From NCBI RefSeq assembly GCF_004310325.1, contig NZ_SIRT01000001.1, positions 248,001 to 312,000 on the forward strand: DNA of 64,000 nt, given 5' to 3'. The position numbers were made by a program, and so were the translations under genes. This stretch comes from Hyunsoonleella flava. Lineage in GTDB: Bacteria; Bacteroidota; Bacteroidia; Flavobacteriales; Flavobacteriaceae. Shown one piece after another: positions 1 through 64,000 of this stretch (the first letter of the stretch is position 1; every line of letters begins with the position of its first letter). The notes below the pieces were generated by a model. The model saw only the letters and a program-made list of their open reading frames with translations. It made no database searches and had not been told where the DNA came from.

Positions 1-1359
1 TCTATTGTTTATTTCCTTCAATAAACGATTCGCAATTTTGGTATCATAATCATTCAATTCCAGTTCTTTAAAAAACTGAACTAGCTTTTTAATGGGCATT
101 TCTACCAAATCAGTAATAGAAACTCCTTGTATTCTCACATAATTAGCTTCAGGGCGTAAACGTTTACCGTTACATGTTTTACATTTGGTTTTTCCGCGAT
201 AGCGGGACAACATCACACGGTTTTGAATTTTATAGGCCTTTGATTCTAATTCAGCAAAAAAGGAATTTAAGCCCTCAAAATATTGGTTACCGTCCCAAAC
301 AAGTTGTTTTTGTTCCTTCGTAAGTTCAAAATAGGGTTTATGTACAGGGAAATCGAATTTGTGTGAATTGTTTACCAACTGATCCTTGTACCAGCTCATA
401 CTTTCACCCCTCCAGGGAAAAATAGCGCTTTCATATACTGAAAGTCCAGTATTGGGTATAACCAAATCTTCGTCAATACCAATAATATCTCCATAGCCTT
501 CGCATTTTGGGCAAGCACCATACGGGTTATTGAAACTGAATAGGTGTACATTTGGCTCTAAAAACGACATACCATCCAGTTCAAATTTATTGCTAAATTC
601 TTTTGTGTTTTTATCAGACAAGGTCTCGACTACACATTCGCCTTTACCTTCAAAAAACGCTGTTTGAATGGCATCAGCCAATCGGTTTTTAAAATCTTCT
701 TCGTGTTTTACTATTACCCTGTCTACAACCAATAAAACCGTTTCATTTTCAGCTATGGTTTCGATTTCGTCAATTCTTAAAACATCCTCATTAACTTTTA
801 CTCTTGCATATCCTTGCTGTTGTAATGTTTTCAACTTGTTGTCCATTGTACGTCCTTCTTCTAGGTGAATTGGAGCAAGTAGCAATAGTTTTTCACGCTC
901 AGGAAAAGACATTATATGTTTTAAAACATCTGTAACCCTATGTTTTTTCACCTCATTTCCAGAAATAGGAGAGAAGGTCTTACCGATTCTAGCAAATAGT
1001 AACTTTAAATAGTCATAAACCTCTGTGGTTGTACCAACTGTGGACCGCGGATTGGTAGAGTTTACCTTCTGTTCAATAGCAATAGCTGGAGCAATGCCCT
1101 TTATATAGTCCACCTTTGGCTTATTTAATCTACCCAAAAACTGTCTAGCATAACTAGACAAGCTTTCTACATACCGCCTTTGTCCTTCTGCGTAAAGTGT
1201 GTCGAATGCCAAACTAGACTTTCCAGAACCAGACAGACCAGTAATCACTACCAATTCATTTCTGGGAATAACAACATCAATATTTTTTAGATTATGCAGT
1301 TTAGCACCTTTTATAATGATGTTTTCTTTTGGGTTTACTTCAGAAATGGCAGTATTCAT
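1..1359 (-). CDS. uvrA: UvrA, excinuclease ABC subunit A (partial, N-terminal 453 residues)
   Basis: ATPase that recognises DNA damage in nucleotide excision repair together with UvrB, in the cytoplasm. The minus-strand frame is open from ATG at 1359 to the window edge, so the C-terminal half is missing. Near residue 40 there is a Walker A motif TGLSGSGKSSLAFDTLYAEG, followed by the UvrA-typical YVESLSSYARQFLGR and then IEQKVNSTNPRSTVGTTTE. A zinc-binding CPKCEGYG sits near position 500 and its partner CKTCNGKRLRP near 170. A -7 element (1383-1390) precedes the start. Family assignment is certain. Whether this is the only uvrA copy cannot be seen here. Confidence 0.97.
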   Translation of the reverse strand, partial: MNTAISEVNPKENIIIKGAKLHNLKNIDVVIPRNELVVITGLSGSGKSSLAFDTLYAEGQRRYVESLSSYARQFLGRLNKPKVDYIKGIAPAIAIEQKVNSTNPRSTVGTTTEVYDYLKLLFARIGKTFSPISGNEVKKHRVTDVLKHIMSFPEREKLLLLAPIHLEEGRTMDNKLKTLQQQGYARVKVNEDVLRIDEIETIAENETVLLVVDRVIVKHEEDFKNRLADAIQTAFFEGKGECVVETLSDKNTKEFSNKFELDGMSFLEPNVHLFSFNNPYGACPKCEGYGDIIGIDEDLVIPNTGLSVYESAIFPWRGESMSWYKDQLVNNSHKFDFPVHKPYFELTKEQKQLVWDGNQYFEGLNSFFAELESKAYKIQNRVMLSRYRGKTKCKTCNGKRLRPEANYVRIQGVSITDLVEMPIKKLVQFFKELELNDYDTKIANRLLKEINNR

Positions 1360-1382
1360 AGGCTTTTAAGGGAATAATTTTG

Positions 1383-1390
1383 CAAAGATA
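1383..1390 (-). promoter_or_regulatory. -7 promoter element of uvrA (TATCTTTG on the minus strand)
   Basis: Matches the Bacteroidota TAnnTTTG consensus exactly and lies 24 bp upstream of the uvrA ATG. I see no TTTG at the usual -33 distance, so this is a half-supported promoter. Confidence 0.5.
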
Positions 1391-1455
1391 CTACAACTAT
1401 ATGAGCTTAAAAAATGAAGTGTAGTTACCAAAAATGTTAAAAAAAGATGTTAATT

Positions 1456-1488
1456 TTTGCTTTTTAGGAATGATTGTTGTTATATTTG
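1456..1488 (+). promoter_or_regulatory. Promoter of the sigma factor gene (TTTG-N21-TATATTTG)
   Basis: TTTG at 1456-1459 and TATATTTG at 1481-1488 fit the Bacteroidota -33/-7 pair. Transcription would start near 1495, giving a leader of about 100 nt before the ATG at 1597. Confidence 0.55.
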
Positions 1489-1560
1489 GATTGTTAATAA
1501 CTTATTAAAAACACTTGTCTATAGCATATAATTACTTTTAAAACTAATAACCCCAAGCCT

Positions 1561-1577
1561 CGAAGTACTCAACTTCG
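1561..1577 (+). other. Small hairpin in the sigma factor leader
   Basis: Perfect 6-bp arms CGAAGT/ACTTCG with a 5-nt loop, about 20 nt before the start codon at 1597. It could modulate translation, but no more than the inverted repeat can be seen. Confidence 0.3.
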
Positions 1578-1596
1578 TGCATTAAAAGTAAAAATT

Positions 1597-2181
1597 ATGC
1601 AAAAAGAACTTATTACTGATGCTACTTTAGTTAGTAACTACATTAAAGGACAAGAAAGTGCACTAGAAATTCTTATTAAAAGGCACAAACACAAGATTTA
1701 CAGTTTTATTTATTCAAAAGTCTACGATAAAGATATTGCAGAAGACATTTTCCAAGATACGTTTATAAAGGTGATACGCACCTTAAAAAGAGGAGCTTAC
1801 AATGAGGAAGGTAAGTTTTTGCCTTGGACTATGCGTATTGCGCATAATCTTGTAATTGATCATTTTAGAAAGAGCAACAGGATGCCAAAGTTTGATAATA
1901 CTGGCGAGTTTAGTATTTTTTCTGTGCTTAGTGACAATGCGCTAAATGCTGAAAAAAGCATCATTAAAGAGCAAGTAGAGAGTGATGTAAGACGATTGGT
2001 TGAAGAGTTACCGCAAGACCAAAAAGAAGTGCTACTCATGCGTATTTATAACGATATGAGTTTTAAAGAAATTTCAGATCGTACAGGTGTAAGTATCAAT
2101 ACAGCATTGGGAAGAATGCGTTATGCACTTATTAACCTTAGAAAGATTATTGATAAACACAATATTGTTTTAACCAATTGA
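1597..2181 (+). CDS. RNA polymerase sigma factor, sigma-70/ECF type
   Basis: Group IV-like sigma factor of 194 residues. Region 2 spans about residues 25-95 (AEDIFQDTFIKVIRTL, then FLPWTMRIAHNLVIDHFRKS, the typical region 2.3/2.4). Region 4 spans about 135-185 (LPQDQKEVLLMRIYNDMSFKEI, then a helix-turn-helix with SINTALGRMRYAL). It should direct RNA polymerase to a subset of promoters. No anti-sigma gene is adjacent; a 48-residue protein follows instead. Start chosen at ATG 1597, just after an A-rich stretch, with a promoter and 100-nt leader upstream. Its regulon cannot be told. Confidence 0.93.
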   Translation: MQKELITDATLVSNYIKGQESALEILIKRHKHKIYSFIYSKVYDKDIAEDIFQDTFIKVIRTLKRGAYNEEGKFLPWTMRIAHNLVIDHFRKSNRMPKFDNTGEFSIFSVLSDNALNAEKSIIKEQVESDVRRLVEELPQDQKEVLLMRIYNDMSFKEISDRTGVSINTALGRMRYALINLRKIIDKHNIVLTN

Positions 2182-2238
2182 TACAATAAAGTAAAGTTAG
2201 TCACGTTATTATTTTGAATTAACCCTTAAAATGATAAA

Positions 2239-2385
2239 ATGGCAAAAATTTACTCTGAAAATTCTATCAAAAACATCGAATGTCTTGAGCCTAAAGATGA
2301 AACCATACAGTTTCTTTTGAGTTACTCAAAGACTTTAAAGGTTTTGAACGGAAAACGAAAGAAGTACGAAATGCTTCTTAATTAA
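2239..2385 (+). CDS. Small basic protein of 48 residues downstream of the sigma factor
   Basis: ATG at 2239 to TAA at 2383-2385, just downstream of the sigma factor gene (57 nt gap) and directly before a terminator hairpin (2391-2421), so it probably shares the sigma factor transcript or has its own short one. It begins MAKIYSENSIKNIECLEPKD and ends with a basic stretch NGKRKKYEMLLN. It has no signal peptide or membrane segment. The reading frame is terminated cleanly and fills the space between sigma gene and terminator, which supports a real gene. Function unknown. Confidence 0.6.
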   Translation: MAKIYSENSIKNIECLEPKDETIQFLLSYSKTLKVLNGKRKKYEMLLN

Positions 2386-2390
2386 TATTA

Positions 2391-2421
2391 AAAATCCTGA
2401 TTTGTTGAGAATCAGGATTTT
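2391..2421. terminator. Hairpin terminator between the small protein gene and nth
   Basis: Perfect 11-bp arms (AAAATCCTGAT/ATCAGGATTTT) with a 9-nt loop. A T-rich stretch follows on the plus strand and A-rich sequence lies on the other side, so it may serve both convergent genes. It overlaps the last codons of nth. Confidence 0.75.
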
Positions 2422-3089
2422 TTCTTTTTGTAATATTCTTTAATCACGGATTTCCTCCCAATAGTCTTGGTGATAATATCTTTTTCCAAATCCCAACCCC
2501 TAGCAGGAGAATATTCGCGTCCGTACCAAATTATTTGAAGGTGCAGATCGTTCCATAATTCCTTTGGAAATAAACGTTTTGCATCCTTTTCGGTCTGTAC
2601 AACATTCTTGCCAGAGCTTAAATTCCAACGATACATCAGTCTGTGGATATGTGTATCTACAGGAAATGCTGGTACACCAAAAGCTTGAGACATCACTACG
2701 CTAGCGGTTTTATGTCCCACTGCGGGAAGCTCTTCTAAAGCCTCAAAACTTTGGGGTACTTTACCATCATGTTTTTCAATTAATATCTTTGATAATCCAT
2801 GGATGCCTTTGCTTTTCATTGGAGATAAGCCTACTGGTTTTATAATGTCCCTTATTTCTTCCACAGAAAGCTTTATCATATCATAAGGGTTATCAGCAAC
2901 TTCAAATAATAGCGGTGTTATTTGGTTTACGCGCACATCTGTGCTTTGGGCAGACATTAAAACTGCAATCAATAATGTGTAGGGGTCTTTATGGTCTAGA
3001 GGAATTGGTATATGAGGATAGATATTGTTTAACGTTTTTATAACAAAGTCTACACTTTCTTGTTTAGTCATTTGGTCGTATTTTTGCAA
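2412..3089 (-). CDS. nth: Endonuclease III-like DNA glycosylase/AP lyase lacking the Fe-S cluster cysteines
   Basis: Base-excision repair enzyme that removes oxidised pyrimidines. The helix-hairpin-helix is ALEELPAVGHKTASVV with the catalytic Lys, followed by FPVDTHIHRLMYRW with the catalytic Asp. E. coli Nth ends with four cysteines holding a 4Fe-4S cluster; this protein has no cysteine at all in its C-terminal 60 residues, where it reads SPARGWDLEKDIITKTIGRK. The ATG at 3089 gives 225 residues. However, a -7 element at 3092-3099 would place the transcript start at or past that codon, so Met7 at 3071 (219 residues) may be the true start. Confidence 0.92.
   Translation of the reverse strand: MQKYDQMTKQESVDFVIKTLNNIYPHIPIPLDHKDPYTLLIAVLMSAQSTDVRVNQITPLLFEVADNPYDMIKLSVEEIRDIIKPVGLSPMKSKGIHGLSKILIEKHDGKVPQSFEALEELPAVGHKTASVVMSQAFGVPAFPVDTHIHRLMYRWNLSSGKNVVQTEKDAKRLFPKELWNDLHLQIIWYGREYSPARGWDLEKDIITKTIGRKSVIKEYYKKKKS
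3060..3086 (+). promoter_or_regulatory. Candidate bcp promoter (TTG-N16-TATTTTTG)
   Basis: TTG at 3060-3062 and TATTTTTG at 3079-3086 on the plus strand lie within the 5' end of the divergent nth gene. They would start a transcript near 3093, about 34 nt before the bcp ATG. Confidence 0.4.
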
Positions 3090-3091
3090 AA

Positions 3092-3099
3092 CAAAGTTA
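3092..3099 (-). promoter_or_regulatory. -7 element of nth (TAACTTTG on the minus strand)
   Basis: Exact TAnnTTTG match. A TTTG lies only 13 bp further upstream, which is short for a -33 element. Its position argues for the downstream start codon of nth at 3071. Confidence 0.4.
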
Positions 3100-3126
3100 A
3101 AAAAGAATTAAACAAAAAAATTGGTT

Positions 3127-3582
3127 ATGACGACATTAAAAGTAGGAGATAAAGCTCCAGATTTTAAAGCTTTAGACGAGCAGGGAAATACGATTCAGTT
3201 GAGTGATTACAATGGAAAAAAATTAGTGGTTTTCTTTTATCCAAAAGCCAGCACACCTGGGTGTACTGCCGAGGCTTGTAATCTAAACGATAATTTTGAT
3301 CGCTTTCAAGCACAAGGCTATGAAATTTTAGGTGTAAGTGCAGATAGCGCTAAAAGACAATCCAATTTTAAAAATAAATATGGTTTTAAATATCCCTTGC
3401 TTGCAGATGAAGATAAATCTGTAATTGAGGCCTTTGGCGTTTGGGGGCCAAAAAAGTTTATGGGAAGGGAATATGATGGTATCCACCGCACTACATTTAT
3501 AATTGATGAAAATGGTGTTATTGAAAATATCATTACCAAAGTAAAAACTAAAGAGCATACCGCCCAAATATTGGAGGCATAA
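3127..3582 (+). CDS. bcp: Thiol peroxidase, Bcp/PrxQ-type peroxiredoxin
   Basis: Thioredoxin-dependent reduction of hydrogen and organic peroxides in the cytoplasm. It has the AhpC/TSA fold with the peroxidatic Cys46 in YPKASTPGCTAEACNLND and the resolving Cys51 five residues later, the 2-Cys PrxQ arrangement. Length 151 residues is normal for the family. The start is ATG 3127; an in-frame TTG at 3121 would add only two residues. It is divergent from nth with overlapping promoter regions and ends at a bidirectional terminator. Confidence 0.96.
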   Translation: MTTLKVGDKAPDFKALDEQGNTIQLSDYNGKKLVVFFYPKASTPGCTAEACNLNDNFDRFQAQGYEILGVSADSAKRQSNFKNKYGFKYPLLADEDKSVIEAFGVWGPKKFMGREYDGIHRTTFIIDENGVIENIITKVKTKEHTAQILEA

Positions 3583-3610
3583 AAAAAAAGAGCCATTCGG
3601 CTCTTTTTTT
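3583..3610. terminator. Bidirectional terminator between bcp and the following minus-strand gene
   Basis: Arms of about 11-12 bp (A-run then GAGCC, paired with GGCTC then T-run) with a 4-nt ATTC loop. A-run and T-run flank the GC core, so it works for both convergent genes. Confidence 0.85.
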
Positions 3611-5093
3611 ATTTTTTCTTCCTTGCTGTACGATGTTTTAAGGTTAAAGGTTTCAGAGGTCTTCTGGTATAGCCAAACAACCTAAAATCCTTTATCAAAT
3701 CAGCTGTGCCTTCAGGTAGCATGTCTTCCCAACCAGGTTCTCCTGTTTCAATCATTTGTAATGCTTCTCGTGAGAAGATATTCATGATACTTTCATCATA
3801 GTCCTCAATGTCAATAACTTTTCCGTTGTACTTAAAGAACTTGTAAAGCTCCTTCATTCGAGGATACACTTTAAGGTTTTCACTATTTATTAATTCTCCT
3901 GTTTTTGGGTCAAACATAGGGTAGAGGTACACCTTTAAGTCCTTGAAGAATAATTTTCCGAAGGCTTCTAAAATCCCTCCACTGATATGACGATAATATT
4001 TCTCGTCAAAAATATCAATGAGGTTGCTTACGCCCATTGCTAACCCCATTCGTGCTTTAGTATAATTAGAGAAATACTCAACCACCTTATAATATTCTTG
4101 GAAATTAGAAATCATCACAGATTGCCCAAGTGCACAGAGCAAATCAGCTCTATCAATAAAATCCTGTTCATTTATTTCTCCTTCAGCGCGCAGGTTGGAT
4201 AATGTGATTTCAAAAACCACAACTGTTTTATCAGGGTCAACCTTGTTCTCCTGTACAAACATTTCATATGACTTTTTATACATAGCCATATTAACCTTAG
4301 TTACTGGTCTAAAACTTCCGCGTAACGCCAGAATGTTCTTCTTGTAAAAAACTCTCGCTGGTAGAACATTATTTCCGTCAGGGCCAAACATTACGGCGTC
4401 TGTCATGCCATTTTTTACAAGCTGCAAACTCATCAATCGGTTATCTACATTTTTAAATACCGGTCCTGAAAAGTTTATCGTGTCAATTTCCAGTTGATCT
4501 TTGTCCAAATGGTCATATAAGTATCTAAGTAGCTTTTTTGGTTCGTTGTATTTATAAAAGGCGCCGTAAATAAGGTTAGTTCCTAAAACGCCCAAGGTTT
4601 CTTGTTGTAAACGGGCATCAGTCTCTTTAAATCTTATATGTAGGATTATCTCATTATAGTCTGCACCAGCTTCAACCTGATATTTAATTCCGACCCATCC
4701 GTGGCCTTTAAATTGTTTCGCAAAATCAATAGTAGCTACGGTATTGGCATAAGTAAAGAAAATTTTATCAGGATTTTTGTCCCTAGTTATGCGCTCCTCC
4801 ATTAATGCCATTTCGTGGACGAGCATTTTTCGTAACCTTGATTCGGTTACATAGCGTCTATCATCTTCAATTCCATAGATGGCATCACTAAAATCCTTAT
4901 CATAGGCCGACATAGCCTTTGCTATTGTACCAGAAGCTCCACCAGCTCTAAAAAAATGCCTCGCAGTTTCTTGACCAGCGCCAATTTCAGCAAATGTTCC
5001 GTAAATATTTTCGTTTAGATTTATTCTGAGAGCCTTAGATTTTAATGAAGGGATATCATCAAATTCTCTATCACCATGTATGCTAATTTCCAT
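3609..5093 (-). CDS. Conserved protein of unknown function, 494 residues
   Basis: I do not recognise a characterised family with confidence. The protein appears soluble, with no signal peptide or membrane helix. It opens with a distinctive block (LNENIYGTFAEIGAGQETAR, then FFRAGGASGTIAKAMSAYD) and ends in a lysine/arginine-rich tail. I have a vague memory of relatives labelled as nicotinate-nucleotide adenylyltransferases, but the HxGH nucleotidyltransferase motif is not visible, so I do not transfer that name. It is monocistronic, with its own promoter (5121-5150) and the terminator shared with bcp. Confidence 0.85.
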   Translation of the reverse strand: MEISIHGDREFDDIPSLKSKALRINLNENIYGTFAEIGAGQETARHFFRAGGASGTIAKAMSAYDKDFSDAIYGIEDDRRYVTESRLRKMLVHEMALMEERITRDKNPDKIFFTYANTVATIDFAKQFKGHGWVGIKYQVEAGADYNEIILHIRFKETDARLQQETLGVLGTNLIYGAFYKYNEPKKLLRYLYDHLDKDQLEIDTINFSGPVFKNVDNRLMSLQLVKNGMTDAVMFGPDGNNVLPARVFYKKNILALRGSFRPVTKVNMAMYKKSYEMFVQENKVDPDKTVVVFEITLSNLRAEGEINEQDFIDRADLLCALGQSVMISNFQEYYKVVEYFSNYTKARMGLAMGVSNLIDIFDEKYYRHISGGILEAFGKLFFKDLKVYLYPMFDPKTGELINSENLKVYPRMKELYKFFKYNGKVIDIEDYDESIMNIFSREALQMIETGEPGWEDMLPEGTADLIKDFRLFGYTRRPLKPLTLKHRTARKKK

Positions 5094-5120
5094 AAGCTAT
5101 AGGTTATCGCAATTTTTATG

Positions 5121-5150
5121 TAAAGATACCAAATAACCATAGTTTACAAA
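5121..5150 (-). promoter_or_regulatory. Promoter of the 494-residue protein gene (TTTG-N18-TATCTTTA)
   Basis: On the minus strand TTTG (5147-5150) and TATCTTTA (5121-5128) are 18 bp apart. The only departure from the Bacteroidota consensus is the final G to A. It lies about 28 bp before the start codon at 5093. Confidence 0.5.
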
Positions 5151-5160
5151 AAAATAACCC

Positions 5161-5168
5161 TATTTTTG
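5161..5168 (+). promoter_or_regulatory. -7 element before the MBL-fold gene (TATTTTTG)
   Basis: Exact TAnnTTTG match 19 bp upstream of the TTG at 5188. It implies a transcript start near 5175 and so supports the TTG start against upstream in-frame extensions. Confidence 0.5.
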
Positions 5169-5187
5169 TTTAGAAAAATCATACGTT

Positions 5188-5949
5188 TTGGAGGTAACTT
5201 TTTTAGGCACTGGCACGTCACAAGGTATTCCTGTAATTGGGAGTAAACACCCAGTTTGTTTAAGTGAAGATGAAAGAGATAAACGACTGAGAACTTCCGT
5301 TTTAATTGAATGGAATGATTGCAGTTATGTTATTGATTGCGGGCCAGATTTTAGGCAGCAAATGTTGCGTTGTGGATGCGAAAAAATTGATGGTATTTTA
5401 TTTACCCACGAACACTCCGATCACGTTCTTGGATTGGATGACATTCGCCCATTTTTTTTCAAACAGGGCAATATTTCAATTTACGCACACAAACGTGTAT
5501 TAAAAGCCTTAAAAAAGCGATTTGACTATATTTTTACGACTGAGAATAGATATCCCGGAGCACCTTCGGTAAATATTCATAAACTCAAGAATAAACCATT
5601 TAAACTAGGAGATGTTAAAGTTTTACCAGTTAAGGGCTTGCATTTTAAGCTTAAGGTTTTTGGGTTTCGATTTAATGATTTTTGCTACACTACAGATATA
5701 AAGTCTATGAAGCAAAAGGAAAAAGACAAGTTAAAAGGTGTGAAGATACTTGTTGTAAATGCCCTAAGGATTGAGCCCCATTATTCTCATTTTAATTTAG
5801 AAGAAGCCTTAAGGTTTATAGAAGAAATACAGCCAGAACGTGCTTATTTGACACATATAAGTCATTTATTGGGCTTTCATGCTGAGGTAGAAGCCCAATT
5901 ACCTGAAAATGTGTTTTTGGCCTATGACAATTTAAAAATTACAATATAA
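5188..5949 (+). CDS. MBL-fold metallohydrolase (PhnP-like phosphodiesterase family)
   Basis: Metallo-beta-lactamase-fold hydrolase of 253 residues, probably a cytoplasmic phosphodiesterase. The N-terminus VTFLGTGTSQGIPVIGS and the metal motif THEHSDHVLGLDD are clear. Further ligand candidates are the Asp in CYTTDIKSM and the His in LTHISH. The start is TTG at 5188, chosen because the beta-strand VTFLGTGTS directly follows and a -7 element lies at 5161-5168. It is divergent from the 494-residue protein gene, and the downstream gene begins 3 nt after its stop. The substrate is not known. Confidence 0.9.
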   Translation: MEVTFLGTGTSQGIPVIGSKHPVCLSEDERDKRLRTSVLIEWNDCSYVIDCGPDFRQQMLRCGCEKIDGILFTHEHSDHVLGLDDIRPFFFKQGNISIYAHKRVLKALKKRFDYIFTTENRYPGAPSVNIHKLKNKPFKLGDVKVLPVKGLHFKLKVFGFRFNDFCYTTDIKSMKQKEKDKLKGVKILVVNALRIEPHYSHFNLEEALRFIEEIQPERAYLTHISHLLGFHAEVEAQLPENVFLAYDNLKITI

Positions 5950-5952
5950 AAG

Positions 5953-6453
5953 ATGAAGCAGAAGATTTTTATGTATCTATTTGTGTTCGCCCTATTGTTG
6001 GTGATATTTCAATATGCAAACGCTAAGCGTATTTTTGAAGACCAAAATAGAAAGTTGGAGAATTACAAAGAAAAAGCCGAAAGGTTAACAGATTCACTGA
6101 ATGTTCTTCAGGATGAAATACTTAATCTGTCACATTTTAATTTGGAGCGAAACGAGGATGCACTAAGTTATTTTGAACAGGACGGTTATGATGTCAGTTC
6201 GTTAATTCCTCTCATTAAGGATGAAATTTATAGCACTAATGAAGTGAAAGGCCAGCATCCCATTGTGCCTTATGCATCTACTGAAGGCAGAAAAATGCTG
6301 ATAAACACCGTAAAGTTATTGAACCACAAATGGTTCATCGCCGATTTTTCAGATGGAGTGTATTGGGGAGAAGTGATGGTGAATTATTATGTAAACGAAG
6401 ATAAAACAGTTGATTTCGAATTAGCTGAATCCTTCCTGTATCCGTTTGATTAG
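5953..6453 (+). CDS. Membrane-anchored coiled-coil protein, conserved hypothetical (hydrolase-like)
   Basis: 166 residues with one N-terminal membrane segment or uncleaved signal (about residues 4-23), a coiled-coil segment (about 27-60) and a globular C-terminal domain, likely on the periplasmic side. The gene follows the MBL-fold gene after 3 nt, so the two are probably cotranscribed. I do not recognise a family. Function unknown. Confidence 0.8.
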   Translation: MKQKIFMYLFVFALLLVIFQYANAKRIFEDQNRKLENYKEKAERLTDSLNVLQDEILNLSHFNLERNEDALSYFEQDGYDVSSLIPLIKDEIYSTNEVKGQHPIVPYASTEGRKMLINTVKLLNHKWFIADFSDGVYWGEVMVNYYVNEDKTVDFELAESFLYPFD

Positions 6454-6456
6454 GCT

Positions 6457-6828
6457 TTACTCCACTTTGTAAACGGTTCCTTTGGCTTTTTTCACCTCAC
6501 CAACATAAGAATATTCAAAAGTATATGAAGAGTCGGTGGTTTGCAGGATTTTTAGGTGAATATCTTTTTGTTCAGCCATGTTTTTTGGGTTGATTGTTCT
6601 AAAAATCACCTCACAATCATTAATCCATCGTATTTCAGAAGAGTCTGTATGGTTGTCGTAGGTTTCAATCTGCAGTTGTTCTGTCCTTATAAATCTTGAT
6701 TTGTAAACTACATCATTAACAACTGATTCGCTGTAGAACTTTCCGGTTCTAAAATCGTTACAATTACGCTCTGTTTGATAACAAGAAACGATTAAGGATA
6801 AAGTGCAGAAAAGCAGAATCTTTTTCAT
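6457..6828 (-). CDS. Small lipoprotein of unknown function
   Basis: 123 residues. The signal peptide MKKILLFCTLSLIVSC ends in a lipobox with the acylated Cys16. The mature part starts YQTERNCNDFRTGKF and is probably a small beta-rich domain. It is likely anchored to the outer or inner membrane. It is convergent with the preceding gene (3 nt between stop codons). No enzymatic motif is seen. Confidence 0.8.
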   Translation of the reverse strand: MKKILLFCTLSLIVSCYQTERNCNDFRTGKFYSESVVNDVVYKSRFIRTEQLQIETYDNHTDSSEIRWINDCEVIFRTINPKNMAEQKDIHLKILQTTDSSYTFEYSYVGEVKKAKGTVYKVE

Positions 6829-6865
6829 TTGTAACTAATTTGATGCAAAGCTACAAACTAGAAGT

Positions 6866-7237
6866 TTATTTTTCGAAATTTTCAAAACTTCCATCAGAAT
6901 AAAAAATCACAATTCGTTCAATTTTCTTTTGCAACTTATTTTTAGGCACTATTAATTCCTCTGGAATTTTTTGGACGGATGGAGTAGGTGCTGACTTTTT
7001 AGTTTCTAATGGATTTGGAAAAGTGCCTTTACCATTTAATAACCAATATAATTCTACTTCGGGAAATGTAGATAACACTTTTAAAACGAACTCTAAACTT
7101 GGCTTATTTCTACCACTCAAAATATGTGAAATACTAGAGCGTTGTACTCCAATTTTTTCAGCAAAAGAGGAGGCCGATTCACCATAATATTCGATGACTT
7201 TTTGAAGTCTTTTTGTGAATTGCTCGCTGTTTATCAT
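6866..7237 (-). CDS. XRE-family helix-turn-helix transcriptional regulator
   Basis: 123 residues. The Cro/CI-type HTH spans about residues 12-60 (SASSFAEKIGVQRSSISHIL, then SGRNKPSLEFVLKVL). A linker and a C-terminal segment of unknown role follow. An inverted repeat (7264-7281) overlaps the likely -7 element of this gene, and its core is repeated in front of the divergent M14 peptidase gene. This suggests autoregulation plus control of that neighbour; the suggestion comes from the sites, not from the family. Confidence 0.9.
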   Translation of the reverse strand: MINSEQFTKRLQKVIEYYGESASSFAEKIGVQRSSISHILSGRNKPSLEFVLKVLSTFPEVELYWLLNGKGTFPNPLETKKSAPTPSVQKIPEELIVPKNKLQKKIERIVIFYSDGSFENFEK

Positions 7238-7263
7238 TGTAAATTAGTTTCACAGTACATTTG

Positions 7264-7281
7264 TTGTTACAAATGTAACAA
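7264..7281. promoter_or_regulatory. Candidate operator of the XRE regulator (TTGTTACAAATGTAACAA)
   Basis: Perfect inverted repeat with 8-bp arms and a 2-bp centre. It overlaps a minus-strand -7 element TACATTTG (7270-7277) that would drive the XRE gene. The core TTACAnnTGTAA recurs at 7481-7492. Confidence 0.55.
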
Positions 7282-7480
7282 AAAGCTTCAAATAATACTC
7301 TACACAAGTTATTTATCTTTGTTTTAATTTAATCTTTTTATTTAAATAAACAATATTATTTACCTGAATAATAATTAGTTAAAAATAAATTATAAGAATG
7401 GGTAACAATTTGAAATATTACTTACTTTAGAGCAACTTGTTTTGTTTACTAAACTATACAAAACCTTACAAATTTTGTGT

Positions 7481-7492
7481 TTACAATTGTAA
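7481..7492. promoter_or_regulatory. Second copy of the TTACAnnTGTAA site, before the M14 peptidase gene
   Basis: TTACAATTGTAA (extendable to a 14-bp palindrome at 7480-7493) has the same half-sites and spacing as the site at 7264-7281. It overlaps the putative -33 TTG (7487-7489) of the peptidase promoter, the expected place for repression. Confidence 0.5.
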
Positions 7493-7513
7493 AAATCGAA
7501 ATGTTTACTTTTG
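7487..7513 (+). promoter_or_regulatory. Promoter of the M14 peptidase gene (TTG-N16-TACTTTTG)
   Basis: TACTTTTG at 7506-7513 matches TAnnTTTG exactly, with TTG at 7487-7489. The transcript would start near 7520, so translation must begin at ATG 7531, not at the upstream in-frame GTG 7477 or ATG 7501. Confidence 0.5.
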
Positions 7514-7530
7514 TAGACCAAATAGAGTTT

Positions 7531-8685
7531 ATGGAAATTACTGACTTACAATTGTTGTTTAAAAAATATAAAGAATCTTCACTTTTTCATAGGTATATTA
7601 CTAATGAAAAAATTACACATCTGCTTTCTAAATTGGAAACATATGCTAAGGTGAAAATAGTCGGTAAATCAGTTTTGGAAAATGATATTTATACGATAAA
7701 AATTGGCACTGGCTCAAAGCGCATTTTAATGTGGTCTCAAATGCATGGAAATGAATCTACCACAACTAAAGCGATTTTTGATTTTTTGAATGTATGTATA
7801 TCAAATAATTCTATCACCAATGACATTTTAGATAATTGTACGCTTTGTATTATTCCCATTTTAAATCCTGATGGAGCCGAGGCTTATACGCGTGTAAATG
7901 CTAATGATGTAGATTTAAATAGGGATGCTCAACAAAGAACGCAGCCAGAAAGTGATATTTTACGAAAGGTATTTAATGAGTTTAAACCCCACTTTTGCCA
8001 TAATTTACACGGACAGCGTACAATTTTTAGTGCTGGAAATACTAATAAATCAGCTACGGTATCATTTCTAGCTCCTGCCCAAGACGAAGCGTGCACTGTC
8101 ACTCCCACAAGAAAGATTGCTATGGAGATTATCGCGGAGATGAATAGCTTTTTACAAAAGATAATCCCAGAACAGGTAGGAGTATATGACGATGCGTTCA
8201 ATATTAATTGTGTGGGGGACACCTTTCAGTCTGAAAATATCCCAACAATTTTATTTGAGGCAGGCCATTTTCATAAAGATTATGCTAGGGACAAAACACG
8301 TGAACTCATTTTTATATCATATATCACTTCTTTGTTATACATTGCAAATACGGATGTTGACGGTAGTAATTACGGAGCGTATTTTGATATTCCCGAAAAT
8401 AAGAAGTTGTTTTTTGATGTTATCATTAGAAATGCACGTCTGGATGAAAGTGATCGGGAAACAATTGATTTGGCTTTTCAATTTGAGGAGCGCTTACAGG
8501 ATGATAGAATAATATTTGTTCCAATTCTGAAAAATATTGAGATATTATCAAACAATTTTGCCCATAAAGAGATTGATGCGAAAGGAGCCGTAGTCTCGAG
8601 TATAGACAATAAAATGTTGGAAGTAGGTTACGAAAACGTTTTCGTAAAATTGAATAATGAGAAAATCGCATTATTTTCAAAATAA
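7531..8685 (+). CDS. M14-family zinc carboxypeptidase-like protein
   Basis: 384 residues from ATG 7531. Zinc ligands His and Glu are visible in WSQMHGNESTTTKA, with the third His in HNLHGQRTIF. The substrate-binding Arg block NANDVDLNRDAQ and the late Glu in ILFEAGHFHKDYARD are also typical of M14 peptidases. There is no signal peptide, so it should act in the cytoplasm, perhaps on peptides or amide-linked amino acids. The in-frame extension to GTG 7477 is disfavoured because the promoter lies inside it. A probable XRE operator precedes it and an Lrp-family gene follows on the same strand. Confidence 0.88.
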   Translation: MEITDLQLLFKKYKESSLFHRYITNEKITHLLSKLETYAKVKIVGKSVLENDIYTIKIGTGSKRILMWSQMHGNESTTTKAIFDFLNVCISNNSITNDILDNCTLCIIPILNPDGAEAYTRVNANDVDLNRDAQQRTQPESDILRKVFNEFKPHFCHNLHGQRTIFSAGNTNKSATVSFLAPAQDEACTVTPTRKIAMEIIAEMNSFLQKIIPEQVGVYDDAFNINCVGDTFQSENIPTILFEAGHFHKDYARDKTRELIFISYITSLLYIANTDVDGSNYGAYFDIPENKKLFFDVIIRNARLDESDRETIDLAFQFEERLQDDRIIFVPILKNIEILSNNFAHKEIDAKGAVVSSIDNKMLEVGYENVFVKLNNEKIALFSK

Positions 8686-8723
8686 AATGCATTAAATATG
8701 CGTAATCTTTAGTGAAAATGTAT

Positions 8724-8731
8724 TAATTTTG
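8724..8731 (+). promoter_or_regulatory. -7 element of the Lrp-family gene (TAATTTTG)
   Basis: Exact TAnnTTTG match 24 bp before the ATG at 8756. No clear -33 element is seen. Confidence 0.4.
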
Positions 8732-8755
8732 ATTTTTATTTAAGAAAATCGAATT

Positions 8756-9235
8756 ATGGGGAAAATTAAATTAGACGAAATCGATCACCAAATTCTTGAC
8801 ATGTTGATAGACAATACAAGAATACCTTTTACAGATATTGCTAAAAAGCTTTTAATTTCTGCGGGAACGGTACATGTAAGAGTAAAAAAAATGGAAGAAT
8901 CAGGCATTATTAGAGGCTCCTCTTTAACGCTGGATTATAAGAAACTTGGATATTCATTTATTGCTTACGTTGGAGTGTACCTGAATAATACCTCGCAAAC
9001 CCAATTTGTTTTAGAGCGCATAAATGAAATCCCTTTTGTTACTGTAGCTCATATCACTACAGGGAAATTTAACATCTTTTGTAAGATTAGAGCCAGAAAT
9101 ACGGAACATGCAAAAGAGGTCATCTTTAAGCTAGATGAAATAGAAGGCGTGTATCGTACAGAAACGATGATTTCTCTTGAAGAAAGTATTAATGACAAGA
9201 AACGATTGATGCATTCTATATTTAATGAGATGTAG
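8756..9235 (+). CDS. Lrp/AsnC-family transcriptional regulator
   Basis: 159 residues. The N-terminal HTH covers about residues 5-55 (LDEIDHQILDMLIDNTRIPF, then ISAGTVHVRVKKMEESGII). The C-terminal RAM ligand-binding/oligomerisation domain covers about 70-150. It probably forms octamers that respond to an amino acid. It lies downstream of the M14 peptidase, which could supply such a ligand; this link is only suggestive. A hairpin terminator follows. Confidence 0.94.
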   Translation: MGKIKLDEIDHQILDMLIDNTRIPFTDIAKKLLISAGTVHVRVKKMEESGIIRGSSLTLDYKKLGYSFIAYVGVYLNNTSQTQFVLERINEIPFVTVAHITTGKFNIFCKIRARNTEHAKEVIFKLDEIEGVYRTETMISLEESINDKKRLMHSIFNEM

Positions 9236-9263
9236 AGGCACATTTCGTTATGATTATAAATTT

Positions 9264-9286
9264 AAGCTCCATTTTATGGGGCTTTT
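9264..9286 (+). terminator. Terminator after the Lrp-family gene
   Basis: Seven-bp stem AAGCTCC/GGGGCTT with one U-G pair, a 7-nt loop and TTTT afterwards. It closes the housekeeping part of the window before the polysaccharide region. Confidence 0.6.
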
Positions 9287-9423
9287 CTATTAATATTTAT
9301 GATGCAAGAGTGTTTATCACGGTAATTATTAAGTAATTCATAGAAAATTTTTGATAGGCTTTATTTGTTAAAAGATATTTAGCATAAAACTTCAAACCTC
9401 CTGGGCCTACTAATTAATGTATT

Positions 9424-10875
9424 ATGGTATTTAATTCGTTAGAGTTTTTTATTTTTCTTTCAGTAGTATTTATAGTCTATTGGTTTTTTTTAAAAAAAAC
9501 TACAAAGGGGCAAAATATATTTCTCATTCTTGCGAGTTATTTTTTTTATGGATGGTGGGATTGGAGATTTCTATCGCTCATATTCTTAAGTACCGTAGTT
9601 GATTATTTTATTGGTTTACGCATATTCCACAGCGATAAAAACAGTAGTAGGAAACTTTGGCTTTGGGGTAGTGTTATTTTCAATGTAGGTTTATTAGGGT
9701 TTTTTAAATATTTCAATTTTTTTGTTGATTCTTGGATTGAAGCTTGTCAGTTACTTGGTTATAATATCCAAAGTACTTTTACATTGCGCATCTTACTTCC
9801 TGTCGGTATTTCGTTTTATACATTTCAAACAATGTCTTATTCCTTTGATATTTATTATAAACGATTAGAGCCTACAAAAGACTTTTTAGGTTTTGCTGCT
9901 TTTGTTAGTTTCTTTCCGCAGCTGGTTGCAGGACCCATAGAAAGAGCCTCAAATTTGTTATCTCAGATATTAAATCGTAGGAGCTTTAGCTATGACCAAT
10001 GTGTACAAGGTTTGAAGTTGATATTATGGGGACTTTTTAAAAAAATGGTAATAGCAGATTCTTTGGCACCAATTGTAGATGACATATTTGCCAATTACTC
10101 CACTTATCCAGCTTCTTCACTGATTTTAGGGGTTACTTTATTTAGTTTTCAGGTGTATGGCGATTTCAGTGGGTATTCAGATATAGCTATCGGTACCGCA
10201 AAACTGTTTGGAATAGAGTTAATGTCTAATTTCAAATTTCCTAATTTCTCAAGAAACGTCGCAGAATATTGGCAGCGTTGGCATATATCGCTTTCTACTT
10301 GGTTTAGGCATTATGTATATATACCTCTTGGTGGATCAAGGGTGAGCAAATTAAAGTCCGTTAGAAATATTATTATCATTTTCTTGGTTAGTGGGTTTTG
10401 GCATGGTGCAAATTGGACGTTTATTTTTTGGGGCGCCTTTCATGCATTGGCATTTATTCCAGTTTTCTTGATGGGTAGGAATACCATTTATAAGCATTCT
10501 GTTGTTGGCGAAAACTCTGTTTTTCCCTCTTTTATTGAGATAGGACAAGTATTATTAACGTTTGCTATTATTACTTTTTCCAGAATATTTTTCAGATCAG
10601 AATCAATTACTGATGCTTTTAATTTCATCAAGGGAATTTTTAACAATTTTTCTTATGAACAGTACATGCATCCCATGGGATATAGAATGATTGATTACTA
10701 TATTTTATTGGCAATATTTGTGTTGTATGAATATCGTATTAGAAAAGATGAACGCTCTCCGTTTAAGTTTAAATCAAGGTATGTTAGATTTTTTGTTTAT
10801 ACGGTTGTTATTCTAGCTATGCTATTATTTTATGATAGTGGTTTTGATAGGTCGTTTATTTATTTTCAGTTTTAG
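9424..10875 (+). CDS. MBOAT O-acyltransferase (AlgI/PatA-like), copy 1
   Basis: Polytopic inner-membrane protein of 483 residues that passes acyl (typically acetyl) groups across the membrane to a polysaccharide. Family landmarks: N-terminal NSLEFFIFLSVVFIVYW, SYFFYGWWDWRFLSLI, the central FFPQLVAGPIERASNLL, YGDFSGYSDIAIG, RWHISLSTWFRHYVYIPLGG and the catalytic His block SGFWHGANWTFIFWGAFHAL. It ends FIYFQF like the other two MBOATs in this window. Unlike those it has no SGNH gene on its own strand next to it; the nearest one is at 12125 on the other strand. It opens the polysaccharide region. Confidence 0.95.
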   Translation: MVFNSLEFFIFLSVVFIVYWFFLKKTTKGQNIFLILASYFFYGWWDWRFLSLIFLSTVVDYFIGLRIFHSDKNSSRKLWLWGSVIFNVGLLGFFKYFNFFVDSWIEACQLLGYNIQSTFTLRILLPVGISFYTFQTMSYSFDIYYKRLEPTKDFLGFAAFVSFFPQLVAGPIERASNLLSQILNRRSFSYDQCVQGLKLILWGLFKKMVIADSLAPIVDDIFANYSTYPASSLILGVTLFSFQVYGDFSGYSDIAIGTAKLFGIELMSNFKFPNFSRNVAEYWQRWHISLSTWFRHYVYIPLGGSRVSKLKSVRNIIIIFLVSGFWHGANWTFIFWGAFHALAFIPVFLMGRNTIYKHSVVGENSVFPSFIEIGQVLLTFAIITFSRIFFRSESITDAFNFIKGIFNNFSYEQYMHPMGYRMIDYYILLAIFVLYEYRIRKDERSPFKFKSRYVRFFVYTVVILAMLLFYDSGFDRSFIYFQF

Positions 10876-10876
10876 C

Positions 10877-10908
10877 ATAGAGTTTTAAAACTACAGTAAA
10901 CCTCTATA
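10877..10908. terminator. Weak hairpin between convergent genes
   Basis: Imperfect 10-bp arms (ATAGAGTTTT against AAACCTCTAT, one mismatch) lie between the MBOAT stop and the end of the convergent transferase gene. It may serve as a bidirectional terminator, but lacks a clear T-run. Confidence 0.25.
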
Positions 10909-12078
10909 CTATTGGATATTTAATATAGCTTTACTTTTTATTCCCTTAATTAAATATTTATTGGAATTGTTTTTCATTGAATAAAGTGAAATATCCTTTT
11001 CCTTTTCATTATAGTTGAAAAGAAAATCAAATGCGTAGCGTCTTAAAAAACTATACTTATCACTATAAATATCAACCAATTCCTTCAGCTCTAATTCCTT
11101 GTCGTAATCTATATTTTCTGTTGTAACTACTAGAGATTCTTTAGGATGTAGTTTTTCTTTAATACTGTTTTTTATGTTATGAAACCTATCTATGTAACCG
11201 CGCTCTCTTAAATAGTGCCTAAGTTTATGATTAGTTATTTGTATTAAGCTTTTCGATATTGATTTAATAGATTTTTTGTTGTAGAAAATATCATATCTAT
11301 AAGGGTATGTATGGTTGCACCATCGCTTTTTCCAATAAAATGCACCATACATAAAGGTGAGAAGATGAATATTATTGGCTAAACACCAATCTATTTGTTT
11401 TATCAAATCAATATAACCGGTATTATACTTAGAGTAATTTATGTCATATGTTCTAATAAGTTGACAAACCACATTGTCAACGTGAAGATTCAAGCAAATA
11501 TCAATAGGCGTATCTCCATTGTAAATCACAAATAGAGAAGCTCTTTTATTTAAAATTAAAGACTTCATATTAGCATAATAAAAATCTTTTCTTTTTACAT
11601 TTCTATTTTTTATAATGCCTTTTTCAACAGACCTTATTTCAAGTAATTTGAAAAATACCTCAAGAATTGTATCGTATTCCTTTTGTGAAATCTCGCCATA
11701 GTACATCTTGTAACTAATATTGAAAGCGTTTTCCAATCTCTTAACAGACCTTCTCAATTTATACCTGCTTGAATTGCCAAACCTAGATTTTAAATACCCT
11801 TGGGTGCTTTCAACTCCCTCAAAATTAATGGCATATCCGCTGTAGTAAGGTATTTTTACTTGCTTAACGTTTTTTGGTAAACTTTGCTCTTTTACGTTTA
11901 AATAGGAAGGGATGTCCTTAACAACTACAATGTTGTTTTTAATGTGTGAAAAGCTATCATTGTCTACATTTTTATAATCAAAATGGGGTGTATAAGTACA
12001 ACTTAACTCTCTGTAAAAGTCTGGAAGATTATTTAAGATGTACACAGATTCTAAAAAATCCACTGTTTTGTTTTCCAT
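10909..12078 (-). CDS. GNAT/FemAB-fold acyltransferase (CelD/BioF2-like), paralogue A
   Basis: 389 residues, soluble. The central region (about 90-290) has the Acetyltransf_6 type layout: NSSRYKLRRSVKRLENAFNI, then ASLFVIYNGDTPIDICLNLH, then YDINYSKYNTGYIDLIKQID. The same blocks occur in the gene at 13081, so the two are paralogues. Related proteins transfer acyl or aminoacyl groups to cell-surface glycans or their precursors. Substrate unknown. The order transferase A, SGNH protein, transferase B on one strand with short gaps (46 and 5 nt) indicates one operon. Confidence 0.78.
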   Translation of the reverse strand: MENKTVDFLESVYILNNLPDFYRELSCTYTPHFDYKNVDNDSFSHIKNNIVVVKDIPSYLNVKEQSLPKNVKQVKIPYYSGYAINFEGVESTQGYLKSRFGNSSRYKLRRSVKRLENAFNISYKMYYGEISQKEYDTILEVFFKLLEIRSVEKGIIKNRNVKRKDFYYANMKSLILNKRASLFVIYNGDTPIDICLNLHVDNVVCQLIRTYDINYSKYNTGYIDLIKQIDWCLANNIHLLTFMYGAFYWKKRWCNHTYPYRYDIFYNKKSIKSISKSLIQITNHKLRHYLRERGYIDRFHNIKNSIKEKLHPKESLVVTTENIDYDKELELKELVDIYSDKYSFLRRYAFDFLFNYNEKEKDISLYSMKNNSNKYLIKGIKSKAILNIQ

Positions 12079-12124
12079 TGACGATTATGCTTGTTTAGGA
12101 TAAAAAAGCTTTTTAATATTTATG

Positions 12125-13075
12125 TTACAAGTTTAACTTATTATTTATGAAAGTTGAAATCTCGCTTGCAATTAAGTCTCTACCATGGTCATTCCAATGC
12201 ATATCATAAATAAGGGTGGGAGGTTCTGTTGAGGAATTAAAGGTATTAGAAAAATCAATGATATGATATCCATTGTCATTGAAATAATTTAAAAATACTT
12301 CACTGGTAGCTGAGGAATCCAGTAAAAATGACATTCTATCCTTCTCAAAGCCAAAAGTGTTTATTAACGTTTTAAAGTTTTCTAAATTTTTTAAGTCTTC
12401 ATTCAGTTTTTCGTCATCACTAATGGATTGCTGTTCTTTTTTTCCATGCATTATATCGATTGCCATATTCTTTATGGGGTCAATTATCCCAATAGACGAT
12501 GCGTAAGATAAAAGTTTAAAATTATCTCTAATTCGAAATAATGGGGATTTTAACATTGCTATCCTATCATAATTTGGAGTAAAAACACTTCTCTCCAAAT
12601 CGTTTTCATACTTTAGGTAGAAAATAATATGATCAATTTTTTTAAAATGATCTTTGTAAGCATGGATCAAAAATAGTTGGTTTGCCAAATCATAGCCGCC
12701 ATAGCCATATTCATAAACTTCTACCTTATTATTCAATTTGGTTTCAATTTTTTTTCCAGTTGAAACATCATAATCCTGATGGAAACCTTCGATAAAGGAA
12801 TCTCCTATTAAAGCAATTTCTATTTTATTTTCAGAAGGATTAAATTCTCGAAAAGAATTAAAGCCAAAATTATTGGTCTTGTATTCTGAAAAGTTTTGTC
12901 TTCTATTACCTGTAACAGCATAACCTGTTTGGTTTGGTAGATATTTTTCAACCTCAAATTTATCTATATATCTTTCAGGAGCTTCAGTGTGAAGATGAAA
13001 TGCCCTTACTATAAATTCTAAAGTAACTATTATAAGGAACACGTATATTATACTTTTTAAGATTAACTTTTTCAT
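12125..13075 (-). CDS. Membrane-anchored SGNH/GDSL-like esterase or acyltransferase, copy 1
   Basis: 316 residues with an N-terminal membrane anchor (about 5-25) and a periplasmic SGNH domain. The block I motif is IALIGDSFIEGFHQ (nucleophile Ser) and block V is YDMHWNDHGRDLI (Asp-x-x-His type). This architecture resembles AlgJ/AlgX-like proteins that hand acyl groups from an MBOAT to a polysaccharide, and an MBOAT gene lies 1.3 kb away. It sits between two paralogous GNAT-fold transferases. Confidence 0.82.
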   Translation of the reverse strand: MKKLILKSIIYVFLIIVTLEFIVRAFHLHTEAPERYIDKFEVEKYLPNQTGYAVTGNRRQNFSEYKTNNFGFNSFREFNPSENKIEIALIGDSFIEGFHQDYDVSTGKKIETKLNNKVEVYEYGYGGYDLANQLFLIHAYKDHFKKIDHIIFYLKYENDLERSVFTPNYDRIAMLKSPLFRIRDNFKLLSYASSIGIIDPIKNMAIDIMHGKKEQQSISDDEKLNEDLKNLENFKTLINTFGFEKDRMSFLLDSSATSEVFLNYFNDNGYHIIDFSNTFNSSTEPPTLIYDMHWNDHGRDLIASEISTFINNKLNL

Positions 13076-13080
13076 AAGTT

Positions 13081-14322
13081 TTACTTTAAAACTATTTGCT
13101 GAATCAATGAATCAGCCCATAGGATATAGGTATACTCTTTTTTTAAATGCTTATAAACTTTAATTTGCTGATAAGGTTTAACTGCAAGGTATTGAAAATC
13201 GTAAACATGTTTCTTCATTAAAGTAAACTTCTCGTTTTTATGTATATCTATTTGAACAATATCGTTATTGTCAGGCAGAGTGTCTAACTTCAATATTTCA
13301 AAGTTAATTTTTATTTCAGGCACATTGTTTTTTTTTAATTGATAAAAAATCTTATGAAATATGGTGTTAATTTTTTTTCGCCTTAAATAGGCTTTGACTT
13401 CAAACATGTAATAGTAAGCATATGCTATACTTTTAGCCCGAATTGATTTTTTGTCGAATAATATATGATATTCAAAATCATACTGTAAAGTGCACATCCT
13501 TTTTTTGTAATCAAAATAACCTTTGGAAAAGTCCAGGATTGAGATGTCGTTATCAAAGCACCAGCTAACGAATTTTAAATTGTTTACATAGCCAAGATTG
13601 AATTTTGAATAGTCGATGTCAAATACAGTAATAGCATCTATAGCTATATTTGTGCTGTGGTAAATAAATTTTATGGCAATAGGTTCATTCTTGTTATAGA
13701 TTACAAATAAGGATGCTTTTTTATCTTGAATTAAAGGGTATGCAACCTCTTTGTAAAAATTCCATTCAGATTGTTGTATGTTGTTGTTGTATATGCCTTT
13801 ATCGGCGAATCGTTTTTGCAAAAGAAGCAGGAATTTTTTAAAAATAAACTCATATTCAGTTTTATCAATATCTCCGAAATACATTTTAGTAGTTAGATCA
13901 AAACATTCATCTAAGCGCCTTGAAAACCTCCTCATTTTTGCTCGAGTATTCTTGCTAAAAGTATGTAATAGGTAATCATCTATGTTTTTAAATTTTTTTA
14001 GGTTAATTAGGAATCCTGGATATTGAACAGATTTTAATATCTCTAAATTTTTTGGTATTTCATTATTGTTTTTCTGCAAATGTGGTAAAACGTCATAAAT
14101 AACAAGAGCTTTCTTTTTATATCCATCTGAATCTATGAGTTTATAGGTATTACCTTTTGTTAGGTTCCTTCCAACATTAAAATAGAGCGAGTTTAAAAAA
14201 CCTCTATAGAAATTTATTCCATCGATGAATTTAAACTTTTCAATGTCTTTTGAAGAACTAAAATGCTTAATCCATAGTTGTTGGAAAATAGTGTTAGAGA
14301 AAGGGTCGTTTTTTAGTTCCAT
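13081..14322 (-). CDS. GNAT/FemAB-fold acyltransferase, paralogue B
   Basis: 413 residues, soluble, a paralogue of the protein at 10909. Shared blocks include TRAKMRRFSRRLDECFDLTT, KKASLFVIYNKNEPIAIKF, FDIDYSKFNLGYVNN and KKSIRAKSIAYAY. Probably an acyltransferase acting on a polysaccharide precursor or cell-surface glycan. It is the first gene of a three-gene operon (13081, 12125, 10909). No start other than the ATG at 14322 is needed. Confidence 0.78.
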   Translation of the reverse strand: MELKNDPFSNTIFQQLWIKHFSSSKDIEKFKFIDGINFYRGFLNSLYFNVGRNLTKGNTYKLIDSDGYKKKALVIYDVLPHLQKNNNEIPKNLEILKSVQYPGFLINLKKFKNIDDYLLHTFSKNTRAKMRRFSRRLDECFDLTTKMYFGDIDKTEYEFIFKKFLLLLQKRFADKGIYNNNIQQSEWNFYKEVAYPLIQDKKASLFVIYNKNEPIAIKFIYHSTNIAIDAITVFDIDYSKFNLGYVNNLKFVSWCFDNDISILDFSKGYFDYKKRMCTLQYDFEYHILFDKKSIRAKSIAYAYYYMFEVKAYLRRKKINTIFHKIFYQLKKNNVPEIKINFEILKLDTLPDNNDIVQIDIHKNEKFTLMKKHVYDFQYLAVKPYQQIKVYKHLKKEYTYILWADSLIQQIVLK

Positions 14323-14406
14323 TATATACGAAATTGCTATCAGGCTTTTTTTGCTTCTATGTGTATATGGCTTGTTCTAGCACTACTACTTAGCTTTGCT
14401 TTGCAT

Positions 14407-14646
14407 TTAATGATGGGCAAATCCATTTTTCTCAATAATTTTTATAATATGTTCTTCTTTAAACCCACATTTTTCAATTTAAAAGATTATGCTACCACCA
14501 CCAATACCCGCTTCAATTGCCATACCAAATGTGTTGATAGGATATTTATCTAAAAAATGTACCTCAATAGATGTTAAAGACTGCTTTTCTGACCAAATCT
14601 TGAATAATCTGCTTGAATATAAATCTTTATTGGAATTGAAACTCAT
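14407..14646 (-). pseudogene. Short coding remnant interrupted by one stop codon
   Basis: A minus-strand frame starts with ATG at 14646 and reads 55 codons (MSFNSNKDLYSSRLF at the start, IEAGIGGGSIIF at the end), meets TAA at 14479-14481, then continues in the same frame for 23 codons (IEKCGFKEEHIIKIIEKNGF) to TAA at 14407. It reads like a 79-residue gene or gene end broken by a nonsense mutation. I do not recognise its family. It could instead be a genuine 55-residue ORF. Confidence 0.35.
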
Positions 14647-14713
14647 AACATGTATTTAGAGTAAATTTTAGGTTTTCGGGTAGTTCAAAATTCGACAAAA
14701 TTTTGCTAATTAA

Positions 14714-14845
14714 GAAGTAGTTGGTGTATTTAATTTAGGTCGCGAAAATAGGCAAGTGCTTAACATTGGTAATCTAGCTATATGTAGAAAGAATTCCGTA
14801 GTAAAAATTTGCATTCAATTCTTAGGAAAAAATAGCTTTAAATAG
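14714..14845 (+). pseudogene. Possible C-terminal remnant of an epimerase-like gene
   Basis: The 43-codon plus-strand frame after a TAA at 14711 reads EVVGVFNLGRENRQVLNIGN, which resembles the segment before the C-terminal helix of NAD-dependent sugar epimerases. Nothing upstream in frame supports a complete gene. The match is short and may be chance. Confidence 0.2.
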
Positions 14846-14890
14846 GTAGCTTTAGCTATTTTATATGAGTTTTACTTTACAAAACAATTA

Positions 14891-15916
14891 CTATTTGTTT
14901 GATCTGTACATTGGGAAGTACTCAAAGTTTTCTATTGTTTTAGCTTTAAAAACCAATGCGCTGTAAACGTCTAGGTTTATAATAACCTTCCAAAGGTTAA
15001 AGTCTTTAAAATCTTTTGAAAATGTTGATTTGAAACGGAATAGTGAATCGTCAAAATTTCCACCTATGCCACCTCCTAGATTAAAAAATGAGTATCCGTT
15101 GTTTGTAGCCATTATTCTCATTTCATCAATAAGGAGTTTTGTTGGTGCTTTGTCCAAAAAAGCGTTTCTAGTTCCAGATAAGTGGTATTGAACAATTCCA
15201 TTTGAAATCATGAACAAACATCCAGCAATGGTCTTGTTAGTATCTTTGTCAATAGCCAAAAGAATTTCTGTAGTAAAATCTTTGGAACTGAATAGTTTTT
15301 CAAAATATAATTCATCAAAGAAGTAAAAGCCATCCGCATCAACCTTTTTCATGTTTTCATAATAAATGCTTATAAATTCTTTTAAATCTTTTTTCGTAGT
15401 TCCGCTTTTTACCTCACAATTTCTACGGGATTTATTTATGTATGTCCTTAATCTTCTTTGATAGTGAGATCGTTGTGCTTCAATGTTTTTTGTGATGTCT
15501 ATATTTACTACTTGTCCTCGAGTTACTATCTGCCCTAAATCATTTAATATTCTCGATTGATTTGGTATAAAAGGATTTAATCTTGAAAATGCAGATACAA
15601 AATTATTTGATTTTAAAAATTTTGCTATCTTCCTTATAAAAGTAGAATTGTCAAAATCAGCGGTGACTCCCTTACTTATAGGGCCTGCATACCCATAAAC
15701 TGAAGTAAGGTCTTTGTATTGAGTACCTTTAATATTTCTAATTAAAAACGGAATACCAATTAATACATTTGAGTCCTCATATTTTAATAAAATAGGAGTC
15801 TCATTATCAGATTTGGAAATGATGTGATATTCATAAGTATGATAGGTGTCATAAACTCCTACTAAAGATAGGAAAGCATTCCAATCTTTTCGATTTTTTA
15901 TAACTTCAATTTTCAA
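14891..15916 (-). CDS. FemAB/FemX-family peptidyltransferase-like protein (GNAT fold)
   Basis: 341 residues, soluble. FemAB landmarks: the N-terminal subdomain with SVYGYAGPISKGV, the RRLRTYINKSRRNCEV loop, AGCLFMISNGIVQYHLSGTR and the C-terminal NLGGGIGGNFDDSLFRFK, a typical FemAB-like ending. Relatives add amino acids to peptidoglycan or acyl groups to exopolysaccharide. No tRNA-dependent role can be inferred. The gene stands alone, with remnants on the left and a 540-bp gap on the right. Confidence 0.85.
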   Translation of the reverse strand: MKIEVIKNRKDWNAFLSLVGVYDTYHTYEYHIISKSDNETPILLKYEDSNVLIGIPFLIRNIKGTQYKDLTSVYGYAGPISKGVTADFDNSTFIRKIAKFLKSNNFVSAFSRLNPFIPNQSRILNDLGQIVTRGQVVNIDITKNIEAQRSHYQRRLRTYINKSRRNCEVKSGTTKKDLKEFISIYYENMKKVDADGFYFFDELYFEKLFSSKDFTTEILLAIDKDTNKTIAGCLFMISNGIVQYHLSGTRNAFLDKAPTKLLIDEMRIMATNNGYSFFNLGGGIGGNFDDSLFRFKSTFSKDFKDFNLWKVIINLDVYSALVFKAKTIENFEYFPMYRSNK

Positions 15917-16459
15917 TTTCTTAGGGAGTATTGTGTTTGGAGCTAATAATATTTTTTTAATAAAAGTAAATATATATTTTTAAATGAAAACTAATTACTA
16001 GATTAACGTCCATTTTTTAAGTTATTCATGATAAAAGTTTAATTCCATAATTCTGTTATAATTTGAAAAAATCATTCACTTTTACAAGTAGTTTAGTATG
16101 CGTTTGTTGTATTTGTATTATGTTTTTTAGAGTTAAAAAACACAATTAGTATGGATGTCCTAGGCTAAGACTCTAGTTTAATTAAATCTAACTTTAATTC
16201 TAGAAGGAGTTATGTCATATAGTTGAAAAAAAACTTATATTTTCTTCTTATTAGATGGCTTTTTTCTGAGATAATAAGAAATATTTTAAATCAATTTTAT
16301 CTTTTATGAGTTAGAATTTAAAAGTTTAAACAACATGTCATTTTTGTTTTACGTCAGAAATCAGATAAAGTTTATGTCAAAGTCAAAAATCTAAAGCATG
16401 AGATTATTTATATTTTTCGAAGAGCTAGCTTTCGTATAGTTCCCGCACATTTTTGGACT
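15917..16459. other. Intergenic stretch without a recognisable gene
   Basis: AT-rich, with no ORF of credible length on either strand. I see no clear TAnnTTTG promoter, tRNA or repeat. It probably holds leader sequence for the 14891 gene. Confidence 0.5.
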
Positions 16460-17107
16460 TTATGAGGCTTTATAAGTTTTCCACTGTTTCTTTCGGTAAA
16501 CATCGAAGGTATCCATGTGCTCGTCCTGATTGATTACAACATCGGATTTTGCCAGTATTTTCAGCACAGTCCAATATAATATTTTCATATCGAGTGCTAA
16601 GCTAACGTTTTCTACATATTCTACATCTAATAAAAACCGCTCTTCCCATGCTAGGCTATTGCGGCCTTTTACTTGTGCCAACCCTGTAACTCCAGGTCTG
16701 ACTAAGTGTCTTTTTTTTTCAGTTTTATTGTAATAAGGAAGATAAAGAACTACAAGTGGCCTTGGTCCTACTAAGCTCATATCTCCTTTTATTACGTTGA
16801 GCAATTGCGGGATTTCATCTAAAGAGGTTTTTCGAATAAATGTTCCAAGTTTTGTAATTCGATTTGCTTGATTCTTAAGTTCACTTTCATTCTTGTTCGG
16901 ATCTTTCATAGTTTTAAATTTGATGATCTTAAAAATTGTTTCATCCTTTCCAGGACGCTCTTGCAAGAAGAATGGGGAACCTTTGAAATCAATCGATAAG
17001 ATTATTATCAAAAGGATAAAAAGTGGAGAGAATACTAAAAAGCCCAGAATTGAAACGGTAAGGTCACAAGGACGTTTTAAATAAGTAGCGTATATGTTTT
17101 TAGACAT
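16460..17107 (-). CDS. Initiating sugar transferase (PglC-like phosphoglycosyl transferase), copy 1
   Basis: Transfers a sugar 1-phosphate from a UDP-sugar to undecaprenyl phosphate at the inner membrane, the first step of repeat-unit assembly. 215 residues, a monotopic small PGT with one N-terminal re-entrant membrane helix (about 10-38), then FFLQERPGKDETIFKIIKFK, TKLGTFIRKTSLDEIPQLLN, the catalytic and phosphate motifs VIKGDMSLVGPRPL and the RPGVTGLAQVKGRN block. A second copy is encoded at 19240. Upstream lies a tandem TGTAAAGT repeat at 17253-17286. Confidence 0.93.
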   Translation of the reverse strand: MSKNIYATYLKRPCDLTVSILGFLVFSPLFILLIIILSIDFKGSPFFLQERPGKDETIFKIIKFKTMKDPNKNESELKNQANRITKLGTFIRKTSLDEIPQLLNVIKGDMSLVGPRPLVVLYLPYYNKTEKKRHLVRPGVTGLAQVKGRNSLAWEERFLLDVEYVENVSLALDMKILYWTVLKILAKSDVVINQDEHMDTFDVYRKKQWKTYKAS

Positions 17108-17252
17108 AGGGTAATCGATTTGGCAATAAATTAGCCTTAGTTATATATGCAAATAAAAATAAATAATTTAGCTATTACCAATTTAGCCGACAAAAAACCA
17201 ATTCGTAGGACATGTCACAACTATTAACTTACAGCTGATCTTTTCAGGTTTA

Positions 17253-17286
17253 TGTAAAGTGAATAATCGTCTTGTAAAGTAAATAA
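17253..17286. repeat. Two tandem 14-bp repeats TGTAAAGTrAATAA, 20-bp period
   Basis: TGTAAAGTGAATAA at 17253-17266 and TGTAAAGTAAATAA at 17273-17286 are spaced by two helical turns, about 150 bp upstream of the first sugar transferase. A related CTGTAAAGTGGG occurs near 19125, before the second copy. They may be binding sites. Confidence 0.35.
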
Positions 17287-17337
17287 CACGAATCTACCTA
17301 CAATAACGGAAATACTACCTATGCGCATCCTGTAGTC

Positions 17338-17353
17338 AAAAAGTCGACTTTTT
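17338..17353. terminator. Perfect 16-bp palindrome AAAAAGTCGACTTTTT after the aldo/keto reductase gene
   Basis: It lies 3 bp beyond the reductase stop on the minus strand. As RNA it would fold with a 4-nt TCGA loop and a weak 6-bp stem ending in U-run, so it is a possible terminator. Confidence 0.35.
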
Positions 17354-17355
17354 TC

Positions 17356-18207
17356 TTATATAACTACAGACCATTCAAAGTTGTCTGGGTCTGGCCCATA
17401 ACGATGGTTTCTATCCATATCATCAATAAATTTCATATCCGATTGTGATAGTTCAAAATCAAATATATTAGCATTGGAAATGATACGTTGTTTTTTAGAT
17501 GATTTAGGAATAGTTATCACTCCTTTCTGTAGATCGTATCTCAATACGATTTGAGCAATGCTCTTGTTATATTTATCCGCCAATTGTTTAAATTCTGGCA
17601 AGTCAAAAACTTTGCCTTGCATTAAAGGAGACCAAGCTTCATATTGTATTTTGTGTTGTTGACAGAAATCAATTAGGTCTTGTTGAACCAGAAAAGGATG
17701 AAATTCCATTTGGTTCACCATTGGGGTTATCTCTGCGATTTCCATTACATCTTCTAGTTGATGTCTTAAAAAATTACTAACTCCAATAGCACGAACTTTT
17801 TTCTGCTTATATAGTTCCTCTAAAGCAAGCCATGTATCAGTATATTTACCAACTACCGGCCAATGTACCAAGTAGAGGTCTAGATAGTCCAATTGTAATT
17901 GCTCTAAGCTCTTGTCAAAAGCTTTTATGGTCTTGTCATAGCCATGGTCACTATTCCATACTTTGCTAACCACAAAAACATCTTCTCTCGGTAAATTACT
18001 ATCCTTAATGCCTTGGCCAACTCCGCTTTCATTTCTGTAAATTGGCGCCGTATCTACATGTCTATATCCCGCCTCAAGGGCCCAGCGTACTGCATTAATT
18101 ACTTCTTCGCCATTATGAGACATGTATACGCCCAGACCCAGATAGGGCATTTCTACACCATTATTTAAAGTGAAAGTACCGGACAAATCAGAAATTTGAT
18201 GCTTCAT
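17356..18207 (-). CDS. Aldo/keto reductase
   Basis: NADPH-dependent reduction of an aldehyde or ketone; substrate unknown. 283 residues, a TIM barrel with the full catalytic tetrad: Asp52 and Tyr57 in HVDTAPIYRNE, Lys82 in VSKVW, His115 in LVHWP. The C-terminal cofactor block is TIPKSSKKQRIISNANIFDF. It resembles the 2,5-diketo-gluconate reductase group. It lies between the two sugar transferase genes and may be a general metabolic gene and not part of polysaccharide synthesis. Confidence 0.93.
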   Translation of the reverse strand: MKHQISDLSGTFTLNNGVEMPYLGLGVYMSHNGEEVINAVRWALEAGYRHVDTAPIYRNESGVGQGIKDSNLPREDVFVVSKVWNSDHGYDKTIKAFDKSLEQLQLDYLDLYLVHWPVVGKYTDTWLALEELYKQKKVRAIGVSNFLRHQLEDVMEIAEITPMVNQMEFHPFLVQQDLIDFCQQHKIQYEAWSPLMQGKVFDLPEFKQLADKYNKSIAQIVLRYDLQKGVITIPKSSKKQRIISNANIFDFELSQSDMKFIDDMDRNHRYGPDPDNFEWSVVI

Positions 18208-18591
18208 AATTATTTTTTCAATTTTATAAACCTACATTTAGAGTAAAGCATACTATATTTAATTAATAATAAAGCTGAAATGTTTTATTAGATTGTTAGT
18301 TTTAAAAAACGAAGATAATACTTCTTTGCTAATCCTGTATAAGTGTATTGACTATTTACACTTTCATGAAACTAGATTCTAGTTTGAAAATTAAATTTTT
18401 TAGAAATCGTAAGATTTTACACGAAAAACAGGAACGTAGTAACCCCTATAAATAGACTTTACGTCGAATATAAACCATTAGGTTCAGAACTTTTAAAATA
18501 ATATTCCTAGTTTTAAATCGTTTTGCTCAATGTTAAAGAACAAAATTTTATTGAACATTAAAAGAACTATATTTAATAAGAACAAGTTTAA
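18208..18591. other. Divergent intergenic region without a recognisable gene
   Basis: AT-rich spacer between the divergent aldo/keto reductase and NTF2-like genes. No credible ORF, RNA gene or clear consensus promoter was seen. The promoters of both genes must lie here. Confidence 0.45.
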
Positions 18592-19083
18592 ATGAAAGAA
18601 GAATATTTAAAAAAAGTACAATCTGTAGACGATTTAATAACATCATTTTACGCTTGTCTAGGTGGTGAACCTGGAGAACCAAGAGATTGGGAGTTCTTTA
18701 GATTCTTGTTTCATCCCCAAGCAAATAAAATTGGTTACGAAAAAGATATAAATGGCAATCTAAGGCCGCAGTTTATGTCTCCTAACGATTATGTTGAACG
18801 TATTGGGTATTGGTTTGATAATACTCGAAAAACTGCTTTTTACGAAAGAGAAATTGGAAGGGTGGTAGAGACTTATGGAAACATGGGGCATGCATTTAGC
18901 CATTGTGAAGCTTTCCACAGTAAGGAAGATATGGTAAACAACAAGCCTTATAAACAAGATATAAAAAGTATACAATTGGCTTACTACCAAGGTAGGTGGT
19001 GTATTATAAACATGTTTTGGCATGGTGTTTCACCAGAATTTCCTGTTCCTGATAGATATAAGAAATTCCAACAATTCCCTTAA
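18592..19083 (+). CDS. NTF2-like (SnoaL-type) protein
   Basis: 163 residues, soluble. The pattern of one N-terminal helix (VDDLITSFYACLGG), then WEFFRFLFHPQA and a run of beta-strands ending WCIINMFWHGVSPE is typical of a cone-shaped NTF2-like fold. Such proteins may be enzymes, isomerases or ligand carriers; no catalytic residues can be assigned. It is on the plus strand between the aldo/keto reductase (divergent) and the second sugar transferase. Confidence 0.75.
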   Translation: MKEEYLKKVQSVDDLITSFYACLGGEPGEPRDWEFFRFLFHPQANKIGYEKDINGNLRPQFMSPNDYVERIGYWFDNTRKTAFYEREIGRVVETYGNMGHAFSHCEAFHSKEDMVNNKPYKQDIKSIQLAYYQGRWCIINMFWHGVSPEFPVPDRYKKFQQFP

Positions 19084-19239
19084 ATCATTTATATAACTCA
19101 ATAAGCTTATGAGATGATTGAACTCTGTAAAGTGGGTTTATAACTTACACTGATTAATGTTGCTTTGATACAATTTAACCCGTTGATATTTTTAAGTTAT
19201 AAATTTATGCAGAGAGATTGCACAAACAAATAATGCATT

Positions 19240-19848
19240 ATGTATAAGAAGTTTTTTAAAAGATTTTTAGACTTTTCTATATCATTTGTGGCGTTGATTA
19301 TATTATCTCCGTTTATTATTGCCTTAATTATTGTATTGATGTTTGCCAATAAGGGTAGACCATTTTTTTTTCAAAAGAGACCTGGTAAGGATGCAAAGAT
19401 ATTCACTATTATAAAGTTTAAAACTATGAGAGATCCAAGAAAAAATGAAAGTGAATTGAGCAATCAAGAGCAGCGCATAACAAAAGTTGGTGCATTTATT
19501 AGAAAGACCTCCTTAGATGAACTGTTACAACTTGTTAATGTTCTAAAAGGGGATATGTCACTCATCGGCCCTAGGCCACTATTAATTGAATATCTTCCCT
19601 TATATAATCAAGAACAAGCAAGGAGGCATTTGGTAAAACCCGGTGTTACTGGATGGGCACAGGTTAATGGCCGCACAGCACTATCATGGGATGAAAAATT
19701 TGCTCATGACATATGGTATGTTGACAATCTGAACTTTAAAACCGATTTAGATATCTTGTTAAAAACTATTAGAAAAGTATTTAATAGAAATGCAATGGCC
19801 TCTATAGAGAACGCTTCTTTTGGACTGTGGGAAGGAAACTCTCAATAG
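19240..19848 (+). CDS. Initiating sugar transferase (PglC-like phosphoglycosyl transferase), copy 2
   Basis: 202 residues with the same build as the 16460 protein: an N-terminal re-entrant membrane helix, RPFFFQKRPGKDAKIFTIIK, RKTSLDELLQLVNVLKGDMS, LIGPRPLL and VKPGVTGWAQVNGRTALSWD. In most relatives the first block reads SLDELPQL; here the Pro is Leu, a small change next to the conserved helix. The C-terminus ends SFGLWEGNS. It probably initiates a different glycan from copy 1, or is a replaced allele. The catalytic Asp-Glu pair is intact. Confidence 0.93.
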   Translation: MYKKFFKRFLDFSISFVALIILSPFIIALIIVLMFANKGRPFFFQKRPGKDAKIFTIIKFKTMRDPRKNESELSNQEQRITKVGAFIRKTSLDELLQLVNVLKGDMSLIGPRPLLIEYLPLYNQEQARRHLVKPGVTGWAQVNGRTALSWDEKFAHDIWYVDNLNFKTDLDILLKTIRKVFNRNAMASIENASFGLWEGNSQ

Positions 19849-20017
19849 CTCTCCTTTCCGTAAAATTCATAACCCAACAGTAAAAAATGATTAAGTTTTA
19901 CCTGTCTTAAAGATAGAACGATATTTTTTTAATTATACAAGAAAAAAATTTTGAACCTAATAATAAATAATTAGATTTGGGCGGTAGCACAATTTAGAAC
20001 CAAGAAACTACACAGTT

Positions 20018-20764
20018 ATGAAGACAGTTATGATTTTAGGAGGAACCAAAGGTGTTGGGAACGAGGTGCTAAAATCCTGCTTAAAAAAGGGTTACAATGT
20101 GTCCTTCTGTGGCAGAAACCTGGATGAGGGTACTAAAATCATACAAACGTCGGAATCCGCAAATCGGCTATATTTTCATAAGATTGACTTGAATGACGTT
20201 CAGGACATCGAAGCTTATTACCTTCAAACCATAGAAAAATTTGGGAAAATTGATGCATTAATTTTGTATGCGGGCATAACACCCATTTCATCCATCATTG
20301 ATACGGAAGAGGATGTTTACGACAGTGTTTTTAATATTAACCTCAAAGCTGCGTTTTTTATGTTAAAGCACGTACTAAAATCTATGATGGCATCTAAAAC
20401 TGGTTCCATCATTTTCTTTGGATCTCCACATATGGATTATGGAGATATTGACAGGGCACCATATGCAATTACGAAAAATGCACTTTACGCACTATCAAAT
20501 CATATTGCACATCATTATGCTAAACATGGTATTAGATCAAATTACTTGGTAATGGGCTGGACCGACACAGAAGGGGAGCTCAAGCTAAGAGCCGAAGAAG
20601 GCATTAGTGGAGAGGAGTTAAACAAAATTGCAGGAGATATTATTCCCATGGGGCGTTTGTTAAACAAATTAGATCCATTACCAGCAATCATGCATTTAGT
20701 TTCTGATGAATCCGCTATGACAACTGGCTCATTGATACGAATAACTGGAGGACATTATATTTAA
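20018..20764 (+). CDS. Short-chain dehydrogenase/reductase
   Basis: 248 residues, cytoplasmic NAD(P)-dependent oxidoreductase. The cofactor motif GGTKGVGNE lies at 8-16; the catalytic residues are Ser136, Tyr149 and Lys153 (SPHMDYGDIDRAPYAITKNA). The C-terminal segment SLIRITGGHYI is typical of classical SDRs. Two further genes follow at 13 and 8 nt: a lactonase-like protein and a GT2, so this is a three-gene operon. The sugar substrate is not known. Confidence 0.9.
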   Translation: MKTVMILGGTKGVGNEVLKSCLKKGYNVSFCGRNLDEGTKIIQTSESANRLYFHKIDLNDVQDIEAYYLQTIEKFGKIDALILYAGITPISSIIDTEEDVYDSVFNINLKAAFFMLKHVLKSMMASKTGSIIFFGSPHMDYGDIDRAPYAITKNALYALSNHIAHHYAKHGIRSNYLVMGWTDTEGELKLRAEEGISGEELNKIAGDIIPMGRLLNKLDPLPAIMHLVSDESAMTTGSLIRITGGHYI

Positions 20765-20777
20765 CCAAACTGCACTT

Positions 20778-21593
20778 ATGAATCCGTCACTTATATGTCA
20801 TACCAATTCAGAATTGTTAGAAGGCCCTGTATTTGACCACAATGAGAATCTATTATATTTTGTATCTATTTTAAATGGCTTGGTTTTTTGCTACAACCCT
20901 TCAACTGGAGAGATTTTGAGTGTAAAATTGGATTCTCCTGTGAGCTGTGTCTTTTTGTTGGATAGGAAGAAAAGAATTATGGTAGCCTCTAAAAATGGTT
21001 TTTTTGAAATAGACTTTACTACATTGGAAAAACACTTTTCCTTTCAAATCGAGATAGGAGATTCTGTTAGATATAATGATGGTATTAAAGATCCAGAAGG
21101 AAGATTTATCATAGGAACGATGGGATACCCAGAGGTTAAGAATAATGTAGGGAAAGTCTTTTCATATTCAAACGGAGAATACAAGGTTATAATCGAGAAC
21201 ACAACTATTTCCAATGGATTGGCATTTTCACAAGATGGCCTAAATCTTTACTTTATTGATACCCCCACCAAGAAAGTGGCCAAATATGCTTATGATATGA
21301 AAACCGGTTGTGTTTTATTTGAGTCTTACGTGATCGAATTTAAAGGAGAAGGGAGTCCCGATGGTATGTGTATGGATAACGAGGGCATGCTATGGATTGC
21401 AGAATGGGGAGGAGGTCGTGTATCTCAATGGAACCCTAAAAGCGGCAAGAAAATAGATGAACGAAAATTGCCATGCCCAAACGTAACCTCTTGTTGTTTA
21501 GATAATAATTTAAACTTATATATAACAACTGCAAAGTCTTGTGATAAAGATGATGTTTACGGAGGTGGACTTTTTTATGTTGAATTAAATTAA
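20778..21593 (+). CDS. SMP-30/gluconolactonase family protein
   Basis: 271 residues, a six-bladed beta-propeller hydrolase. Metal-binding positions are recognisable: Glu in ELLEGPVFD, Asn in TTISNGLAFSQDG and Asp in GSPDGMCMDNEGML. Family members open sugar lactones (glucono- or xylonolactone). Paired with the SDR upstream, it looks like an oxidation-to-lactone then hydrolysis pair. That is unusual inside a polysaccharide locus and is an inference from gene order. Confidence 0.9.
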   Translation: MNPSLICHTNSELLEGPVFDHNENLLYFVSILNGLVFCYNPSTGEILSVKLDSPVSCVFLLDRKKRIMVASKNGFFEIDFTTLEKHFSFQIEIGDSVRYNDGIKDPEGRFIIGTMGYPEVKNNVGKVFSYSNGEYKVIIENTTISNGLAFSQDGLNLYFIDTPTKKVAKYAYDMKTGCVLFESYVIEFKGEGSPDGMCMDNEGMLWIAEWGGGRVSQWNPKSGKKIDERKLPCPNVTSCCLDNNLNLYITTAKSCDKDDVYGGGLFYVELN

Positions 21594-21601
21594 CAGTAAT
21601 T

Positions 21602-22825
21602 ATGAGTGAAGTTAGTATCAGTGTTATTGTTCCAGTATATAAGATAGAAGCCTATCTTCCCAAGTGTATAGAAAGTATTTTAGACCAATCATTCACTAAC
21701 TTTGAATTGATTTTGGTTGATAATGGTAGCCCAGACAATTGCCCTGAGATTTGTGATGAATATGCTAAAAAAGATGACCGGATTAAAGCAGTTCACAAAG
21801 CGCATGGGGAACTTTTAAGTGGTAGGAAAGAAGGGCTTAGGAATGCTAAAGGAAAGTATGTTGCTTATATTGATGGTGATGATTGGGTAGATAAGTTTTA
21901 TCTCGACATTTTATTCAAACTTGCCGAAGTTAACAATTCTGATCTCGTAGTAACAGGACATTTTAGGGAGTTTGATGGAAAAATTGAAACAATACGACCG
22001 CCTTACACAGGTGTTTTTGATGAAAACGACATTAAAAACTCTATACTTCCGAAAGCCATGTACAATGGTGCCTTTTGTGAACACGAAATATCTACCTATG
22101 TGTGGAGCAAGCTTTTTAAAAGAGAATTGCTAAACCAAATATTGTTTGAAGTTCCAGATGACATTGTAATGGGAGAAGATGCTGCTATTACCTATACCTA
22201 TTTGTCAATTTCAAAAAAGCTTACAATAAGTAGAATTCCACTTTACTACTACAGGCAACGGCACGATTCCATCTTAAAATCTATTAAAAACACGACCATT
22301 GAGTTTTACAGATTGGGGCTCTTAAAGAATTTTTTAGAGAAAAAGTTGAGTCCTTATCTCGATAAAGAAAACTTAGATACCCAGATACTTTATTACCTTT
22401 ACTCCCTGATTTTGGTTAGGTCTGGAGGGTTAATCCACGATGCCTCGGGAAATATTATTTTCAATCCTTTTTTAAAGGCAACAAAAAACTCAAAAGTTAT
22501 AGTATATAGTTCGGGTTCTTTTGGTCAGCACCTTTTATCATCGAATTACAAAAGCAATTTTTTCCAAATTGTTAAATGGATAGATATTGATTTCCATGAA
22601 ATGAGTATAGGCGACAATTTTGTTAATCCCTTTAGTTCTATTGTAAATACAGAATTTGACTTTTTTATAATTGCCACAATCAATCCTTCTGCATTTAAAT
22701 CGATAAAGGAAGAATTGGTGCTTATGGGAATAGACAGCAAAAAGGTAGTGCAAATTAATACGGATGAAAAAGAAATAAGGCAACTGTTTTCACAATTGGG
22801 CTTTGATAAAAACTTAAGGCAATAG
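21602..22825 (+). CDS. Glycosyltransferase family 2 with a C-terminal Rossmann-like domain
   Basis: 407 residues. The GT-A domain covers about residues 1-220: ISVIVPVYKIEAYLPKCIES, LVDNGSPDNCPEICDEYAKK and the metal-binding YIDGDDW. The C-terminal part (about 290-400) starts with KVIVYSSGSFGQHLL, a GxG nucleotide-binding-like beta-alpha turn, and has the look of the Rossmann-like tail seen in some capsule GT2 enzymes. It probably adds one sugar to the lipid-linked repeat unit at the cytoplasmic face. Third gene of the operon with the SDR and the lactonase. Confidence 0.88.
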   Translation: MSEVSISVIVPVYKIEAYLPKCIESILDQSFTNFELILVDNGSPDNCPEICDEYAKKDDRIKAVHKAHGELLSGRKEGLRNAKGKYVAYIDGDDWVDKFYLDILFKLAEVNNSDLVVTGHFREFDGKIETIRPPYTGVFDENDIKNSILPKAMYNGAFCEHEISTYVWSKLFKRELLNQILFEVPDDIVMGEDAAITYTYLSISKKLTISRIPLYYYRQRHDSILKSIKNTTIEFYRLGLLKNFLEKKLSPYLDKENLDTQILYYLYSLILVRSGGLIHDASGNIIFNPFLKATKNSKVIVYSSGSFGQHLLSSNYKSNFFQIVKWIDIDFHEMSIGDNFVNPFSSIVNTEFDFFIIATINPSAFKSIKEELVLMGIDSKKVVQINTDEKEIRQLFSQLGFDKNLRQ

Positions 22826-22972
22826 GTAACAGGTCTGTATTTGAATATTTAAAGAAGTGTAAACTCAACAAGGGCAATCGGGGGTACTTAAAAAAGCATA
22901 ATTTTTTCACATAGAAAGTTCATGATCCATTCATAAACAACAGAAGTTAAACGTGTGCGCACAACTACCAGA

Positions 22973-23860
22973 CTATACTACTGTTTGCTCTAAGGTAAGT
23001 AAAAGGCCCTCATCAAGAGTGTAAATAGGTTTCCATCCCCAAATGTTAAGTAAGTCAGGATTAGCTTTTGCTTCCATAATTTCGTTTTCCCGATAGGGCA
23101 AATTCCCAAATCTAAGGTCGGTTTCTTCATTTCCCGATACAGCCTTAAGGGTTTCCACAAAATAACGTAAGCTACAGGATGAGCCCGTACCCAAATCTGT
23201 TTGGGTATAAGGTGCTTTTAAATCGGCATATTTTTTTAAAGCCAATTCAATAGCAGTCACGACATCGCCCACATATATAAAGTCTCTCTTTTGCTCTCCA
23301 GGTGTCAAGTCTATAAAAGGGGTTTTTCCTTTTATGGCTTTTACCATACTACTAACAAATTTAGATTCGGCATCCCTAGGTCCATATGGGTGGTACAATG
23401 TAAAATCGATTACTTTACAAGTATCGGCTTTGTTGGCTATAAGTTTAAGCCATTGAGAACATTGTTTTTTTGACAGTGCATAATCTTGCAAATAATTATA
23501 GCCTTTACCTTGGGTAATAAAACTGCCAATATTGATAAATATCTTGGCGTTATATTTTTGGGACAGTTCCAGTAAGTGAATTGGTAAATCAACATTTACG
23601 TCAAGTAAACTTGGTACAGATTCACCGGTTCTTCCATATTTGGTTGCCGTATGAACAATTCCAATAGGCTGGTATTGTTCAAAAACTTCGTCTAAAGGCT
23701 CGTTAGTACTACAGAGTGTTATCTCCCCAACTTTTAAGCGTTTTAGGTTTTTAGGAGATCGCACCAAACCAATAACATTATAGGTTTTGGCCAATTGTAG
23801 AACTAAGTGATGTCCCAAAAACCCATCGGCTCCGGTTATAAAAAGGGATTGCTTCATCAT
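22973..23860 (-). CDS. NAD-dependent epimerase/reductase, CDP-sugar branch (RfbJ-like)
   Basis: 295 residues, extended SDR. NAD motif TGADGFLGHHL at 8-18, catalytic pair in YALSKKQ, and a Ser/Thr in INIGSFITQGKGYNY. It follows rfbG by 6 nt in a three-gene operon. In Salmonella the RfbJ reductase acts on a 4-keto-3,6-dideoxy intermediate; here no 3-dehydrase is present in the window, so it may reduce CDP-4-keto-6-deoxyglucose directly to a CDP-6-deoxyhexose. This is inferred from gene content. Confidence 0.85.
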   Translation of the reverse strand: MMKQSLFITGADGFLGHHLVLQLAKTYNVIGLVRSPKNLKRLKVGEITLCSTNEPLDEVFEQYQPIGIVHTATKYGRTGESVPSLLDVNVDLPIHLLELSQKYNAKIFINIGSFITQGKGYNYLQDYALSKKQCSQWLKLIANKADTCKVIDFTLYHPYGPRDAESKFVSSMVKAIKGKTPFIDLTPGEQKRDFIYVGDVVTAIELALKKYADLKAPYTQTDLGTGSSCSLRYFVETLKAVSGNEETDLRFGNLPYRENEIMEAKANPDLLNIWGWKPIYTLDEGLLLTLEQTVV

Positions 23861-23866
23861 ATTAGA

Positions 23867-24931
23867 TTAATGCAGAAAGAATTCTTCTATTTGTTTTTGG
23901 CAAAGTTCTAAGGCATTTTTTCCCTCAGAAAACGATTTATACCATGCCACAATTTGCGACACGGTTTTGTCCATGCCCCATTTGGGCTGCCACCCCAGTT
24001 CTTGTCTTGCAGTAGAAATATCTAAGCGTAATAAACCGGCTTCATGAAAAGTGTCACTACCTTCAACTCTGTATGATGCAGATTCACCCCAAGCCTTACA
24101 AACTTTATCGATTAGCGATTCAACTGTCCTGATATTGTCATCCTCTGGACCGAAATTATAACTTGATGCCAATGTGTTGCTTGTTGATAATTTCCAAATA
24201 AGATGTAGGTATCCACCTAAACAATCTAGGACGTGTTGCCACGGTCTAACGGCTTTTGGGCTTCTTATCACCACTTCCTCTCCAGACTGAATGGCCCTAA
24301 TAAAATCGGGAACCAATCTGTTTTCTGCCCAATCGCCTCCTCCTATAACATTTCCTGCTCTTCCCGTAGCCACGACAGTATTAGAATCAGCAAAAAAAGA
24401 ATCGCGATACGATTGTGTAGCCAATTCAGAACAAGCTTTACTATTGGAGTAGGGGTCATGACCTCCCAAAGTGTCTGTTTCACGATAGCCCCAAAGCCAT
24501 TCATTATTCTTATACACTTTATCAGTAGTAATGTTAAGGCAAACATCTATATTAGGCATTTTGCGAACTGTTTCGAGCAAATTCACCGTACCCATTACAT
24601 TTGTTCCGTAAGTGTAAACGGGATTCTTATATGACTCAATTACTAGTGGCTGAGCGGCCATATGGATTACTATATCTGGATTGGCACTTTCAATGGCATT
24701 CTGTAACTTAGAAAAATCTTGTATGTCTCCTATATAAGAATTCATCTTTTCGTCTAACCCAGCATAATCGAATAAGTTTTGTTCTTGATCGGGAGCAAGA
24801 GCATAACCCGTTACTTCGGCCCCAAGGGCTTGCAGTAAAAGTGTCATCCAAGAGCCTTTAAAACCAGTATGTCCGGTCAAAAAAACGCTTTTTCCTTTAT
24901 AAAAGCCATCATATGCTACCATGTTTTCCAT
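23867..24931 (-). CDS. rfbG: CDP-glucose 4,6-dehydratase
   Basis: 354 residues. Converts CDP-glucose to CDP-4-keto-6-deoxyglucose. The signature TGHTGFKGSWM with the unusual HTGFKG in place of GAGFIG is diagnostic of this enzyme. Further blocks are MAAQPLVIESYKNPVYTYGT, NITTDKVYKN and GHDPYSNSKACSELA with the catalytic YxxxK-type Tyr/Lys. It overlaps rfbF by 16 nt (24916-24931), so the two are translationally coupled. Confidence 0.97.
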   Translation of the reverse strand: MENMVAYDGFYKGKSVFLTGHTGFKGSWMTLLLQALGAEVTGYALAPDQEQNLFDYAGLDEKMNSYIGDIQDFSKLQNAIESANPDIVIHMAAQPLVIESYKNPVYTYGTNVMGTVNLLETVRKMPNIDVCLNITTDKVYKNNEWLWGYRETDTLGGHDPYSNSKACSELATQSYRDSFFADSNTVVATGRAGNVIGGGDWAENRLVPDFIRAIQSGEEVVIRSPKAVRPWQHVLDCLGGYLHLIWKLSTSNTLASSYNFGPEDDNIRTVESLIDKVCKAWGESASYRVEGSDTFHEAGLLRLDISTARQELGWQPKWGMDKTVSQIVAWYKSFSEGKNALELCQKQIEEFFLH

Positions 24932-25683
24932 TTTGCTGTTTTGTTAGCCCACATTTCCTCTAGTTGATTTTTATCTCTAAGTGTATCCATTGGCTTCCAA
25001 AAACCTGAGTGTTTAAACGCAAAGAGCTCTTTATCTTCTGCCATTTTTTCCAAAGGTGCTCTCTCGAAAATGGTAGAATCTCCTTCTAAATATTCAAAAA
25101 CTTTTGGGTCACAAACAAAGAAACCACCATTTATCCAACCACCATCTCCTTTCGGTTTTTCCATAAACTGACTTATACGATCTCCGTCCATTATGAGAGA
25201 TCCAAATCTTCCATCAGGCTGCACAGAAGTCATAGTAATACAACCAGAATGACTGTTATGGTATTCTACCAAGGCCTTAATATTTACATCAGACACACCA
25301 TCACCATAGGTAAGCATAAAGGGTTCTTCTCCAACATAATCGCGGGCTCTAAGCACTCGCCCACCGGTCATGCTATGCATTCCGGTATCTAGAAGTGTAA
25401 TCTTCCAAGGTTCTGATTTATTGTTATGAAAGGTTATATTGTTTTCGGCCAAATCCACAGTAACGTCAGATTGGTGTAAAAAGTAATTGGCGAAAAACTC
25501 TTTTACCACATATCCCTTGTACCCTAACAGTACCGTGAATTCATTAAAGCCATAGTGGGAGTACATTTTCATAATATGCCATAAAATTGGTTTGCCTCCA
25601 ATTTCAATCATGGGCTTTGGCTTCAGATGTGTTTCTTCAGAAATCCGTGTTCCAAGTCCACCTGCTAATAATAAAACTTTCAT
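24916..25683 (-). CDS. rfbF: Glucose-1-phosphate cytidylyltransferase
   Basis: 255 residues. Makes CDP-glucose from CTP and glucose-1-phosphate. The nucleotidyltransferase signature LLAGGLGTRISEETHLKPKP is present, followed by MIEIGGKPILWHIMKMYSHY, LTYGDGVSDV (metal) and WINGGFFVCDP. It is first in the operon rfbF-rfbG-reductase on the minus strand. A 490-bp region upstream separates it from the divergent ATP-grasp gene and must hold its promoter. Confidence 0.97.
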   Translation of the reverse strand: MKVLLLAGGLGTRISEETHLKPKPMIEIGGKPILWHIMKMYSHYGFNEFTVLLGYKGYVVKEFFANYFLHQSDVTVDLAENNITFHNNKSEPWKITLLDTGMHSMTGGRVLRARDYVGEEPFMLTYGDGVSDVNIKALVEYHNSHSGCITMTSVQPDGRFGSLIMDGDRISQFMEKPKGDGGWINGGFFVCDPKVFEYLEGDSTIFERAPLEKMAEDKELFAFKHSGFWKPMDTLRDKNQLEEMWANKTAKWKTW

Positions 25684-26174
25684 TTCGTAGAAATTATATT
25701 AATGTTAATGTTAGCTAAATATAATACTTACAACGAGGTTTAAGTATTGTATGACTGAGACAAATCTAACTACTTTTTATAAAAGTTTATCCCTTCATGT
25801 AATTTTTTCGATAAAATCAATAAAAACACTATGTGGCACAAGGTTTATTCGATATTGATTCTAAATAATCTTCCTGTTACATATTGTATCGATATTTGAT
25901 GTTCAAGAGTAAAATAAATAAATCAAAAAAGATTATTTTACTTGAGAATTATCTAATTAGATTTTTTAGGGAAATGCTTTCGATAGAGTTTTTTTTACAA
26001 AGGTGAACTATCCATAGTTAGCCTAATGTCTACCCTAAATGGCCATTTCATCTCTTAGAAGAGTGCTGTTAAACGTATTTTAAATCCGAAAATCTAAAAA
26101 CAAGATTCTCAAGCATATTTGTAGTCTTTGTTTTCGAATAGTTTTTGTAGTATTGTGCTAACAAATCATTACAT
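25684..26174. other. Divergent intergenic region, no gene seen
   Basis: Spacer between rfbF (minus) and the ATP-grasp gene (plus). A TATATTTA-like element occurs on the minus strand close to rfbF and a CATATTTG at 26114-26121 on the plus strand, both one base off the -7 consensus and without a good -33. No ORF or RNA gene was recognised. Confidence 0.4.
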
Positions 26175-27464
26175 ATGCAAAAGAAACTAATAATACTTGG
26201 TGGAAACCCTGAAACGGGAGTTTTAGTAGATATTGCGGAATCCATGGGTATTTATACCATTGTAATAGACCCAAATCCCAATGCTCCTGCAAAAAAGAAA
26301 GCTTCAGAAACCCACGACATAGATGGTTTTGATGTTGATAAAATTGTAAGTGTTGCCAAGGAAAGAAAAGTAGATGCAGTTTTAGTTGGAGTTGCTGATA
26401 TTTTGGTAAAACCTTATAGAGAAATTTGTGAGAAACTTAATTTTCCTTGTTATGCTACCGAGAAGGCGGTAGAGGCTTTTTGCAGTAAAGACGGATTTAA
26501 GCGCTATTGCGAAAAGTATGGTATTCAAGATATTCCAGGCATTTACTTAACAAACGATTCTGAAATTAAAAAACCCCAAAATATTAACTATCCTTTGATG
26601 GTAAAGCCAGTGGACAGTGGAGGAGGAGTTGGAGTTAAGATTTGTAGAGATGATGAAGACTATATTGCTACAGTAGAAAATGTTTTAAAATATTCAAAAA
26701 AAGGAGTAGTCTTAGTTGAAAAATATATGGATACAAACTGTGATGATATGGCAGTGTATTATACTTTTAGAAATGGCATTCCTTACCTTTCGGCAACTTT
26801 TGACAGGCAACTTACAAGATTACAAGGAGATTCCAGTCCTATAGCACTAGGTACCGTATATCCTTCTAAGTACACCGAAAGTTTTGTAAAAGAGGTGCAT
26901 CCCAAATTATGTAAAATGTTTGAAGGTTTAAATGTAAAGGCCGGTGTACTTTGTATTCAGTTTTTTGTAGAAAACGATGAGTTCTATATTTATGATCCAG
27001 GATTTAGATTACAAGGGGAAGCACCCCATATTCATTTGAATGCTATAAATGGTTTTGACCATCGTAAAATGCTTATTAATTATGCTTTTACAGGTGTTTT
27101 CGGAGATGACGATTTTCCACAAAAGAACGATTATAAGTTCAGAGGTAAATCTGCTAGTTCAATTTGGATTCTATTAAAAGGTGGTGAAATCGATAAAATT
27201 GAAGGTGTAGATGAAATAAAATCTCATAAAAATGTAGTTTTTGTTGTAGAACGATTTAAAGTTGGAGATACGGTTGAGAATGCGTTTTTGGGAACTGAAA
27301 GGCAGATTATTTATAGGATCTATGTTAATGCAGATTCTATTATTGAAATCAATGAAATAATTGAAAACTTTAAAAACACATTGAAGGTTTATGATTCCAA
27401 TGGGGAAAACATGATATTAGAATGGTTACAACCTTGGAAAGAAAAAGATTATATTATTGATTAG
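26175..27464 (+). CDS. ATP-grasp domain ligase, carbamoyl-phosphate-synthase-like
   Basis: 429 residues, cytoplasmic. It begins with a preATP-grasp Rossmann domain (LIILGGNPETGVLVDIAESM; DPNPNAPAKK). The ATP-grasp domain follows at about 105-310: YPLMVKPVDSGGGVGVKI (phosphate loop), VLVEKYM (nucleotide clamp) and FFVENDEFYIYDPGFRLQGE (metal-binding). Enzymes of this type join an acid to an amine or thiol using ATP. In this locus it may attach an amino acid to a sugar; that is an inference. An SDR gene follows at 32 nt. Confidence 0.85.
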   Translation: MQKKLIILGGNPETGVLVDIAESMGIYTIVIDPNPNAPAKKKASETHDIDGFDVDKIVSVAKERKVDAVLVGVADILVKPYREICEKLNFPCYATEKAVEAFCSKDGFKRYCEKYGIQDIPGIYLTNDSEIKKPQNINYPLMVKPVDSGGGVGVKICRDDEDYIATVENVLKYSKKGVVLVEKYMDTNCDDMAVYYTFRNGIPYLSATFDRQLTRLQGDSSPIALGTVYPSKYTESFVKEVHPKLCKMFEGLNVKAGVLCIQFFVENDEFYIYDPGFRLQGEAPHIHLNAINGFDHRKMLINYAFTGVFGDDDFPQKNDYKFRGKSASSIWILLKGGEIDKIEGVDEIKSHKNVVFVVERFKVGDTVENAFLGTERQIIYRIYVNADSIIEINEIIENFKNTLKVYDSNGENMILEWLQPWKEKDYIID

Positions 27465-27496
27465 AAAATTTAGTTTAGATAATAAAACCTAAAGGT

Positions 27497-28270
27497 ATGA
27501 CAAGAAATATTTTAGATGCGTTCAGTTTAAAAGGAAAAAAGGCAATTGTAGTAGGAGGTGCTGGAGACCTTGGTAAAGCAATGGTAGAGGGATTAGCACA
27601 GGCAGGAGCCCAAACCGTAGTTATTGATCTGGATGATCGCGTTTTCAAGATTTGCGAAGATTTTAAAGCTGATGGATTAGACGTAAGCGCTATAAAGGCT
27701 GATGTGAGTAAGAAAGAAGAAATAAAAGATTCATATACTGCCGCCTTGGAAATATTGGGGGGGACTATTGATATTTTGGTGAACTCTGCAGGCATCCAGA
27801 GAAGATATCCTAGTGAAGACTTTCCAGATGAAGAATGGAACAAGGTTATTTCTATAAATTTAGATGCTACTTTTTATTATTGTAAATGTGCCGGTAATAC
27901 CATGTTGAAAAATGGTGGCGGTAAAATTATAAATATTGCTTCCATAATGAGTGTTTTAGGAGGAATTACAATTCCGGCATATGCGGCTTCCAAAGGTGGG
28001 GTAGGGCAATTAACAAAAGCACTTTCAAACGATTGGTCATCTAAGGGAATTTGTGTTAATGCCATTGCACCTGGGTATATGGATACGCAATTAAATACTG
28101 CTTTGATAAATGACAAAAAAAGAACTGATGAGGTGTTTATGAGAGTTCCCATGAAACGATGGGGTAGTGGTGAAGATCTGAAAGGATTAACTGTACTTTT
28201 AGCTTCATCGGCAAGTGACTACATTACTGGGACAATAATTCCTGTTGATGGTGGATATTTGGGCAGATAG
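27497..28270 (+). CDS. SDR oxidoreductase (KduD/gluconate dehydrogenase-like)
   Basis: 257 residues. Cofactor motif GGAGDLGKAMVEG at 20-32, NSAGI at 96-100, Asn121, and catalytic Ser149, Tyr162, Lys166 (SIMSVLGGITIPAYAASKGG). It resembles 2-deoxy-D-gluconate 3-dehydrogenase/5-keto-gluconate reductases. The C-terminal PVDGGYLGR is typical of classical SDRs. It is downstream of the ATP-grasp gene, likely cotranscribed; the pair could make an unusual acid or amide substituent. Substrate not known. Confidence 0.9.
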   Translation: MTRNILDAFSLKGKKAIVVGGAGDLGKAMVEGLAQAGAQTVVIDLDDRVFKICEDFKADGLDVSAIKADVSKKEEIKDSYTAALEILGGTIDILVNSAGIQRRYPSEDFPDEEWNKVISINLDATFYYCKCAGNTMLKNGGGKIINIASIMSVLGGITIPAYAASKGGVGQLTKALSNDWSSKGICVNAIAPGYMDTQLNTALINDKKRTDEVFMRVPMKRWGSGEDLKGLTVLLASSASDYITGTIIPVDGGYLGR

Positions 28271-28340
28271 ATAACCCTAAATAAACAATCTTAAAAATAT
28301 GGCTTGCTTGTATTAGTCGTGTACAACGTAGTAAGTAAAA

Positions 28341-28381
28341 AACATAAAGCCATGAGTTTAGCAAACTCGTGGCTTTATGTT
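28341..28381. terminator. Long near-perfect hairpin between convergent genes
   Basis: Nineteen-bp arms (first arm starts AACATAAAGCCATG) with one U-G mismatch and a 3-nt AGC loop, 70 bp after the SDR stop and 67 bp before the end of the convergent GT4. It probably acts as a bidirectional terminator even though no T-run follows directly. Confidence 0.6.
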
Positions 28382-28448
28382 GAGAGAAATGTTTTAAAAG
28401 TGCCATTAATTCATCCAATTAGTTTAGATAAAAAACAAAACCAATATT

Positions 28449-29585
28449 TTAAATAGCATTATTGATTATCCTTAAAAGATCTTTATTTATAATATTTACG
28501 TCAAACCTTCTTTCTGCATAGGCCCTACTGCTTAGTCCCATTTCAGTAAGACGTTTGGGGTTTAGAATAAAAAATTCCATGGCATCCACTAGTGCTTCTA
28601 AATTTTGAATTGGTATTAAGAAGCCGTTCTCTTTATGAATTACCGTTTCTCTGCATCCTGGCGTATCAGTAGTAATAATTGGCATACCCACGGATAAAGC
28701 TTCAAGAATAGATCTGGGCACCCCTTCTCTATAATATGTTGGTAACACGAAAACATCTCTTTGTGACAAATGTTCGGCAATGTTTGACTGTGCTCCATGA
28801 TATACCAAAGTGCCGTTGTTATGTAGTACATCCAATTCCTCTATTTTCACCGCTGATGGTGAATTTCCAGGAGCTCCAATAATATGAAACTCAGAATTAG
28901 GATATTTCGGTTTTAAAATTTTAGCTGCTTCTATAAAAAGTGATGTTCCCTTTTCGCGAATTAGTCTGGTAACGATTATAAAACTTGCGGATTCATCGGA
29001 TTTTAGATTTTTCCTAAACTTGAATTTTTCCAGATTTACTCCAGAGCCACTTACAACCTCCGTTTTATTTTGTTTGGTTAAAATTTTCCTATCCATAAAT
29101 AGATTTTTGTCATCGACATTTTGAAAAACAACAACCTTATTTTTTCTGATAGAGCGCTTGTATAAAAATTCGTTAAGCTTTTGCAGTGCTTTTGATTTAA
29201 GACTCAATCCCGTAAACGTAAAACCTAAACCAGTAATTAGCGAAACCACAGGAACTTTACACATGTTTGCTGCTACTGAACTATATATTACAGGTTTTAT
29301 GGTATATGGAAATACCAAGTCTATTTTTTTATTTCGAATTATTCTTTTTAATTCTAAAATGGTTTTGAAATCTACAAATGGATTTAAGCCAGTTCTTTGT
29401 AGATTAAATGCTACAGGAATAGCGCCTAGACCCTCAATTTCCTTATGATTTTCAGGCGTAAATCCGGGTGCACCAGCATAAACTTCGTATCCATTGGAAA
29501 TAAGACTTTTTATAAAGTCCCCTCTAAAATTCGTTAGTGAATTCGCCAAGGATGAAACAATCAATATTCTTTTTTTATTGCTCAT
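28449..29585 (-). CDS. Glycosyltransferase family 4, copy 1
   Basis: 378 residues, GT-B fold. N-terminal RILIVSSLANSLTNFRGDFI, middle SLITGLGFTFTGLSLKSKAL (membrane-associated, PglA/CapM-like), C-terminal donor site SFIIVTRLIREKGTSLFIEA and VFVLPTYYREGVPRSILEAL with the Glu-x7-Glu pattern. It adds a sugar to the undecaprenyl-linked intermediate. It is the last gene of the long minus-strand operon and follows asnB-1 with a 5-nt gap. Confidence 0.93.
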   Translation of the reverse strand: MSNKKRILIVSSLANSLTNFRGDFIKSLISNGYEVYAGAPGFTPENHKEIEGLGAIPVAFNLQRTGLNPFVDFKTILELKRIIRNKKIDLVFPYTIKPVIYSSVAANMCKVPVVSLITGLGFTFTGLSLKSKALQKLNEFLYKRSIRKNKVVVFQNVDDKNLFMDRKILTKQNKTEVVSGSGVNLEKFKFRKNLKSDESASFIIVTRLIREKGTSLFIEAAKILKPKYPNSEFHIIGAPGNSPSAVKIEELDVLHNNGTLVYHGAQSNIAEHLSQRDVFVLPTYYREGVPRSILEALSVGMPIITTDTPGCRETVIHKENGFLIPIQNLEALVDAMEFFILNPKRLTEMGLSSRAYAERRFDVNIINKDLLRIINNAI

Positions 29586-29590
29586 TAATT

Positions 29591-31489
29591 TTATTTTAAA
29601 TAAATGTTGCTATACCATTTTTGAAAACAATAAAAAGCCCATACTCTAAACGTATTATCGCGTTTACTGTCTAAATGATTTTTTACTAAAGGTATTATCT
29701 TATTTAGGTTAAAGATACCTTGAGCTGTTAAATATTGAGGTTCAATATAGAATTCCAGCTCTTTTCTCAAACTGGATTTAAGCCAGTTACCTACTGGAGA
29801 GCCAAACCCCATTTTACTTTTCTCTAGAAATTCCTCCGGAAATTGATCTTTGAAGGCCTCTTTTAAGATGTACTTTTTGTTCCACCCATTCATCAGGTAC
29901 TTTTCAGGAAGGGTATTTGTATAATCCCAAATTTTCTTATTCAAGAACGGTGCTCTACACTCCAAAGAGTTTTGCATACTTGTTCTGTCTACTTTAGCAA
30001 GCATTCCGCCTTCTAAACTTAAAATTTTATCCACATGCCTAAAATCCGTGAGCGATTCAACTTTACTATTGTACAGTTTTTCTTTGTAGTCTCCGAACAA
30101 GTGGTCTTCATAAACATTAGGATTTAATATTTCGGCCAACTCGTCTTCCGTATTCGCCAAAGAAATAATATCCCAATAGGAATTACCCTTATAATCAACT
30201 GCTCTTAGCATTTTTCTTATCTTGAATCTTCTACCTCTGTTGTCATCTTTGGTAGCAAGAAGAAATTTTGAAGACTTCAATAATACATTATGAATGGGTT
30301 TAGGTACAAAATTGGTATATCTGCTATTCATCTTACCAACATAGTATTTGTTATACCCCCCAAAAACCTCGTCGCCGCCGTCTCCAGTTAAAGCAACCTT
30401 AACATAATCTTTTGTTTTTTTAGATACAAAATAGGTGGGAAGGGCAGCGGTATCAGAAAAAGGCTCGTCAAAATTTAAAAGTATTTCATGTATGTTGTCT
30501 TTTAAATCATTCTCTCCAATTTTAAACTCATGGTGATTACTATTGATCATTTTAGCCACCAACTGGGATTTATCGGTCTCATCTTTCTTGGCTTCAGAAA
30601 AGCCTATGGAGAATGTTTCAATTTTTTTGCCAGTGGATTGTGATAAACACAGTGACACTACTGAAGAGTCTACACCACCAGATAAAAATGTTCCCAAAGG
30701 GACATCGGCAATAGACCTACTTTCTACGCTTTCGTACACTAAATCCTTGATTTTTTTCTTAGCTTCATCAAAAGGCACCGATTGCTCTTTAGGTTTTATT
30801 TCTTGGGCTATCTGCTTTATACTTATTTCATGGTTTGCTAAATTATATTCAATATAATGATTTGCTTCAAGTTTCAAGATATTGTCATAAATACTATAAG
30901 GAGCTGGCACATAAGTGAGTCTTAAAAATAAATTAAGTCCTTTTTTCGAAATTTCTGGTTTAACAGGTAATACATTAATAATGGATTTTAACTCTGATGC
31001 CCAAATAAATTGCTTGTTATTATTTGTGTAGTAGAGTGGTTTTTCTCCAAAAAAGTCTCTCGCAATAAACACCTTATTGATGTTCTTATCAAAAATACTA
31101 AAGCCATACATACCGTCGAGCCATTTAAAGGATTCTACGCCATATTTTTCATAGAGCTTTAAAATCACTTCTGTATCGCTGGTAGTTTTGAATTTTACCC
31201 CAGCTGCCTCAAGGTCTGCTTTAAGGCTCCTATAATTATAAATTTCACCATTAAAAACAATAACAATTTTTTTGTCGTTTGAATAAATTGGCTGCTTACC
31301 AGAGGATAAATCTATGATGGAAAGTCTTCTCATTGCCATTCCCACACCATAATCCTTTTCTGTATTTGCCGTAAAACCGTCTTCGTCTGGTCCTCTATGA
31401 ATAATTAAATTATTCATTTTGGTTAATGTTGCAGTTATTTCAGTTTCGCTACAACTTGTTTTACGTATTATTCCATTAATTCCACACAT
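29591..31489 (-). CDS. asnB: AsnB-type glutamine-dependent amidotransferase, copy 1
   Basis: 632 residues. Class II glutaminase domain with the N-terminal nucleophile Cys2 (MCGINGIIRK), RRLSIIDLSSGKQPI and VFNGEIYNYRSL. The C-terminal synthetase domain has the PP-loop LSGGVDSSVVS at about residue 270 and ALTGDGGDEVFGGYNKYY. Sequence alone fits asparagine synthetase, but the context (GT4 neighbours, uronate genes) suggests it amidates the carboxyl group of a uronic acid, as proposed for WbpS and WbtH. Both domains are intact. Gap to the GT4 at 28449 is 5 nt. Confidence 0.9.
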   Translation of the reverse strand: MCGINGIIRKTSCSETEITATLTKMNNLIIHRGPDEDGFTANTEKDYGVGMAMRRLSIIDLSSGKQPIYSNDKKIVIVFNGEIYNYRSLKADLEAAGVKFKTTSDTEVILKLYEKYGVESFKWLDGMYGFSIFDKNINKVFIARDFFGEKPLYYTNNNKQFIWASELKSIINVLPVKPEISKKGLNLFLRLTYVPAPYSIYDNILKLEANHYIEYNLANHEISIKQIAQEIKPKEQSVPFDEAKKKIKDLVYESVESRSIADVPLGTFLSGGVDSSVVSLCLSQSTGKKIETFSIGFSEAKKDETDKSQLVAKMINSNHHEFKIGENDLKDNIHEILLNFDEPFSDTAALPTYFVSKKTKDYVKVALTGDGGDEVFGGYNKYYVGKMNSRYTNFVPKPIHNVLLKSSKFLLATKDDNRGRRFKIRKMLRAVDYKGNSYWDIISLANTEDELAEILNPNVYEDHLFGDYKEKLYNSKVESLTDFRHVDKILSLEGGMLAKVDRTSMQNSLECRAPFLNKKIWDYTNTLPEKYLMNGWNKKYILKEAFKDQFPEEFLEKSKMGFGSPVGNWLKSSLRKELEFYIEPQYLTAQGIFNLNKIIPLVKNHLDSKRDNTFRVWAFYCFQKWYSNIYLK

Positions 31490-31504
31490 ATTGATTTTTG
31501 GCTT

Positions 31505-32644
31505 TTAGTTTAATATGAAGTTTTTAAACTGTGAGTAAATATTGGTTAGCAAATAATCGTTTGATCTTTCTAAGCTTAGTTTACTATACCTTTCTCGTTC
31601 ATTAGGATTGTTTTGCAAATAAATTAAGGCTTTTTCCAACGCAACATGATCATCGTTATTTACTAAAATTCCATATTTAGCTTTATAAAACTCTTCTTTA
31701 TTAATATGCACAGGTTTATTATCGTTTAATAATTCTAGAGGCCCTGATAAACAGTTACTAGAGATGGAGGGTAGTCCTATAGCCATAGCTTCTAACAAAG
31801 CATTAGGAAACCCTTCGGTAAATGATGATAGAATAAAACAATTGCTTTTTATCAAATAGTCATTTACATCCTTAACCTTACCTTTTAATTGAACTTTATC
31901 ATTTAAATTTTTTGAATTTATTTCGTAGTTTAAATAATCTTCAAGCTCTCCGCCACCTAAAATAGTCACATTAAAGTCAAATTTTAAATTTTCAACCGCT
32001 CTAACTATCATAATTTGGTTTTTTCTTTTATTTAAAGTTCCAGCAGTAATGATGTTTATAGGAGATTCAGTATTCAATTCATTGGATTTTATAATTTTTT
32101 TTGGCTGTTCTATTGGATTATAAATAATTTCCATGGGTATTTTAACACCAAAATTTTCTTTTAGATCATTGTTGATGTGAACAGAGTTAGAAAACAACTT
32201 GTCACACCTGTTGTATAAAAGAGGGTAGAACACTTTAGAGATATAATGTGAGATTTTACTACTTGTATTGTCTGACGGAAAACCTCTTTCACTTATAAAA
32301 GTTTTTGGTTTTTTGTTTATTATCGAAATGATGCCGGTTAATAAATTTGGAAACGCTAGAAACGATACAGCATAATCTATCTTCTTTCTTTTAATGGTTT
32401 TGTTATAACTTCTTATAAACCTAAAAACATTAAAAACCTTTTCATAAAAGGGAATATTGTGATTCTTTTCACTTAGAATAACAATATCAACTTCTTGAGG
32501 TACAGGAAAATGTATTTCGTTGTAAAATAAGATTAAAGTAACGTTAAAATCTTTTACCAATTTCTTAAGCAAAAGACTTATTACTTTTTCAGCTCCACCA
32601 CTGGTAAGGCTAGTATTAATTATGCTAAGGTTTGGTTTTTGCAT
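31505..32644 (-). CDS. Glycosyltransferase family 4, copy 2
   Basis: 379 residues, GT-B fold with an N-terminal block NTSLTSGGAEKVISLLLKKL and C-terminal donor site INIITAGTLNKRKNQIMIVR, FILSSFTEGFPNALLEAMAI and SGPLELLND. It probably adds one sugar of the repeat unit. The gene sits between asnB-1 and asnB-2 (15 and 45 nt gaps). Confidence 0.93.
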   Translation of the reverse strand: MQKPNLSIINTSLTSGGAEKVISLLLKKLVKDFNVTLILFYNEIHFPVPQEVDIVILSEKNHNIPFYEKVFNVFRFIRSYNKTIKRKKIDYAVSFLAFPNLLTGIISIINKKPKTFISERGFPSDNTSSKISHYISKVFYPLLYNRCDKLFSNSVHINNDLKENFGVKIPMEIIYNPIEQPKKIIKSNELNTESPINIITAGTLNKRKNQIMIVRAVENLKFDFNVTILGGGELEDYLNYEINSKNLNDKVQLKGKVKDVNDYLIKSNCFILSSFTEGFPNALLEAMAIGLPSISSNCLSGPLELLNDNKPVHINKEEFYKAKYGILVNNDDHVALEKALIYLQNNPNERERYSKLSLERSNDYLLTNIYSQFKNFILN

Positions 32645-32689
32645 TTTATAAGTAGGGGTATTTATTTTTTTATAAATGAGTTTAGTAGT

Positions 32690-34543
32690 TTATTTTATAG
32701 AAAAACCTGAACCATTTTTATTTATCCACTGTTTTAGAACTAAAATTTTCCAAATTATGGTATAATTGTTAGAAGTTCCGTCCATATGATTGTTAATTGT
32801 TTTTGTAACTTCTCCGGCATTAATGCCTGGAATTAATTTCAGACTTTTTTCGTTCAATTCATCTAGAATAAATTCTTTTAAGTCATTTTTAAACCATTCC
32901 TTAAAAGGCATGGTGAAACCAGCTTTAGGTCTATCAAAAATTTCTTTGGGGACATGTTTATAAAGCACGTCTTTTAAAATTCTTTTTTGATTATTTTTTT
33001 GAAATTTAAAGTTCGTGGGCAACGACCTAGCAAAATCTACAATGGTGTAGTCCATTAAAGGTGCTCTCGCTTCTAATGAATAAGCCATAGTCGCTCTATC
33101 AACTTTTGTGTTTATATCCATGTTTAAATAGGTTTTGATGTCAAAATCTGATACCCGCTCATAAATATTTTTATTATTATGAAAAAGGTATTTTAACTCA
33201 TCAAAAGCATAATTATCATCAAAAGAATTTTCATATAAATTAGAATCAGGGTGATATAATATACTTAAATATGCATCAGATGCACTTTTATTTTTAATTA
33301 CATCAGCAATCATTTTAAATTTATAATAAGGCAAACTATTTAAAAAAGTTGCACCAAACAGTCTTAGAGCCTTAGGTGCTTTGTATATGTTATTGATATA
33401 TTTTACCCAGTTGTACCTATGATAGCCTATAAAGCTTTCATCTCCTCCGTCTCCTGATAAAGCAACAGTTACATGTTGTTTAGTATATTTAGATAATAAC
33501 ATTGAAGGGATTGCTGATGGGTCTGCAAATGGTTCATCGTAATAATGACTAAAGTTCTCTATTAAATCTATACCTTCATTATAATTGCATTCAATAACGT
33601 GATGATTAGTTTTAATATGATCCGCAACTTGTTTTGCATATATGCTTTCATCAAATCCTTTTTCGTTAAATTTTACTGAAAACGTATTTATTTTTTCATT
33701 AGTAGTTTTAGTTGCCAATGCTGCTATCAGTGATGAATCTATCCCTCCCGATAAAAAGACTCCAACGGGTACATCAGCAAACAATCTTCTTTTTACAGCT
33801 TTAGTGGCTAATTCTTCAAGCTCTTCAATAGCTTGATTGTAAGAGCCTTGAAACTTATTTACGTTTTTGTAATCGATGTCCCAATATTGATTACTAACAA
33901 AACTTCCTGATTTTAAATTGAATGTAAAATAATGACCGGCTTTTAATTTCTTAACTTCATTGAATATAGAATCTGTATCTGGTACGTAATCCCAAGATAA
34001 ATACTTGTGTATCGCTTTACTTGAAACCGATAGTTCTTTATGATATAATTGAATTGATGAAACTTGACTTGCAAATTCAAATCTTTTTTCATCATGAAAA
34101 TAGTAAAATGGCTTTTGACCTAATCTGTCACGGGCTCCAAAAAAAATTTGTTTTTTCATATCGTAAATAACAAATGCAAACATACCATTAAGTTTATTTA
34201 CGCATTTTTCTCCATATTCCAAATAAGCAGCACAAATTACTTCAGTGTCACTCGTAGTGTTAAATGTGTATCCTTTTTGTACTAAATCAGTTTTTAGTTC
34301 TCTAAAATTATAAATCTCGCCATTAAACACTATTTTTATATGTTCTTGGTAGCTGAGGGGTTGATTTGATCTAGGATCTAAATCGATAATAGATAATCTA
34401 TTATGTCCAAAAATTATATTAGAGTCATTGTAATTGTAAGATTCGAAGCCCATTTTATCTGGGCCTCTAAATGAAGTCCTTTTTAACTTATCTTTTATTT
34501 GATTTAATTCATAACGAATAGTTGTCCCATATATACCACACAT
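32690..34543 (-). CDS. asnB: AsnB-type glutamine-dependent amidotransferase, copy 2
   Basis: 617 residues with Cys2 (MCGIYGTTIRYELN), NRLSIIDLDPRSNQPL, VFNGEIYNFREL, PP-loop FLSGGIDSSLIAALA and SGDGGDESFIGYHRYN. Glutaminase and synthetase domains look complete. It differs clearly from copy 1 (for example IDSS for VDSS and many substitutions), so the copies are old paralogues. Likely role: transfer of the amide nitrogen to a uronic acid or its residue; asparagine synthesis cannot be excluded. 15 nt separate it from the GT4 at 34559. Confidence 0.9.
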   Translation of the reverse strand: MCGIYGTTIRYELNQIKDKLKRTSFRGPDKMGFESYNYNDSNIIFGHNRLSIIDLDPRSNQPLSYQEHIKIVFNGEIYNFRELKTDLVQKGYTFNTTSDTEVICAAYLEYGEKCVNKLNGMFAFVIYDMKKQIFFGARDRLGQKPFYYFHDEKRFEFASQVSSIQLYHKELSVSSKAIHKYLSWDYVPDTDSIFNEVKKLKAGHYFTFNLKSGSFVSNQYWDIDYKNVNKFQGSYNQAIEELEELATKAVKRRLFADVPVGVFLSGGIDSSLIAALATKTTNEKINTFSVKFNEKGFDESIYAKQVADHIKTNHHVIECNYNEGIDLIENFSHYYDEPFADPSAIPSMLLSKYTKQHVTVALSGDGGDESFIGYHRYNWVKYINNIYKAPKALRLFGATFLNSLPYYKFKMIADVIKNKSASDAYLSILYHPDSNLYENSFDDNYAFDELKYLFHNNKNIYERVSDFDIKTYLNMDINTKVDRATMAYSLEARAPLMDYTIVDFARSLPTNFKFQKNNQKRILKDVLYKHVPKEIFDRPKAGFTMPFKEWFKNDLKEFILDELNEKSLKLIPGINAGEVTKTINNHMDGTSNNYTIIWKILVLKQWINKNGSGFSIK

Positions 34544-34558
34544 ATTTTTTTGTTTTTT

Positions 34559-35623
34559 CTATTTAAGAATTTGTAAGAACATGTCTTCGTATTCTTGAAG
34601 TATTTTTTCTTTGTTAAATTTTTTATAAACTGATTTTCTGATTAACTCAGGATTCCATTCATGTTTTTTATTTAGATACTCTATGTATTCTTTTTCGTTT
34701 TTTACTAGAAAACCATTTATTCCATGTTCCACAATTTCTTTGGTACCTCCAGGAACATCAAATGCAATTACAGGAATTCCTGCCACACAACTTTCCAATA
34801 GGGCATTAGGAAATCCCTCTACAAATGATCCTTGCAAAAACATATCATTTTTTGATAAAATTTGATTAACCTGTTTTGTAAATGGGATATGTACTAGTTT
34901 TTCTAAGACACCTAATTTCTTTGCTTCATTTAAAACGGCTTCTTTCTGATCTCCATCTCCAACGATTGTATAAGTAAAATTAAATTCAAGTTTTGAAAGT
35001 AATTTTATAATTCTCAAATGCCCTTTCTCTTTTGAGAGTCGCCCTACAGTAACAAACCTAATTTGAGTTTTATCTTTAGGTTCAATAGCAAGAGGTTCTA
35101 TATTTGAAATAGGGTTATTGATTATTTTTATTTTAAACTTTGATATGCCATAATTGTATATCATGTCTTTCGCCATATCTTCAGATTGACAAACAATTAT
35201 ATCTAGCTTCTTGTAAAACTTATTATTAAATAAATGCAATAAGTTCAGTCTTCTCTTTCTGACTTTCTTATCTTGACTCAAAATTGTTGCTTCTCTGCCT
35301 ATAAATTTAATCTTCCGAAAGAAGTAAGACATTAAGCCCATTGAAGCATTAACGTGTCCCATTGAACTCAGAACGATGTTTGGTCTATTTTTAAGCAAAA
35401 AGATAAAGAATAAGGGCACAGCAAATAACACTCGCTTCTTATTCAAATAAATCACCTCTATATTTTTAATGTCAAATGCTGCATCATGCTCGAAACCAGC
35501 AATTAATAGTTTTGAATTGAACTTATTTAAGTCAATGTTTTCAGCCACAAATGAAGTGATTCTTTCAGATCCTCCTGCAACTAATGACGGTAATACAAAT
35601 ACGATGTCAATTTTTTTTGTCAC
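34559..35623 (-). CDS. Glycosyltransferase family 4, copy 3
   Basis: 354 residues. N-terminal IVFVLPSLVAGGSERITSFV, FIGREATILS (acceptor side), C-terminal RFVTVGRLSKEKGHLRIIKL, MFLQGSFVEGFPNALLESCV and VPGGTKEIVEHGINGFLV. Standard GT-B donor domain. The substrate cannot be told. Sits between asnB-2 and an acyltransferase gene, all with gaps of 12-15 nt. Confidence 0.93.
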   Translation of the reverse strand: MTKKIDIVFVLPSLVAGGSERITSFVAENIDLNKFNSKLLIAGFEHDAAFDIKNIEVIYLNKKRVLFAVPLFFIFLLKNRPNIVLSSMGHVNASMGLMSYFFRKIKFIGREATILSQDKKVRKRRLNLLHLFNNKFYKKLDIIVCQSEDMAKDMIYNYGISKFKIKIINNPISNIEPLAIEPKDKTQIRFVTVGRLSKEKGHLRIIKLLSKLEFNFTYTIVGDGDQKEAVLNEAKKLGVLEKLVHIPFTKQVNQILSKNDMFLQGSFVEGFPNALLESCVAGIPVIAFDVPGGTKEIVEHGINGFLVKNEKEYIEYLNKKHEWNPELIRKSVYKKFNKEKILQEYEDMFLQILK

Positions 35624-35635
35624 TTTAAATAATTA

Positions 35636-36217
35636 TTAAATATGTTTTATTATTTTTTTTATATTGACTTTTCCAATAACTTTTGCAGGAACACCAGCTA
35701 TTGCAGTATTTTCTTCATGAAAAGATTTATTAACAACCGCATTTGCACCAATAGCTGTGTTATTTGCTATTTTAATATTGCCATATATTTTTGCTCCAGG
35801 GCCTATGTATACATTATCCCCTAATTGTGGCGCTTCTTTTTCTCCACCAGAAGCTCCAATATTTACACAAGCATGAATTCTGCAGTTTTTTCCAATTTTA
35901 GAAGCACTATTGATAACAATTGTACCGTAATGTACAATAGATAATCCTGGCCCAAATACATTAATAGGGATAGAAAACCCAAGTTTTAATGAAATGTTTC
36001 TAAACTTATATTTCAAATAATAAAAATATAACTTATTCAAACCTTTGTTTTTACAGTTGTTATAATACTCTAGTTGCCTTAATGTTTTTTGAAAAGACCA
36101 AATAAAATCAGGAAAAAAGGTGTTTTTTAACTTAAACTTAAAACTGTTAATATCTAGTCCAAGTGCAATAGCATCAGATTTCAAATACTCTTTATATGTG
36201 GCTTTGGATAGGATCAT
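35636..36217 (-). CDS. Left-handed beta-helix acyltransferase (serine acetyltransferase-like)
   Basis: 193 residues. Hexapeptide repeats cover about residues 85-180 (GPGLSIVHYGTIVINSASK, NCRIHACVNIGASG, NVYIGPGAKIYGNIKI). The catalytic His pair candidates lie at HYGT and RIHA. The N-terminal region differs from bona fide CysE. It probably O- or N-acetylates a sugar precursor. It is 12 nt from the GT4 at 34559 and 171 nt from asnB-3. Confidence 0.85.
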   Translation of the reverse strand: MILSKATYKEYLKSDAIALGLDINSFKFKLKNTFFPDFIWSFQKTLRQLEYYNNCKNKGLNKLYFYYLKYKFRNISLKLGFSIPINVFGPGLSIVHYGTIVINSASKIGKNCRIHACVNIGASGGEKEAPQLGDNVYIGPGAKIYGNIKIANNTAIGANAVVNKSFHEENTAIAGVPAKVIGKVNIKKIIKHI

Positions 36218-36388
36218 TATAGTTAAGTTTTGGACGTTAGGCTATTTGTTATATATTTAGTTGCTTGTATATTGTTAAGTTAAAAGATCATATCTAAATT
36301 CAAACTATTTGGAGTTTGGACTGCCAGCTATTGATAATAGAACAAATGTTACTTTTTTCTGTCGCAAGTTTGATTTTTTATTTTTTAA

Positions 36389-38194
36389 TCAAAAATTAAA
36401 TTCTTTATACCATTTTCCAAGAATAAATAATTTCCAGATATTAGCGGTATGGTCTTGTTTATTTTCTAAATGGTAATTTAATTGTTCTTTAAATTTAACA
36501 ATGTTTAGATTCGGGACTTTATTTAAAAATTCATCATTTAGAGTTTCAATAATTTCATCTTTTAAATCAGTTCTTATCCAATCATGCAAAGGAATAGAGA
36601 AACCTCTTTTTGGTTGATCAAAAACTGATTCTGGTATATATTCCGATAAAATATCTCTTAGGATTTTTTTACGAATCCCTTTGCGATACCTATAGTTAAT
36701 TGGTAATGTTCTAGCAAGTTCAATAATTCTGTAGTCCAAAAAAGGACTTCTTATTTCCAAAGAATATGCCATGCTTGCTCTATCTACCTTGGCATTACTA
36801 TCATTTTCTAGCCAAAGTTTAATGTTTAAATCGGCTGCTTTTTGAATTAAATCTTTAGACCAAGTTTTGAATCCTTGATAATGTTTCATCCAATTAAAAT
36901 TTCTTTCTAGTTGTATGGAGTTAAAACCAGTAAACATTTTAATTAAAAGATCATTTTTTGAATCTGTATTTAAGGCATCAAGTGATGCTGAAGAGTTTTT
37001 ACCTGCAATTTTTAGTAGTGTAGGTTGTGAAGCAAGCTTTCTTATCCATTTAGGAAAATTAAATATCCAAACAAAATTTTTCAACCAGACAAAATAATTA
37101 TAACCAATAAAACTTTCATCTCCACCATCGCCAGATAAAACTACGGTTACATGTTCTTTTGCGATAGAACTAATTAGTAAGGAGGGTAATGCTGAGTTAT
37201 CTGCAAACGGCTCATCATAAACTTCTATTAATTTAGGAAGTAATTTTAAAATGTCATCAGGACTACAAATGGTTGTTTTATGATTTGATTTAATGATTTC
37301 GGCATATTGTTCTGCAACTTTGCTTTCATCATATTCAGGATCTTCGAATCCAATTGAAAACGTGTTTAAAGGTTCATCTAAAGCTTCAGAAGCGATACTT
37401 GAAACTATAGCTGAGTCTATTCCTCCGGATAAAAAAGAACCAAGAGGTACGTCTGATTGTAATCTTATCTTAACAGCATCCTTTATTAATTCATGAACTT
37501 CATTTTTAGCATCTTCATAGGACTTATTGGTTTTTTTTACTTTCTTTAAATTCCAATATTCTTTAACATGAAGTGTTTTTAAATTTAGATCGATTTCCAT
37601 AAAATTACCAGGAGGTAATTTCATTACATTTTTTAAAGCAGAATAAGGGCTAGGAATATATCCTGTATCTAAAAATATTGAAATGGCCTCTTTGTTTATC
37701 TTCTTACCTGTTGCCAAAGGTCTCATTTGACTACATATTTCTAAATTCCCATTTTCCCAATAATAATAGAAAGGTTTTACACCAAGTCTATCACGAACAC
37801 AAAATATTTTTTGAGTATTAAAGTTATAAATACAAAAGGCAAACATGCCATTAATTTTATCAAGTAGTTCTGTTCCCCAATGTTTATAACCAATCAATAA
37901 TACTTCTGTATCACTAGTTGTATTAAATTTATAACCTAGTTCTTGAAGCTCCTCTTTTATTTTTTTATAATTATAAATCTCTCCGTTATAAGTAATATAA
38001 AGATCATCATATTTCATGGGTTGATTTGACCTGGAATCCAAATCTAAAATTGACAATCGTAAATGTCCTAATTTTAAGCTATCCTTTTTTAAGACACCTA
38101 AATTATCAGGACCTCTATAGTTTATAGATTTTAGTTTTTCTGAAACTTCAGAATCGCTTATAGTTGGAATGTTTGTTAAATAAATACCGCACAT
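36389..38194 (-). CDS. asnB: AsnB-type glutamine-dependent amidotransferase, copy 3
   Basis: 601 residues with Cys2 ([14 protein letters not shown]), RLSILDLDSRSNQPM, TYNGEIYNYKKI, PP-loop FLSGGIDSAIVSSIA and VVLSGDGGDESFIGYNYF. The PP-loop has IDSA for IDSS, a variation found in the paralogues and probably tolerated. The start ATG overlaps the stop of the LbH gene by one base (TAATG), so translation is coupled. Expected function as for the other copies: amidation of a uronic acid. Three complete copies in one 10-kb stretch are unusual. Confidence 0.9.
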   Translation of the reverse strand: MCGIYLTNIPTISDSEVSEKLKSINYRGPDNLGVLKKDSLKLGHLRLSILDLDSRSNQPMKYDDLYITYNGEIYNYKKIKEELQELGYKFNTTSDTEVLLIGYKHWGTELLDKINGMFAFCIYNFNTQKIFCVRDRLGVKPFYYYWENGNLEICSQMRPLATGKKINKEAISIFLDTGYIPSPYSALKNVMKLPPGNFMEIDLNLKTLHVKEYWNLKKVKKTNKSYEDAKNEVHELIKDAVKIRLQSDVPLGSFLSGGIDSAIVSSIASEALDEPLNTFSIGFEDPEYDESKVAEQYAEIIKSNHKTTICSPDDILKLLPKLIEVYDEPFADNSALPSLLISSIAKEHVTVVLSGDGGDESFIGYNYFVWLKNFVWIFNFPKWIRKLASQPTLLKIAGKNSSASLDALNTDSKNDLLIKMFTGFNSIQLERNFNWMKHYQGFKTWSKDLIQKAADLNIKLWLENDSNAKVDRASMAYSLEIRSPFLDYRIIELARTLPINYRYRKGIRKKILRDILSEYIPESVFDQPKRGFSIPLHDWIRTDLKDEIIETLNDEFLNKVPNLNIVKFKEQLNYHLENKQDHTANIWKLFILGKWYKEFNF

Positions 38195-38730
38195 TAGTCG
38201 AGTTTTTTCTTATAAGTCTTATCTAAGACCTTATTAATTCTTTCTTTATATGATAAATCAAAATTCATGTCTTCATGAGAAATATAATCCCGCAAAACTT
38301 TAGATTCATAATCTTTAAAGTTTCCAATAATTTTTGCTGGATTGCCACCTACAATTTTCCCAGAAGGTATAGATTTGGTTACCACACTCCCAGCAGCAAT
38401 TACAACATTATCTTCAACATTAACACCGGGTAAAATAATTGAATTTACTCCAATAAATACATTATTACCTATTTTAACTCGTTTATATAAATACCTTCTA
38501 CCTTTTTCGTCATTAATTAACCATGTAGACCCATCATGAGTAATAAATTTGCAACCAGATGTTATCGTTACTTTATTGCCAATAGTTACAAGCCACGGTT
38601 CTTTTCCAAAGTCTCTAGTGTATATTCTGCAATTCTCACCTACTTTAACACCTATGTGTCTAAGAAAATCTATATTAGGTTTAAATTTCATTATGTATAA
38701 TGTCTTTATTCTACTAATTATATTTTTCAT
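38194..38730 (-). CDS. Left-handed beta-helix acyltransferase (CatB/LacA-like)
   Basis: 178 residues. N-terminal helix then hexapeptide repeats from about residue 30: [35 protein letters not shown] with the catalytic His in [46 protein letters not shown]. It probably O- or N-acetylates a sugar. The first ATG at 38730 overlaps wzy by 17 nt; ATG 38691 would avoid this, and the choice is open. Coupled to asnB-3 by a TAATG overlap. Confidence 0.88.
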
Positions 38731-39823
38731 ATATATTTTTTTTGATATTTATTTCATGAAACATCCATAATGTAAATATTAGTACATAGAATGTAACAAA
38801 GTAATTATGAAAAGTTAAAAGAAAAAGAAAAACTGCTATAGCTTGCATTAGTATGTGAGGAGCGGAATCAAATAACTTTAATCCACTAAATAAAAAATAT
38901 AAATATATTCCAGTAAAAAGCATAAAAGGGACAATTCCAGCTTCTCCAAGTATCATAAGAAAAGAATTATGAGCCCCTTGATTATGAAGCCCGTGGCCAG
39001 ATAAAGCTAAATAACCGTTTCCTAAAAAAGGTTTTTCAAGAATGTCTTCATAAAAAAGTGCCCATGTATCACTTCTGGAGTCATCATTGGCTTCAGTAAC
39101 CGCCCCTTCTTCATTATTTAAAATGGAACTAAATTGTTTTAGGCGAATGGTGTTTAAACTAAAAAGTTCTCCAAATGTTATTAAGGCAACAAATACTACT
39201 GCACCCGCAGCTAAAATTTTAACATTTTTAATACTTATTCTTAGAGATAAAATATTTACTAGAATCCAGATAATTATAAAGGTTCTTGAGAATGTTATTA
39301 TGCCTCCAATTGTAAAAATAATTTGTGTTAGAGTTTTAAAAAATTTGTTATTAAGACTGTAAGTAAAAGCATATCCAATTATTGCTATAAATCCAGCTGC
39401 ATTGGGATTCATATAAAACCCACTATATCTTCCATAATTATCTGGGAAAAACAGTGCGTGTATTATAATGCTTATTGTTCCTAATAATAAAAAAATAAGT
39501 AGTTCAAATTTGTTTGTATCTTCAACAAGCCTAGAGCCACCTATTATGAAAATAATGTATTTAATAAGATCAAAAAAATAATATTTTATTTCAACTGGTC
39601 CATACTCATAATTTATACCAGAAATAATGTAGTAACTTATTCCCAACAACAGCATTATTTTATTTGTACTACCACCTTCTTTTCTCAAAATAGGATATAA
39701 TGCTAAAAGTGCATAAACTAAATAACTTGCAGCACCTCCTAGGCCTTCACTTACCCAAAACAACGAGACTGTTGGTAAATTTAGTATTATTAAAGCTAAT
39801 ATTGTATATTTTAATATTTTCAA
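38714..39823 (-). CDS. O-antigen/EPS polymerase or ligase, Wzy-like
   Basis: 369 residues, about ten transmembrane helices. The conserved Wzy/WaaL-type periplasmic loop is visible: [20 protein letters not shown] and [18 protein letters not shown] (the HN-S pattern). It would join repeat units on the periplasmic face. Which one, polymerase or ligase, cannot be resolved without structure, but its place beside a flippase and glycosyltransferases favours polymerase. Confidence 0.85.
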
Positions 39824-39929
39824 TTCAAATATTTTTTTCTCTAATTATTAGAAGTTTATTGAAAAATTTGATCTATTAATTTTTACTTTTTCAATGTTTA
39901 ACTTTTCGCTTAGTTTAATGGGGTTTTTG

Positions 39930-40199
39930 TTAAAAATTATTTTTTATTTCTTTGTTAACAATAAATTTTACTAACTGGTTATCTAACATAATTTGATCAT
40001 TAACATCTATTGAGACTCCCATTTGTATTATGTTCAATTAAATCTGACAGGCCATGAGGAGAATTTATTAAAACACGAGGTGTTCCGAAATATAATGCTT
40101 TTTTTTTGCTAAGGCATAAGGGAATCCTTTAGGTTTAGACGTAAATACAAATATACATGCATTATTATAGTATTCATTTACATTCAAAGTATTTTTCAT
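39930..40199 (-). pseudogene. Decayed family 4 glycosyltransferase (C-terminal fragment, two frameshifts)
   Basis: The minus strand reads NVNEYYNNACIFVFTSKPKG then FPYALAK, then in another frame ALYFGTPRVLINSPHGLSDL and IEHNTNG, then in a third frame SIDVNDQIMLDNQLVKFIVN up to a TAA at 39930. These are the donor-site blocks of a GT4 (compare FPNALLEAM and SGPLELL in its neighbours). The first shift is in a 9-bp T-run near 40100 (plus strand), the second near 40015. The start ATG is at 40199, but the N-terminal two thirds are absent. Confidence 0.75.
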
Positions 40200-40205
40200 G
40201 ATAAT

Positions 40206-41549
40206 TTAATTTGTACATAATTTAGCAAAACGATACTGTTTATGTGTGAAATAAACATAGAAAATAAAACTAAATAGATGGATGATTATAGTGGCGATCA
40301 ACAAACCATAAATTTCAAATTTTTCTATTAAAATAGAGTTAAGTATAATATTAGCCAATAAACTAAAAAATGATACCCAAGCCATAAACTTGTTTTTGTT
40401 AATACTTGTCAAAAACCTTACTAGTATTAATGTACAAAGTAGAAAAGGAATATAGATGAACGATAATTTTTGTAAGTCGGAAACAATTAAAACGTCATCA
40501 GAATCAAATTGATTTCTTTCGAATAGGATTGAAATAATATCATTTGAAAAAATGATTATAATTATTGAGATAATAAAGGAAGTAAAAAACACAAGTTTCA
40601 ATATTTTAAATAATTGATTATATGCATCAAGTAAGTTAGTACTTATTAATCGAGAAAAATAGGGTAGTAATACATTGCCCATAGCCATAATGACAATTGA
40701 AACAATAAGAGATGGTACCTTTATGCCATAATTTATAGCAGCAATAGAGCCAATTGCTAATTGAGCAGCAAAAAATTGATCTACAAAATCATTCATAGAG
40801 CTAAGCAAACCTGATGACACCTTTGGAGGTAATTGCTTAAGCATCATTAAAGAATTAGCATTAAGTTTAGGTTTTTTTAAACAAATCAAATTGTTTTTTA
40901 ATGAAATAATAATCGTATATATCAATGCCACTATTGCCCCAATTAGCATGCTTATGGCAAGTACCATATCACCTAAAGCATCTCTAAAAAAAAACAAACA
41001 CAAAATCACGCAAATTGGGCTAAAAATACCGGAGATTGTCGATAAAAAATACTTGTTTTCAATTTCCAGTAAGCCGCTTAAAATAGAATTTATGCCCCAT
41101 AGAAATAAACATGGTAAAAGATAAAATAATTGATTTGTTATTAAATCATAATATTCGGGTGTATGACCAGGGAATAATTTGATTAAAATAAAATCACTCG
41201 ACAAATAAATTATAATAAAGAAAAAAAAAGATATCGATAGGGTTATTATATAAATAACAGATTGAAATTGGCTAGTATTTCCGCCATTATTTTGCTCAAT
41301 TATGTAGTTGGGTATAAATATATTTTTCAGTGCATTTATAAATACATTTTGAATGAAAGATGGTATTAATATTGCAATTAGAAAAGTGTCGAGTAAAACC
41401 GATAAACCAAATGTTGATGCTACTAATGTTTCTTTGTAAAAACTAAAAACTTTAATAATTAAAGTAATAACACCAACTAAAAGAATATTTCTTAGTACAG
41501 TGTTTTTTGAATAGGTTGACACAAGATTTTTTAAATCTAAAAATTTCAT
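40206..41549 (-). CDS. MurJ/MviN-family lipid flippase, likely Wzx role
   Basis: 447 residues, about 13 transmembrane helices. N-terminal block NTVLRNILLVGVITLIIKVF, SFYKETLVASTFGLSVLLDT and FINALKNIFIPNY are typical of MurJ-type proteins of the MOP superfamily, and SRLIS near the middle is also conserved. Here it probably translocates the undecaprenyl-linked repeat unit. Most EPS loci use the PST-type Wzx, so a MurJ-type flippase is a little unusual. A decayed GT4 lies between it and Wzy. Confidence 0.85.
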   Translation of the reverse strand: MKFLDLKNLVSTYSKNTVLRNILLVGVITLIIKVFSFYKETLVASTFGLSVLLDTFLIAILIPSFIQNVFINALKNIFIPNYIIEQNNGGNTSQFQSVIYIITLSISFFFFIIIYLSSDFILIKLFPGHTPEYYDLITNQLFYLLPCLFLWGINSILSGLLEIENKYFLSTISGIFSPICVILCLFFFRDALGDMVLAISMLIGAIVALIYTIIISLKNNLICLKKPKLNANSLMMLKQLPPKVSSGLLSSMNDFVDQFFAAQLAIGSIAAINYGIKVPSLIVSIVIMAMGNVLLPYFSRLISTNLLDAYNQLFKILKLVFFTSFIISIIIIIFSNDIISILFERNQFDSDDVLIVSDLQKLSFIYIPFLLCTLILVRFLTSINKNKFMAWVSFFSLLANIILNSILIEKFEIYGLLIATIIIHLFSFIFYVYFTHKQYRFAKLCTN

Positions 41550-41568
41550 TTTTTTGGGGCTATTCTTT

Positions 41569-42663
41569 TTAATTCAATACTTTCTCAAATAAATGAGTCC
41601 ATTCTAATGTTACAGGTTTTGCTTCTAATGATGCAACACTTTTAATAGCATTGCGGCTAAATTTTTCTCTTAACTTTTCGTCATTCATTAGTTTCGTTAA
41701 ACGCGCTTCTAATTTTTTTTGATCATTAATAGGTATTAAATATCCGCTGTGATTATCCGTTATTAATTCCGAAGGACCAGTAGGACAATCAGTAGATACA
41801 CATGGAAGCCCAAAGTGCATGGCTTCTATTAAAGCATTAGGAGAACCTTCAAATAGGGATGTAAATGCAAAAATCTTAGATTTATTATAAAATTGAGCGA
41901 TATCTTTGGTTTGACCTAATAAAGTAATTTTATTATCTAAATTTAATGATTTTATTAGCTCTTCATAAGTTTTTTGATTTTCACCTTTTCCAATTATTAT
42001 TAATTTCCAATTGGCGCTATCTATGTTAGCAAAAGCTTTAATTAATACACCTTGAGCTTTCTGGTTGGTTAAGCTACCAACATTTAAAATGATATTTTCT
42101 TTTTTATAATTGATATCTCGTTCATTAGTTAGTTCCGGAGCTATAGGGTTTTTTAAAATGACTATTTTGTTTTTATTAATGATGGGTTCAAATTGTTTTT
42201 TCATTTCATCAGTTTGAACAACTAAAAATTCGGCTTTTTTGTATAATAATTTTCTTAAAACGCGCCATTGAAGTGGAGTGTTTGATTTGTTTGTATAATT
42301 ACGTTCACTAATTATGCATGGAATATTATTTTTTCTAGAAGCCAAAATAGCCAAAATGTTTGCACTAGTAATAAAGCCTATAAATAAATTAATTTTTTCT
42401 TTTTTTAAATAGTTGGATATTGTTTTATAAAGAGCATAATTTAATTTTATTCCTTGCAAAATGCTGTTACTTGCTTGATGTTGCTCTCTACAGTAAAATA
42501 ACTTTACATTACCATTAAGTTTATAGAAGGGTTCGTTTTTTGCTAAGCATATAATATGTACTTCATATTTTACCACAAGTTGATTAGAAAGATTTGTGAT
42601 AACACGCTCTGAACCACCAGCTTTTAAAGCTCCTATAATAAAAGAAATTTTCTTTTTATTCAT
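41569..42663 (-). CDS. Glycosyltransferase family 4, copy 4
   Basis: 364 residues. N-terminal SFIIGALKAGGSERVITNLS, then SERNYTNKSNT, C-terminal ILNVGSLTNQKAQGVLIKAF, IFAFTSLFEGSPNALIEAMH and TGPSELITDNHSGYLIP. Typical GT-B donor site. It follows the flippase with a 19-nt gap. Acceptor unknown. Confidence 0.93.
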   Translation of the reverse strand: MNKKKISFIIGALKAGGSERVITNLSNQLVVKYEVHIICLAKNEPFYKLNGNVKLFYCREQHQASNSILQGIKLNYALYKTISNYLKKEKINLFIGFITSANILAILASRKNNIPCIISERNYTNKSNTPLQWRVLRKLLYKKAEFLVVQTDEMKKQFEPIINKNKIVILKNPIAPELTNERDINYKKENIILNVGSLTNQKAQGVLIKAFANIDSANWKLIIIGKGENQKTYEELIKSLNLDNKITLLGQTKDIAQFYNKSKIFAFTSLFEGSPNALIEAMHFGLPCVSTDCPTGPSELITDNHSGYLIPINDQKKLEARLTKLMNDEKLREKFSRNAIKSVASLEAKPVTLEWTHLFEKVLN

Positions 42664-42783
42664 AATTTAATGATTGAAATAAAAATTTAATGGGTAGATT
42701 TTTTGAATCAAAAAAATAGAGATGTTTATTATTACTTCTTTAATTTAACTTTTTCTTCATCTCAAATTGTAAATTAAGAAAGT

Positions 42784-44469
42784 CTATTTTCTTAAAAAAT
42801 CTTCTTCAGGTGGACTGACTATTTTATCTAGATTAATTTTCTCCCATTTTGGTTTTTGACCTAGTCTGGCATTCCAATATTTATTAAATGAAAAATCATC
42901 ATTTGTTTTAACATCTAGAGAATTCCCATACACTTTAGCAACTTCAACACTATCATATTTCATTATTTTTAGTAATGTCGGAAAAATGTTATAATGACTG
43001 GATTTGTTTTTATTATCATTTAATGTTTTTTTCCAATTCAAAGTGTTTAAGTTATTACCCTGAATTACTACAAGCGGTACTAACCCCTCCTCAATTGTAG
43101 GGTTTGCGCTGCAATGGGTATTTACACCAGGGTTTTTTCTTTCATGAAGATCCTGCCCATGATCTGAAGTATAAATAACTACAGAATTATTTAGGTTAGC
43201 ATTTTTTATAATTTTCGAAAAAAATTCTCCAACATTCCACTCTACAGTATTCCTGTAAGAATTTCGATATCGAATCCATTCTTCAGGAGTTCCATTAAAG
43301 CCTGTTCTTAACCCAGTATCGCTAACATCTAACCAATTACCTCTTGGTAACGCAGGTTTATACTTAAGAAATTCATCGGGATATTTATCATGAATAGGAA
43401 AATGTAAGCCCATTTTATTAACAAAAACGAATTCATCAGTATTATTATTTATCAAGTCTATCAATACATTCGCAGCTTCTTGATCTCTATTTTGGACACT
43501 AACATTGTCAAATTGAATAAATTTGTCAATATTTTTTAATTCACGATCAGTCATGCCATTTTGTAATTCGCCCTCTGTTCGTTGTGCATCAATATAAACT
43601 GTTTTTAAACCTGCATTTTGAGCATATTGCCATATGGAGGGTTTGGAATATATTATTTTTTTATAGCCTCCTCTTGTACCTCCATATCGAAGTGTAATAT
43701 TGGATGAGTAACTACAATTAGCTATAGAAACAGCATAACCATAGTTAACGATATCTATATTTGGATAAGTTTCTTTCAAGGATGTATTGACTCCTTTAGT
43801 GTTATTTATATCTAAATAATTGGCAACAACACTTTCATCCAATATAAAAATAATATCATGCCCAATCTCAGTATTTATTCTTTCAATACTAATGTCTTCT
43901 CTTGTTCCGAAATCATCTTGAGATAGTTCATATAGCACAAGTGATGAATAGGATAGAGGCGTATAAAAAGAGGGGAGACCTAAAGCTCCACTACCACCTT
44001 TGTAAAAAATTAAAAAAGTGAATAATAAAAATGAAAATACAGGAATTGCTTTTAAATATAAGCTATTTACAATCCACTTTTTTGGCTTTAAAATTATTCC
44101 TATGAGTAATAATAATGCATATCCAGCTGATATTAAATAAGACTTAGCATACTGTTGTAATGCTTCTCCAGCAGAACCAGCTGCATCAATCATGTTGATG
44201 TATGCGTTATAATCAAAAGGCTCCAACATAATTCTCTGATATGAATCGAAAGAAACTACACAAATGAAGAAAATAACACCAATAATAATGCGCACAAAAC
44301 TATTTTTAATGTGGGCTATTATAAGAACACTTAAAACTAATAAAAGGAAAAAGAAACAGTATATAGCTACAGAAGCTGATAAGCCAAAATAGTTAAGACG
44401 ATCTAAATAAACATCAAAATCCTTAACAAAATAAGCCAAAATCAAGATATTTTTAATAGGTAGTTTCAT
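42784..44469 (-). CDS. EptA-like phosphoethanolamine transferase/alkaline phosphatase-superfamily membrane protein
   Basis: 561 residues. Five N-terminal transmembrane helices (to about 165) precede a periplasmic alkaline-phosphatase-fold domain. Metal-binding blocks: HDIIFILDESVVAN (Glu), IYTSDHGQDLHERKNPGVNT (Asp-His) and a late His in HCSANPTIEEG. The nucleophile in EptA is a Thr; here the equivalent region reads SIANCSYSSNITLRYGG, so Ser or Cys may act. It probably moves phosphoethanolamine or phosphoglycerol from a phospholipid to the polysaccharide or its carrier. The adjacent dgkA would recycle the diacylglycerol. Start ATG 44469, 6 nt after dgkA. Confidence 0.85.
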   Translation of the reverse strand: MKLPIKNILILAYFVKDFDVYLDRLNYFGLSASVAIYCFFFLLLVLSVLIIAHIKNSFVRIIIGVIFFICVVSFDSYQRIMLEPFDYNAYINMIDAAGSAGEALQQYAKSYLISAGYALLLLIGIILKPKKWIVNSLYLKAIPVFSFLLFTFLIFYKGGSGALGLPSFYTPLSYSSLVLYELSQDDFGTREDISIERINTEIGHDIIFILDESVVANYLDINNTKGVNTSLKETYPNIDIVNYGYAVSIANCSYSSNITLRYGGTRGGYKKIIYSKPSIWQYAQNAGLKTVYIDAQRTEGELQNGMTDRELKNIDKFIQFDNVSVQNRDQEAANVLIDLINNNTDEFVFVNKMGLHFPIHDKYPDEFLKYKPALPRGNWLDVSDTGLRTGFNGTPEEWIRYRNSYRNTVEWNVGEFFSKIIKNANLNNSVVIYTSDHGQDLHERKNPGVNTHCSANPTIEEGLVPLVVIQGNNLNTLNWKKTLNDNKNKSSHYNIFPTLLKIMKYDSVEVAKVYGNSLDVKTNDDFSFNKYWNARLGQKPKWEKINLDKIVSPPEEDFLRK

Positions 44470-44475
44470 AAATGA

Positions 44476-44847
44476 TTATATAAGTTTTGGGATATATATT
44501 ATTAAGGTGATTAAAAGAGCTCCTAATGATGATATAGCCACTGCACCTGCTGCAATATCTTTAATAAAACCTATACGAACTTCAAAATCATCATGTACAA
44601 AATCGCATATCTTTTCTAGGCCAGTGTTTAAAGCTTCAATACTCATTACTAATACAATTGCAAAAATTTGAATAATCCATTCTAAAGATGTGATTTCAAA
44701 ATAAAAACCTGCGATTGTTAATAAAATAGCTATTGAAAATTGAACTTGAATACTAGACTCTGTTTTTAGCAATAAAAACATACCCTTAATTGCATATCCA
44801 ATGCTTTTATATCTATGTATGATGAAAGGTTCGTTTTTATTATTCAT
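44476..44847 (-). CDS. dgkA: Diacylglycerol/undecaprenol kinase
   Basis: 123 residues, three transmembrane helices. The motif SIEALNTGLEKICDFVHDDF, followed by FIKDIAAGAVAI, is diagnostic of DgkA, and the active-site Glu in LLKTESSIQVQF is present. It phosphorylates diacylglycerol to phosphatidate (or undecaprenol to its phosphate). It lies 6 nt before the EptA-like gene, a pairing that fits recycling of the diacylglycerol released by a phospholipid-headgroup transferase. Undecaprenol salvage is an alternative, equally useful for glycan synthesis. Confidence 0.92.
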   Translation of the reverse strand: MNNKNEPFIIHRYKSIGYAIKGMFLLLKTESSIQVQFSIAILLTIAGFYFEITSLEWIIQIFAIVLVMSIEALNTGLEKICDFVHDDFEVRIGFIKDIAAGAVAISSLGALLITLIIYIPKLI

Positions 44848-45001
44848 TGGTTATGGTAATTAATTTCTAGAGAACTAAAATAATTTTTTTCAAGGTGTTT
44901 TTATAAACAATTCTGTTAAGTTCTAATATTTACGATAAACCCCTGTATTTTAGTGATTTAGTTTGTTTTTTTTGTGTTTCAAATCCGAATTTCACTGAAA
45001 T

Positions 45002-45910
45002 TTATTTATTAAGATCAATGCCAGTGTCTTTGTATATTAATTTTGATAATTCTTCCATTCCTGTTTTGTTTAAATGGTCTTCATTTTCAAAATATGTAGC
45101 GCTATTCAAACTTAGCGAATAATCTAAATTTTGGTCAAGATTTAACTCATTTATAAAAAGGTTTACCTTATCTAAATCTTCTTTATTACATTGTTTCAAA
45201 TAATGCTCATTGACTGGAAATCTAACACCTATTACCTTTACATTTCTTAATTTTAAATTATTTACTAATTTTTTATAGATTTCTAAATCTTCATCCCTAG
45301 TCATTATTCCATTGTGGTCTGTTATTCCAGTACTAGAAGCAATTTTTTCTTTTTCAGAACTAGAAATATCAGTCCATTTAATGGAGGTGTTATTATCACT
45401 TTTATTACCACCATTTCTGATGATAGAATATATGTTATTAAGAAAATATCTTAAGTAATTGTCGTTTAAAAGCGGTATTTTTTCTGTTATCAGGTTAAGT
45501 TTTGATTTATTATAAATTTCCTTTGAATTATTTAATTTTAATAAATATTTATTTAAGAATGTGCTATTTGAAGAGATGCTATTGTTAAACATTTGTGGCT
45601 CAGTTGAAATAAATACATATTTTAATTCTGGATTATATTTCTTTAGTATTAAAGTTTTTATATACATTTCTTTAATTCCATCCGCACCAAAGGCTAGGTT
45701 TCCAATGTTTTCAGATAAATTTAAAAGTTTTATTGATTCAGAATGTGAATCGCCTAAGAATACTACCTTGGGTTTAGAATTTATAATAGAGTCTATCCGA
45801 TTTGAATATTTACTTTCTTGCTTATAAAAAGGGCTTGTTTTGTAAACAAAAAAATTAATAGTAAAAAATACAATTAAAAATGGTGTTGCCTTTATTAAGA
45901 TACTTTTCAT
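45002..45910 (-). CDS. Membrane-anchored SGNH-like protein, copy 2
   Basis: 302 residues. One N-terminal membrane helix (about 8-24), then a periplasmic SGNH fold: block I PKVVFLGDSHSESIKLL with nucleophile Ser and block V SATYFENEDHLNKTGMEELS with the Asp-x-His. Because it follows the MBOAT at 45922 (11 nt), it probably completes acyl transfer in the way AlgJ/AlgX partner AlgI. A 154-nt gap separates it from dgkA. Confidence 0.82.
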   Translation of the reverse strand: MKSILIKATPFLIVFFTINFFVYKTSPFYKQESKYSNRIDSIINSKPKVVFLGDSHSESIKLLNLSENIGNLAFGADGIKEMYIKTLILKKYNPELKYVFISTEPQMFNNSISSNSTFLNKYLLKLNNSKEIYNKSKLNLITEKIPLLNDNYLRYFLNNIYSIIRNGGNKSDNNTSIKWTDISSSEKEKIASSTGITDHNGIMTRDEDLEIYKKLVNNLKLRNVKVIGVRFPVNEHYLKQCNKEDLDKVNLFINELNLDQNLDYSLSLNSATYFENEDHLNKTGMEELSKLIYKDTGIDLNK

Positions 45911-45921
45911 AATTGTATGTT

Positions 45922-47370
45922 TTAAAATTGAAAATAGATAAATTCTTGAGCACCATTAGTTGCTCTAAAGAATATTAGTAATAATAATAAAGAACAATAA
46001 ATTAGGGTCTTAACAGGAGTTCTGTAATGTCCAACTTGAAAAGAATAAGATGCATTTCTATTAGCTATCTCAAATACACTTAAATATATTAAACTAATAA
46101 CTATTATGATAGGTTGTATTGATGATCCCATCTCTTTAAAATAGCTAAGCGGGTTTACTAATATAGTACTAGACGCGATTTCAGAAATATAACTTATTGC
46201 ATGGGTAAATGATTCTGCTCTAAAAAATATCCAGGCAAAAGTAACAGCAATAAAGGTTATTGTAATATTGAATACTTTGACTAAACTTGCTGGTAAAATT
46301 TTTACAGTATTTAAGTTTTTACTATATGCAGTTTGAATGAAATAAAAGAGTGAGTGTAGAGCTCCCCAAATAATAAATGTCCAATTTGCACCATGCCAAA
46401 AGCCACTAACAGTAAAAGTAATTATAATATTTAATGATCTTCTTAAGCTAGAATCTACTTTACTGCCACCTAATGGGATATATACATAATCTCTAAACCA
46501 AGTTGATAAGGATATATGCCACCGTCTCCAGAAATCTTGAATGTTTTCTGCTAAATATGGCGATTTAAAGTTTTGCATTAAATCAATTCCCATCATCCTA
46601 GAAATACCAATGGCTATATCTGAATAACCTGAAAAGTCTCCATAAATCTGAAATGCAAAGAATATAACACCAATTACTAATACACTTCCTGGATAGCTAT
46701 CAGAGTTTTCGAATATTTGATTGGCATAAAACGCACAATTATCTGCAATGACTATTTTTTTGAAAAGGCCCCATAGTGCTTGTTTAGCACCCTCTTTAAA
46801 TTCAAAAACATCAAACTTTCTTTTCTTATTAAATTGTGGTAATAGGTGAGAGGCTCTCTCTATTGGTCCAGCAACTAATTGCGGAAAGAAAGAAACAAAC
46901 GTCATAAACTGAAGTAAGTTCTTATTAGAGTTCATTTTCCCTCTATAGATATCAATGGTGTAGCTCATAGTCTGAAAGGTATAGAAACTTATTCCTACAG
47001 GTAAAACTATCTTCAATAATAATGGATTAGATTCAAATCCAAATAGGGCTATGAAATCTGTAAAAGATTCAGTGAAAAAATTATAATACTTAAAGAAGCC
47101 TAGTATTCCTAGATTGATAAATAAACTTAAAATAAGAAGTCTTTTTCTCTGAATTTTATTACTATTTTCATCAATAGCTTTTCCAATTATATAGTCACTT
47201 ACTGAACTAATCAAGATTAAAGAAAGAAATCTCCAATCCCACCAGCCATAAAACACATAGCTGGAAATTAATAAGAGTGTATTTTGAAATTTTAAGTTAT
47301 TATACGATTTATAGTATAGGGAAAATACAATAACAAAGAAAACGACAAACTCGAAGGAATTGAAAAGCAT
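45922..47370 (-). CDS. MBOAT O-acyltransferase (AlgI/PatA-like), copy 2
   Basis: 482 residues, polytopic. Landmarks: SYVFYGWWDWRFLSLILIS, FKYYNFFTE, FFPQLVAGPIERASHLLPQF, YGDFSGYSDIAIGISRMMG, RRWHISLSTWFRDYVYIPLG and SGFWHGANWTFIIWGALHSL with the catalytic His. It ends FIYFQF like the other two copies. Overlaps no neighbour; the SGNH gene follows at 11 nt and the uronate dehydrogenase precedes at 23 nt. Expected role: delivery of acyl groups to the periplasm for the SGNH partner. Confidence 0.95.
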   Translation of the reverse strand: MLFNSFEFVVFFVIVFSLYYKSYNNLKFQNTLLLISSYVFYGWWDWRFLSLILISSVSDYIIGKAIDENSNKIQRKRLLILSLFINLGILGFFKYYNFFTESFTDFIALFGFESNPLLLKIVLPVGISFYTFQTMSYTIDIYRGKMNSNKNLLQFMTFVSFFPQLVAGPIERASHLLPQFNKKRKFDVFEFKEGAKQALWGLFKKIVIADNCAFYANQIFENSDSYPGSVLVIGVIFFAFQIYGDFSGYSDIAIGISRMMGIDLMQNFKSPYLAENIQDFWRRWHISLSTWFRDYVYIPLGGSKVDSSLRRSLNIIITFTVSGFWHGANWTFIIWGALHSLFYFIQTAYSKNLNTVKILPASLVKVFNITITFIAVTFAWIFFRAESFTHAISYISEIASSTILVNPLSYFKEMGSSIQPIIIVISLIYLSVFEIANRNASYSFQVGHYRTPVKTLIYCSLLLLLIFFRATNGAQEFIYFQF

Positions 47371-47393
47371 ACCTTATCTCTTTATTGGATAGT

Positions 47394-48674
47394 TTATAAT
47401 CTACCTGAAACTTTATCTTTAATAATGCCTTTAACATCATAGACAAGTCCATTTTCGACTAATAAATCATCAAAATTTATATCCAAGAACTCTGCATGGG
47501 ATACACCTAGTATAACAGTGTCAAAAGTATCATTTGGTATTGAGTTAGTAGCTTCTAGGTTGTATTCATGCATTACCTCTTCAGAATTAACCCAGGGATC
47601 ATGAATAGTTACGTCAAGGCCATACTCTTTTAAATGCTTTATTACATCTACTATTTTGGTGTTCCTAACGTCTGGACAATTTTCTTTAAACGTAATTCCA
47701 AGCATTAAGACTTTACCACCGTTAACCTTGATATCATTTTTAAGCATCATTTTTACTACTTCGCTAGCAACATATTGTCCCATGCTATCATTTACGCGTC
47801 TACCGGCTAAAATAATCTCAGGATGATAGCCAACTTCTTGGGCTTTTTGCGCTAAATAGTATGGGTCTACACCAATACAATGACCACCAACTAACCCAGG
47901 TTTAAATGGTAAAAAATTCCATTTGGTACCAGCGGCTTCCAATACAGAATGGGTGTCAATATCCATTAAATTAAATATTTTTGCCAACTCGTTAACAAAA
48001 GCAATATTGATATCTCGTTGTGAGTTTTCGATAACCTTAGCAGCTTCGGCAACTTTTATGGTAGGAGCAAGGTGTGTACCAGCTGTGATTATACTTGCGT
48101 ATAAATCATTTACTTTTTTTCCAATCTCTGGAGTAGAACCCGCAGTTACCTTTAAAATCTTATCAACTGTATGTTCTTTATCACCTGGATTTATGCGTTC
48201 AGGGGAATAACCAGCAAAAAAATCAGAGTTGAATTTAAGGCCACTTACTTTTTCTAAAATAGGAACACATTCATCTTCGGTAACTCCAGGGTATACCGTG
48301 GATTCATAAATAACTATATCTCCTTTTTTAAGCACTTTCCCAACAGTTTCACTAGATTTATATAAAGGTGTTAAATCTGGTCTTTTATTTTTGTCTATTG
48401 GCGTAGGTACCGTTACAATATAATAGTTACAATCTTTTATGTCATCTATTTTAGACGAACAGTATAGCCCGTTAGATGAATCATCGCTATCTTTTAGAAC
48501 CGCTTTTAAAATATTATCATCAATCTCTAAAGTAGCATCTTTTCCCTGTTGGAGTTCAGCAATTCGCTTTTCATTAATATCAAAGCCAACCACTGAATAT
48601 TTTGTTGCAAATAACCGGGCTAGAGGTAACCCTACATATCCTAATCCTATAATTGCTATTTTATCCATGTTCAT
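47394..48674 (-). CDS. UDP-N-acetyl-hexosamine 6-dehydrogenase (WbpO/TviB-like)
   Basis: 426 residues. NAD motif GLGYVGLPLARLF, then VTVPTPID, ESTVYPGVTEDECVPIL, GYSPERINPGDKEH, and the catalytic Cys266 in KPGLVGGHCIGVDPYYL. The GGHCIGVDPYYL type is that of WbpO, WbpA and TviB, which oxidise UDP-GalNAc or UDP-GlcNAc to the uronic acid. With the epimerase at 50069 it should give UDP-GalNAcA. It is separated from ugd by 5 nt. Confidence 0.93.
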   Translation of the reverse strand: MNMDKIAIIGLGYVGLPLARLFATKYSVVGFDINEKRIAELQQGKDATLEIDDNILKAVLKDSDDSSNGLYCSSKIDDIKDCNYYIVTVPTPIDKNKRPDLTPLYKSSETVGKVLKKGDIVIYESTVYPGVTEDECVPILEKVSGLKFNSDFFAGYSPERINPGDKEHTVDKILKVTAGSTPEIGKKVNDLYASIITAGTHLAPTIKVAEAAKVIENSQRDINIAFVNELAKIFNLMDIDTHSVLEAAGTKWNFLPFKPGLVGGHCIGVDPYYLAQKAQEVGYHPEIILAGRRVNDSMGQYVASEVVKMMLKNDIKVNGGKVLMLGITFKENCPDVRNTKIVDVIKHLKEYGLDVTIHDPWVNSEEVMHEYNLEATNSIPNDTFDTVILGVSHAEFLDINFDDLLVENGLVYDVKGIIKDKVSGRL

Positions 48675-48679
48675 AAATA

Positions 48680-50059
48680 TTATTGTCCTATTGAAGAATA
48701 TTCAAACCCTATTTCTTCCATTTCTGCTTTATCAAGTATATTTCTTCCATCAAAAATAAAAGCAGGTTTTTTCATTTCATTGTATATTTTTTTCCAATCA
48801 TAGGTTTTGAATTCGTCCCATTCTGTCATGATGGCAACCGCATGTGCATCTTTTAATGCTTCATATGGGGTTTCGGTTGCTGTTACAAGCTCATTATTTT
48901 CCTTTTCAGATCTAGTGTTTAAATAATTTAAATCTGATTGTATTTTAACATTTGAAACTTTAGGGTCATAAACAGCAATTCTTGCTTGCTCGTTTAATAA
49001 GTGATCCGCGACATAAATTGCTGCAGACTCCCTAGTGTCATTAGTATCTTTTTTAAATGCCCAACCCAAGAAACCTATTTTCTTTCCTGAAACCGTATTG
49101 TATAGTGTACTAATTAAGTTATCTGCAAATCGTCTTTTTTGATGATCGTTAAGAACGATAACCTGCTCCCAATAATCAGCAACGGCATTTAGATTATAAC
49201 TTCTTGCTATGTAAACAAGGTTTAGTATATCCTTTTGAAAGCATGATCCGCCAAAACCTACGGAAGATTTAAGGAACTTAGGGCCTATTCTCGAATCCAT
49301 ACCAATGGCTTTTGCCACTTCGTCAACATTTGCTTCTGTTCTTTCGCATAGTTCTGAAATAGCATTTATTGAAGAAATTCGTTGTGCTAAAAATGCATTT
49401 GCTGTAAGTTTTGATAATTCTGAAGACCAAACGTTGGTTCTTAAAATTTGTTCTTGAGGCACCCAGCTTCCATATATATTTGCTAAACTTTCTATGGCTT
49501 CTTCAGATTCTCCCCCAATTAAAACTCTGTCGGGGTTTAATAAATCTTGAATAGCAGTTCCTTCAGCTAGAAATTCTGGATTTGATAAAATATCAAAATT
49601 CACGTCGCTTCCAGTATTATCTAATATACTTTTTATGGCTTGCGCCGTTCTTACTGGTAGTGTAGATTTTTCAACTACTATTTTATCTGTTTTAGCCACG
49701 TTGGCAATGTTTCTGGCACAAAGCTCAACATATTTTAAATCTGCTGCCATCCCTTTTCCTTTACCATAGGTTTTGGTTGGCGTGTTTACAGATATAAAAA
49801 TCATTTCAGATTCATCTATAGCTTTATCAATCTCAGTGGAAAAAAACAGGTTTTTGCCTCGTGTTTCCTCGACAATTTCTGCTAAACCAGGTTCGTAAAT
49901 AGGTAGCTTAGAAACATTGGAATCATTCCAGGCATCAATCCGAGATTGATTTATGTCTACTATGGTTACCTTAATGTTTGGATTTTTCTTTGCAATAACT
50001 GCCATAGTTGGTCCTCCAACATAACCAGCACCTATACAACAAATTTTTGTTACTTTCAT
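48680..50059 (-). CDS. ugd: UDP-glucose 6-dehydrogenase
   Basis: 459 residues. Oxidises UDP-glucose to UDP-glucuronate with two NAD. NAD motif [17 protein letters not shown] at the N-terminus, [20 protein letters not shown] (the insert of eukaryote-like UGDHs), [20 protein letters not shown] and the catalytic Cys273 in [15 protein letters not shown]-terminal [14 protein letters not shown] is typical. The insert and GGPTMAV place it with the animal-like subgroup common in Bacteroidota. Confidence 0.96.
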
Positions 50060-50068
50060 TTTTATTGA

Positions 50069-51052
50069 TTATAAGTTTTTCCAATACCAATTAACAGCTT
50101 CTTTTAAACCGTCATTAATATTGTATTTGGGTTTATAGTTTAATAGTTTTTTTGCTTTATCTACAGAAGCTAAAGAGTGCGGGATATCTCCTGCTCTATT
50201 TTCTCGATGTTTTATTTCAACATTTTTTATAGAATCGTCAAACTCAGACAAATGCTTTTTTAATAATGTTGTTAGCTCCAATAGAGTTGTTCTGTCACCA
50301 TAGGCAACATTATATACCGTATTTAATGCCTCTTGGTTATCGGTGGTTATACAAAGCATATTCATTTGTACTACATTATCTATATATGTAAAATCTCTTG
50401 AGTAACTTCCGTCACCATTAATCATAGGAGATTCATGGTTTATAAATTGTTTTACAAATAAAGGGATTACTGCCGCATAAGCGCCGTTGGGGTCTTGCCG
50501 CTTGCCAAATACATTAAAATAGCGTAAGCCAATGGTATCTAATCCATAAGCTTTTTGGAAAATATCAGCATAAAGTTCATTTACATATTTAGTAATAGCA
50601 TAAGGTGATAAAGGTTTGCCAATTGTATCTTCCACTTTGGGTAGTGCTTCATGATCTCCATAGGTAGAAGAGCTGGCTGCATAAACAAAGCGTTTTATGT
50701 TGGCGTCCTTAGAAGCGACAAGCATATTTAAAAACCCGGATATGTTTACCTCATTAGAGGTTATAGGGTCATTTATTGATCTTGGGACAGACCCAAGAGC
50801 CGCTTGATGCAATACATAATCTGCATTTTCGCAAGCTTTACGACAATCCTCAAGGTTTCTTATGTCTCCTTCAATAAGTTTAAAATTAGTACTATCTAAA
50901 AAAGGCTTTATATTATCACGTTTACCAGTAGAAAAATTATCAAGGCAAACTGTTTTTATGTTATTGGAAAGCAATGTTTCACATAAGTTGGAACCAATAA
51001 ATCCAGCTCCACCGGTTACCAAAACGGTCTTATTTTGTAGATTCTGTAGCAT
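50069..51052 (-). CDS. UDP-GlcNAc(A) 4-epimerase (WbpP/TviC-like)
   Basis: 327 residues, extended SDR. TGGAGFIGSNLCETLL, then LHQAALGSVPRSINDPI with the Pro-Arg-Ser-Ile unique to WbpP/TviC-type enzymes, SSSTYGDHEALPKVED and SPYAITKYVNELYADIF with the YxxxK pair. C-terminal HRENRAGDIPHSLA. It interconverts UDP-GlcNAc and UDP-GalNAc or their uronic acids; which order the pathway takes relative to the dehydrogenase at 47394 is open. Nine nt to ugd. Confidence 0.93.
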   Translation of the reverse strand: MLQNLQNKTVLVTGGAGFIGSNLCETLLSNNIKTVCLDNFSTGKRDNIKPFLDSTNFKLIEGDIRNLEDCRKACENADYVLHQAALGSVPRSINDPITSNEVNISGFLNMLVASKDANIKRFVYAASSSTYGDHEALPKVEDTIGKPLSPYAITKYVNELYADIFQKAYGLDTIGLRYFNVFGKRQDPNGAYAAVIPLFVKQFINHESPMINGDGSYSRDFTYIDNVVQMNMLCITTDNQEALNTVYNVAYGDRTTLLELTTLLKKHLSEFDDSIKNVEIKHRENRAGDIPHSLASVDKAKKLLNYKPKYNINDGLKEAVNWYWKNL

Positions 51053-51213
51053 TTAAATTTGGGTTACTTGTTAATAGCAGCAGCAAATATGTAAAAAATT
51101 ATTCAAACACAGATTATTATTATACTAAGTTGATGTTTTTAACGATAAAAATCACTGCATTAAATTTTAAGGAGATTTAATCGGTAAAAATTGGGTATAC
51201 AACTAGTTACAAG

Positions 51214-52236
51214 TTATTTGTAATAAGATTTGTACCAATCAACAAAGGCTTTTACACCATGTTTTATCGATGTATTTGGTCTATAATCGTAGTCTTTTAT
51301 TAAGTCATCTACATTAGCCCAGGTACGCTCAACATCACCAGGTTGTATTGGCAACATGTTTTTTTCAGCTTCGGTGTTAAGATTAAATTCAATCTCTTTT
51401 ATAAAATCTAATAGCTTTACAGAATTGTTGTTGCCTATATTATATACTTTATATAGGACGTTGTTTTCTATTCTTTCTTCATTTGGATGTTCAAGAATTC
51501 TAACAACACCCTCCACGATATCATCAACATAAGTAAAGTCACGTTCCATTTTCCCATAGTTAAAAACTTTAATGGGCCTATTATTCACAATAGCATCAGT
51601 AAATAAAAACATAGCCATATCTGGCCTTCCCCATGGTCCATATACAGTAAAGAAACGCAGCCCTGTGGTTGGGAATTTGAATAGATGACTGTATGTGTGT
51701 GCCATTAATTCATTACTCTTTTTCGTAGCCGCGTACAAACTTATAGGGTTATCTACATTGTCTTCGGTAGAAAACGGAATTTTTTCATTTAAGCCATAAA
51801 CACTGGAACTACTTGCGTAAACAAGGTGCTTTATTTTGAAGTTTCTACAACATTCAAGAATATTTAAAAAACCAACAAGATTAGAATCTACATAAGATTC
51901 AGGGTTTTCTAAACTGTACCTTACTCCCGCTTGGGCAGCAAGATTACATACTACATCAAATTTTTCGTTTTCAAAAAGTTTAGGAAGTTCTTCGCGATTT
52001 TCTAAATTCATTCTTATAAATGAAAAGTTGTTAATGTTTTTGCTTTTACATAAACTGTTGAATGCAGAGGCTTGATCATTGTCAATGCCTAATTCTCTCA
52101 ACCTGTCAAACTTGAGTTTGGTATCATAATAGTCATTAATATTATCGAGTCCAACAACAATGTGCCCTTTATCCAGTAGAATTTTTGAAGTGAAGAAACC
52201 AATAAAGCCTGCGGCTCCAGTTACAAGTATTTTCAT
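51214..52236 (-). CDS. UDP-glucuronate 4-epimerase
   Basis: 340 residues, extended SDR. TGAAGFIGFFTSKILLDKGH with the following DNINDYYDTKLKFDRLRELG is diagnostic of the LpsL/Cap1J-type epimerases. Further blocks: NLAAQAGVRYSLENPESYVD, SSSSVYGLNEKIPFS, SLYAATKKSNELMAHTYS, FFTVYGPWGRPDMAMFLF and PGDVERTWANVDDL. It makes UDP-galacturonate from UDP-glucuronate. It heads the long minus-strand cluster. Confidence 0.95.
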   Translation of the reverse strand: MKILVTGAAGFIGFFTSKILLDKGHIVVGLDNINDYYDTKLKFDRLRELGIDNDQASAFNSLCKSKNINNFSFIRMNLENREELPKLFENEKFDVVCNLAAQAGVRYSLENPESYVDSNLVGFLNILECCRNFKIKHLVYASSSSVYGLNEKIPFSTEDNVDNPISLYAATKKSNELMAHTYSHLFKFPTTGLRFFTVYGPWGRPDMAMFLFTDAIVNNRPIKVFNYGKMERDFTYVDDIVEGVVRILEHPNEERIENNVLYKVYNIGNNNSVKLLDFIKEIEFNLNTEAEKNMLPIQPGDVERTWANVDDLIKDYDYRPNTSIKHGVKAFVDWYKSYYK

Positions 52237-52669
52237 TGTTTTTGATTTGAGGTGTTAAAATTTGTTTAATGATACAAATATGGAAAAAAGAATTTAATGG
52301 CTTTTCAGTTTGAGTTAAAATGAAAATATACTCGATAAAATTAATTTTAGATGCTATTTCGCCCTATCATTTCAAGAAGTACACACGTTAAAATTAGTTA
52401 TTATCATATTATTAACAATGCTTTTAAATAATCGATGAACTACTTAGTTTTGCGGTTAAAATATTTATTTTTAATAATATATAGTCCAGAACTGGAATGG
52501 ATTCGTATATGACACAAATACAAAAAATCGATAAAATGCTATTTGAGTACGATGAAATACCATTTGTGGAATTAATATTACAATAAAAAATATTTTTTCG
52601 ACGAAATGCATATAAAATCCGTTTAAAGAACTTATATTTGAATCCCCTAGTCTAATTTTTATCATAACA
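52237..52669. other. Divergent intergenic region, no gene seen
   Basis: Between the epimerase (minus) and the lyase (plus). On the minus strand CATATTTG (52275-52282 in plus coordinates) is one base off the -7 consensus; on the plus strand TATATTTG at 52633-52640 is an exact match. No ORF or RNA gene was recognised. Confidence 0.45.
52633..52640 (+). promoter_or_regulatory. -7 element of the lyase gene (TATATTTG)
   Basis: Exact TAnnTTTG match, 29 bp upstream of ATG 52670. No TTG at the expected -33 distance, so an activator may be needed or the -33 is weak. Confidence 0.45.
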
Positions 52670-54517
52670 ATGAAATACCTACATTTGAGCTCTAACCTAC
52701 CTACAACTTTAAAATTTTTGTTATCGTTTTTACTTTTTTTAATGCTTTTGCCTTCATGTAATAATGAAGAGTTATATGTATTAGAAGAGTCTGCATTGGT
52801 AGAAGAGGAACCTGATGTAGAAGAAGAGCCAGATACAGGTGCCGTGACACCGGTAGTACCCGTCGAGGCTATTGATGATACTTTTTCAACTTCTGAAGAT
52901 TTGCCAGTTACTATTGAGCCCTATTTGAATGATGAAAATTTGCCTTCTACATTTACCGTCTCAAATACAGATCCATCTAATGGTGTTTTAACAGTAAATG
53001 ATAATGGTACACCAAACAATCCCTTAGACGACTCAATAGTCTATACGCCAAATACTGGTTTTTCAGGAACTGATACTTTTGAGTATACAATTTGTGATGC
53101 TGCTAATGCAGATAATTGTAGTACAGCAGCAGTTACAATAAATGTTGATCCAAGAGAGGACGATATTGCCACAGAGCTTAAAGCATTCCCGTCAGCATAC
53201 GGTGCAGGGGCATACACTACAGGAGGTCGTGGAGGTGTAGTCTTGCATGTTACCAATTTACAATGGAATAGTTCTCCAGGTTCTTTAAAGTGGGCTTTGG
53301 AACAAAATTATCCCAGAATTATAGTTTTTGATGTTAGTGGAGTAATTAACGTTACTGAACAGTTGCATTGGGGTGCAAGAGGCAATGTTACAATTGCGGG
53401 ACAAACAGCTCCTGAAGGTGGTATAACACTTTATGGAGATCAGATAGGATGGGACCAAGAAGATAATGTAATAATAAGATTTGTTAAGTTTAGAAAACCT
53501 GGAGATACTTCTTTTTATGATTGGTGCTTAAATTTAAGAGCCACCTCAAACGTAATTGTAGACCATTGTTCATTTGCTTATTCAGAAGAATATGCACTAG
53601 GTGCTGGTACTCATACTGATTTTACAGATAAAATTACTTTTCAAAATAATCTGTTTTCTGAATGTAAAGATGCAATACTAATAGGTGAATCCAATGAAGC
53701 TGGTGTGAATTTAGGTGATTTTAGTATTCTAAACAATGTGTTCTCAAACGTTGGATGGAGAACTCCTGCAAAAATAGGAGGAAACTTAAAAGCAGATTTA
53801 ATAAATAACGCTATACATAACTGGTGGGCAAAGCCTATTAGATGCGATGCTGGTAATTGGGAAATAAATCTTATAGGTAATTATTACCAAACAGGAAACC
53901 AAACAAGAAACCAGCATATATCTTGGGAGAATCATACACTATGGAGGGTAAGAACAAACGCAAATATGTCTCCAAAGATATGGGATGAAGATACTGAGTG
54001 GACTATCTATACTCAAAGTGGTCATAATTTTAATCCTGCACCAGCAGGTTATCCATCAGATAAATCATTAGCATGGAAAAATTTTACTGGCTCAACCGCT
54101 ACTGTAAAACCTGAATGGTTTGTTAATTCAAGGTTACCATTAAAAGGAGCAACACCAAACATTTTATCAAGTTCACAAGTTTTAAGTACTTTGCTTCCAA
54201 TAGCGGGAGCGAACAAATACCTTAATGCGGATGGTACGGTAGGCGTTTATAGAGACCCTGTTGATACCACCGCTATTTATAATTTTGAAAACGAAGTATC
54301 TTATAGCTATTCTACCAATTGGAATACAGCCGCAAGCGGATTGCCTACAATGCCAACAAATACTAGACCAGCTGGATATGACACTGATAATGATGGAATG
54401 CCAGATACTTGGGAAGCTGCAAACTTTGGAGATTTATCTAGGGATGGCACAGGTGATTTAGATGGAGATGGTTATACAGATTTAGAAGAATTTTTAAATT
54501 CTGTAGATAGATCATAA
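52670..54517 (+). CDS. Secreted lipoprotein, right-handed beta-helix polysaccharide lyase (pectate lyase-like)
   Basis: 615 residues. The signal peptide ends in the lipobox LPSC with Cys30, followed by an acidic Glu/Asp/Pro linker. A cadherin-like Ig domain follows at about 66-156 (YTPNTGFSGTDTFEYTICD). The lyase domain starts near 165 (AFPSAYGAGAYTTGGRGGVV, then FDVSGVINV) and has a PL1-like NVIVDHCSFAYSEE ladder with WRTPAKIGGN and ADLINNAIHNWW. The C-terminus has two calcium loops (DTDNDGMPDTWE, DLDGDGYTDLEEFL). It probably sits on the outer membrane and cleaves a uronate-containing polysaccharide, possibly the product of this locus. No T9SS-type sorting domain is seen. Confidence 0.87.
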   Translation: MKYLHLSSNLPTTLKFLLSFLLFLMLLPSCNNEELYVLEESALVEEEPDVEEEPDTGAVTPVVPVEAIDDTFSTSEDLPVTIEPYLNDENLPSTFTVSNTDPSNGVLTVNDNGTPNNPLDDSIVYTPNTGFSGTDTFEYTICDAANADNCSTAAVTINVDPREDDIATELKAFPSAYGAGAYTTGGRGGVVLHVTNLQWNSSPGSLKWALEQNYPRIIVFDVSGVINVTEQLHWGARGNVTIAGQTAPEGGITLYGDQIGWDQEDNVIIRFVKFRKPGDTSFYDWCLNLRATSNVIVDHCSFAYSEEYALGAGTHTDFTDKITFQNNLFSECKDAILIGESNEAGVNLGDFSILNNVFSNVGWRTPAKIGGNLKADLINNAIHNWWAKPIRCDAGNWEINLIGNYYQTGNQTRNQHISWENHTLWRVRTNANMSPKIWDEDTEWTIYTQSGHNFNPAPAGYPSDKSLAWKNFTGSTATVKPEWFVNSRLPLKGATPNILSSSQVLSTLLPIAGANKYLNADGTVGVYRDPVDTTAIYNFENEVSYSYSTNWNTAASGLPTMPTNTRPAGYDTDNDGMPDTWEAANFGDLSRDGTGDLDGDGYTDLEEFLNSVDRS

Positions 54518-55064
54518 AAGGCTAACTCTAAATAGTGTTCATTATTTTATATGGAATCTATGTCTATATGCAAACTTTAAATCACAATATAGATTTAAGT
54601 TTCAAGCTCATAGAGCCAAATAAAAAAATAATTTTCCAATCTTTTTCTTATTTAGTTGAAGGCCTTTAAAAAGAGTCGTTAGTTTATCGTTTTGCCATTA
54701 TAAATAAGAGATTATTTATTGAATTATACTGTTAATCTCTCCAGACAAGCTTCATGATGCTCTCTAAAATGTATTACTGCAGATAAATCAGCCAAACATG
54801 TTTAAATAATTTAGATGACTATTTTGGAAGCATATTAATGCGAATGCTTCAAATTTATGATGATTTATCTATTTATTGTAATATGGATTACTAATAGTTT
54901 TTTAGCGTTATTGATTTTCTACGTTCTTTTGCTCAAAAATACAAGTTATTGCCAGATATATAATAAATAAGATTTTAATAGATTTTCTTTGATAATATTA
55001 ATTTGTACAACATATTTGCAGGATAATATTAGTAATCAACTACATACCCATATACACAAAAAAA
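54518..55064. other. Intergenic region before MBOAT copy 3, no gene seen
   Basis: AT-rich, with no credible ORF. The right part holds the promoter 54988-55018. No tRNA or long repeat was seen. Confidence 0.5.
54988..55018 (+). promoter_or_regulatory. Candidate promoter of MBOAT copy 3 (TTTG-N19-CATATTTG)
   Basis: TTTG at 54988-54991 and CATATTTG at 55011-55018 are 19 bp apart, one base off consensus in the -7. ACATATTTGC recurs on the minus strand at 51083-51092, upstream of the WbpP-like gene. The leader would be about 40 nt. Confidence 0.4.
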
Positions 55065-56465
55065 ATGATTTTTAATTCTTTAGCATTTTTGATTTTCTTT
55101 CCGATAGTATTTTTTTGCTATTGGTTTCTTCCAAGGAAACAAGTTAGAATTCAAAACATATTATTGCTAGTTGCAAGTTATGTTTTTTACGGTTGGTGGG
55201 ATTGGAGATTTTTATCACTAATTGCATTTTCAACAATTGTGGATTATGTATTGGGGTTGAAAATTGATAAATCAGAAAATAAAAAAAAGTTTTTTCTGGT
55301 TTTAAGCATAATGACTAATTTAGGTCTATTAGCTACATTTAAATATTTTAATTTCTTTATTGAATCTTGGGTAGATTTTTGTTCAATTTTTGGGTATGAG
55401 GTTTCTTTGTCTACTTTGAACATTATTTTACCAGTAGGTATTTCGTTTTACACTTTTCAAACGATGTCATATTCAATTGATATATATAGGGGGGAATTAA
55501 AACCAACCAGAAGCTTTATTAACTTTGCAACATTTGTTAGTTTTTTTCCACAGCTTGTTGCGGGACCTATTGAAAGGGCATCAAATTTAATTCCACAAAT
55601 AGAGGAGCAAAGGAAATGGATCCACAATCGTTTTAAAGATGGTTTTTTTCAAATTTTAATTGGGTTTTTTAGAAAAGTAGTTGTAGCTGATGGAATTGGC
55701 GCAGTTATAGATGGCATATATAATGAACCTGATATCCACAATGCTTCTAGTATTCTCATGGCAGTTGTTTTATATTCCTTTCAAATATACTTTGATTTTA
55801 GTGGTTACTCAGATATTGCAATTGGTACAGCAAAATTATTAGGTTTTGATTTTAAAAGAAATTTTAACCTCCCATATTTTTCAGTTTCTATTACCGAATT
55901 TTGGAGACGCTGGCATATTTCGTTATCTACTTGGCTTAGGGACTACTTATATATTCCCTTGGGTGGAAATAGAAAAGGGATAGTGTTGCAATATAGGAAT
56001 CTTTTTATCACAATGCTTCTAGGGGGGTTATGGCATGGCAGCTCCTGGAATTTTGTTGTTTGGGGTGCGATTCATGGCATACTTTTAGGTCTAGAAAAAA
56101 AATTTAATTTATTGCCCAAAAATTATAATTTTTTTAAAAATATTATAATTTTCTTTATTGTTAGTTTAATTTGGGTTTTCTTCAGGTCTTTAAGCTTTCA
56201 CGATTCAATTTTCATTTTCAATAAATTATTCTCTGAAGATTATTTATTGCCATATGTTGGTAATATAAACAGCTTGATGACTGTCTTGTATGGGTTGTTT
56301 TTAGCAATATTTTTCGATGTTATTCTTTTTAGGAGAAATATCCATTTGGAGAGTTTTGGATCTAAATTGAATACCTTAAGCTTTTCAATAATTTCAGTAT
56401 TTATTTTGATAAATATTGTTTTATTTTATTCTAGCTCCTCTAACTTTATATACTTTCAATTTTAA
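55065..56465 (+). CDS. MBOAT O-acyltransferase (AlgI/PatA-like), copy 3
   Basis: 466 residues, polytopic. Landmarks: NSLAFLIFFPIVFFCYWFL, SYVFYGWWDWRFLSLIAFS, FFPQLVAGPIERASNLIPQI, YFDFSGYSDIAIGTAKLLG, RRWHISLSTWLRDYLYIPLG and LGGLWHGSSWNFVVWGAIHG with the catalytic His. In the other copies this last block reads SGFWHGANW, so copy 3 is the most diverged. It ends FIYFQF, and its TAA is directly followed by the ATG of the SGNH gene. Confidence 0.95.
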   Translation: MIFNSLAFLIFFPIVFFCYWFLPRKQVRIQNILLLVASYVFYGWWDWRFLSLIAFSTIVDYVLGLKIDKSENKKKFFLVLSIMTNLGLLATFKYFNFFIESWVDFCSIFGYEVSLSTLNIILPVGISFYTFQTMSYSIDIYRGELKPTRSFINFATFVSFFPQLVAGPIERASNLIPQIEEQRKWIHNRFKDGFFQILIGFFRKVVVADGIGAVIDGIYNEPDIHNASSILMAVVLYSFQIYFDFSGYSDIAIGTAKLLGFDFKRNFNLPYFSVSITEFWRRWHISLSTWLRDYLYIPLGGNRKGIVLQYRNLFITMLLGGLWHGSSWNFVVWGAIHGILLGLEKKFNLLPKNYNFFKNIIIFFIVSLIWVFFRSLSFHDSIFIFNKLFSEDYLLPYVGNINSLMTVLYGLFLAIFFDVILFRRNIHLESFGSKLNTLSFSIISVFILINIVLFYSSSSNFIYFQF

Positions 56466-57389
56466 ATGAAAAAATCTTTAAAAACATCAATAGTGCTTAT
56501 AGTCTTGTTTTTTGCAACAGACTTGGTAGTTTTTAATTGTTTAAAACGAATCGATGAAAAAGTTCTCACAGGACAGGGTGTTGGTAAAGTAAACCACTTC
56601 TTATCCTTAAAGGACTCAGTGAATTTGTTAGTTTTTGGTAGTTCTAGAGCACTTCACCACGTTAACCCCAAAGTTTTGGATGATAATTCTTATAACATGG
56701 GAGCAGATGGAAAGCGTTTGGGCTATAGTGCTGCGTTAATTTCTAGTCTTAATAAGAATGAACAAATTATTTTGGTGCATATAGATCCAAAGTCCATATA
56801 TAATTCAGAATATAAGGGAGAAGATATTTTGGGACTTTTAAATGTAACAAAACGGAATAATGATATAGATGATTTTATTTTTGAAAATTTCCCAAAAGAA
56901 ATTTATTTATCTAAAATATTTAAATGTTATGTTTATAATGGAAAAGTTCTTAGTTTAATTAAGAATTTTTTAACGCCGAAATATAACTACGAAGGATATA
57001 TTGGTTATGATCCCATAATTCCAAGTCGAGGGCAAAAACAGATTTTTAAAAACTTAATTGATAAAACAGATTTTTCAGCTTTTAAATATGACGGTATTTC
57101 TAAACTCCCTAATCCTCTTATTGATAAATTTATAAATGAAATAAAAGAGAAGTGCGACAAAAATAATTCGAAATTAGTTTTCTTTACATCTCCTTCCCTT
57201 ATTAAAAATGAAAAAAACCTCCTTCTAAAGACAAAAGAATATTTCAAATATAATGAAATACAGTATTTTGATTTTTCCAGTTTTATAGATATTTCAGATA
57301 TCAATAACTGGAAAGATTTTACTCATCTATCTGGAAAAGGGGCAGATTTATTTTCCAAAGAATTAAGTAGTAGACTAAAACAAAACTAA
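56466..57389 (+). CDS. Membrane-anchored SGNH-like protein, copy 3
   Basis: 307 residues. N-terminal anchor (about 5-24). Block I reads NLLVFGSSRALHHVNP, where FGSSRALHH replaces the usual GDS. Block V is INNWKDFTHLSGKGADLF (Asp-x-x-His). It starts immediately after the MBOAT stop with no spacing, so the two products are probably made in equal amounts and work together. Esterase or acyltransferase activity cannot be told apart. Confidence 0.82.
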   Translation: MKKSLKTSIVLIVLFFATDLVVFNCLKRIDEKVLTGQGVGKVNHFLSLKDSVNLLVFGSSRALHHVNPKVLDDNSYNMGADGKRLGYSAALISSLNKNEQIILVHIDPKSIYNSEYKGEDILGLLNVTKRNNDIDDFIFENFPKEIYLSKIFKCYVYNGKVLSLIKNFLTPKYNYEGYIGYDPIIPSRGQKQIFKNLIDKTDFSAFKYDGISKLPNPLIDKFINEIKEKCDKNNSKLVFFTSPSLIKNEKNLLLKTKEYFKYNEIQYFDFSSFIDISDINNWKDFTHLSGKGADLFSKELSSRLKQN

Positions 57390-57958
57390 TTTTTTATTAG
57401 TGTATACTTAAAGTGGGACCATTTCACTGTCTAAATAAATAGTTGGGGGGTATTTGTTAAAACCAACTTTATTAATCTTTAAAAGTTTTTAAAGTGAAAA
57501 GTACCGACAAATATACTGTGATACCAATAAATAATAAGGAAAAAACCGGATGCTTTCAATCCGTTATGGTAATATTTATTTAGGAAATTGGTCTTCGATA
57601 ACATGCAAACATTATCCATGAAAAAACTCATAAACGTAGTTAACCGATTTTAATAATGCTTTTAGCGAATTAACCCCAATCAGTGTTTGTTGCTTTAAAA
57701 CAATTACTAAATTTACAACCACAATACAAGATTAAATTGATTAATAGCAAAGTTCTTTGATTTAATAAGTTGTATTTGTTGCATTAATTTTGAATTACCA
57801 CAATCCCTCTCAATGGTAAAAGCATACATCTAGACCATATTAAATCAATTTAAAATTTGACTAATTAGTATTTGATTTTGTTTTCTTCAAAGAAAGGGGA
57901 TTACACTTTTGATACTTACATATTTAAGATTGCTCGTTAAAGAGCATGCTAAACATAA
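57390..57958. other. Long intergenic leader before the DegT aminotransferase, no gene seen
   Basis: 569 bp without a credible ORF. A TAATTTTG -7 match lies at 57785-57792. Small hairpins occur at 57547-57563 (CGGAT/ATCCG) and at 57931-57946 (TGCTC/GAGCA, just 12 nt before the ATG at 57959). The latter could influence translation. The left part contains AAAGTGGGACCATTTCACTG, which I could not assign to a mobile element. Confidence 0.4.
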
Positions 57959-59089
57959 ATGTTGACTAAAACTAAAATATATTTATCATCCCCACACATG
58001 GGAGGCGCAGAACAAGGCTTTGTTAATGAAGCTTTCAATACTAATTGGATAGCTCCTCTTGGGCCAAATGTTAATGGCTTCGAAAAAGATATTGAAACTT
58101 ATTTGGGGAATCATAAACATGTAGCTGTGCTCAGTTCTGGTACGGCGTCCATTCATATGGCACTCGTGCTTCTGGGTGTATCCAAGGGTGACGAAGTTAT
58201 ATGCCAAAGCTTTACCTTTTCTGCGTCAGCAAATCCGATAATGTATCAAGCAGCCACTCCAGTTTTTGTTGATAGTGAGCCGGAAACTTGGAATATGTCT
58301 CCTGAGTTGTTGGAGATAGCTATAAAAGATAGAATAGAAAAATATAAAAAGCCTAAAGCAATCATTGCAGTTCATCTATATGGAATGCCATACAAAGCTG
58401 CGGAAATTAATTTGATAGCTAAAAAGTATGATATTCCAGTTATTGAGGATAGTGCTGAGGCATTAGGGAGTTATTATAAGAATAAACCTTGTGGTACTTT
58501 GGCTGAATTCAGCGTTTTATCCTTTAATGGAAATAAAATTATAACTACATCAGGTGGAGGAGCATTAATATGTAGCTCACTACAATACAAGAACCAAGCG
58601 GTTCATCTATCTACTCAAGCAAGGGATAATACCCCTCATTATGAGCACTCTAAGGTTGGTTACAACTACAGGATGAGTAATGTGGTAGCAGGAATAGGGA
58701 GAGGGCAGATGGAAGTATTAGATAAAAGAGTAGCAGCAAGAAGGAAAAACTTTCAATTTTACAAAGAAAACCTAAAGCATATAGAATCTTTTGAATTTTT
58801 AGAAGAACCTGACGGTTTTTTCTCCAACAGATGGTTAACCTGTATAAAAACAAGTTCGTATGAACAAAGAGAACAAATGAGATTAGCTCTTCTTGAGGAT
58901 GATATAGAATCTAGGCCACTATGGAAACCAATGCATATGCAGCCAGTATTTAAGGATTATTTACACTTTACCAATGGTGTTTCCGAAGATTTATTTAAAA
59001 AAGGTTTATGCTTACCAAGCGGTTCAAATTTGACTAATAATGACTTAAATAGAATACTTGAAAAAATCTCTCAAACCCCTCAATCATGA
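57959..59089 (+). CDS. DegT/DnrJ/EryC1-type sugar aminotransferase (PglE-like)
   Basis: 376 residues, PLP-dependent. SSGTASIHMALVLLGVSKGD (cofactor phosphate), VIEDSAEALGSYYKNKPCGT with the PLP-stacking Asp, and the Schiff-base Lys193 in SFNGNKIITTSGGGALI. C-terminal LPSGSNLT. It converts a UDP-4-keto-6-deoxy-HexNAc to the 4-amino sugar. Its stop overlaps the dehydratase gene by 4 nt (ATGA), so the pair is coupled and forms a bacillosamine- or QuiNAc4N-like precursor pathway. No PglD-type acetyltransferase is adjacent, though two LbH genes lie elsewhere in the locus. Confidence 0.95.
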   Translation: MLTKTKIYLSSPHMGGAEQGFVNEAFNTNWIAPLGPNVNGFEKDIETYLGNHKHVAVLSSGTASIHMALVLLGVSKGDEVICQSFTFSASANPIMYQAATPVFVDSEPETWNMSPELLEIAIKDRIEKYKKPKAIIAVHLYGMPYKAAEINLIAKKYDIPVIEDSAEALGSYYKNKPCGTLAEFSVLSFNGNKIITTSGGGALICSSLQYKNQAVHLSTQARDNTPHYEHSKVGYNYRMSNVVAGIGRGQMEVLDKRVAARRKNFQFYKENLKHIESFEFLEEPDGFFSNRWLTCIKTSSYEQREQMRLALLEDDIESRPLWKPMHMQPVFKDYLHFTNGVSEDLFKKGLCLPSGSNLTNNDLNRILEKISQTPQS

Positions 59090-61047
59090 TAAAAAACTAC
59101 TTTACTTATTATTCCCAAAAATTCGCCTCGAAGTGGCTGGTTTTTGGTATTGATCTAGCCATAGTACTGGCTACTTTCTTTCTAGCCTATTTCATTAGGT
59201 TTAACTTTACTCTTGATTTTGAGATCGAGCGACTATTGGTACAAGTACCATTGTTATTATGTATTACATCTATCAGCTTTTTAATTGTTGGTTCATTTAA
59301 AAGTGTAATTCGCCATACTGGCTTTACCGATGTTGTTAATGTTTTTAAAGCGGTAATATTAATGACTTTTTTAACTACATTGGTTGTTTTGGCAAATACC
59401 ATAACGAATACTATACCAAACTTTACCATACCTAAATCTATTATTGTAGTTCACGCGCTGTTTAGTTTTGTAGCACTTAGTGGCTGTAGACTGCTATTCA
59501 AAATTGGTTACAACAATTTGAAATCTAAACTAACGGATAGTAGAAATGTTATGATATATGGAGCTGGTGATTCTGGTATCATTACTTATAATGCACTAAT
59601 GAACAATACAAAAACAAATTATGTTACACAGTTCTTCATTGATGATGATATTAAAAAACGCGGTAAATTGATTAATGGTATTAAAATTTTACCTTTGAAT
59701 GATATCGATGAGTCATTCGTAAAAAACAATAGCATTGATGAAATTATAGTTGCTTCCCAGAGTATTGATACAAACAACATTATAAGTCTAGTTGATAATT
59801 TAATCGATTTTAATGTAAAGATTAAAAAAGTCCCCCCAATTGAAGATTGGATTAATGGCGAATTCAACAGCAACCAAATAAAGCAGTTCCAGATAGAGGA
59901 TTTATTAGGGAGACCCCCAATTAGTATTGATAATCCTAATTTACTCAACGAATTTAATGGAGAAACTGTCTTAGTTACTGGTGCTGCTGGTTCAATAGGA
60001 AGTGAATTGGTAAAGCAATTGTCTAACTTCAACCTTAAGAAGTTAATCCTTGTTGATCAAGCAGAATCAGCATTATATGATGTGCAACAAGATTTAAAAA
60101 GAAGCGGTAAATATAATTATGCAGCAATTGTTGCTGATATTAGAGATGGCTTGAGAATCGATACAATTTTTCAAATCCATAAACCTACTATGGTTTTTCA
60201 TGCAGCTGCTTACAAACATGTGCCTTTAATGGAGAAATCTCCTTACGAAGCTATAAAAATTAATGTAAATGGAACCAAATTATTGGCTGATACAGCCTCG
60301 CGATATAATGTGAAAAAATTTGTTTTTGTTTCTACTGATAAAGCTGTAAACCCAACGAGCGTAATGGGAGCGACTAAGAGAATGGCCGAAATGTATATCA
60401 GTTGTTTGCAAAAAGAAAGTAAAACAAAATTTATTACCACACGTTTTGGAAATGTATTGGGTTCAAATGGGTCGGTTATTCCTTTGTTTAAAAAACAGAT
60501 AGAAAATGGTTCAAATTTAACATTGACCCATAAAGATATTACAAGGTATTTTATGACCATTCCTGAAGCTTCCCAGCTGGTTCTCGAGGCCGGTACAATG
60601 GGTAAAGGTGGTGAGATATTTATATTTGATATGGGTGAATCCGTAAAGATTTACGATTTAGCTAAGAATATGATTAAGCTTTCTGGCTTAAGATATCCGG
60701 AAGACATTGATATTAAAATTACTGGTTTAAGACCAGGAGAGAAATTATATGAAGAGTTATTAGCAAATGGTGAAAACACGCTTTCTACATATCATAAAAA
60801 AATATTGATAAGTAAAACTAGAGAGTTAGATTACACTAAAGTAAAAGCTGAGATTGAAGAGCTTTGTATTACAAATCGTTTTCAAAACAATAACATTGTA
60901 ATGAAAATGAAAAGTTTAATACCCGAGTACAAATCCAATAATTCAGAATACGAGAAATTTGATACAAGAGTTAAGGTTTATAAAAAAGCTAAAGGCATAA
61001 TTGAGAATAACTCAAAAGATTCCAAAGTTTTTAAATCTGTTCAATAG
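59086..61047 (+). CDS. UDP-HexNAc 4,6-dehydratase, membrane-bound (PglF/WbpM-like)
   Basis: 653 residues. Four N-terminal transmembrane helices (to about 150), a CoA-binding-like Rossmann domain (MIYGAGDSGIITYNALM) and a C-terminal SDR dehydratase domain from about 290 (VTGAAGSIGSELVKQL; HAAAYKHVPLMEKSPYEAIK; VSTDKAVNPTSVMGATKRMA). The catalytic motif has MGATK in place of YxxxK, as in PglF and WbpM. C-terminal TGLRPGEKLYEELL is typical. It produces UDP-4-keto-6-deoxy-GlcNAc for the aminotransferase just upstream. Confidence 0.96.
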   Translation: MIKNYFTYYSQKFASKWLVFGIDLAIVLATFFLAYFIRFNFTLDFEIERLLVQVPLLLCITSISFLIVGSFKSVIRHTGFTDVVNVFKAVILMTFLTTLVVLANTITNTIPNFTIPKSIIVVHALFSFVALSGCRLLFKIGYNNLKSKLTDSRNVMIYGAGDSGIITYNALMNNTKTNYVTQFFIDDDIKKRGKLINGIKILPLNDIDESFVKNNSIDEIIVASQSIDTNNIISLVDNLIDFNVKIKKVPPIEDWINGEFNSNQIKQFQIEDLLGRPPISIDNPNLLNEFNGETVLVTGAAGSIGSELVKQLSNFNLKKLILVDQAESALYDVQQDLKRSGKYNYAAIVADIRDGLRIDTIFQIHKPTMVFHAAAYKHVPLMEKSPYEAIKINVNGTKLLADTASRYNVKKFVFVSTDKAVNPTSVMGATKRMAEMYISCLQKESKTKFITTRFGNVLGSNGSVIPLFKKQIENGSNLTLTHKDITRYFMTIPEASQLVLEAGTMGKGGEIFIFDMGESVKIYDLAKNMIKLSGLRYPEDIDIKITGLRPGEKLYEELLANGENTLSTYHKKILISKTRELDYTKVKAEIEELCITNRFQNNNIVMKMKSLIPEYKSNNSEYEKFDTRVKVYKKAKGIIENNSKDSKVFKSVQ

Positions 61048-61091
61048 AATTTAATATAAATCTTGTATTTTAACCCCCAAATCTTAATATA

Positions 61092-61868
61092 ATGTTTTTT
61101 AATTCCATTAAGGCACGATTATCCGTAGTTAATTTTGTACTACTACTATCTTTTTTTTCGTGTGCTTCAAAAAAAAATGTTGTTTATTTCCAGACGGCCA
61201 AAGATTTCGAAACTATTGTTGATACAAGTACCTTTACACCCAAGCTTAAAGTAAATGATATCATTAGTGTCTATGTCTCTACTTTTGATTTAGAGGCAGT
61301 TGAGCCTTTTAACTTAAAAAAAGGACAGACCAACTCGGGTGGTTTACAGTATATTGATTATTTAATTGATATAGATGGTAATATTGACTATCCTGTACTT
61401 GGAAAAATTAAATTGCTAGGTTTAAGTGTTGAGCAAGCCAAAGAATTACTTAAGGATAAGCTCTCGGATTATCTTAAAGATCCAATAGTCAACATTAGAA
61501 TATTAAATTTTCGAATTGCTGTTTTAGGCGAGGTTAACAATCCTGGGATGTATGAAGTATCAGGAGAGCGAATTACGTTACTAGAGGCTATTGCTCTAGC
61601 GGGGGACCTAAGAATTAAGGCCAAAAGGGAAAATGTACTAGTAGTAAGAGATTTTAACGGTACAAAAACCTATACTAGAGTAGATTTGACAAATAAGGAA
61701 TTATTTAATTCTCCTGTATATTTTTTGACTCAAAATGACGTTGTTTATGTTCAGCCTAATAAATCAGCAATAACTCAGGCATATTTTGATGGTAGGGTTG
61801 GAGCTGCAATATCTATAGCATCTATTATAATTACTTCTACTGTGCTTATCCTAACTAGTAGACGATAA
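61092..61868 (+). CDS. Polysaccharide export outer-membrane lipoprotein (Wza-like)
   Basis: 258 residues. Lipoprotein signal with lipobox FFSC and Cys24, then a Poly_export domain (about 40-140: KLKVNDIISVYVSTFDLEA, YLIDIDGNIDYPVLGKIKLL), then an SLBB-like domain (VLGEVNNPGMYEVSGERI; AGDLRIKAKRENVLVVR) and a C-terminal hydrophobic helix. It should form the outer-membrane export channel for the polymer. The Wzc-like kinase gene follows 42 nt later. Confidence 0.95.
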   Translation: MFFNSIKARLSVVNFVLLLSFFSCASKKNVVYFQTAKDFETIVDTSTFTPKLKVNDIISVYVSTFDLEAVEPFNLKKGQTNSGGLQYIDYLIDIDGNIDYPVLGKIKLLGLSVEQAKELLKDKLSDYLKDPIVNIRILNFRIAVLGEVNNPGMYEVSGERITLLEAIALAGDLRIKAKRENVLVVRDFNGTKTYTRVDLTNKELFNSPVYFLTQNDVVYVQPNKSAITQAYFDGRVGAAISIASIIITSTVLILTSRR

Positions 61869-61910
61869 TTATAGTTCCTTCCTTAGCATACATAATATAA
61901 ATCTTAATAG

Positions 61911-64000
61911 ATGAAGAAAAATTTTGACCTTAAAAAAATCATAAATACATATTTAAAGCATTGGAAATGGTTTGTTTTAAGCGGCATAATGTTCATTGCA
62001 CTTGCCTTTTTTAAATTAAGGTATACTGCTCCAGAATACAATGCTTATGCGAAAATTATGCTTGTAGATGATAACGGTGTATCTAATCCCGCTGAAGAAG
62101 TTCTCCAAGATTTAGGTAAGATACCAAATAAAGACAGTAAAAAAGTTGAAGATGAGATTGAGGTACTGAAGTCAAGAAAAATAATGGAGGGTGTTGTAAA
62201 GCGTTTAGGTTTAAACAAAGCATTCTTTGCACAAGGACGTATACATAATACTGAATATTTCCCTATATATAAAGCTCCACTAAAAATTAGTTTTCTTGAA
62301 TCTGACACATTAGTTAATTCATCTAGTTTAGATTTTAGCCTTAATGTTATTTCTGAAACAGAATTTGATATTATTTATTTAGTAGATCAACAGGAGATAA
62401 ATAAGAAAGGGTATTTTGGAAAAAATGTGAGTTCACCGATAGGAGAAATTTTGATAACTCCAAATGCAAATAATTTAACTAGTTTAATTAATCAAATTTT
62501 CTATTTTCGTTTAAGGCCTGTTAATAGTGTTGCAGAAGCCTATAGAAACTCTGTAGAGATAAAGCAAGCTTCTGAATTTTCAATGGTTTTAAATTTATCC
62601 CTTAATGACAGGGTAGTTGAAAAGGCCAAAGCAGTCTTAGATACGTTGGTAGATGAGTACAACTTAACTTCAATTGAGGAGAAAAGTGCGAAATCTAATA
62701 ATACAGCCGAGTTTATCAATAAAAGGATTAATTTGATAGCTTCTGATTTGGGTGAAGTTGATGATGAAATAGAACAATTTAAAACAGGCAATAAGCTAAC
62801 CGATATTTCGTCAGAAGCTAGTCTTTACTTACAATCTAATGCTCAAACAGAACAAAGTTTGGCCGTAGCACGTACGGAATATAGCAAAATCAATTTCATG
62901 AAGAATCAACTTGATGTAGACTCTTTTGAAAGAATTCCAGGTAATATTGGTCTAGCAAATGGATCTCTTAACACTATAGCTTCAAAATATAATGAACTTT
63001 TGGATAATCGTAATAGACTTTTAAAAAGTTCAAATGAAAAAAACCCCATAATCGTTAATCTAGATCAGCAACTAATTGCATTAAAAAGCAGTCTACAAAA
63101 TGGATTGAATAATTCAGCTGAAACTGTTGCTCTTCAAATTAAAAGCCTTGAAAACCAGTCTTCTAAGCTAAATTCAAAAATATATGCAGTACCAGGTCAA
63201 GTTAGAAAATCAAGAGATATTGAGCGAGAGCAAGGTATAAAAGAATCATTATACCTTTATCTTTTGCAAAAACGTGAAGAAGCAACTATTTCACTTATAT
63301 CTACTTCACCCAACGCCAAAATAGTTGACTCTGCTCATTCAACATATTTAGCCGTATCTCCCAACCCGACTATTACTTATTTCACCTTTTTTATCTTAGG
63401 TTTAGGTGTGCCTTTTGGTATTGTATATTTAAGGGATTTATTAGATAACAAAATTCATAATAAAGAAGATTTACAAAGAGAATTTAATAATATAAGTATA
63501 TTAGGTGAAATACCAAAATTAAATAGAGGTGATAGGGGGTTAATTAAAAAAAACGATCGTTCAATTCTTTCCGAATCTTTCAGGATAATTAGGACCAATG
63601 CGGATTATATTAGAAAAGGTAGAAATGTTAAGGATTATGATAACGTAATTTTTGTGACGTCAACAATTAACGGTGAGGGAAAATCCTTTTGCAGTATGAA
63701 TACAGCATTAACCATTGCAAATACTGGTAAAAAGGTGTTATTAGTGGGTGCAGATATACGGAATCCACAAATATTTCCGGCTATAAAAGACGTGACTAAA
63801 AATAAAAATCAAAAAAATGGTCTTACTGAGTTTTTAGTAGATAGTTCTATAACTACTAATCAAGTAATAAATAGCTATAAAATTAACGAAATAGAAATAG
63901 ACGTTTTATTATCTGGTAAAGTACCACCTAACCCTGCAGAATTGTTGATGTCTGATCGTATCAAGGAATTATTTGATATTGTATCTAATGAGTATGATTA
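61911..64000 (+). CDS. Chain-length regulator/tyrosine autokinase (Wzc-like), partial
   Basis: Starts at ATG 61911 (MKKNFDLKKIINTYLKHWKW) and runs off the right edge after about 696 codons. One N-terminal membrane helix (about residue 20-36), a long coiled-coil periplasmic part, a second helix near 485-505 (SPNPTITYFTFFILGLG, GVPFGIVYL) and a cytoplasmic BY-kinase domain: Walker A TSTINGEGKSFCSMNTALTI and A' LLVGADIRNPQ. In the usual motif a Pro replaces the Asn before GEGKS. The Walker B and Tyr tail lie beyond the window. Confidence 0.93.
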   Translation, partial: MKKNFDLKKIINTYLKHWKWFVLSGIMFIALAFFKLRYTAPEYNAYAKIMLVDDNGVSNPAEEVLQDLGKIPNKDSKKVEDEIEVLKSRKIMEGVVKRLGLNKAFFAQGRIHNTEYFPIYKAPLKISFLESDTLVNSSSLDFSLNVISETEFDIIYLVDQQEINKKGYFGKNVSSPIGEILITPNANNLTSLINQIFYFRLRPVNSVAEAYRNSVEIKQASEFSMVLNLSLNDRVVEKAKAVLDTLVDEYNLTSIEEKSAKSNNTAEFINKRINLIASDLGEVDDEIEQFKTGNKLTDISSEASLYLQSNAQTEQSLAVARTEYSKINFMKNQLDVDSFERIPGNIGLANGSLNTIASKYNELLDNRNRLLKSSNEKNPIIVNLDQQLIALKSSLQNGLNNSAETVALQIKSLENQSSKLNSKIYAVPGQVRKSRDIEREQGIKESLYLYLLQKREEATISLISTSPNAKIVDSAHSTYLAVSPNPTITYFTFFILGLGVPFGIVYLRDLLDNKIHNKEDLQREFNNISILGEIPKLNRGDRGLIKKNDRSILSESFRIIRTNADYIRKGRNVKDYDNVIFVTSTINGEGKSFCSMNTALTIANTGKKVLLVGADIRNPQIFPAIKDVTKNKNQKNGLTEFLVDSSITTNQVINSYKINEIEIDVLLSGKVPPNPAELLMSDRIKELFDIVSNEYD

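What the first reader, a model, noticed from the sequence alone, without database searches (positions are those of the whole stretch)
28449..52236. Three complete AsnB-type amidotransferases interleaved with GT4 genes, next to precursor pathways for three uronic acids
Seen in sequence: three intact AsnB homologues (29591, 32690, 36389) each with Cys2 and the PP-loop, alternating with GT4 genes at 28449, 31505 and 34559, and in the same minus-strand cluster the enzymes for UDP-GlcA (48680), UDP-GalA (51214) and UDP-GalNAcA or UDP-GlcNAcA (47394 plus 50069). Established: WbpS of Pseudomonas aeruginosa O6 and WbtH of Francisella are AsnB-like proteins assigned to uronamide formation. Inference: each copy amidates a different uronic acid residue, giving a polymer with up to three uronamides and reduced charge.
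Basis: partly seen in the sequence, partly recalled or inferred. Interest (0 to 1): 0.75.

Follow-up and report, generated by a model that had tools for sequence, protein, structure and literature searches.

The report
Triple sugar-amidating enzymes in polysaccharide locus
A flavobacterium carries three different enzymes that probably turn acidic sugars of its surface polysaccharide into neutral amides; each belongs to its own old lineage that relatives mix and match, so this is a rich example of a known kind of system rather than a new one.

Summary
Three intact Gln-dependent AsnB-fold amidotransferases (29591, 32690, 36389; 632, 617, 601 aa) lie among GT4 genes in a Wzx/Wzy-type operon that also encodes UDP-GlcA, probable UDP-GalA and UDP-GlcNAcA/GalNAcA synthesis. 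They are not housekeeping asparagine synthetases: all 75 orthologues examined share a GDxGDE motif and lack an Arg that AsnB keeps, as in a WbpS of P. aeruginosa O6 type, and 16 of 16 bearers among 37 family genomes also have AsnB or a GatB-AspRS-sized fusion for asparagine. The copies are three old orthologue groups (32-39% identical), found in 56, 30 and 11 of 397 family genomes, in six of seven possible combinations, with preferred GT4 neighbours; this favours one enzyme per residue. The locus is a mosaic: 16.5 kb is 84-90% identical to another genus, without copy 2. Against a simple reading, 25 of 53 related clusters have none of the four uronate genes in the fetched stretch, and copies 1 and 2 show no association with them. 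Three wbpS-like genes in one locus are already tabulated for Rubrivivax. Verdict: uronamide formation very likely, one residue per copy likely, three uronamides unproven. New member of a known kind.

The parts
29591..31489 (-). Copy A1: AsnB-fold, WbpS-type glycan amidotransferase, 632 aa
   Evidence: orthologues in 56 of 397 family genomes at E<=1e-180
32690..34543 (-). Copy A2: WbpS-type glycan amidotransferase, 617 aa
   Evidence: 30 of 397 genomes; AlphaFold model pLDDT 91.6, best PDB matches TsnB9 7ylz and AsnB 1ct9
36389..38194 (-). Copy A3: WbpS-type glycan amidotransferase, 601 aa, sister group of A2
   Evidence: 11 of 397 genomes
28449..29585 (-). GT4 glycosyltransferase, downstream neighbour of A1; 33% identical to the next glycosyltransferase after WbpS in the O6-type record (an IS element lies between there)
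31505..32644 (-). GT4 glycosyltransferase (PglJ-like, below cut-off), upstream neighbour of A1
34559..35623 (-). GT4 glycosyltransferase of the type that adjoins A2 in 22 of 25 clusters
35636..36217 (-). Hexapeptide acetyltransferase; similarity to G196 begins inside it, at about 35712
38194..38730 (-). Hexapeptide acetyltransferase
38714..39823 (-). Wzy-type polymerase candidate (PF04932 Wzy_C, 34.5 bits, cut-off 31.7; the family also holds O-antigen ligases)
40206..41549 (-). MurJ/Wzx-type flippase (PF03023; below the NCBIfam MurJ cut-off)
41569..42663 (-). Fourth GT4 glycosyltransferase (PglH-like, below cut-off)
42784..44469 (-). Sulfatase-fold membrane transferase weakly resembling phosphoethanolamine transferases (below cut-offs)
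44476..44847 (-). Diacylglycerol kinase DgkA
45002..45910 (-). Protein without Pfam match; probable partner of the O-acyltransferase
   Evidence: role inferred
45922..47370 (-). MBOAT O-acyltransferase
47394..48674 (-). UDP-HexNAc 6-dehydrogenase, 62% identical to the WbpO-type protein
48680..50059 (-). UDP-glucose 6-dehydrogenase
50069..51052 (-). UDP-HexNAc/HexNAcA 4-epimerase, 60% identical to the WbpP-type protein
51214..52236 (-). Probable UDP-glucuronate 4-epimerase
19240..19848 (+). Initiating sugar transferase candidate outside the operon (54% identical over 204 aa to a PF02397 protein of G008); a second at 16460-17107, minus

Best explanation
The 28449-52236 operon makes a Wzx/Wzy-type surface polysaccharide rich in uronic acids. 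Each of the three proteins hydrolyses glutamine at its Cys2 domain, passes ammonia to the PP-loop domain, adenylates the C6 carboxylate of a hexuronic or N-acetylhexosaminuronic acid and releases the primary amide, as proposed for WbpS/WbqG. The three are not redundant: each belongs to its own orthologue group, A1 and A2 with preferred GT4 neighbours, and each probably serves a different residue of the repeat, A3 most likely a GlcNAcA/GalNAcA made by 47394 and 50069. Shown here: domains, conserved Gln-site and PP-loop residues, clade, distribution, modularity. Inferred: chemistry, residues, stage (UDP-sugar or lipid-linked), number of amides in the polymer.
For: Tree: A1, A2, A3 are each one clade with SH-aLRT 100, apart from a clade of E. 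coli AsnB plus seven AsnBs (six of the family, one of the order) (quick method, no bootstrap). All 75 orthologues from the 53 fetched clusters keep Cys1, R49, N74, E76, D98 and the PP-loop Ser/Gly/Asp, have Asp in place of the Glu of GEGSDE and lack the Arg of TTIRAS, as do the WbpS of the O6-type locus and a Vibrio XrtA amidotransferase. They are the only PF00733 proteins of the genome; no AsnA; AsnRS present. In 37 family genomes (own included) housekeeping AsnB (18) and a GatB frame of about 1120 aa (16) exclude each other, p=9e-8, and 16 of 16 bearers of A1/A2/A3 have one or the other. WbpO/WbpP-type precursor genes in the operon. A1 with A2 in 17 of 397 genomes (4.2 expected by chance), A1 with A3 in 9 (1.6 expected). 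A2 beside a 34559-type GT in 22 of 25; A1 right after a 31505-type GT in 25 of 38 and right before a 28449-type GT in 26 of 38, types by best match of 40 bits or more. A3 with in-cluster TviB 11 of 12 against 16 of 41, p=0.002. dN/dS about 0.08 for A2 and A3. Published: deletion of P. gingivalis PGN_1234 (WbpS) loses the uronamide; an H. pullorum wbpS mutant stops at a disaccharide.
Against: No structure of the polymer is known. A1 and A2 show no association with uronate genes inside clusters (eight tests, all p>0.5). 25 of 53 clusters have none of UGD, GAE, TviB, TviC in the fetched stretch; one of these, G002, has a TviB-like gene about 13 kb from A1, just outside it, and G019, G026, G024 and G254 were fetched over less than 24 kb. 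Genome-wide TviB is in 66 of 71 bearers against 249 of 326 others (p=0.001), so five bearers lack it at the threshold, G019 among them though 99% complete. With stricter GT thresholds the A1 link holds for 31505-type (20 of 38 against 2 of 15, p=0.013) but not for 28449-type (11 of 38 against 1 of 15, p=0.14). p values ignore shared ancestry and many tests were made. Identity to WbpS is only 32%, and the tree resolves the position of WbpS weakly. The H. pullorum passages differ (HexNAcAN in results, HexNAcA in discussion). B. subtilis AsnB, AsnO and AsnH can each rescue an E. coli Asn auxotroph (passages of PMC8554201), so side activity on aspartate is not excluded. One enzyme may serve several residues or none.
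Confidence: 0.65

Rival explanations
1. Uronamide formation is right, but the copies do not map one to one: one or two amidate several residues or stages and another is a variant or partly redundant, so the polymer carries one or two kinds of uronamide.
For: Against G196, the window has an extra A2 but the same number of GT4-type genes recognisable by similarity, four, so A2 may add a modification without a new residue. A2 and A3 are sisters. 34 of 53 clusters hold a single copy.
Against: The groups are 32-39% identical, each occurs alone in some clusters, and selection is purifying for A2 and A3.
Confidence: 0.2
2. The copies amidate carboxylates other than uronic acids in the glycan (nonulosonic or carboxylic side groups), or join an amine or amino acid instead of ammonia.
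For: No in-cluster uronate association for A1 and A2. Amino-acid amides of uronic acids are known (Microbulbifer GalNAcA-D-Ala, passage). T. forsythia authors suggested an acetamidino role for their asnB (passage).
Against: The Gln site is intact in 75 of 75, pointing to ammonia as donor; uronate pathways lie in the window's own operon.
Confidence: 0.1
3. They are housekeeping asparagine synthetases that moved into a polysaccharide locus.
For: They are the only PF00733 proteins in the genome, and the NCBIfam asparagine synthase model TIGR01536 scores all three above its cut-off (447, 467 and 425 bits; cut-off 267).
Against: Clade, residues and copy patterns. Five of 12 genomes of the genus have no PF00733 hit above 22 bits, and all 12 have the GatB frame of about 1120 aa.
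Confidence: 0.04

Closest known systems
WbpS of P. aeruginosa O6 and WbqG of E. coli O121 (King et al. 2010, known here only from citing papers)
   Same: AsnB fold with GATase domain, GDGGDE motif, locus with WbpO/WbpP-type genes and GT4 neighbours (the record is named the O6 locus by gene order and recall)
   Different: 32% identity; one copy in the stretch seen; here three divergent copies plus UDP-GlcA/GalA genes
psc1 locus of Rubrivivax gelatinosus (PMC3684757, passages read)
   Same: three wbpS-labelled genes in one polysaccharide locus, one of them between group 1 glycosyltransferase genes, MBOAT and wzy nearby; three homologues listed in Thauera MZ1T, two distinct ones in Rhodoferax
   Different: 75 kb and 63 genes; Betaproteobacteria (recalled); those copies were not compared with these
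WbpS (PGN_1234) of Porphyromonas gingivalis (PMC7468200, passages incl. part of the abstract)
   Same: same phylum (recalled); deletion removes the uronamide of the A-LPS linking sugar
   Different: Wbp/Vim pathway for a di-N-acyl glucuronamide; sequence not compared here
XrtA/PEP-CTERM amidotransferase TIGR03108
   Same: best NCBIfam profile of all three copies (486, 498, 480 bits)
   Different: below its cut-off of 816.9

Membership tests
WbpS-type glycan amidotransferase | Cys2 glutaminase plus PP-loop synthetase domains, intact | tested here: met
   75 of 75 orthologues
WbpS-type glycan amidotransferase | groups apart from housekeeping AsnB | tested here: met
   SH-aLRT 100; but the fork joining WbpS to A2+A3 has 89 and is drawn open, A1 lies outside it, and the tool warns of long branches and odd letter make-up
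WbpS-type glycan amidotransferase | lies in a glycan locus with HexNAcA precursor genes | tested here: met
   in the window; 27 of 53 related clusters have TviB within the fetched stretch
WbpS-type glycan amidotransferase | forms a uronamide in vivo | not testable with these tools
   needs glycan chemistry
Housekeeping asparagine synthetase B | Glu of GEGSDE and Arg of TTIRAS (functional roles recalled) | tested here: not met
   0 of 75, against 8 of 8 AsnB (E. coli plus seven)
Housekeeping asparagine synthetase B | needed for Asn supply | tested here: inconclusive
   genomic pattern says no; no auxotrophy test
mDAP-amidating AsnB | GEGADE-type motif as in the Priestia protein used as stand-in (its mDAP role was not tested) | tested here: not met
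XrtA amidotransferase TIGR03108 | score above 816.9 | tested here: not met
   486, 498, 480
Wzx/Wzy polysaccharide locus | flippase, polymerase and initiating transferase | tested here: met
   polymerase score only just over its cut-off, polymerase and ligase not told apart; the two initiating-transferase candidates lie outside the operon

The most novel reading that the evidence does not exclude
A1, A2 and A3 are three residue-specific uronamide synthetases that Flavobacteriaceae exchange as cassettes with their GT4 partners, a combinatorial code that sets which uronic acids of the surface polymer are neutralised; the window's genome holds the full set and makes a repeat with three different uronamides.
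Probability: 0.35. Interest if true: 0.55.

Novelty: new member of a known kind. Interest (0 to 1): 0.35.

Why it matters
If each copy has its own residue, three paralogues in one operon make the open question of what WbpS-type enzymes recognise (UDP-sugar, lipid-linked sugar, linkage) directly testable by single deletions in one strain. It also warns annotators: the NCBIfam asparagine synthase model TIGR01536 scores all three above its cut-off, although they are very probably not the cell's asparagine source.

Tried and rejected
Recent duplication: rejected, since the copies are 32-39% identical and form three supported groups. Housekeeping asparagine synthetase: rejected on clade, residues and genome patterns. 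Assigning a sugar to A1 and A2 by co-occurrence of UGD, GAE, TviB or TviC inside clusters: no association. Searching E. coli genomes with copy A2 DNA for a relative: no match. A named flavobacterial polysaccharide with a uronamide: two search listings and 12 of 17 passages of one review showed none; no wider absence is claimed. dS for A1 against G009 and G008 could not be computed (returned -1).

Data handling: the tree used 71 of 112 collected sequences (12 of 38 A1, 10 of 25 A2, all 12 A3, all 37 others). The censuses scored at most three candidates per genome for A1-A3 and four for TviB, so counts are lower bounds. Of the 53 clusters, 46 were fetched over 40 kb, the window over 64 kb, and six over 14.5 to 23.6 kb. 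UGD counts only the window's type; another type, at 258-285 bits, lies in seven further clusters. Housekeeping AsnB and the fusion were called from profile hits and frame lengths; seven AsnBs were checked by sequence, and the fusion's domains only in the window's genome. The alignment for folding used 28 of 80 named relatives plus the three copies. Rechecked at the end: two-copy loci, combinations and the G002 case; counting G002 as having TviB gives p=0.0026 for A3.
Full report
Observation. Each amidotransferase carries PF13537 and PF00733 with intact signature residues. The order on the minus strand is, from upstream: 51214 GAE-like, 50069 WbpP-like, 48680 UGD, 47394 WbpO-like, MBOAT, a protein without Pfam match, DgkA, a sulfatase-fold transferase, GT4, MurJ-like flippase, Wzy candidate, hexapeptide acetyltransferase, A3, hexapeptide acetyltransferase, GT4, A2, GT4, A1, GT4. 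Two initiating-transferase candidates lie outside the operon, at 19240-19848 and 16460-17107. That the family is Flavobacteriaceae follows from named relatives of A2 (Psychroserpens, Gelidibacter, Xanthomarina, Bizionia) and from two named contigs (Xanthomarina, 164860 bases; Zhouia, 140360 bases) that have the lengths of family contigs.

Are they asparagine synthetases? The genome (3.8 Mb, 100% complete by the tool's table) has no other PF00733 protein and no AsnA, so this had to be tested. The tree puts E. coli AsnB and seven AsnBs (six of the family, one of the order) in one clade with SH-aLRT 100, away from A1, A2 and A3. On the alignment, 75 of 75 orthologues from the 53 fetched clusters (38 A1, 25 A2, 12 A3) keep Cys1, R49, N74, E76, D98 and the PP-loop residues, replace the Glu of GEGSDE by Asp and lack the Arg of TTIRAS; eight of eight AsnBs keep both (the roles of the two residues are recalled, and a Listeria paper speaks of Asp-binding D and R residues without naming positions in the passages read). 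The WbpS of an O6-type P. aeruginosa locus and a Vibrio XrtA amidotransferase share the state of A1-A3. The identification of the record as the O6 locus rests on its gene order and recall.

Where does asparagine come from? In 37 genomes of the family (own included), 18 have a housekeeping AsnB by hit pattern and 16, among them all 12 of the genus, have a GatB match inside a frame of 1117-1127 aa; none has both, three have neither (p=9e-8). In the window's genome that frame is one 1116-aa protein with GatB_N, GatB_Yqey, OB-fold, class II synthetase and GAD domains, behind an Amidase-family (GatA-like) gene and a weak GatC match (20.1 bits, cut-off 23), with a separate AsnRS. In the other 15 the AspRS half was not checked. 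tRNA-dependent asparagine synthesis with AsnRS present is published for Bdellovibrio (passages). All 16 A1/A2/A3 bearers among the 37 have AsnB or the long frame. So the copies are very probably not the asparagine source, though a side activity is not excluded.

Three orthologue groups. With E<=1e-180, A1 is in 56, A2 in 30 and A3 in 11 of 397 family genomes. By my reading of these lists A1 and A2 occur together in 17, start to start within 7 kb, A1 and A3 in 9, within 20 kb; all three in G000 and G405, and in the congener G008 outside the draw. Among 53 fetched clusters: A1 alone 19, A2 alone 13, A3 alone 2, A1+A2 9, A1+A3 7, all three 3; A2+A3 without A1 was not seen. Neighbours: A2 touches a 34559-type GT in 22 of 25 clusters; A1 follows a 31505-type GT in 25 of 38 and precedes a 28449-type GT in 26 of 38; A3 has no fixed neighbour (type by best match of 40 bits or more). 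Cluster-wide at stricter scores, 31505-type goes with A1 (p=0.013), 34559-type with A2 (p=0.008), 28449-type with A1 not significantly (p=0.14). A2 goes with the window's type of Wzy (20 of 25 against 3 of 28) and of the 41569 GT (19 of 25 against 3 of 28).

Mosaic. Window 35712-52240 is 84-90% identical in DNA to G196, a different genus, while the A1-A2 end is not; A3 is 95% identical to G196 but 62-65% to the three congeners that have it, A1 87% to congener G009. G196 has the same layout with the same number of recognisable GT4 genes but no A2. The locus is therefore exchanged in blocks, and A2 is an optional block.

Which sugar? 47394 and 50069 are 62% and 60% identical to the WbpO- and WbpP-type proteins. 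A3 goes with in-cluster TviB (11 of 12 against 16 of 41, p=0.002) and TviC (9 of 12 against 15 of 41, p=0.024); A1 and A2 do not (twelve tests). Genome-wide, 66 of 71 bearers have a TviB against 249 of 326 others. All 28 genomes tested hold at least one sugar dehydrogenase, and G016 (90% complete), which has A1 only, holds a single one, TviB-like. HexNAcA is thus the best general substrate guess, with A1 and A2 open.

Structure. The AlphaFold model of A2 (pLDDT 91.6) matches the hydroxyamidotransferase TsnB9 and then AsnB, so the fold is standard.

Known ground. WbpS-type enzymes are supported by mutants in P. gingivalis and H. pullorum (passages of both papers; the H. pullorum passages disagree on whether the mutant's second sugar is HexNAcAN or HexNAcA) and by King et al. 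2010 (seen only as cited). Three wbpS-labelled genes in one polysaccharide locus are tabulated for Rubrivivax, with transposon hits marked in two. Two copies within about 20 kb occur in 13 of the 80 loci, several of them outside flavobacteria. The finding is a rich new member of this kind. The division into three exchangeable orthologue groups did not appear in what I saw of search listings 46, 47, 56, 57, 73 and 82.

Noticed in passing
own genome G000, contig C11, locus L051:3752-7102 minus: One 1116-aa ORF fuses GatB to a bacterial-type AspRS, behind GatA-like and GatC-like genes. GatB frames of this length and housekeeping AsnB exclude each other in the family (16 and 18 of 37 genomes, none with both). 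The listings of searches showed no paper on a GatB-AspRS fusion.
   Followed up: partly
window 35712-52240: Block 84-90% identical in DNA to a genome of another genus, G196: horizontal exchange of most of the locus.
   Followed up: partly
window 42784-44847: Phosphoethanolamine-transferase-like protein next to DgkA, a pair that could recycle released diacylglycerol; both genes also in G196 and G007.
   Followed up: no
window 22973-25683: Nucleotidyltransferase, GDP_Man_Dehyd-type dehydratase and epimerase in a row: possible further NDP-sugar pathway beside the locus.
   Followed up: no
window 52670-54517 and 20018-28270: Pectate-lyase-like protein and short-chain dehydrogenase/gluconolactonase-type genes: uronate-degrading functions may flank the uronate-making operon.
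   Followed up: no
L065, L067, L068, L089: AsnB-like proteins of 562-574 aa with a DGQG(M/S)DE motif form a separate clade; role unknown.
   Followed up: no
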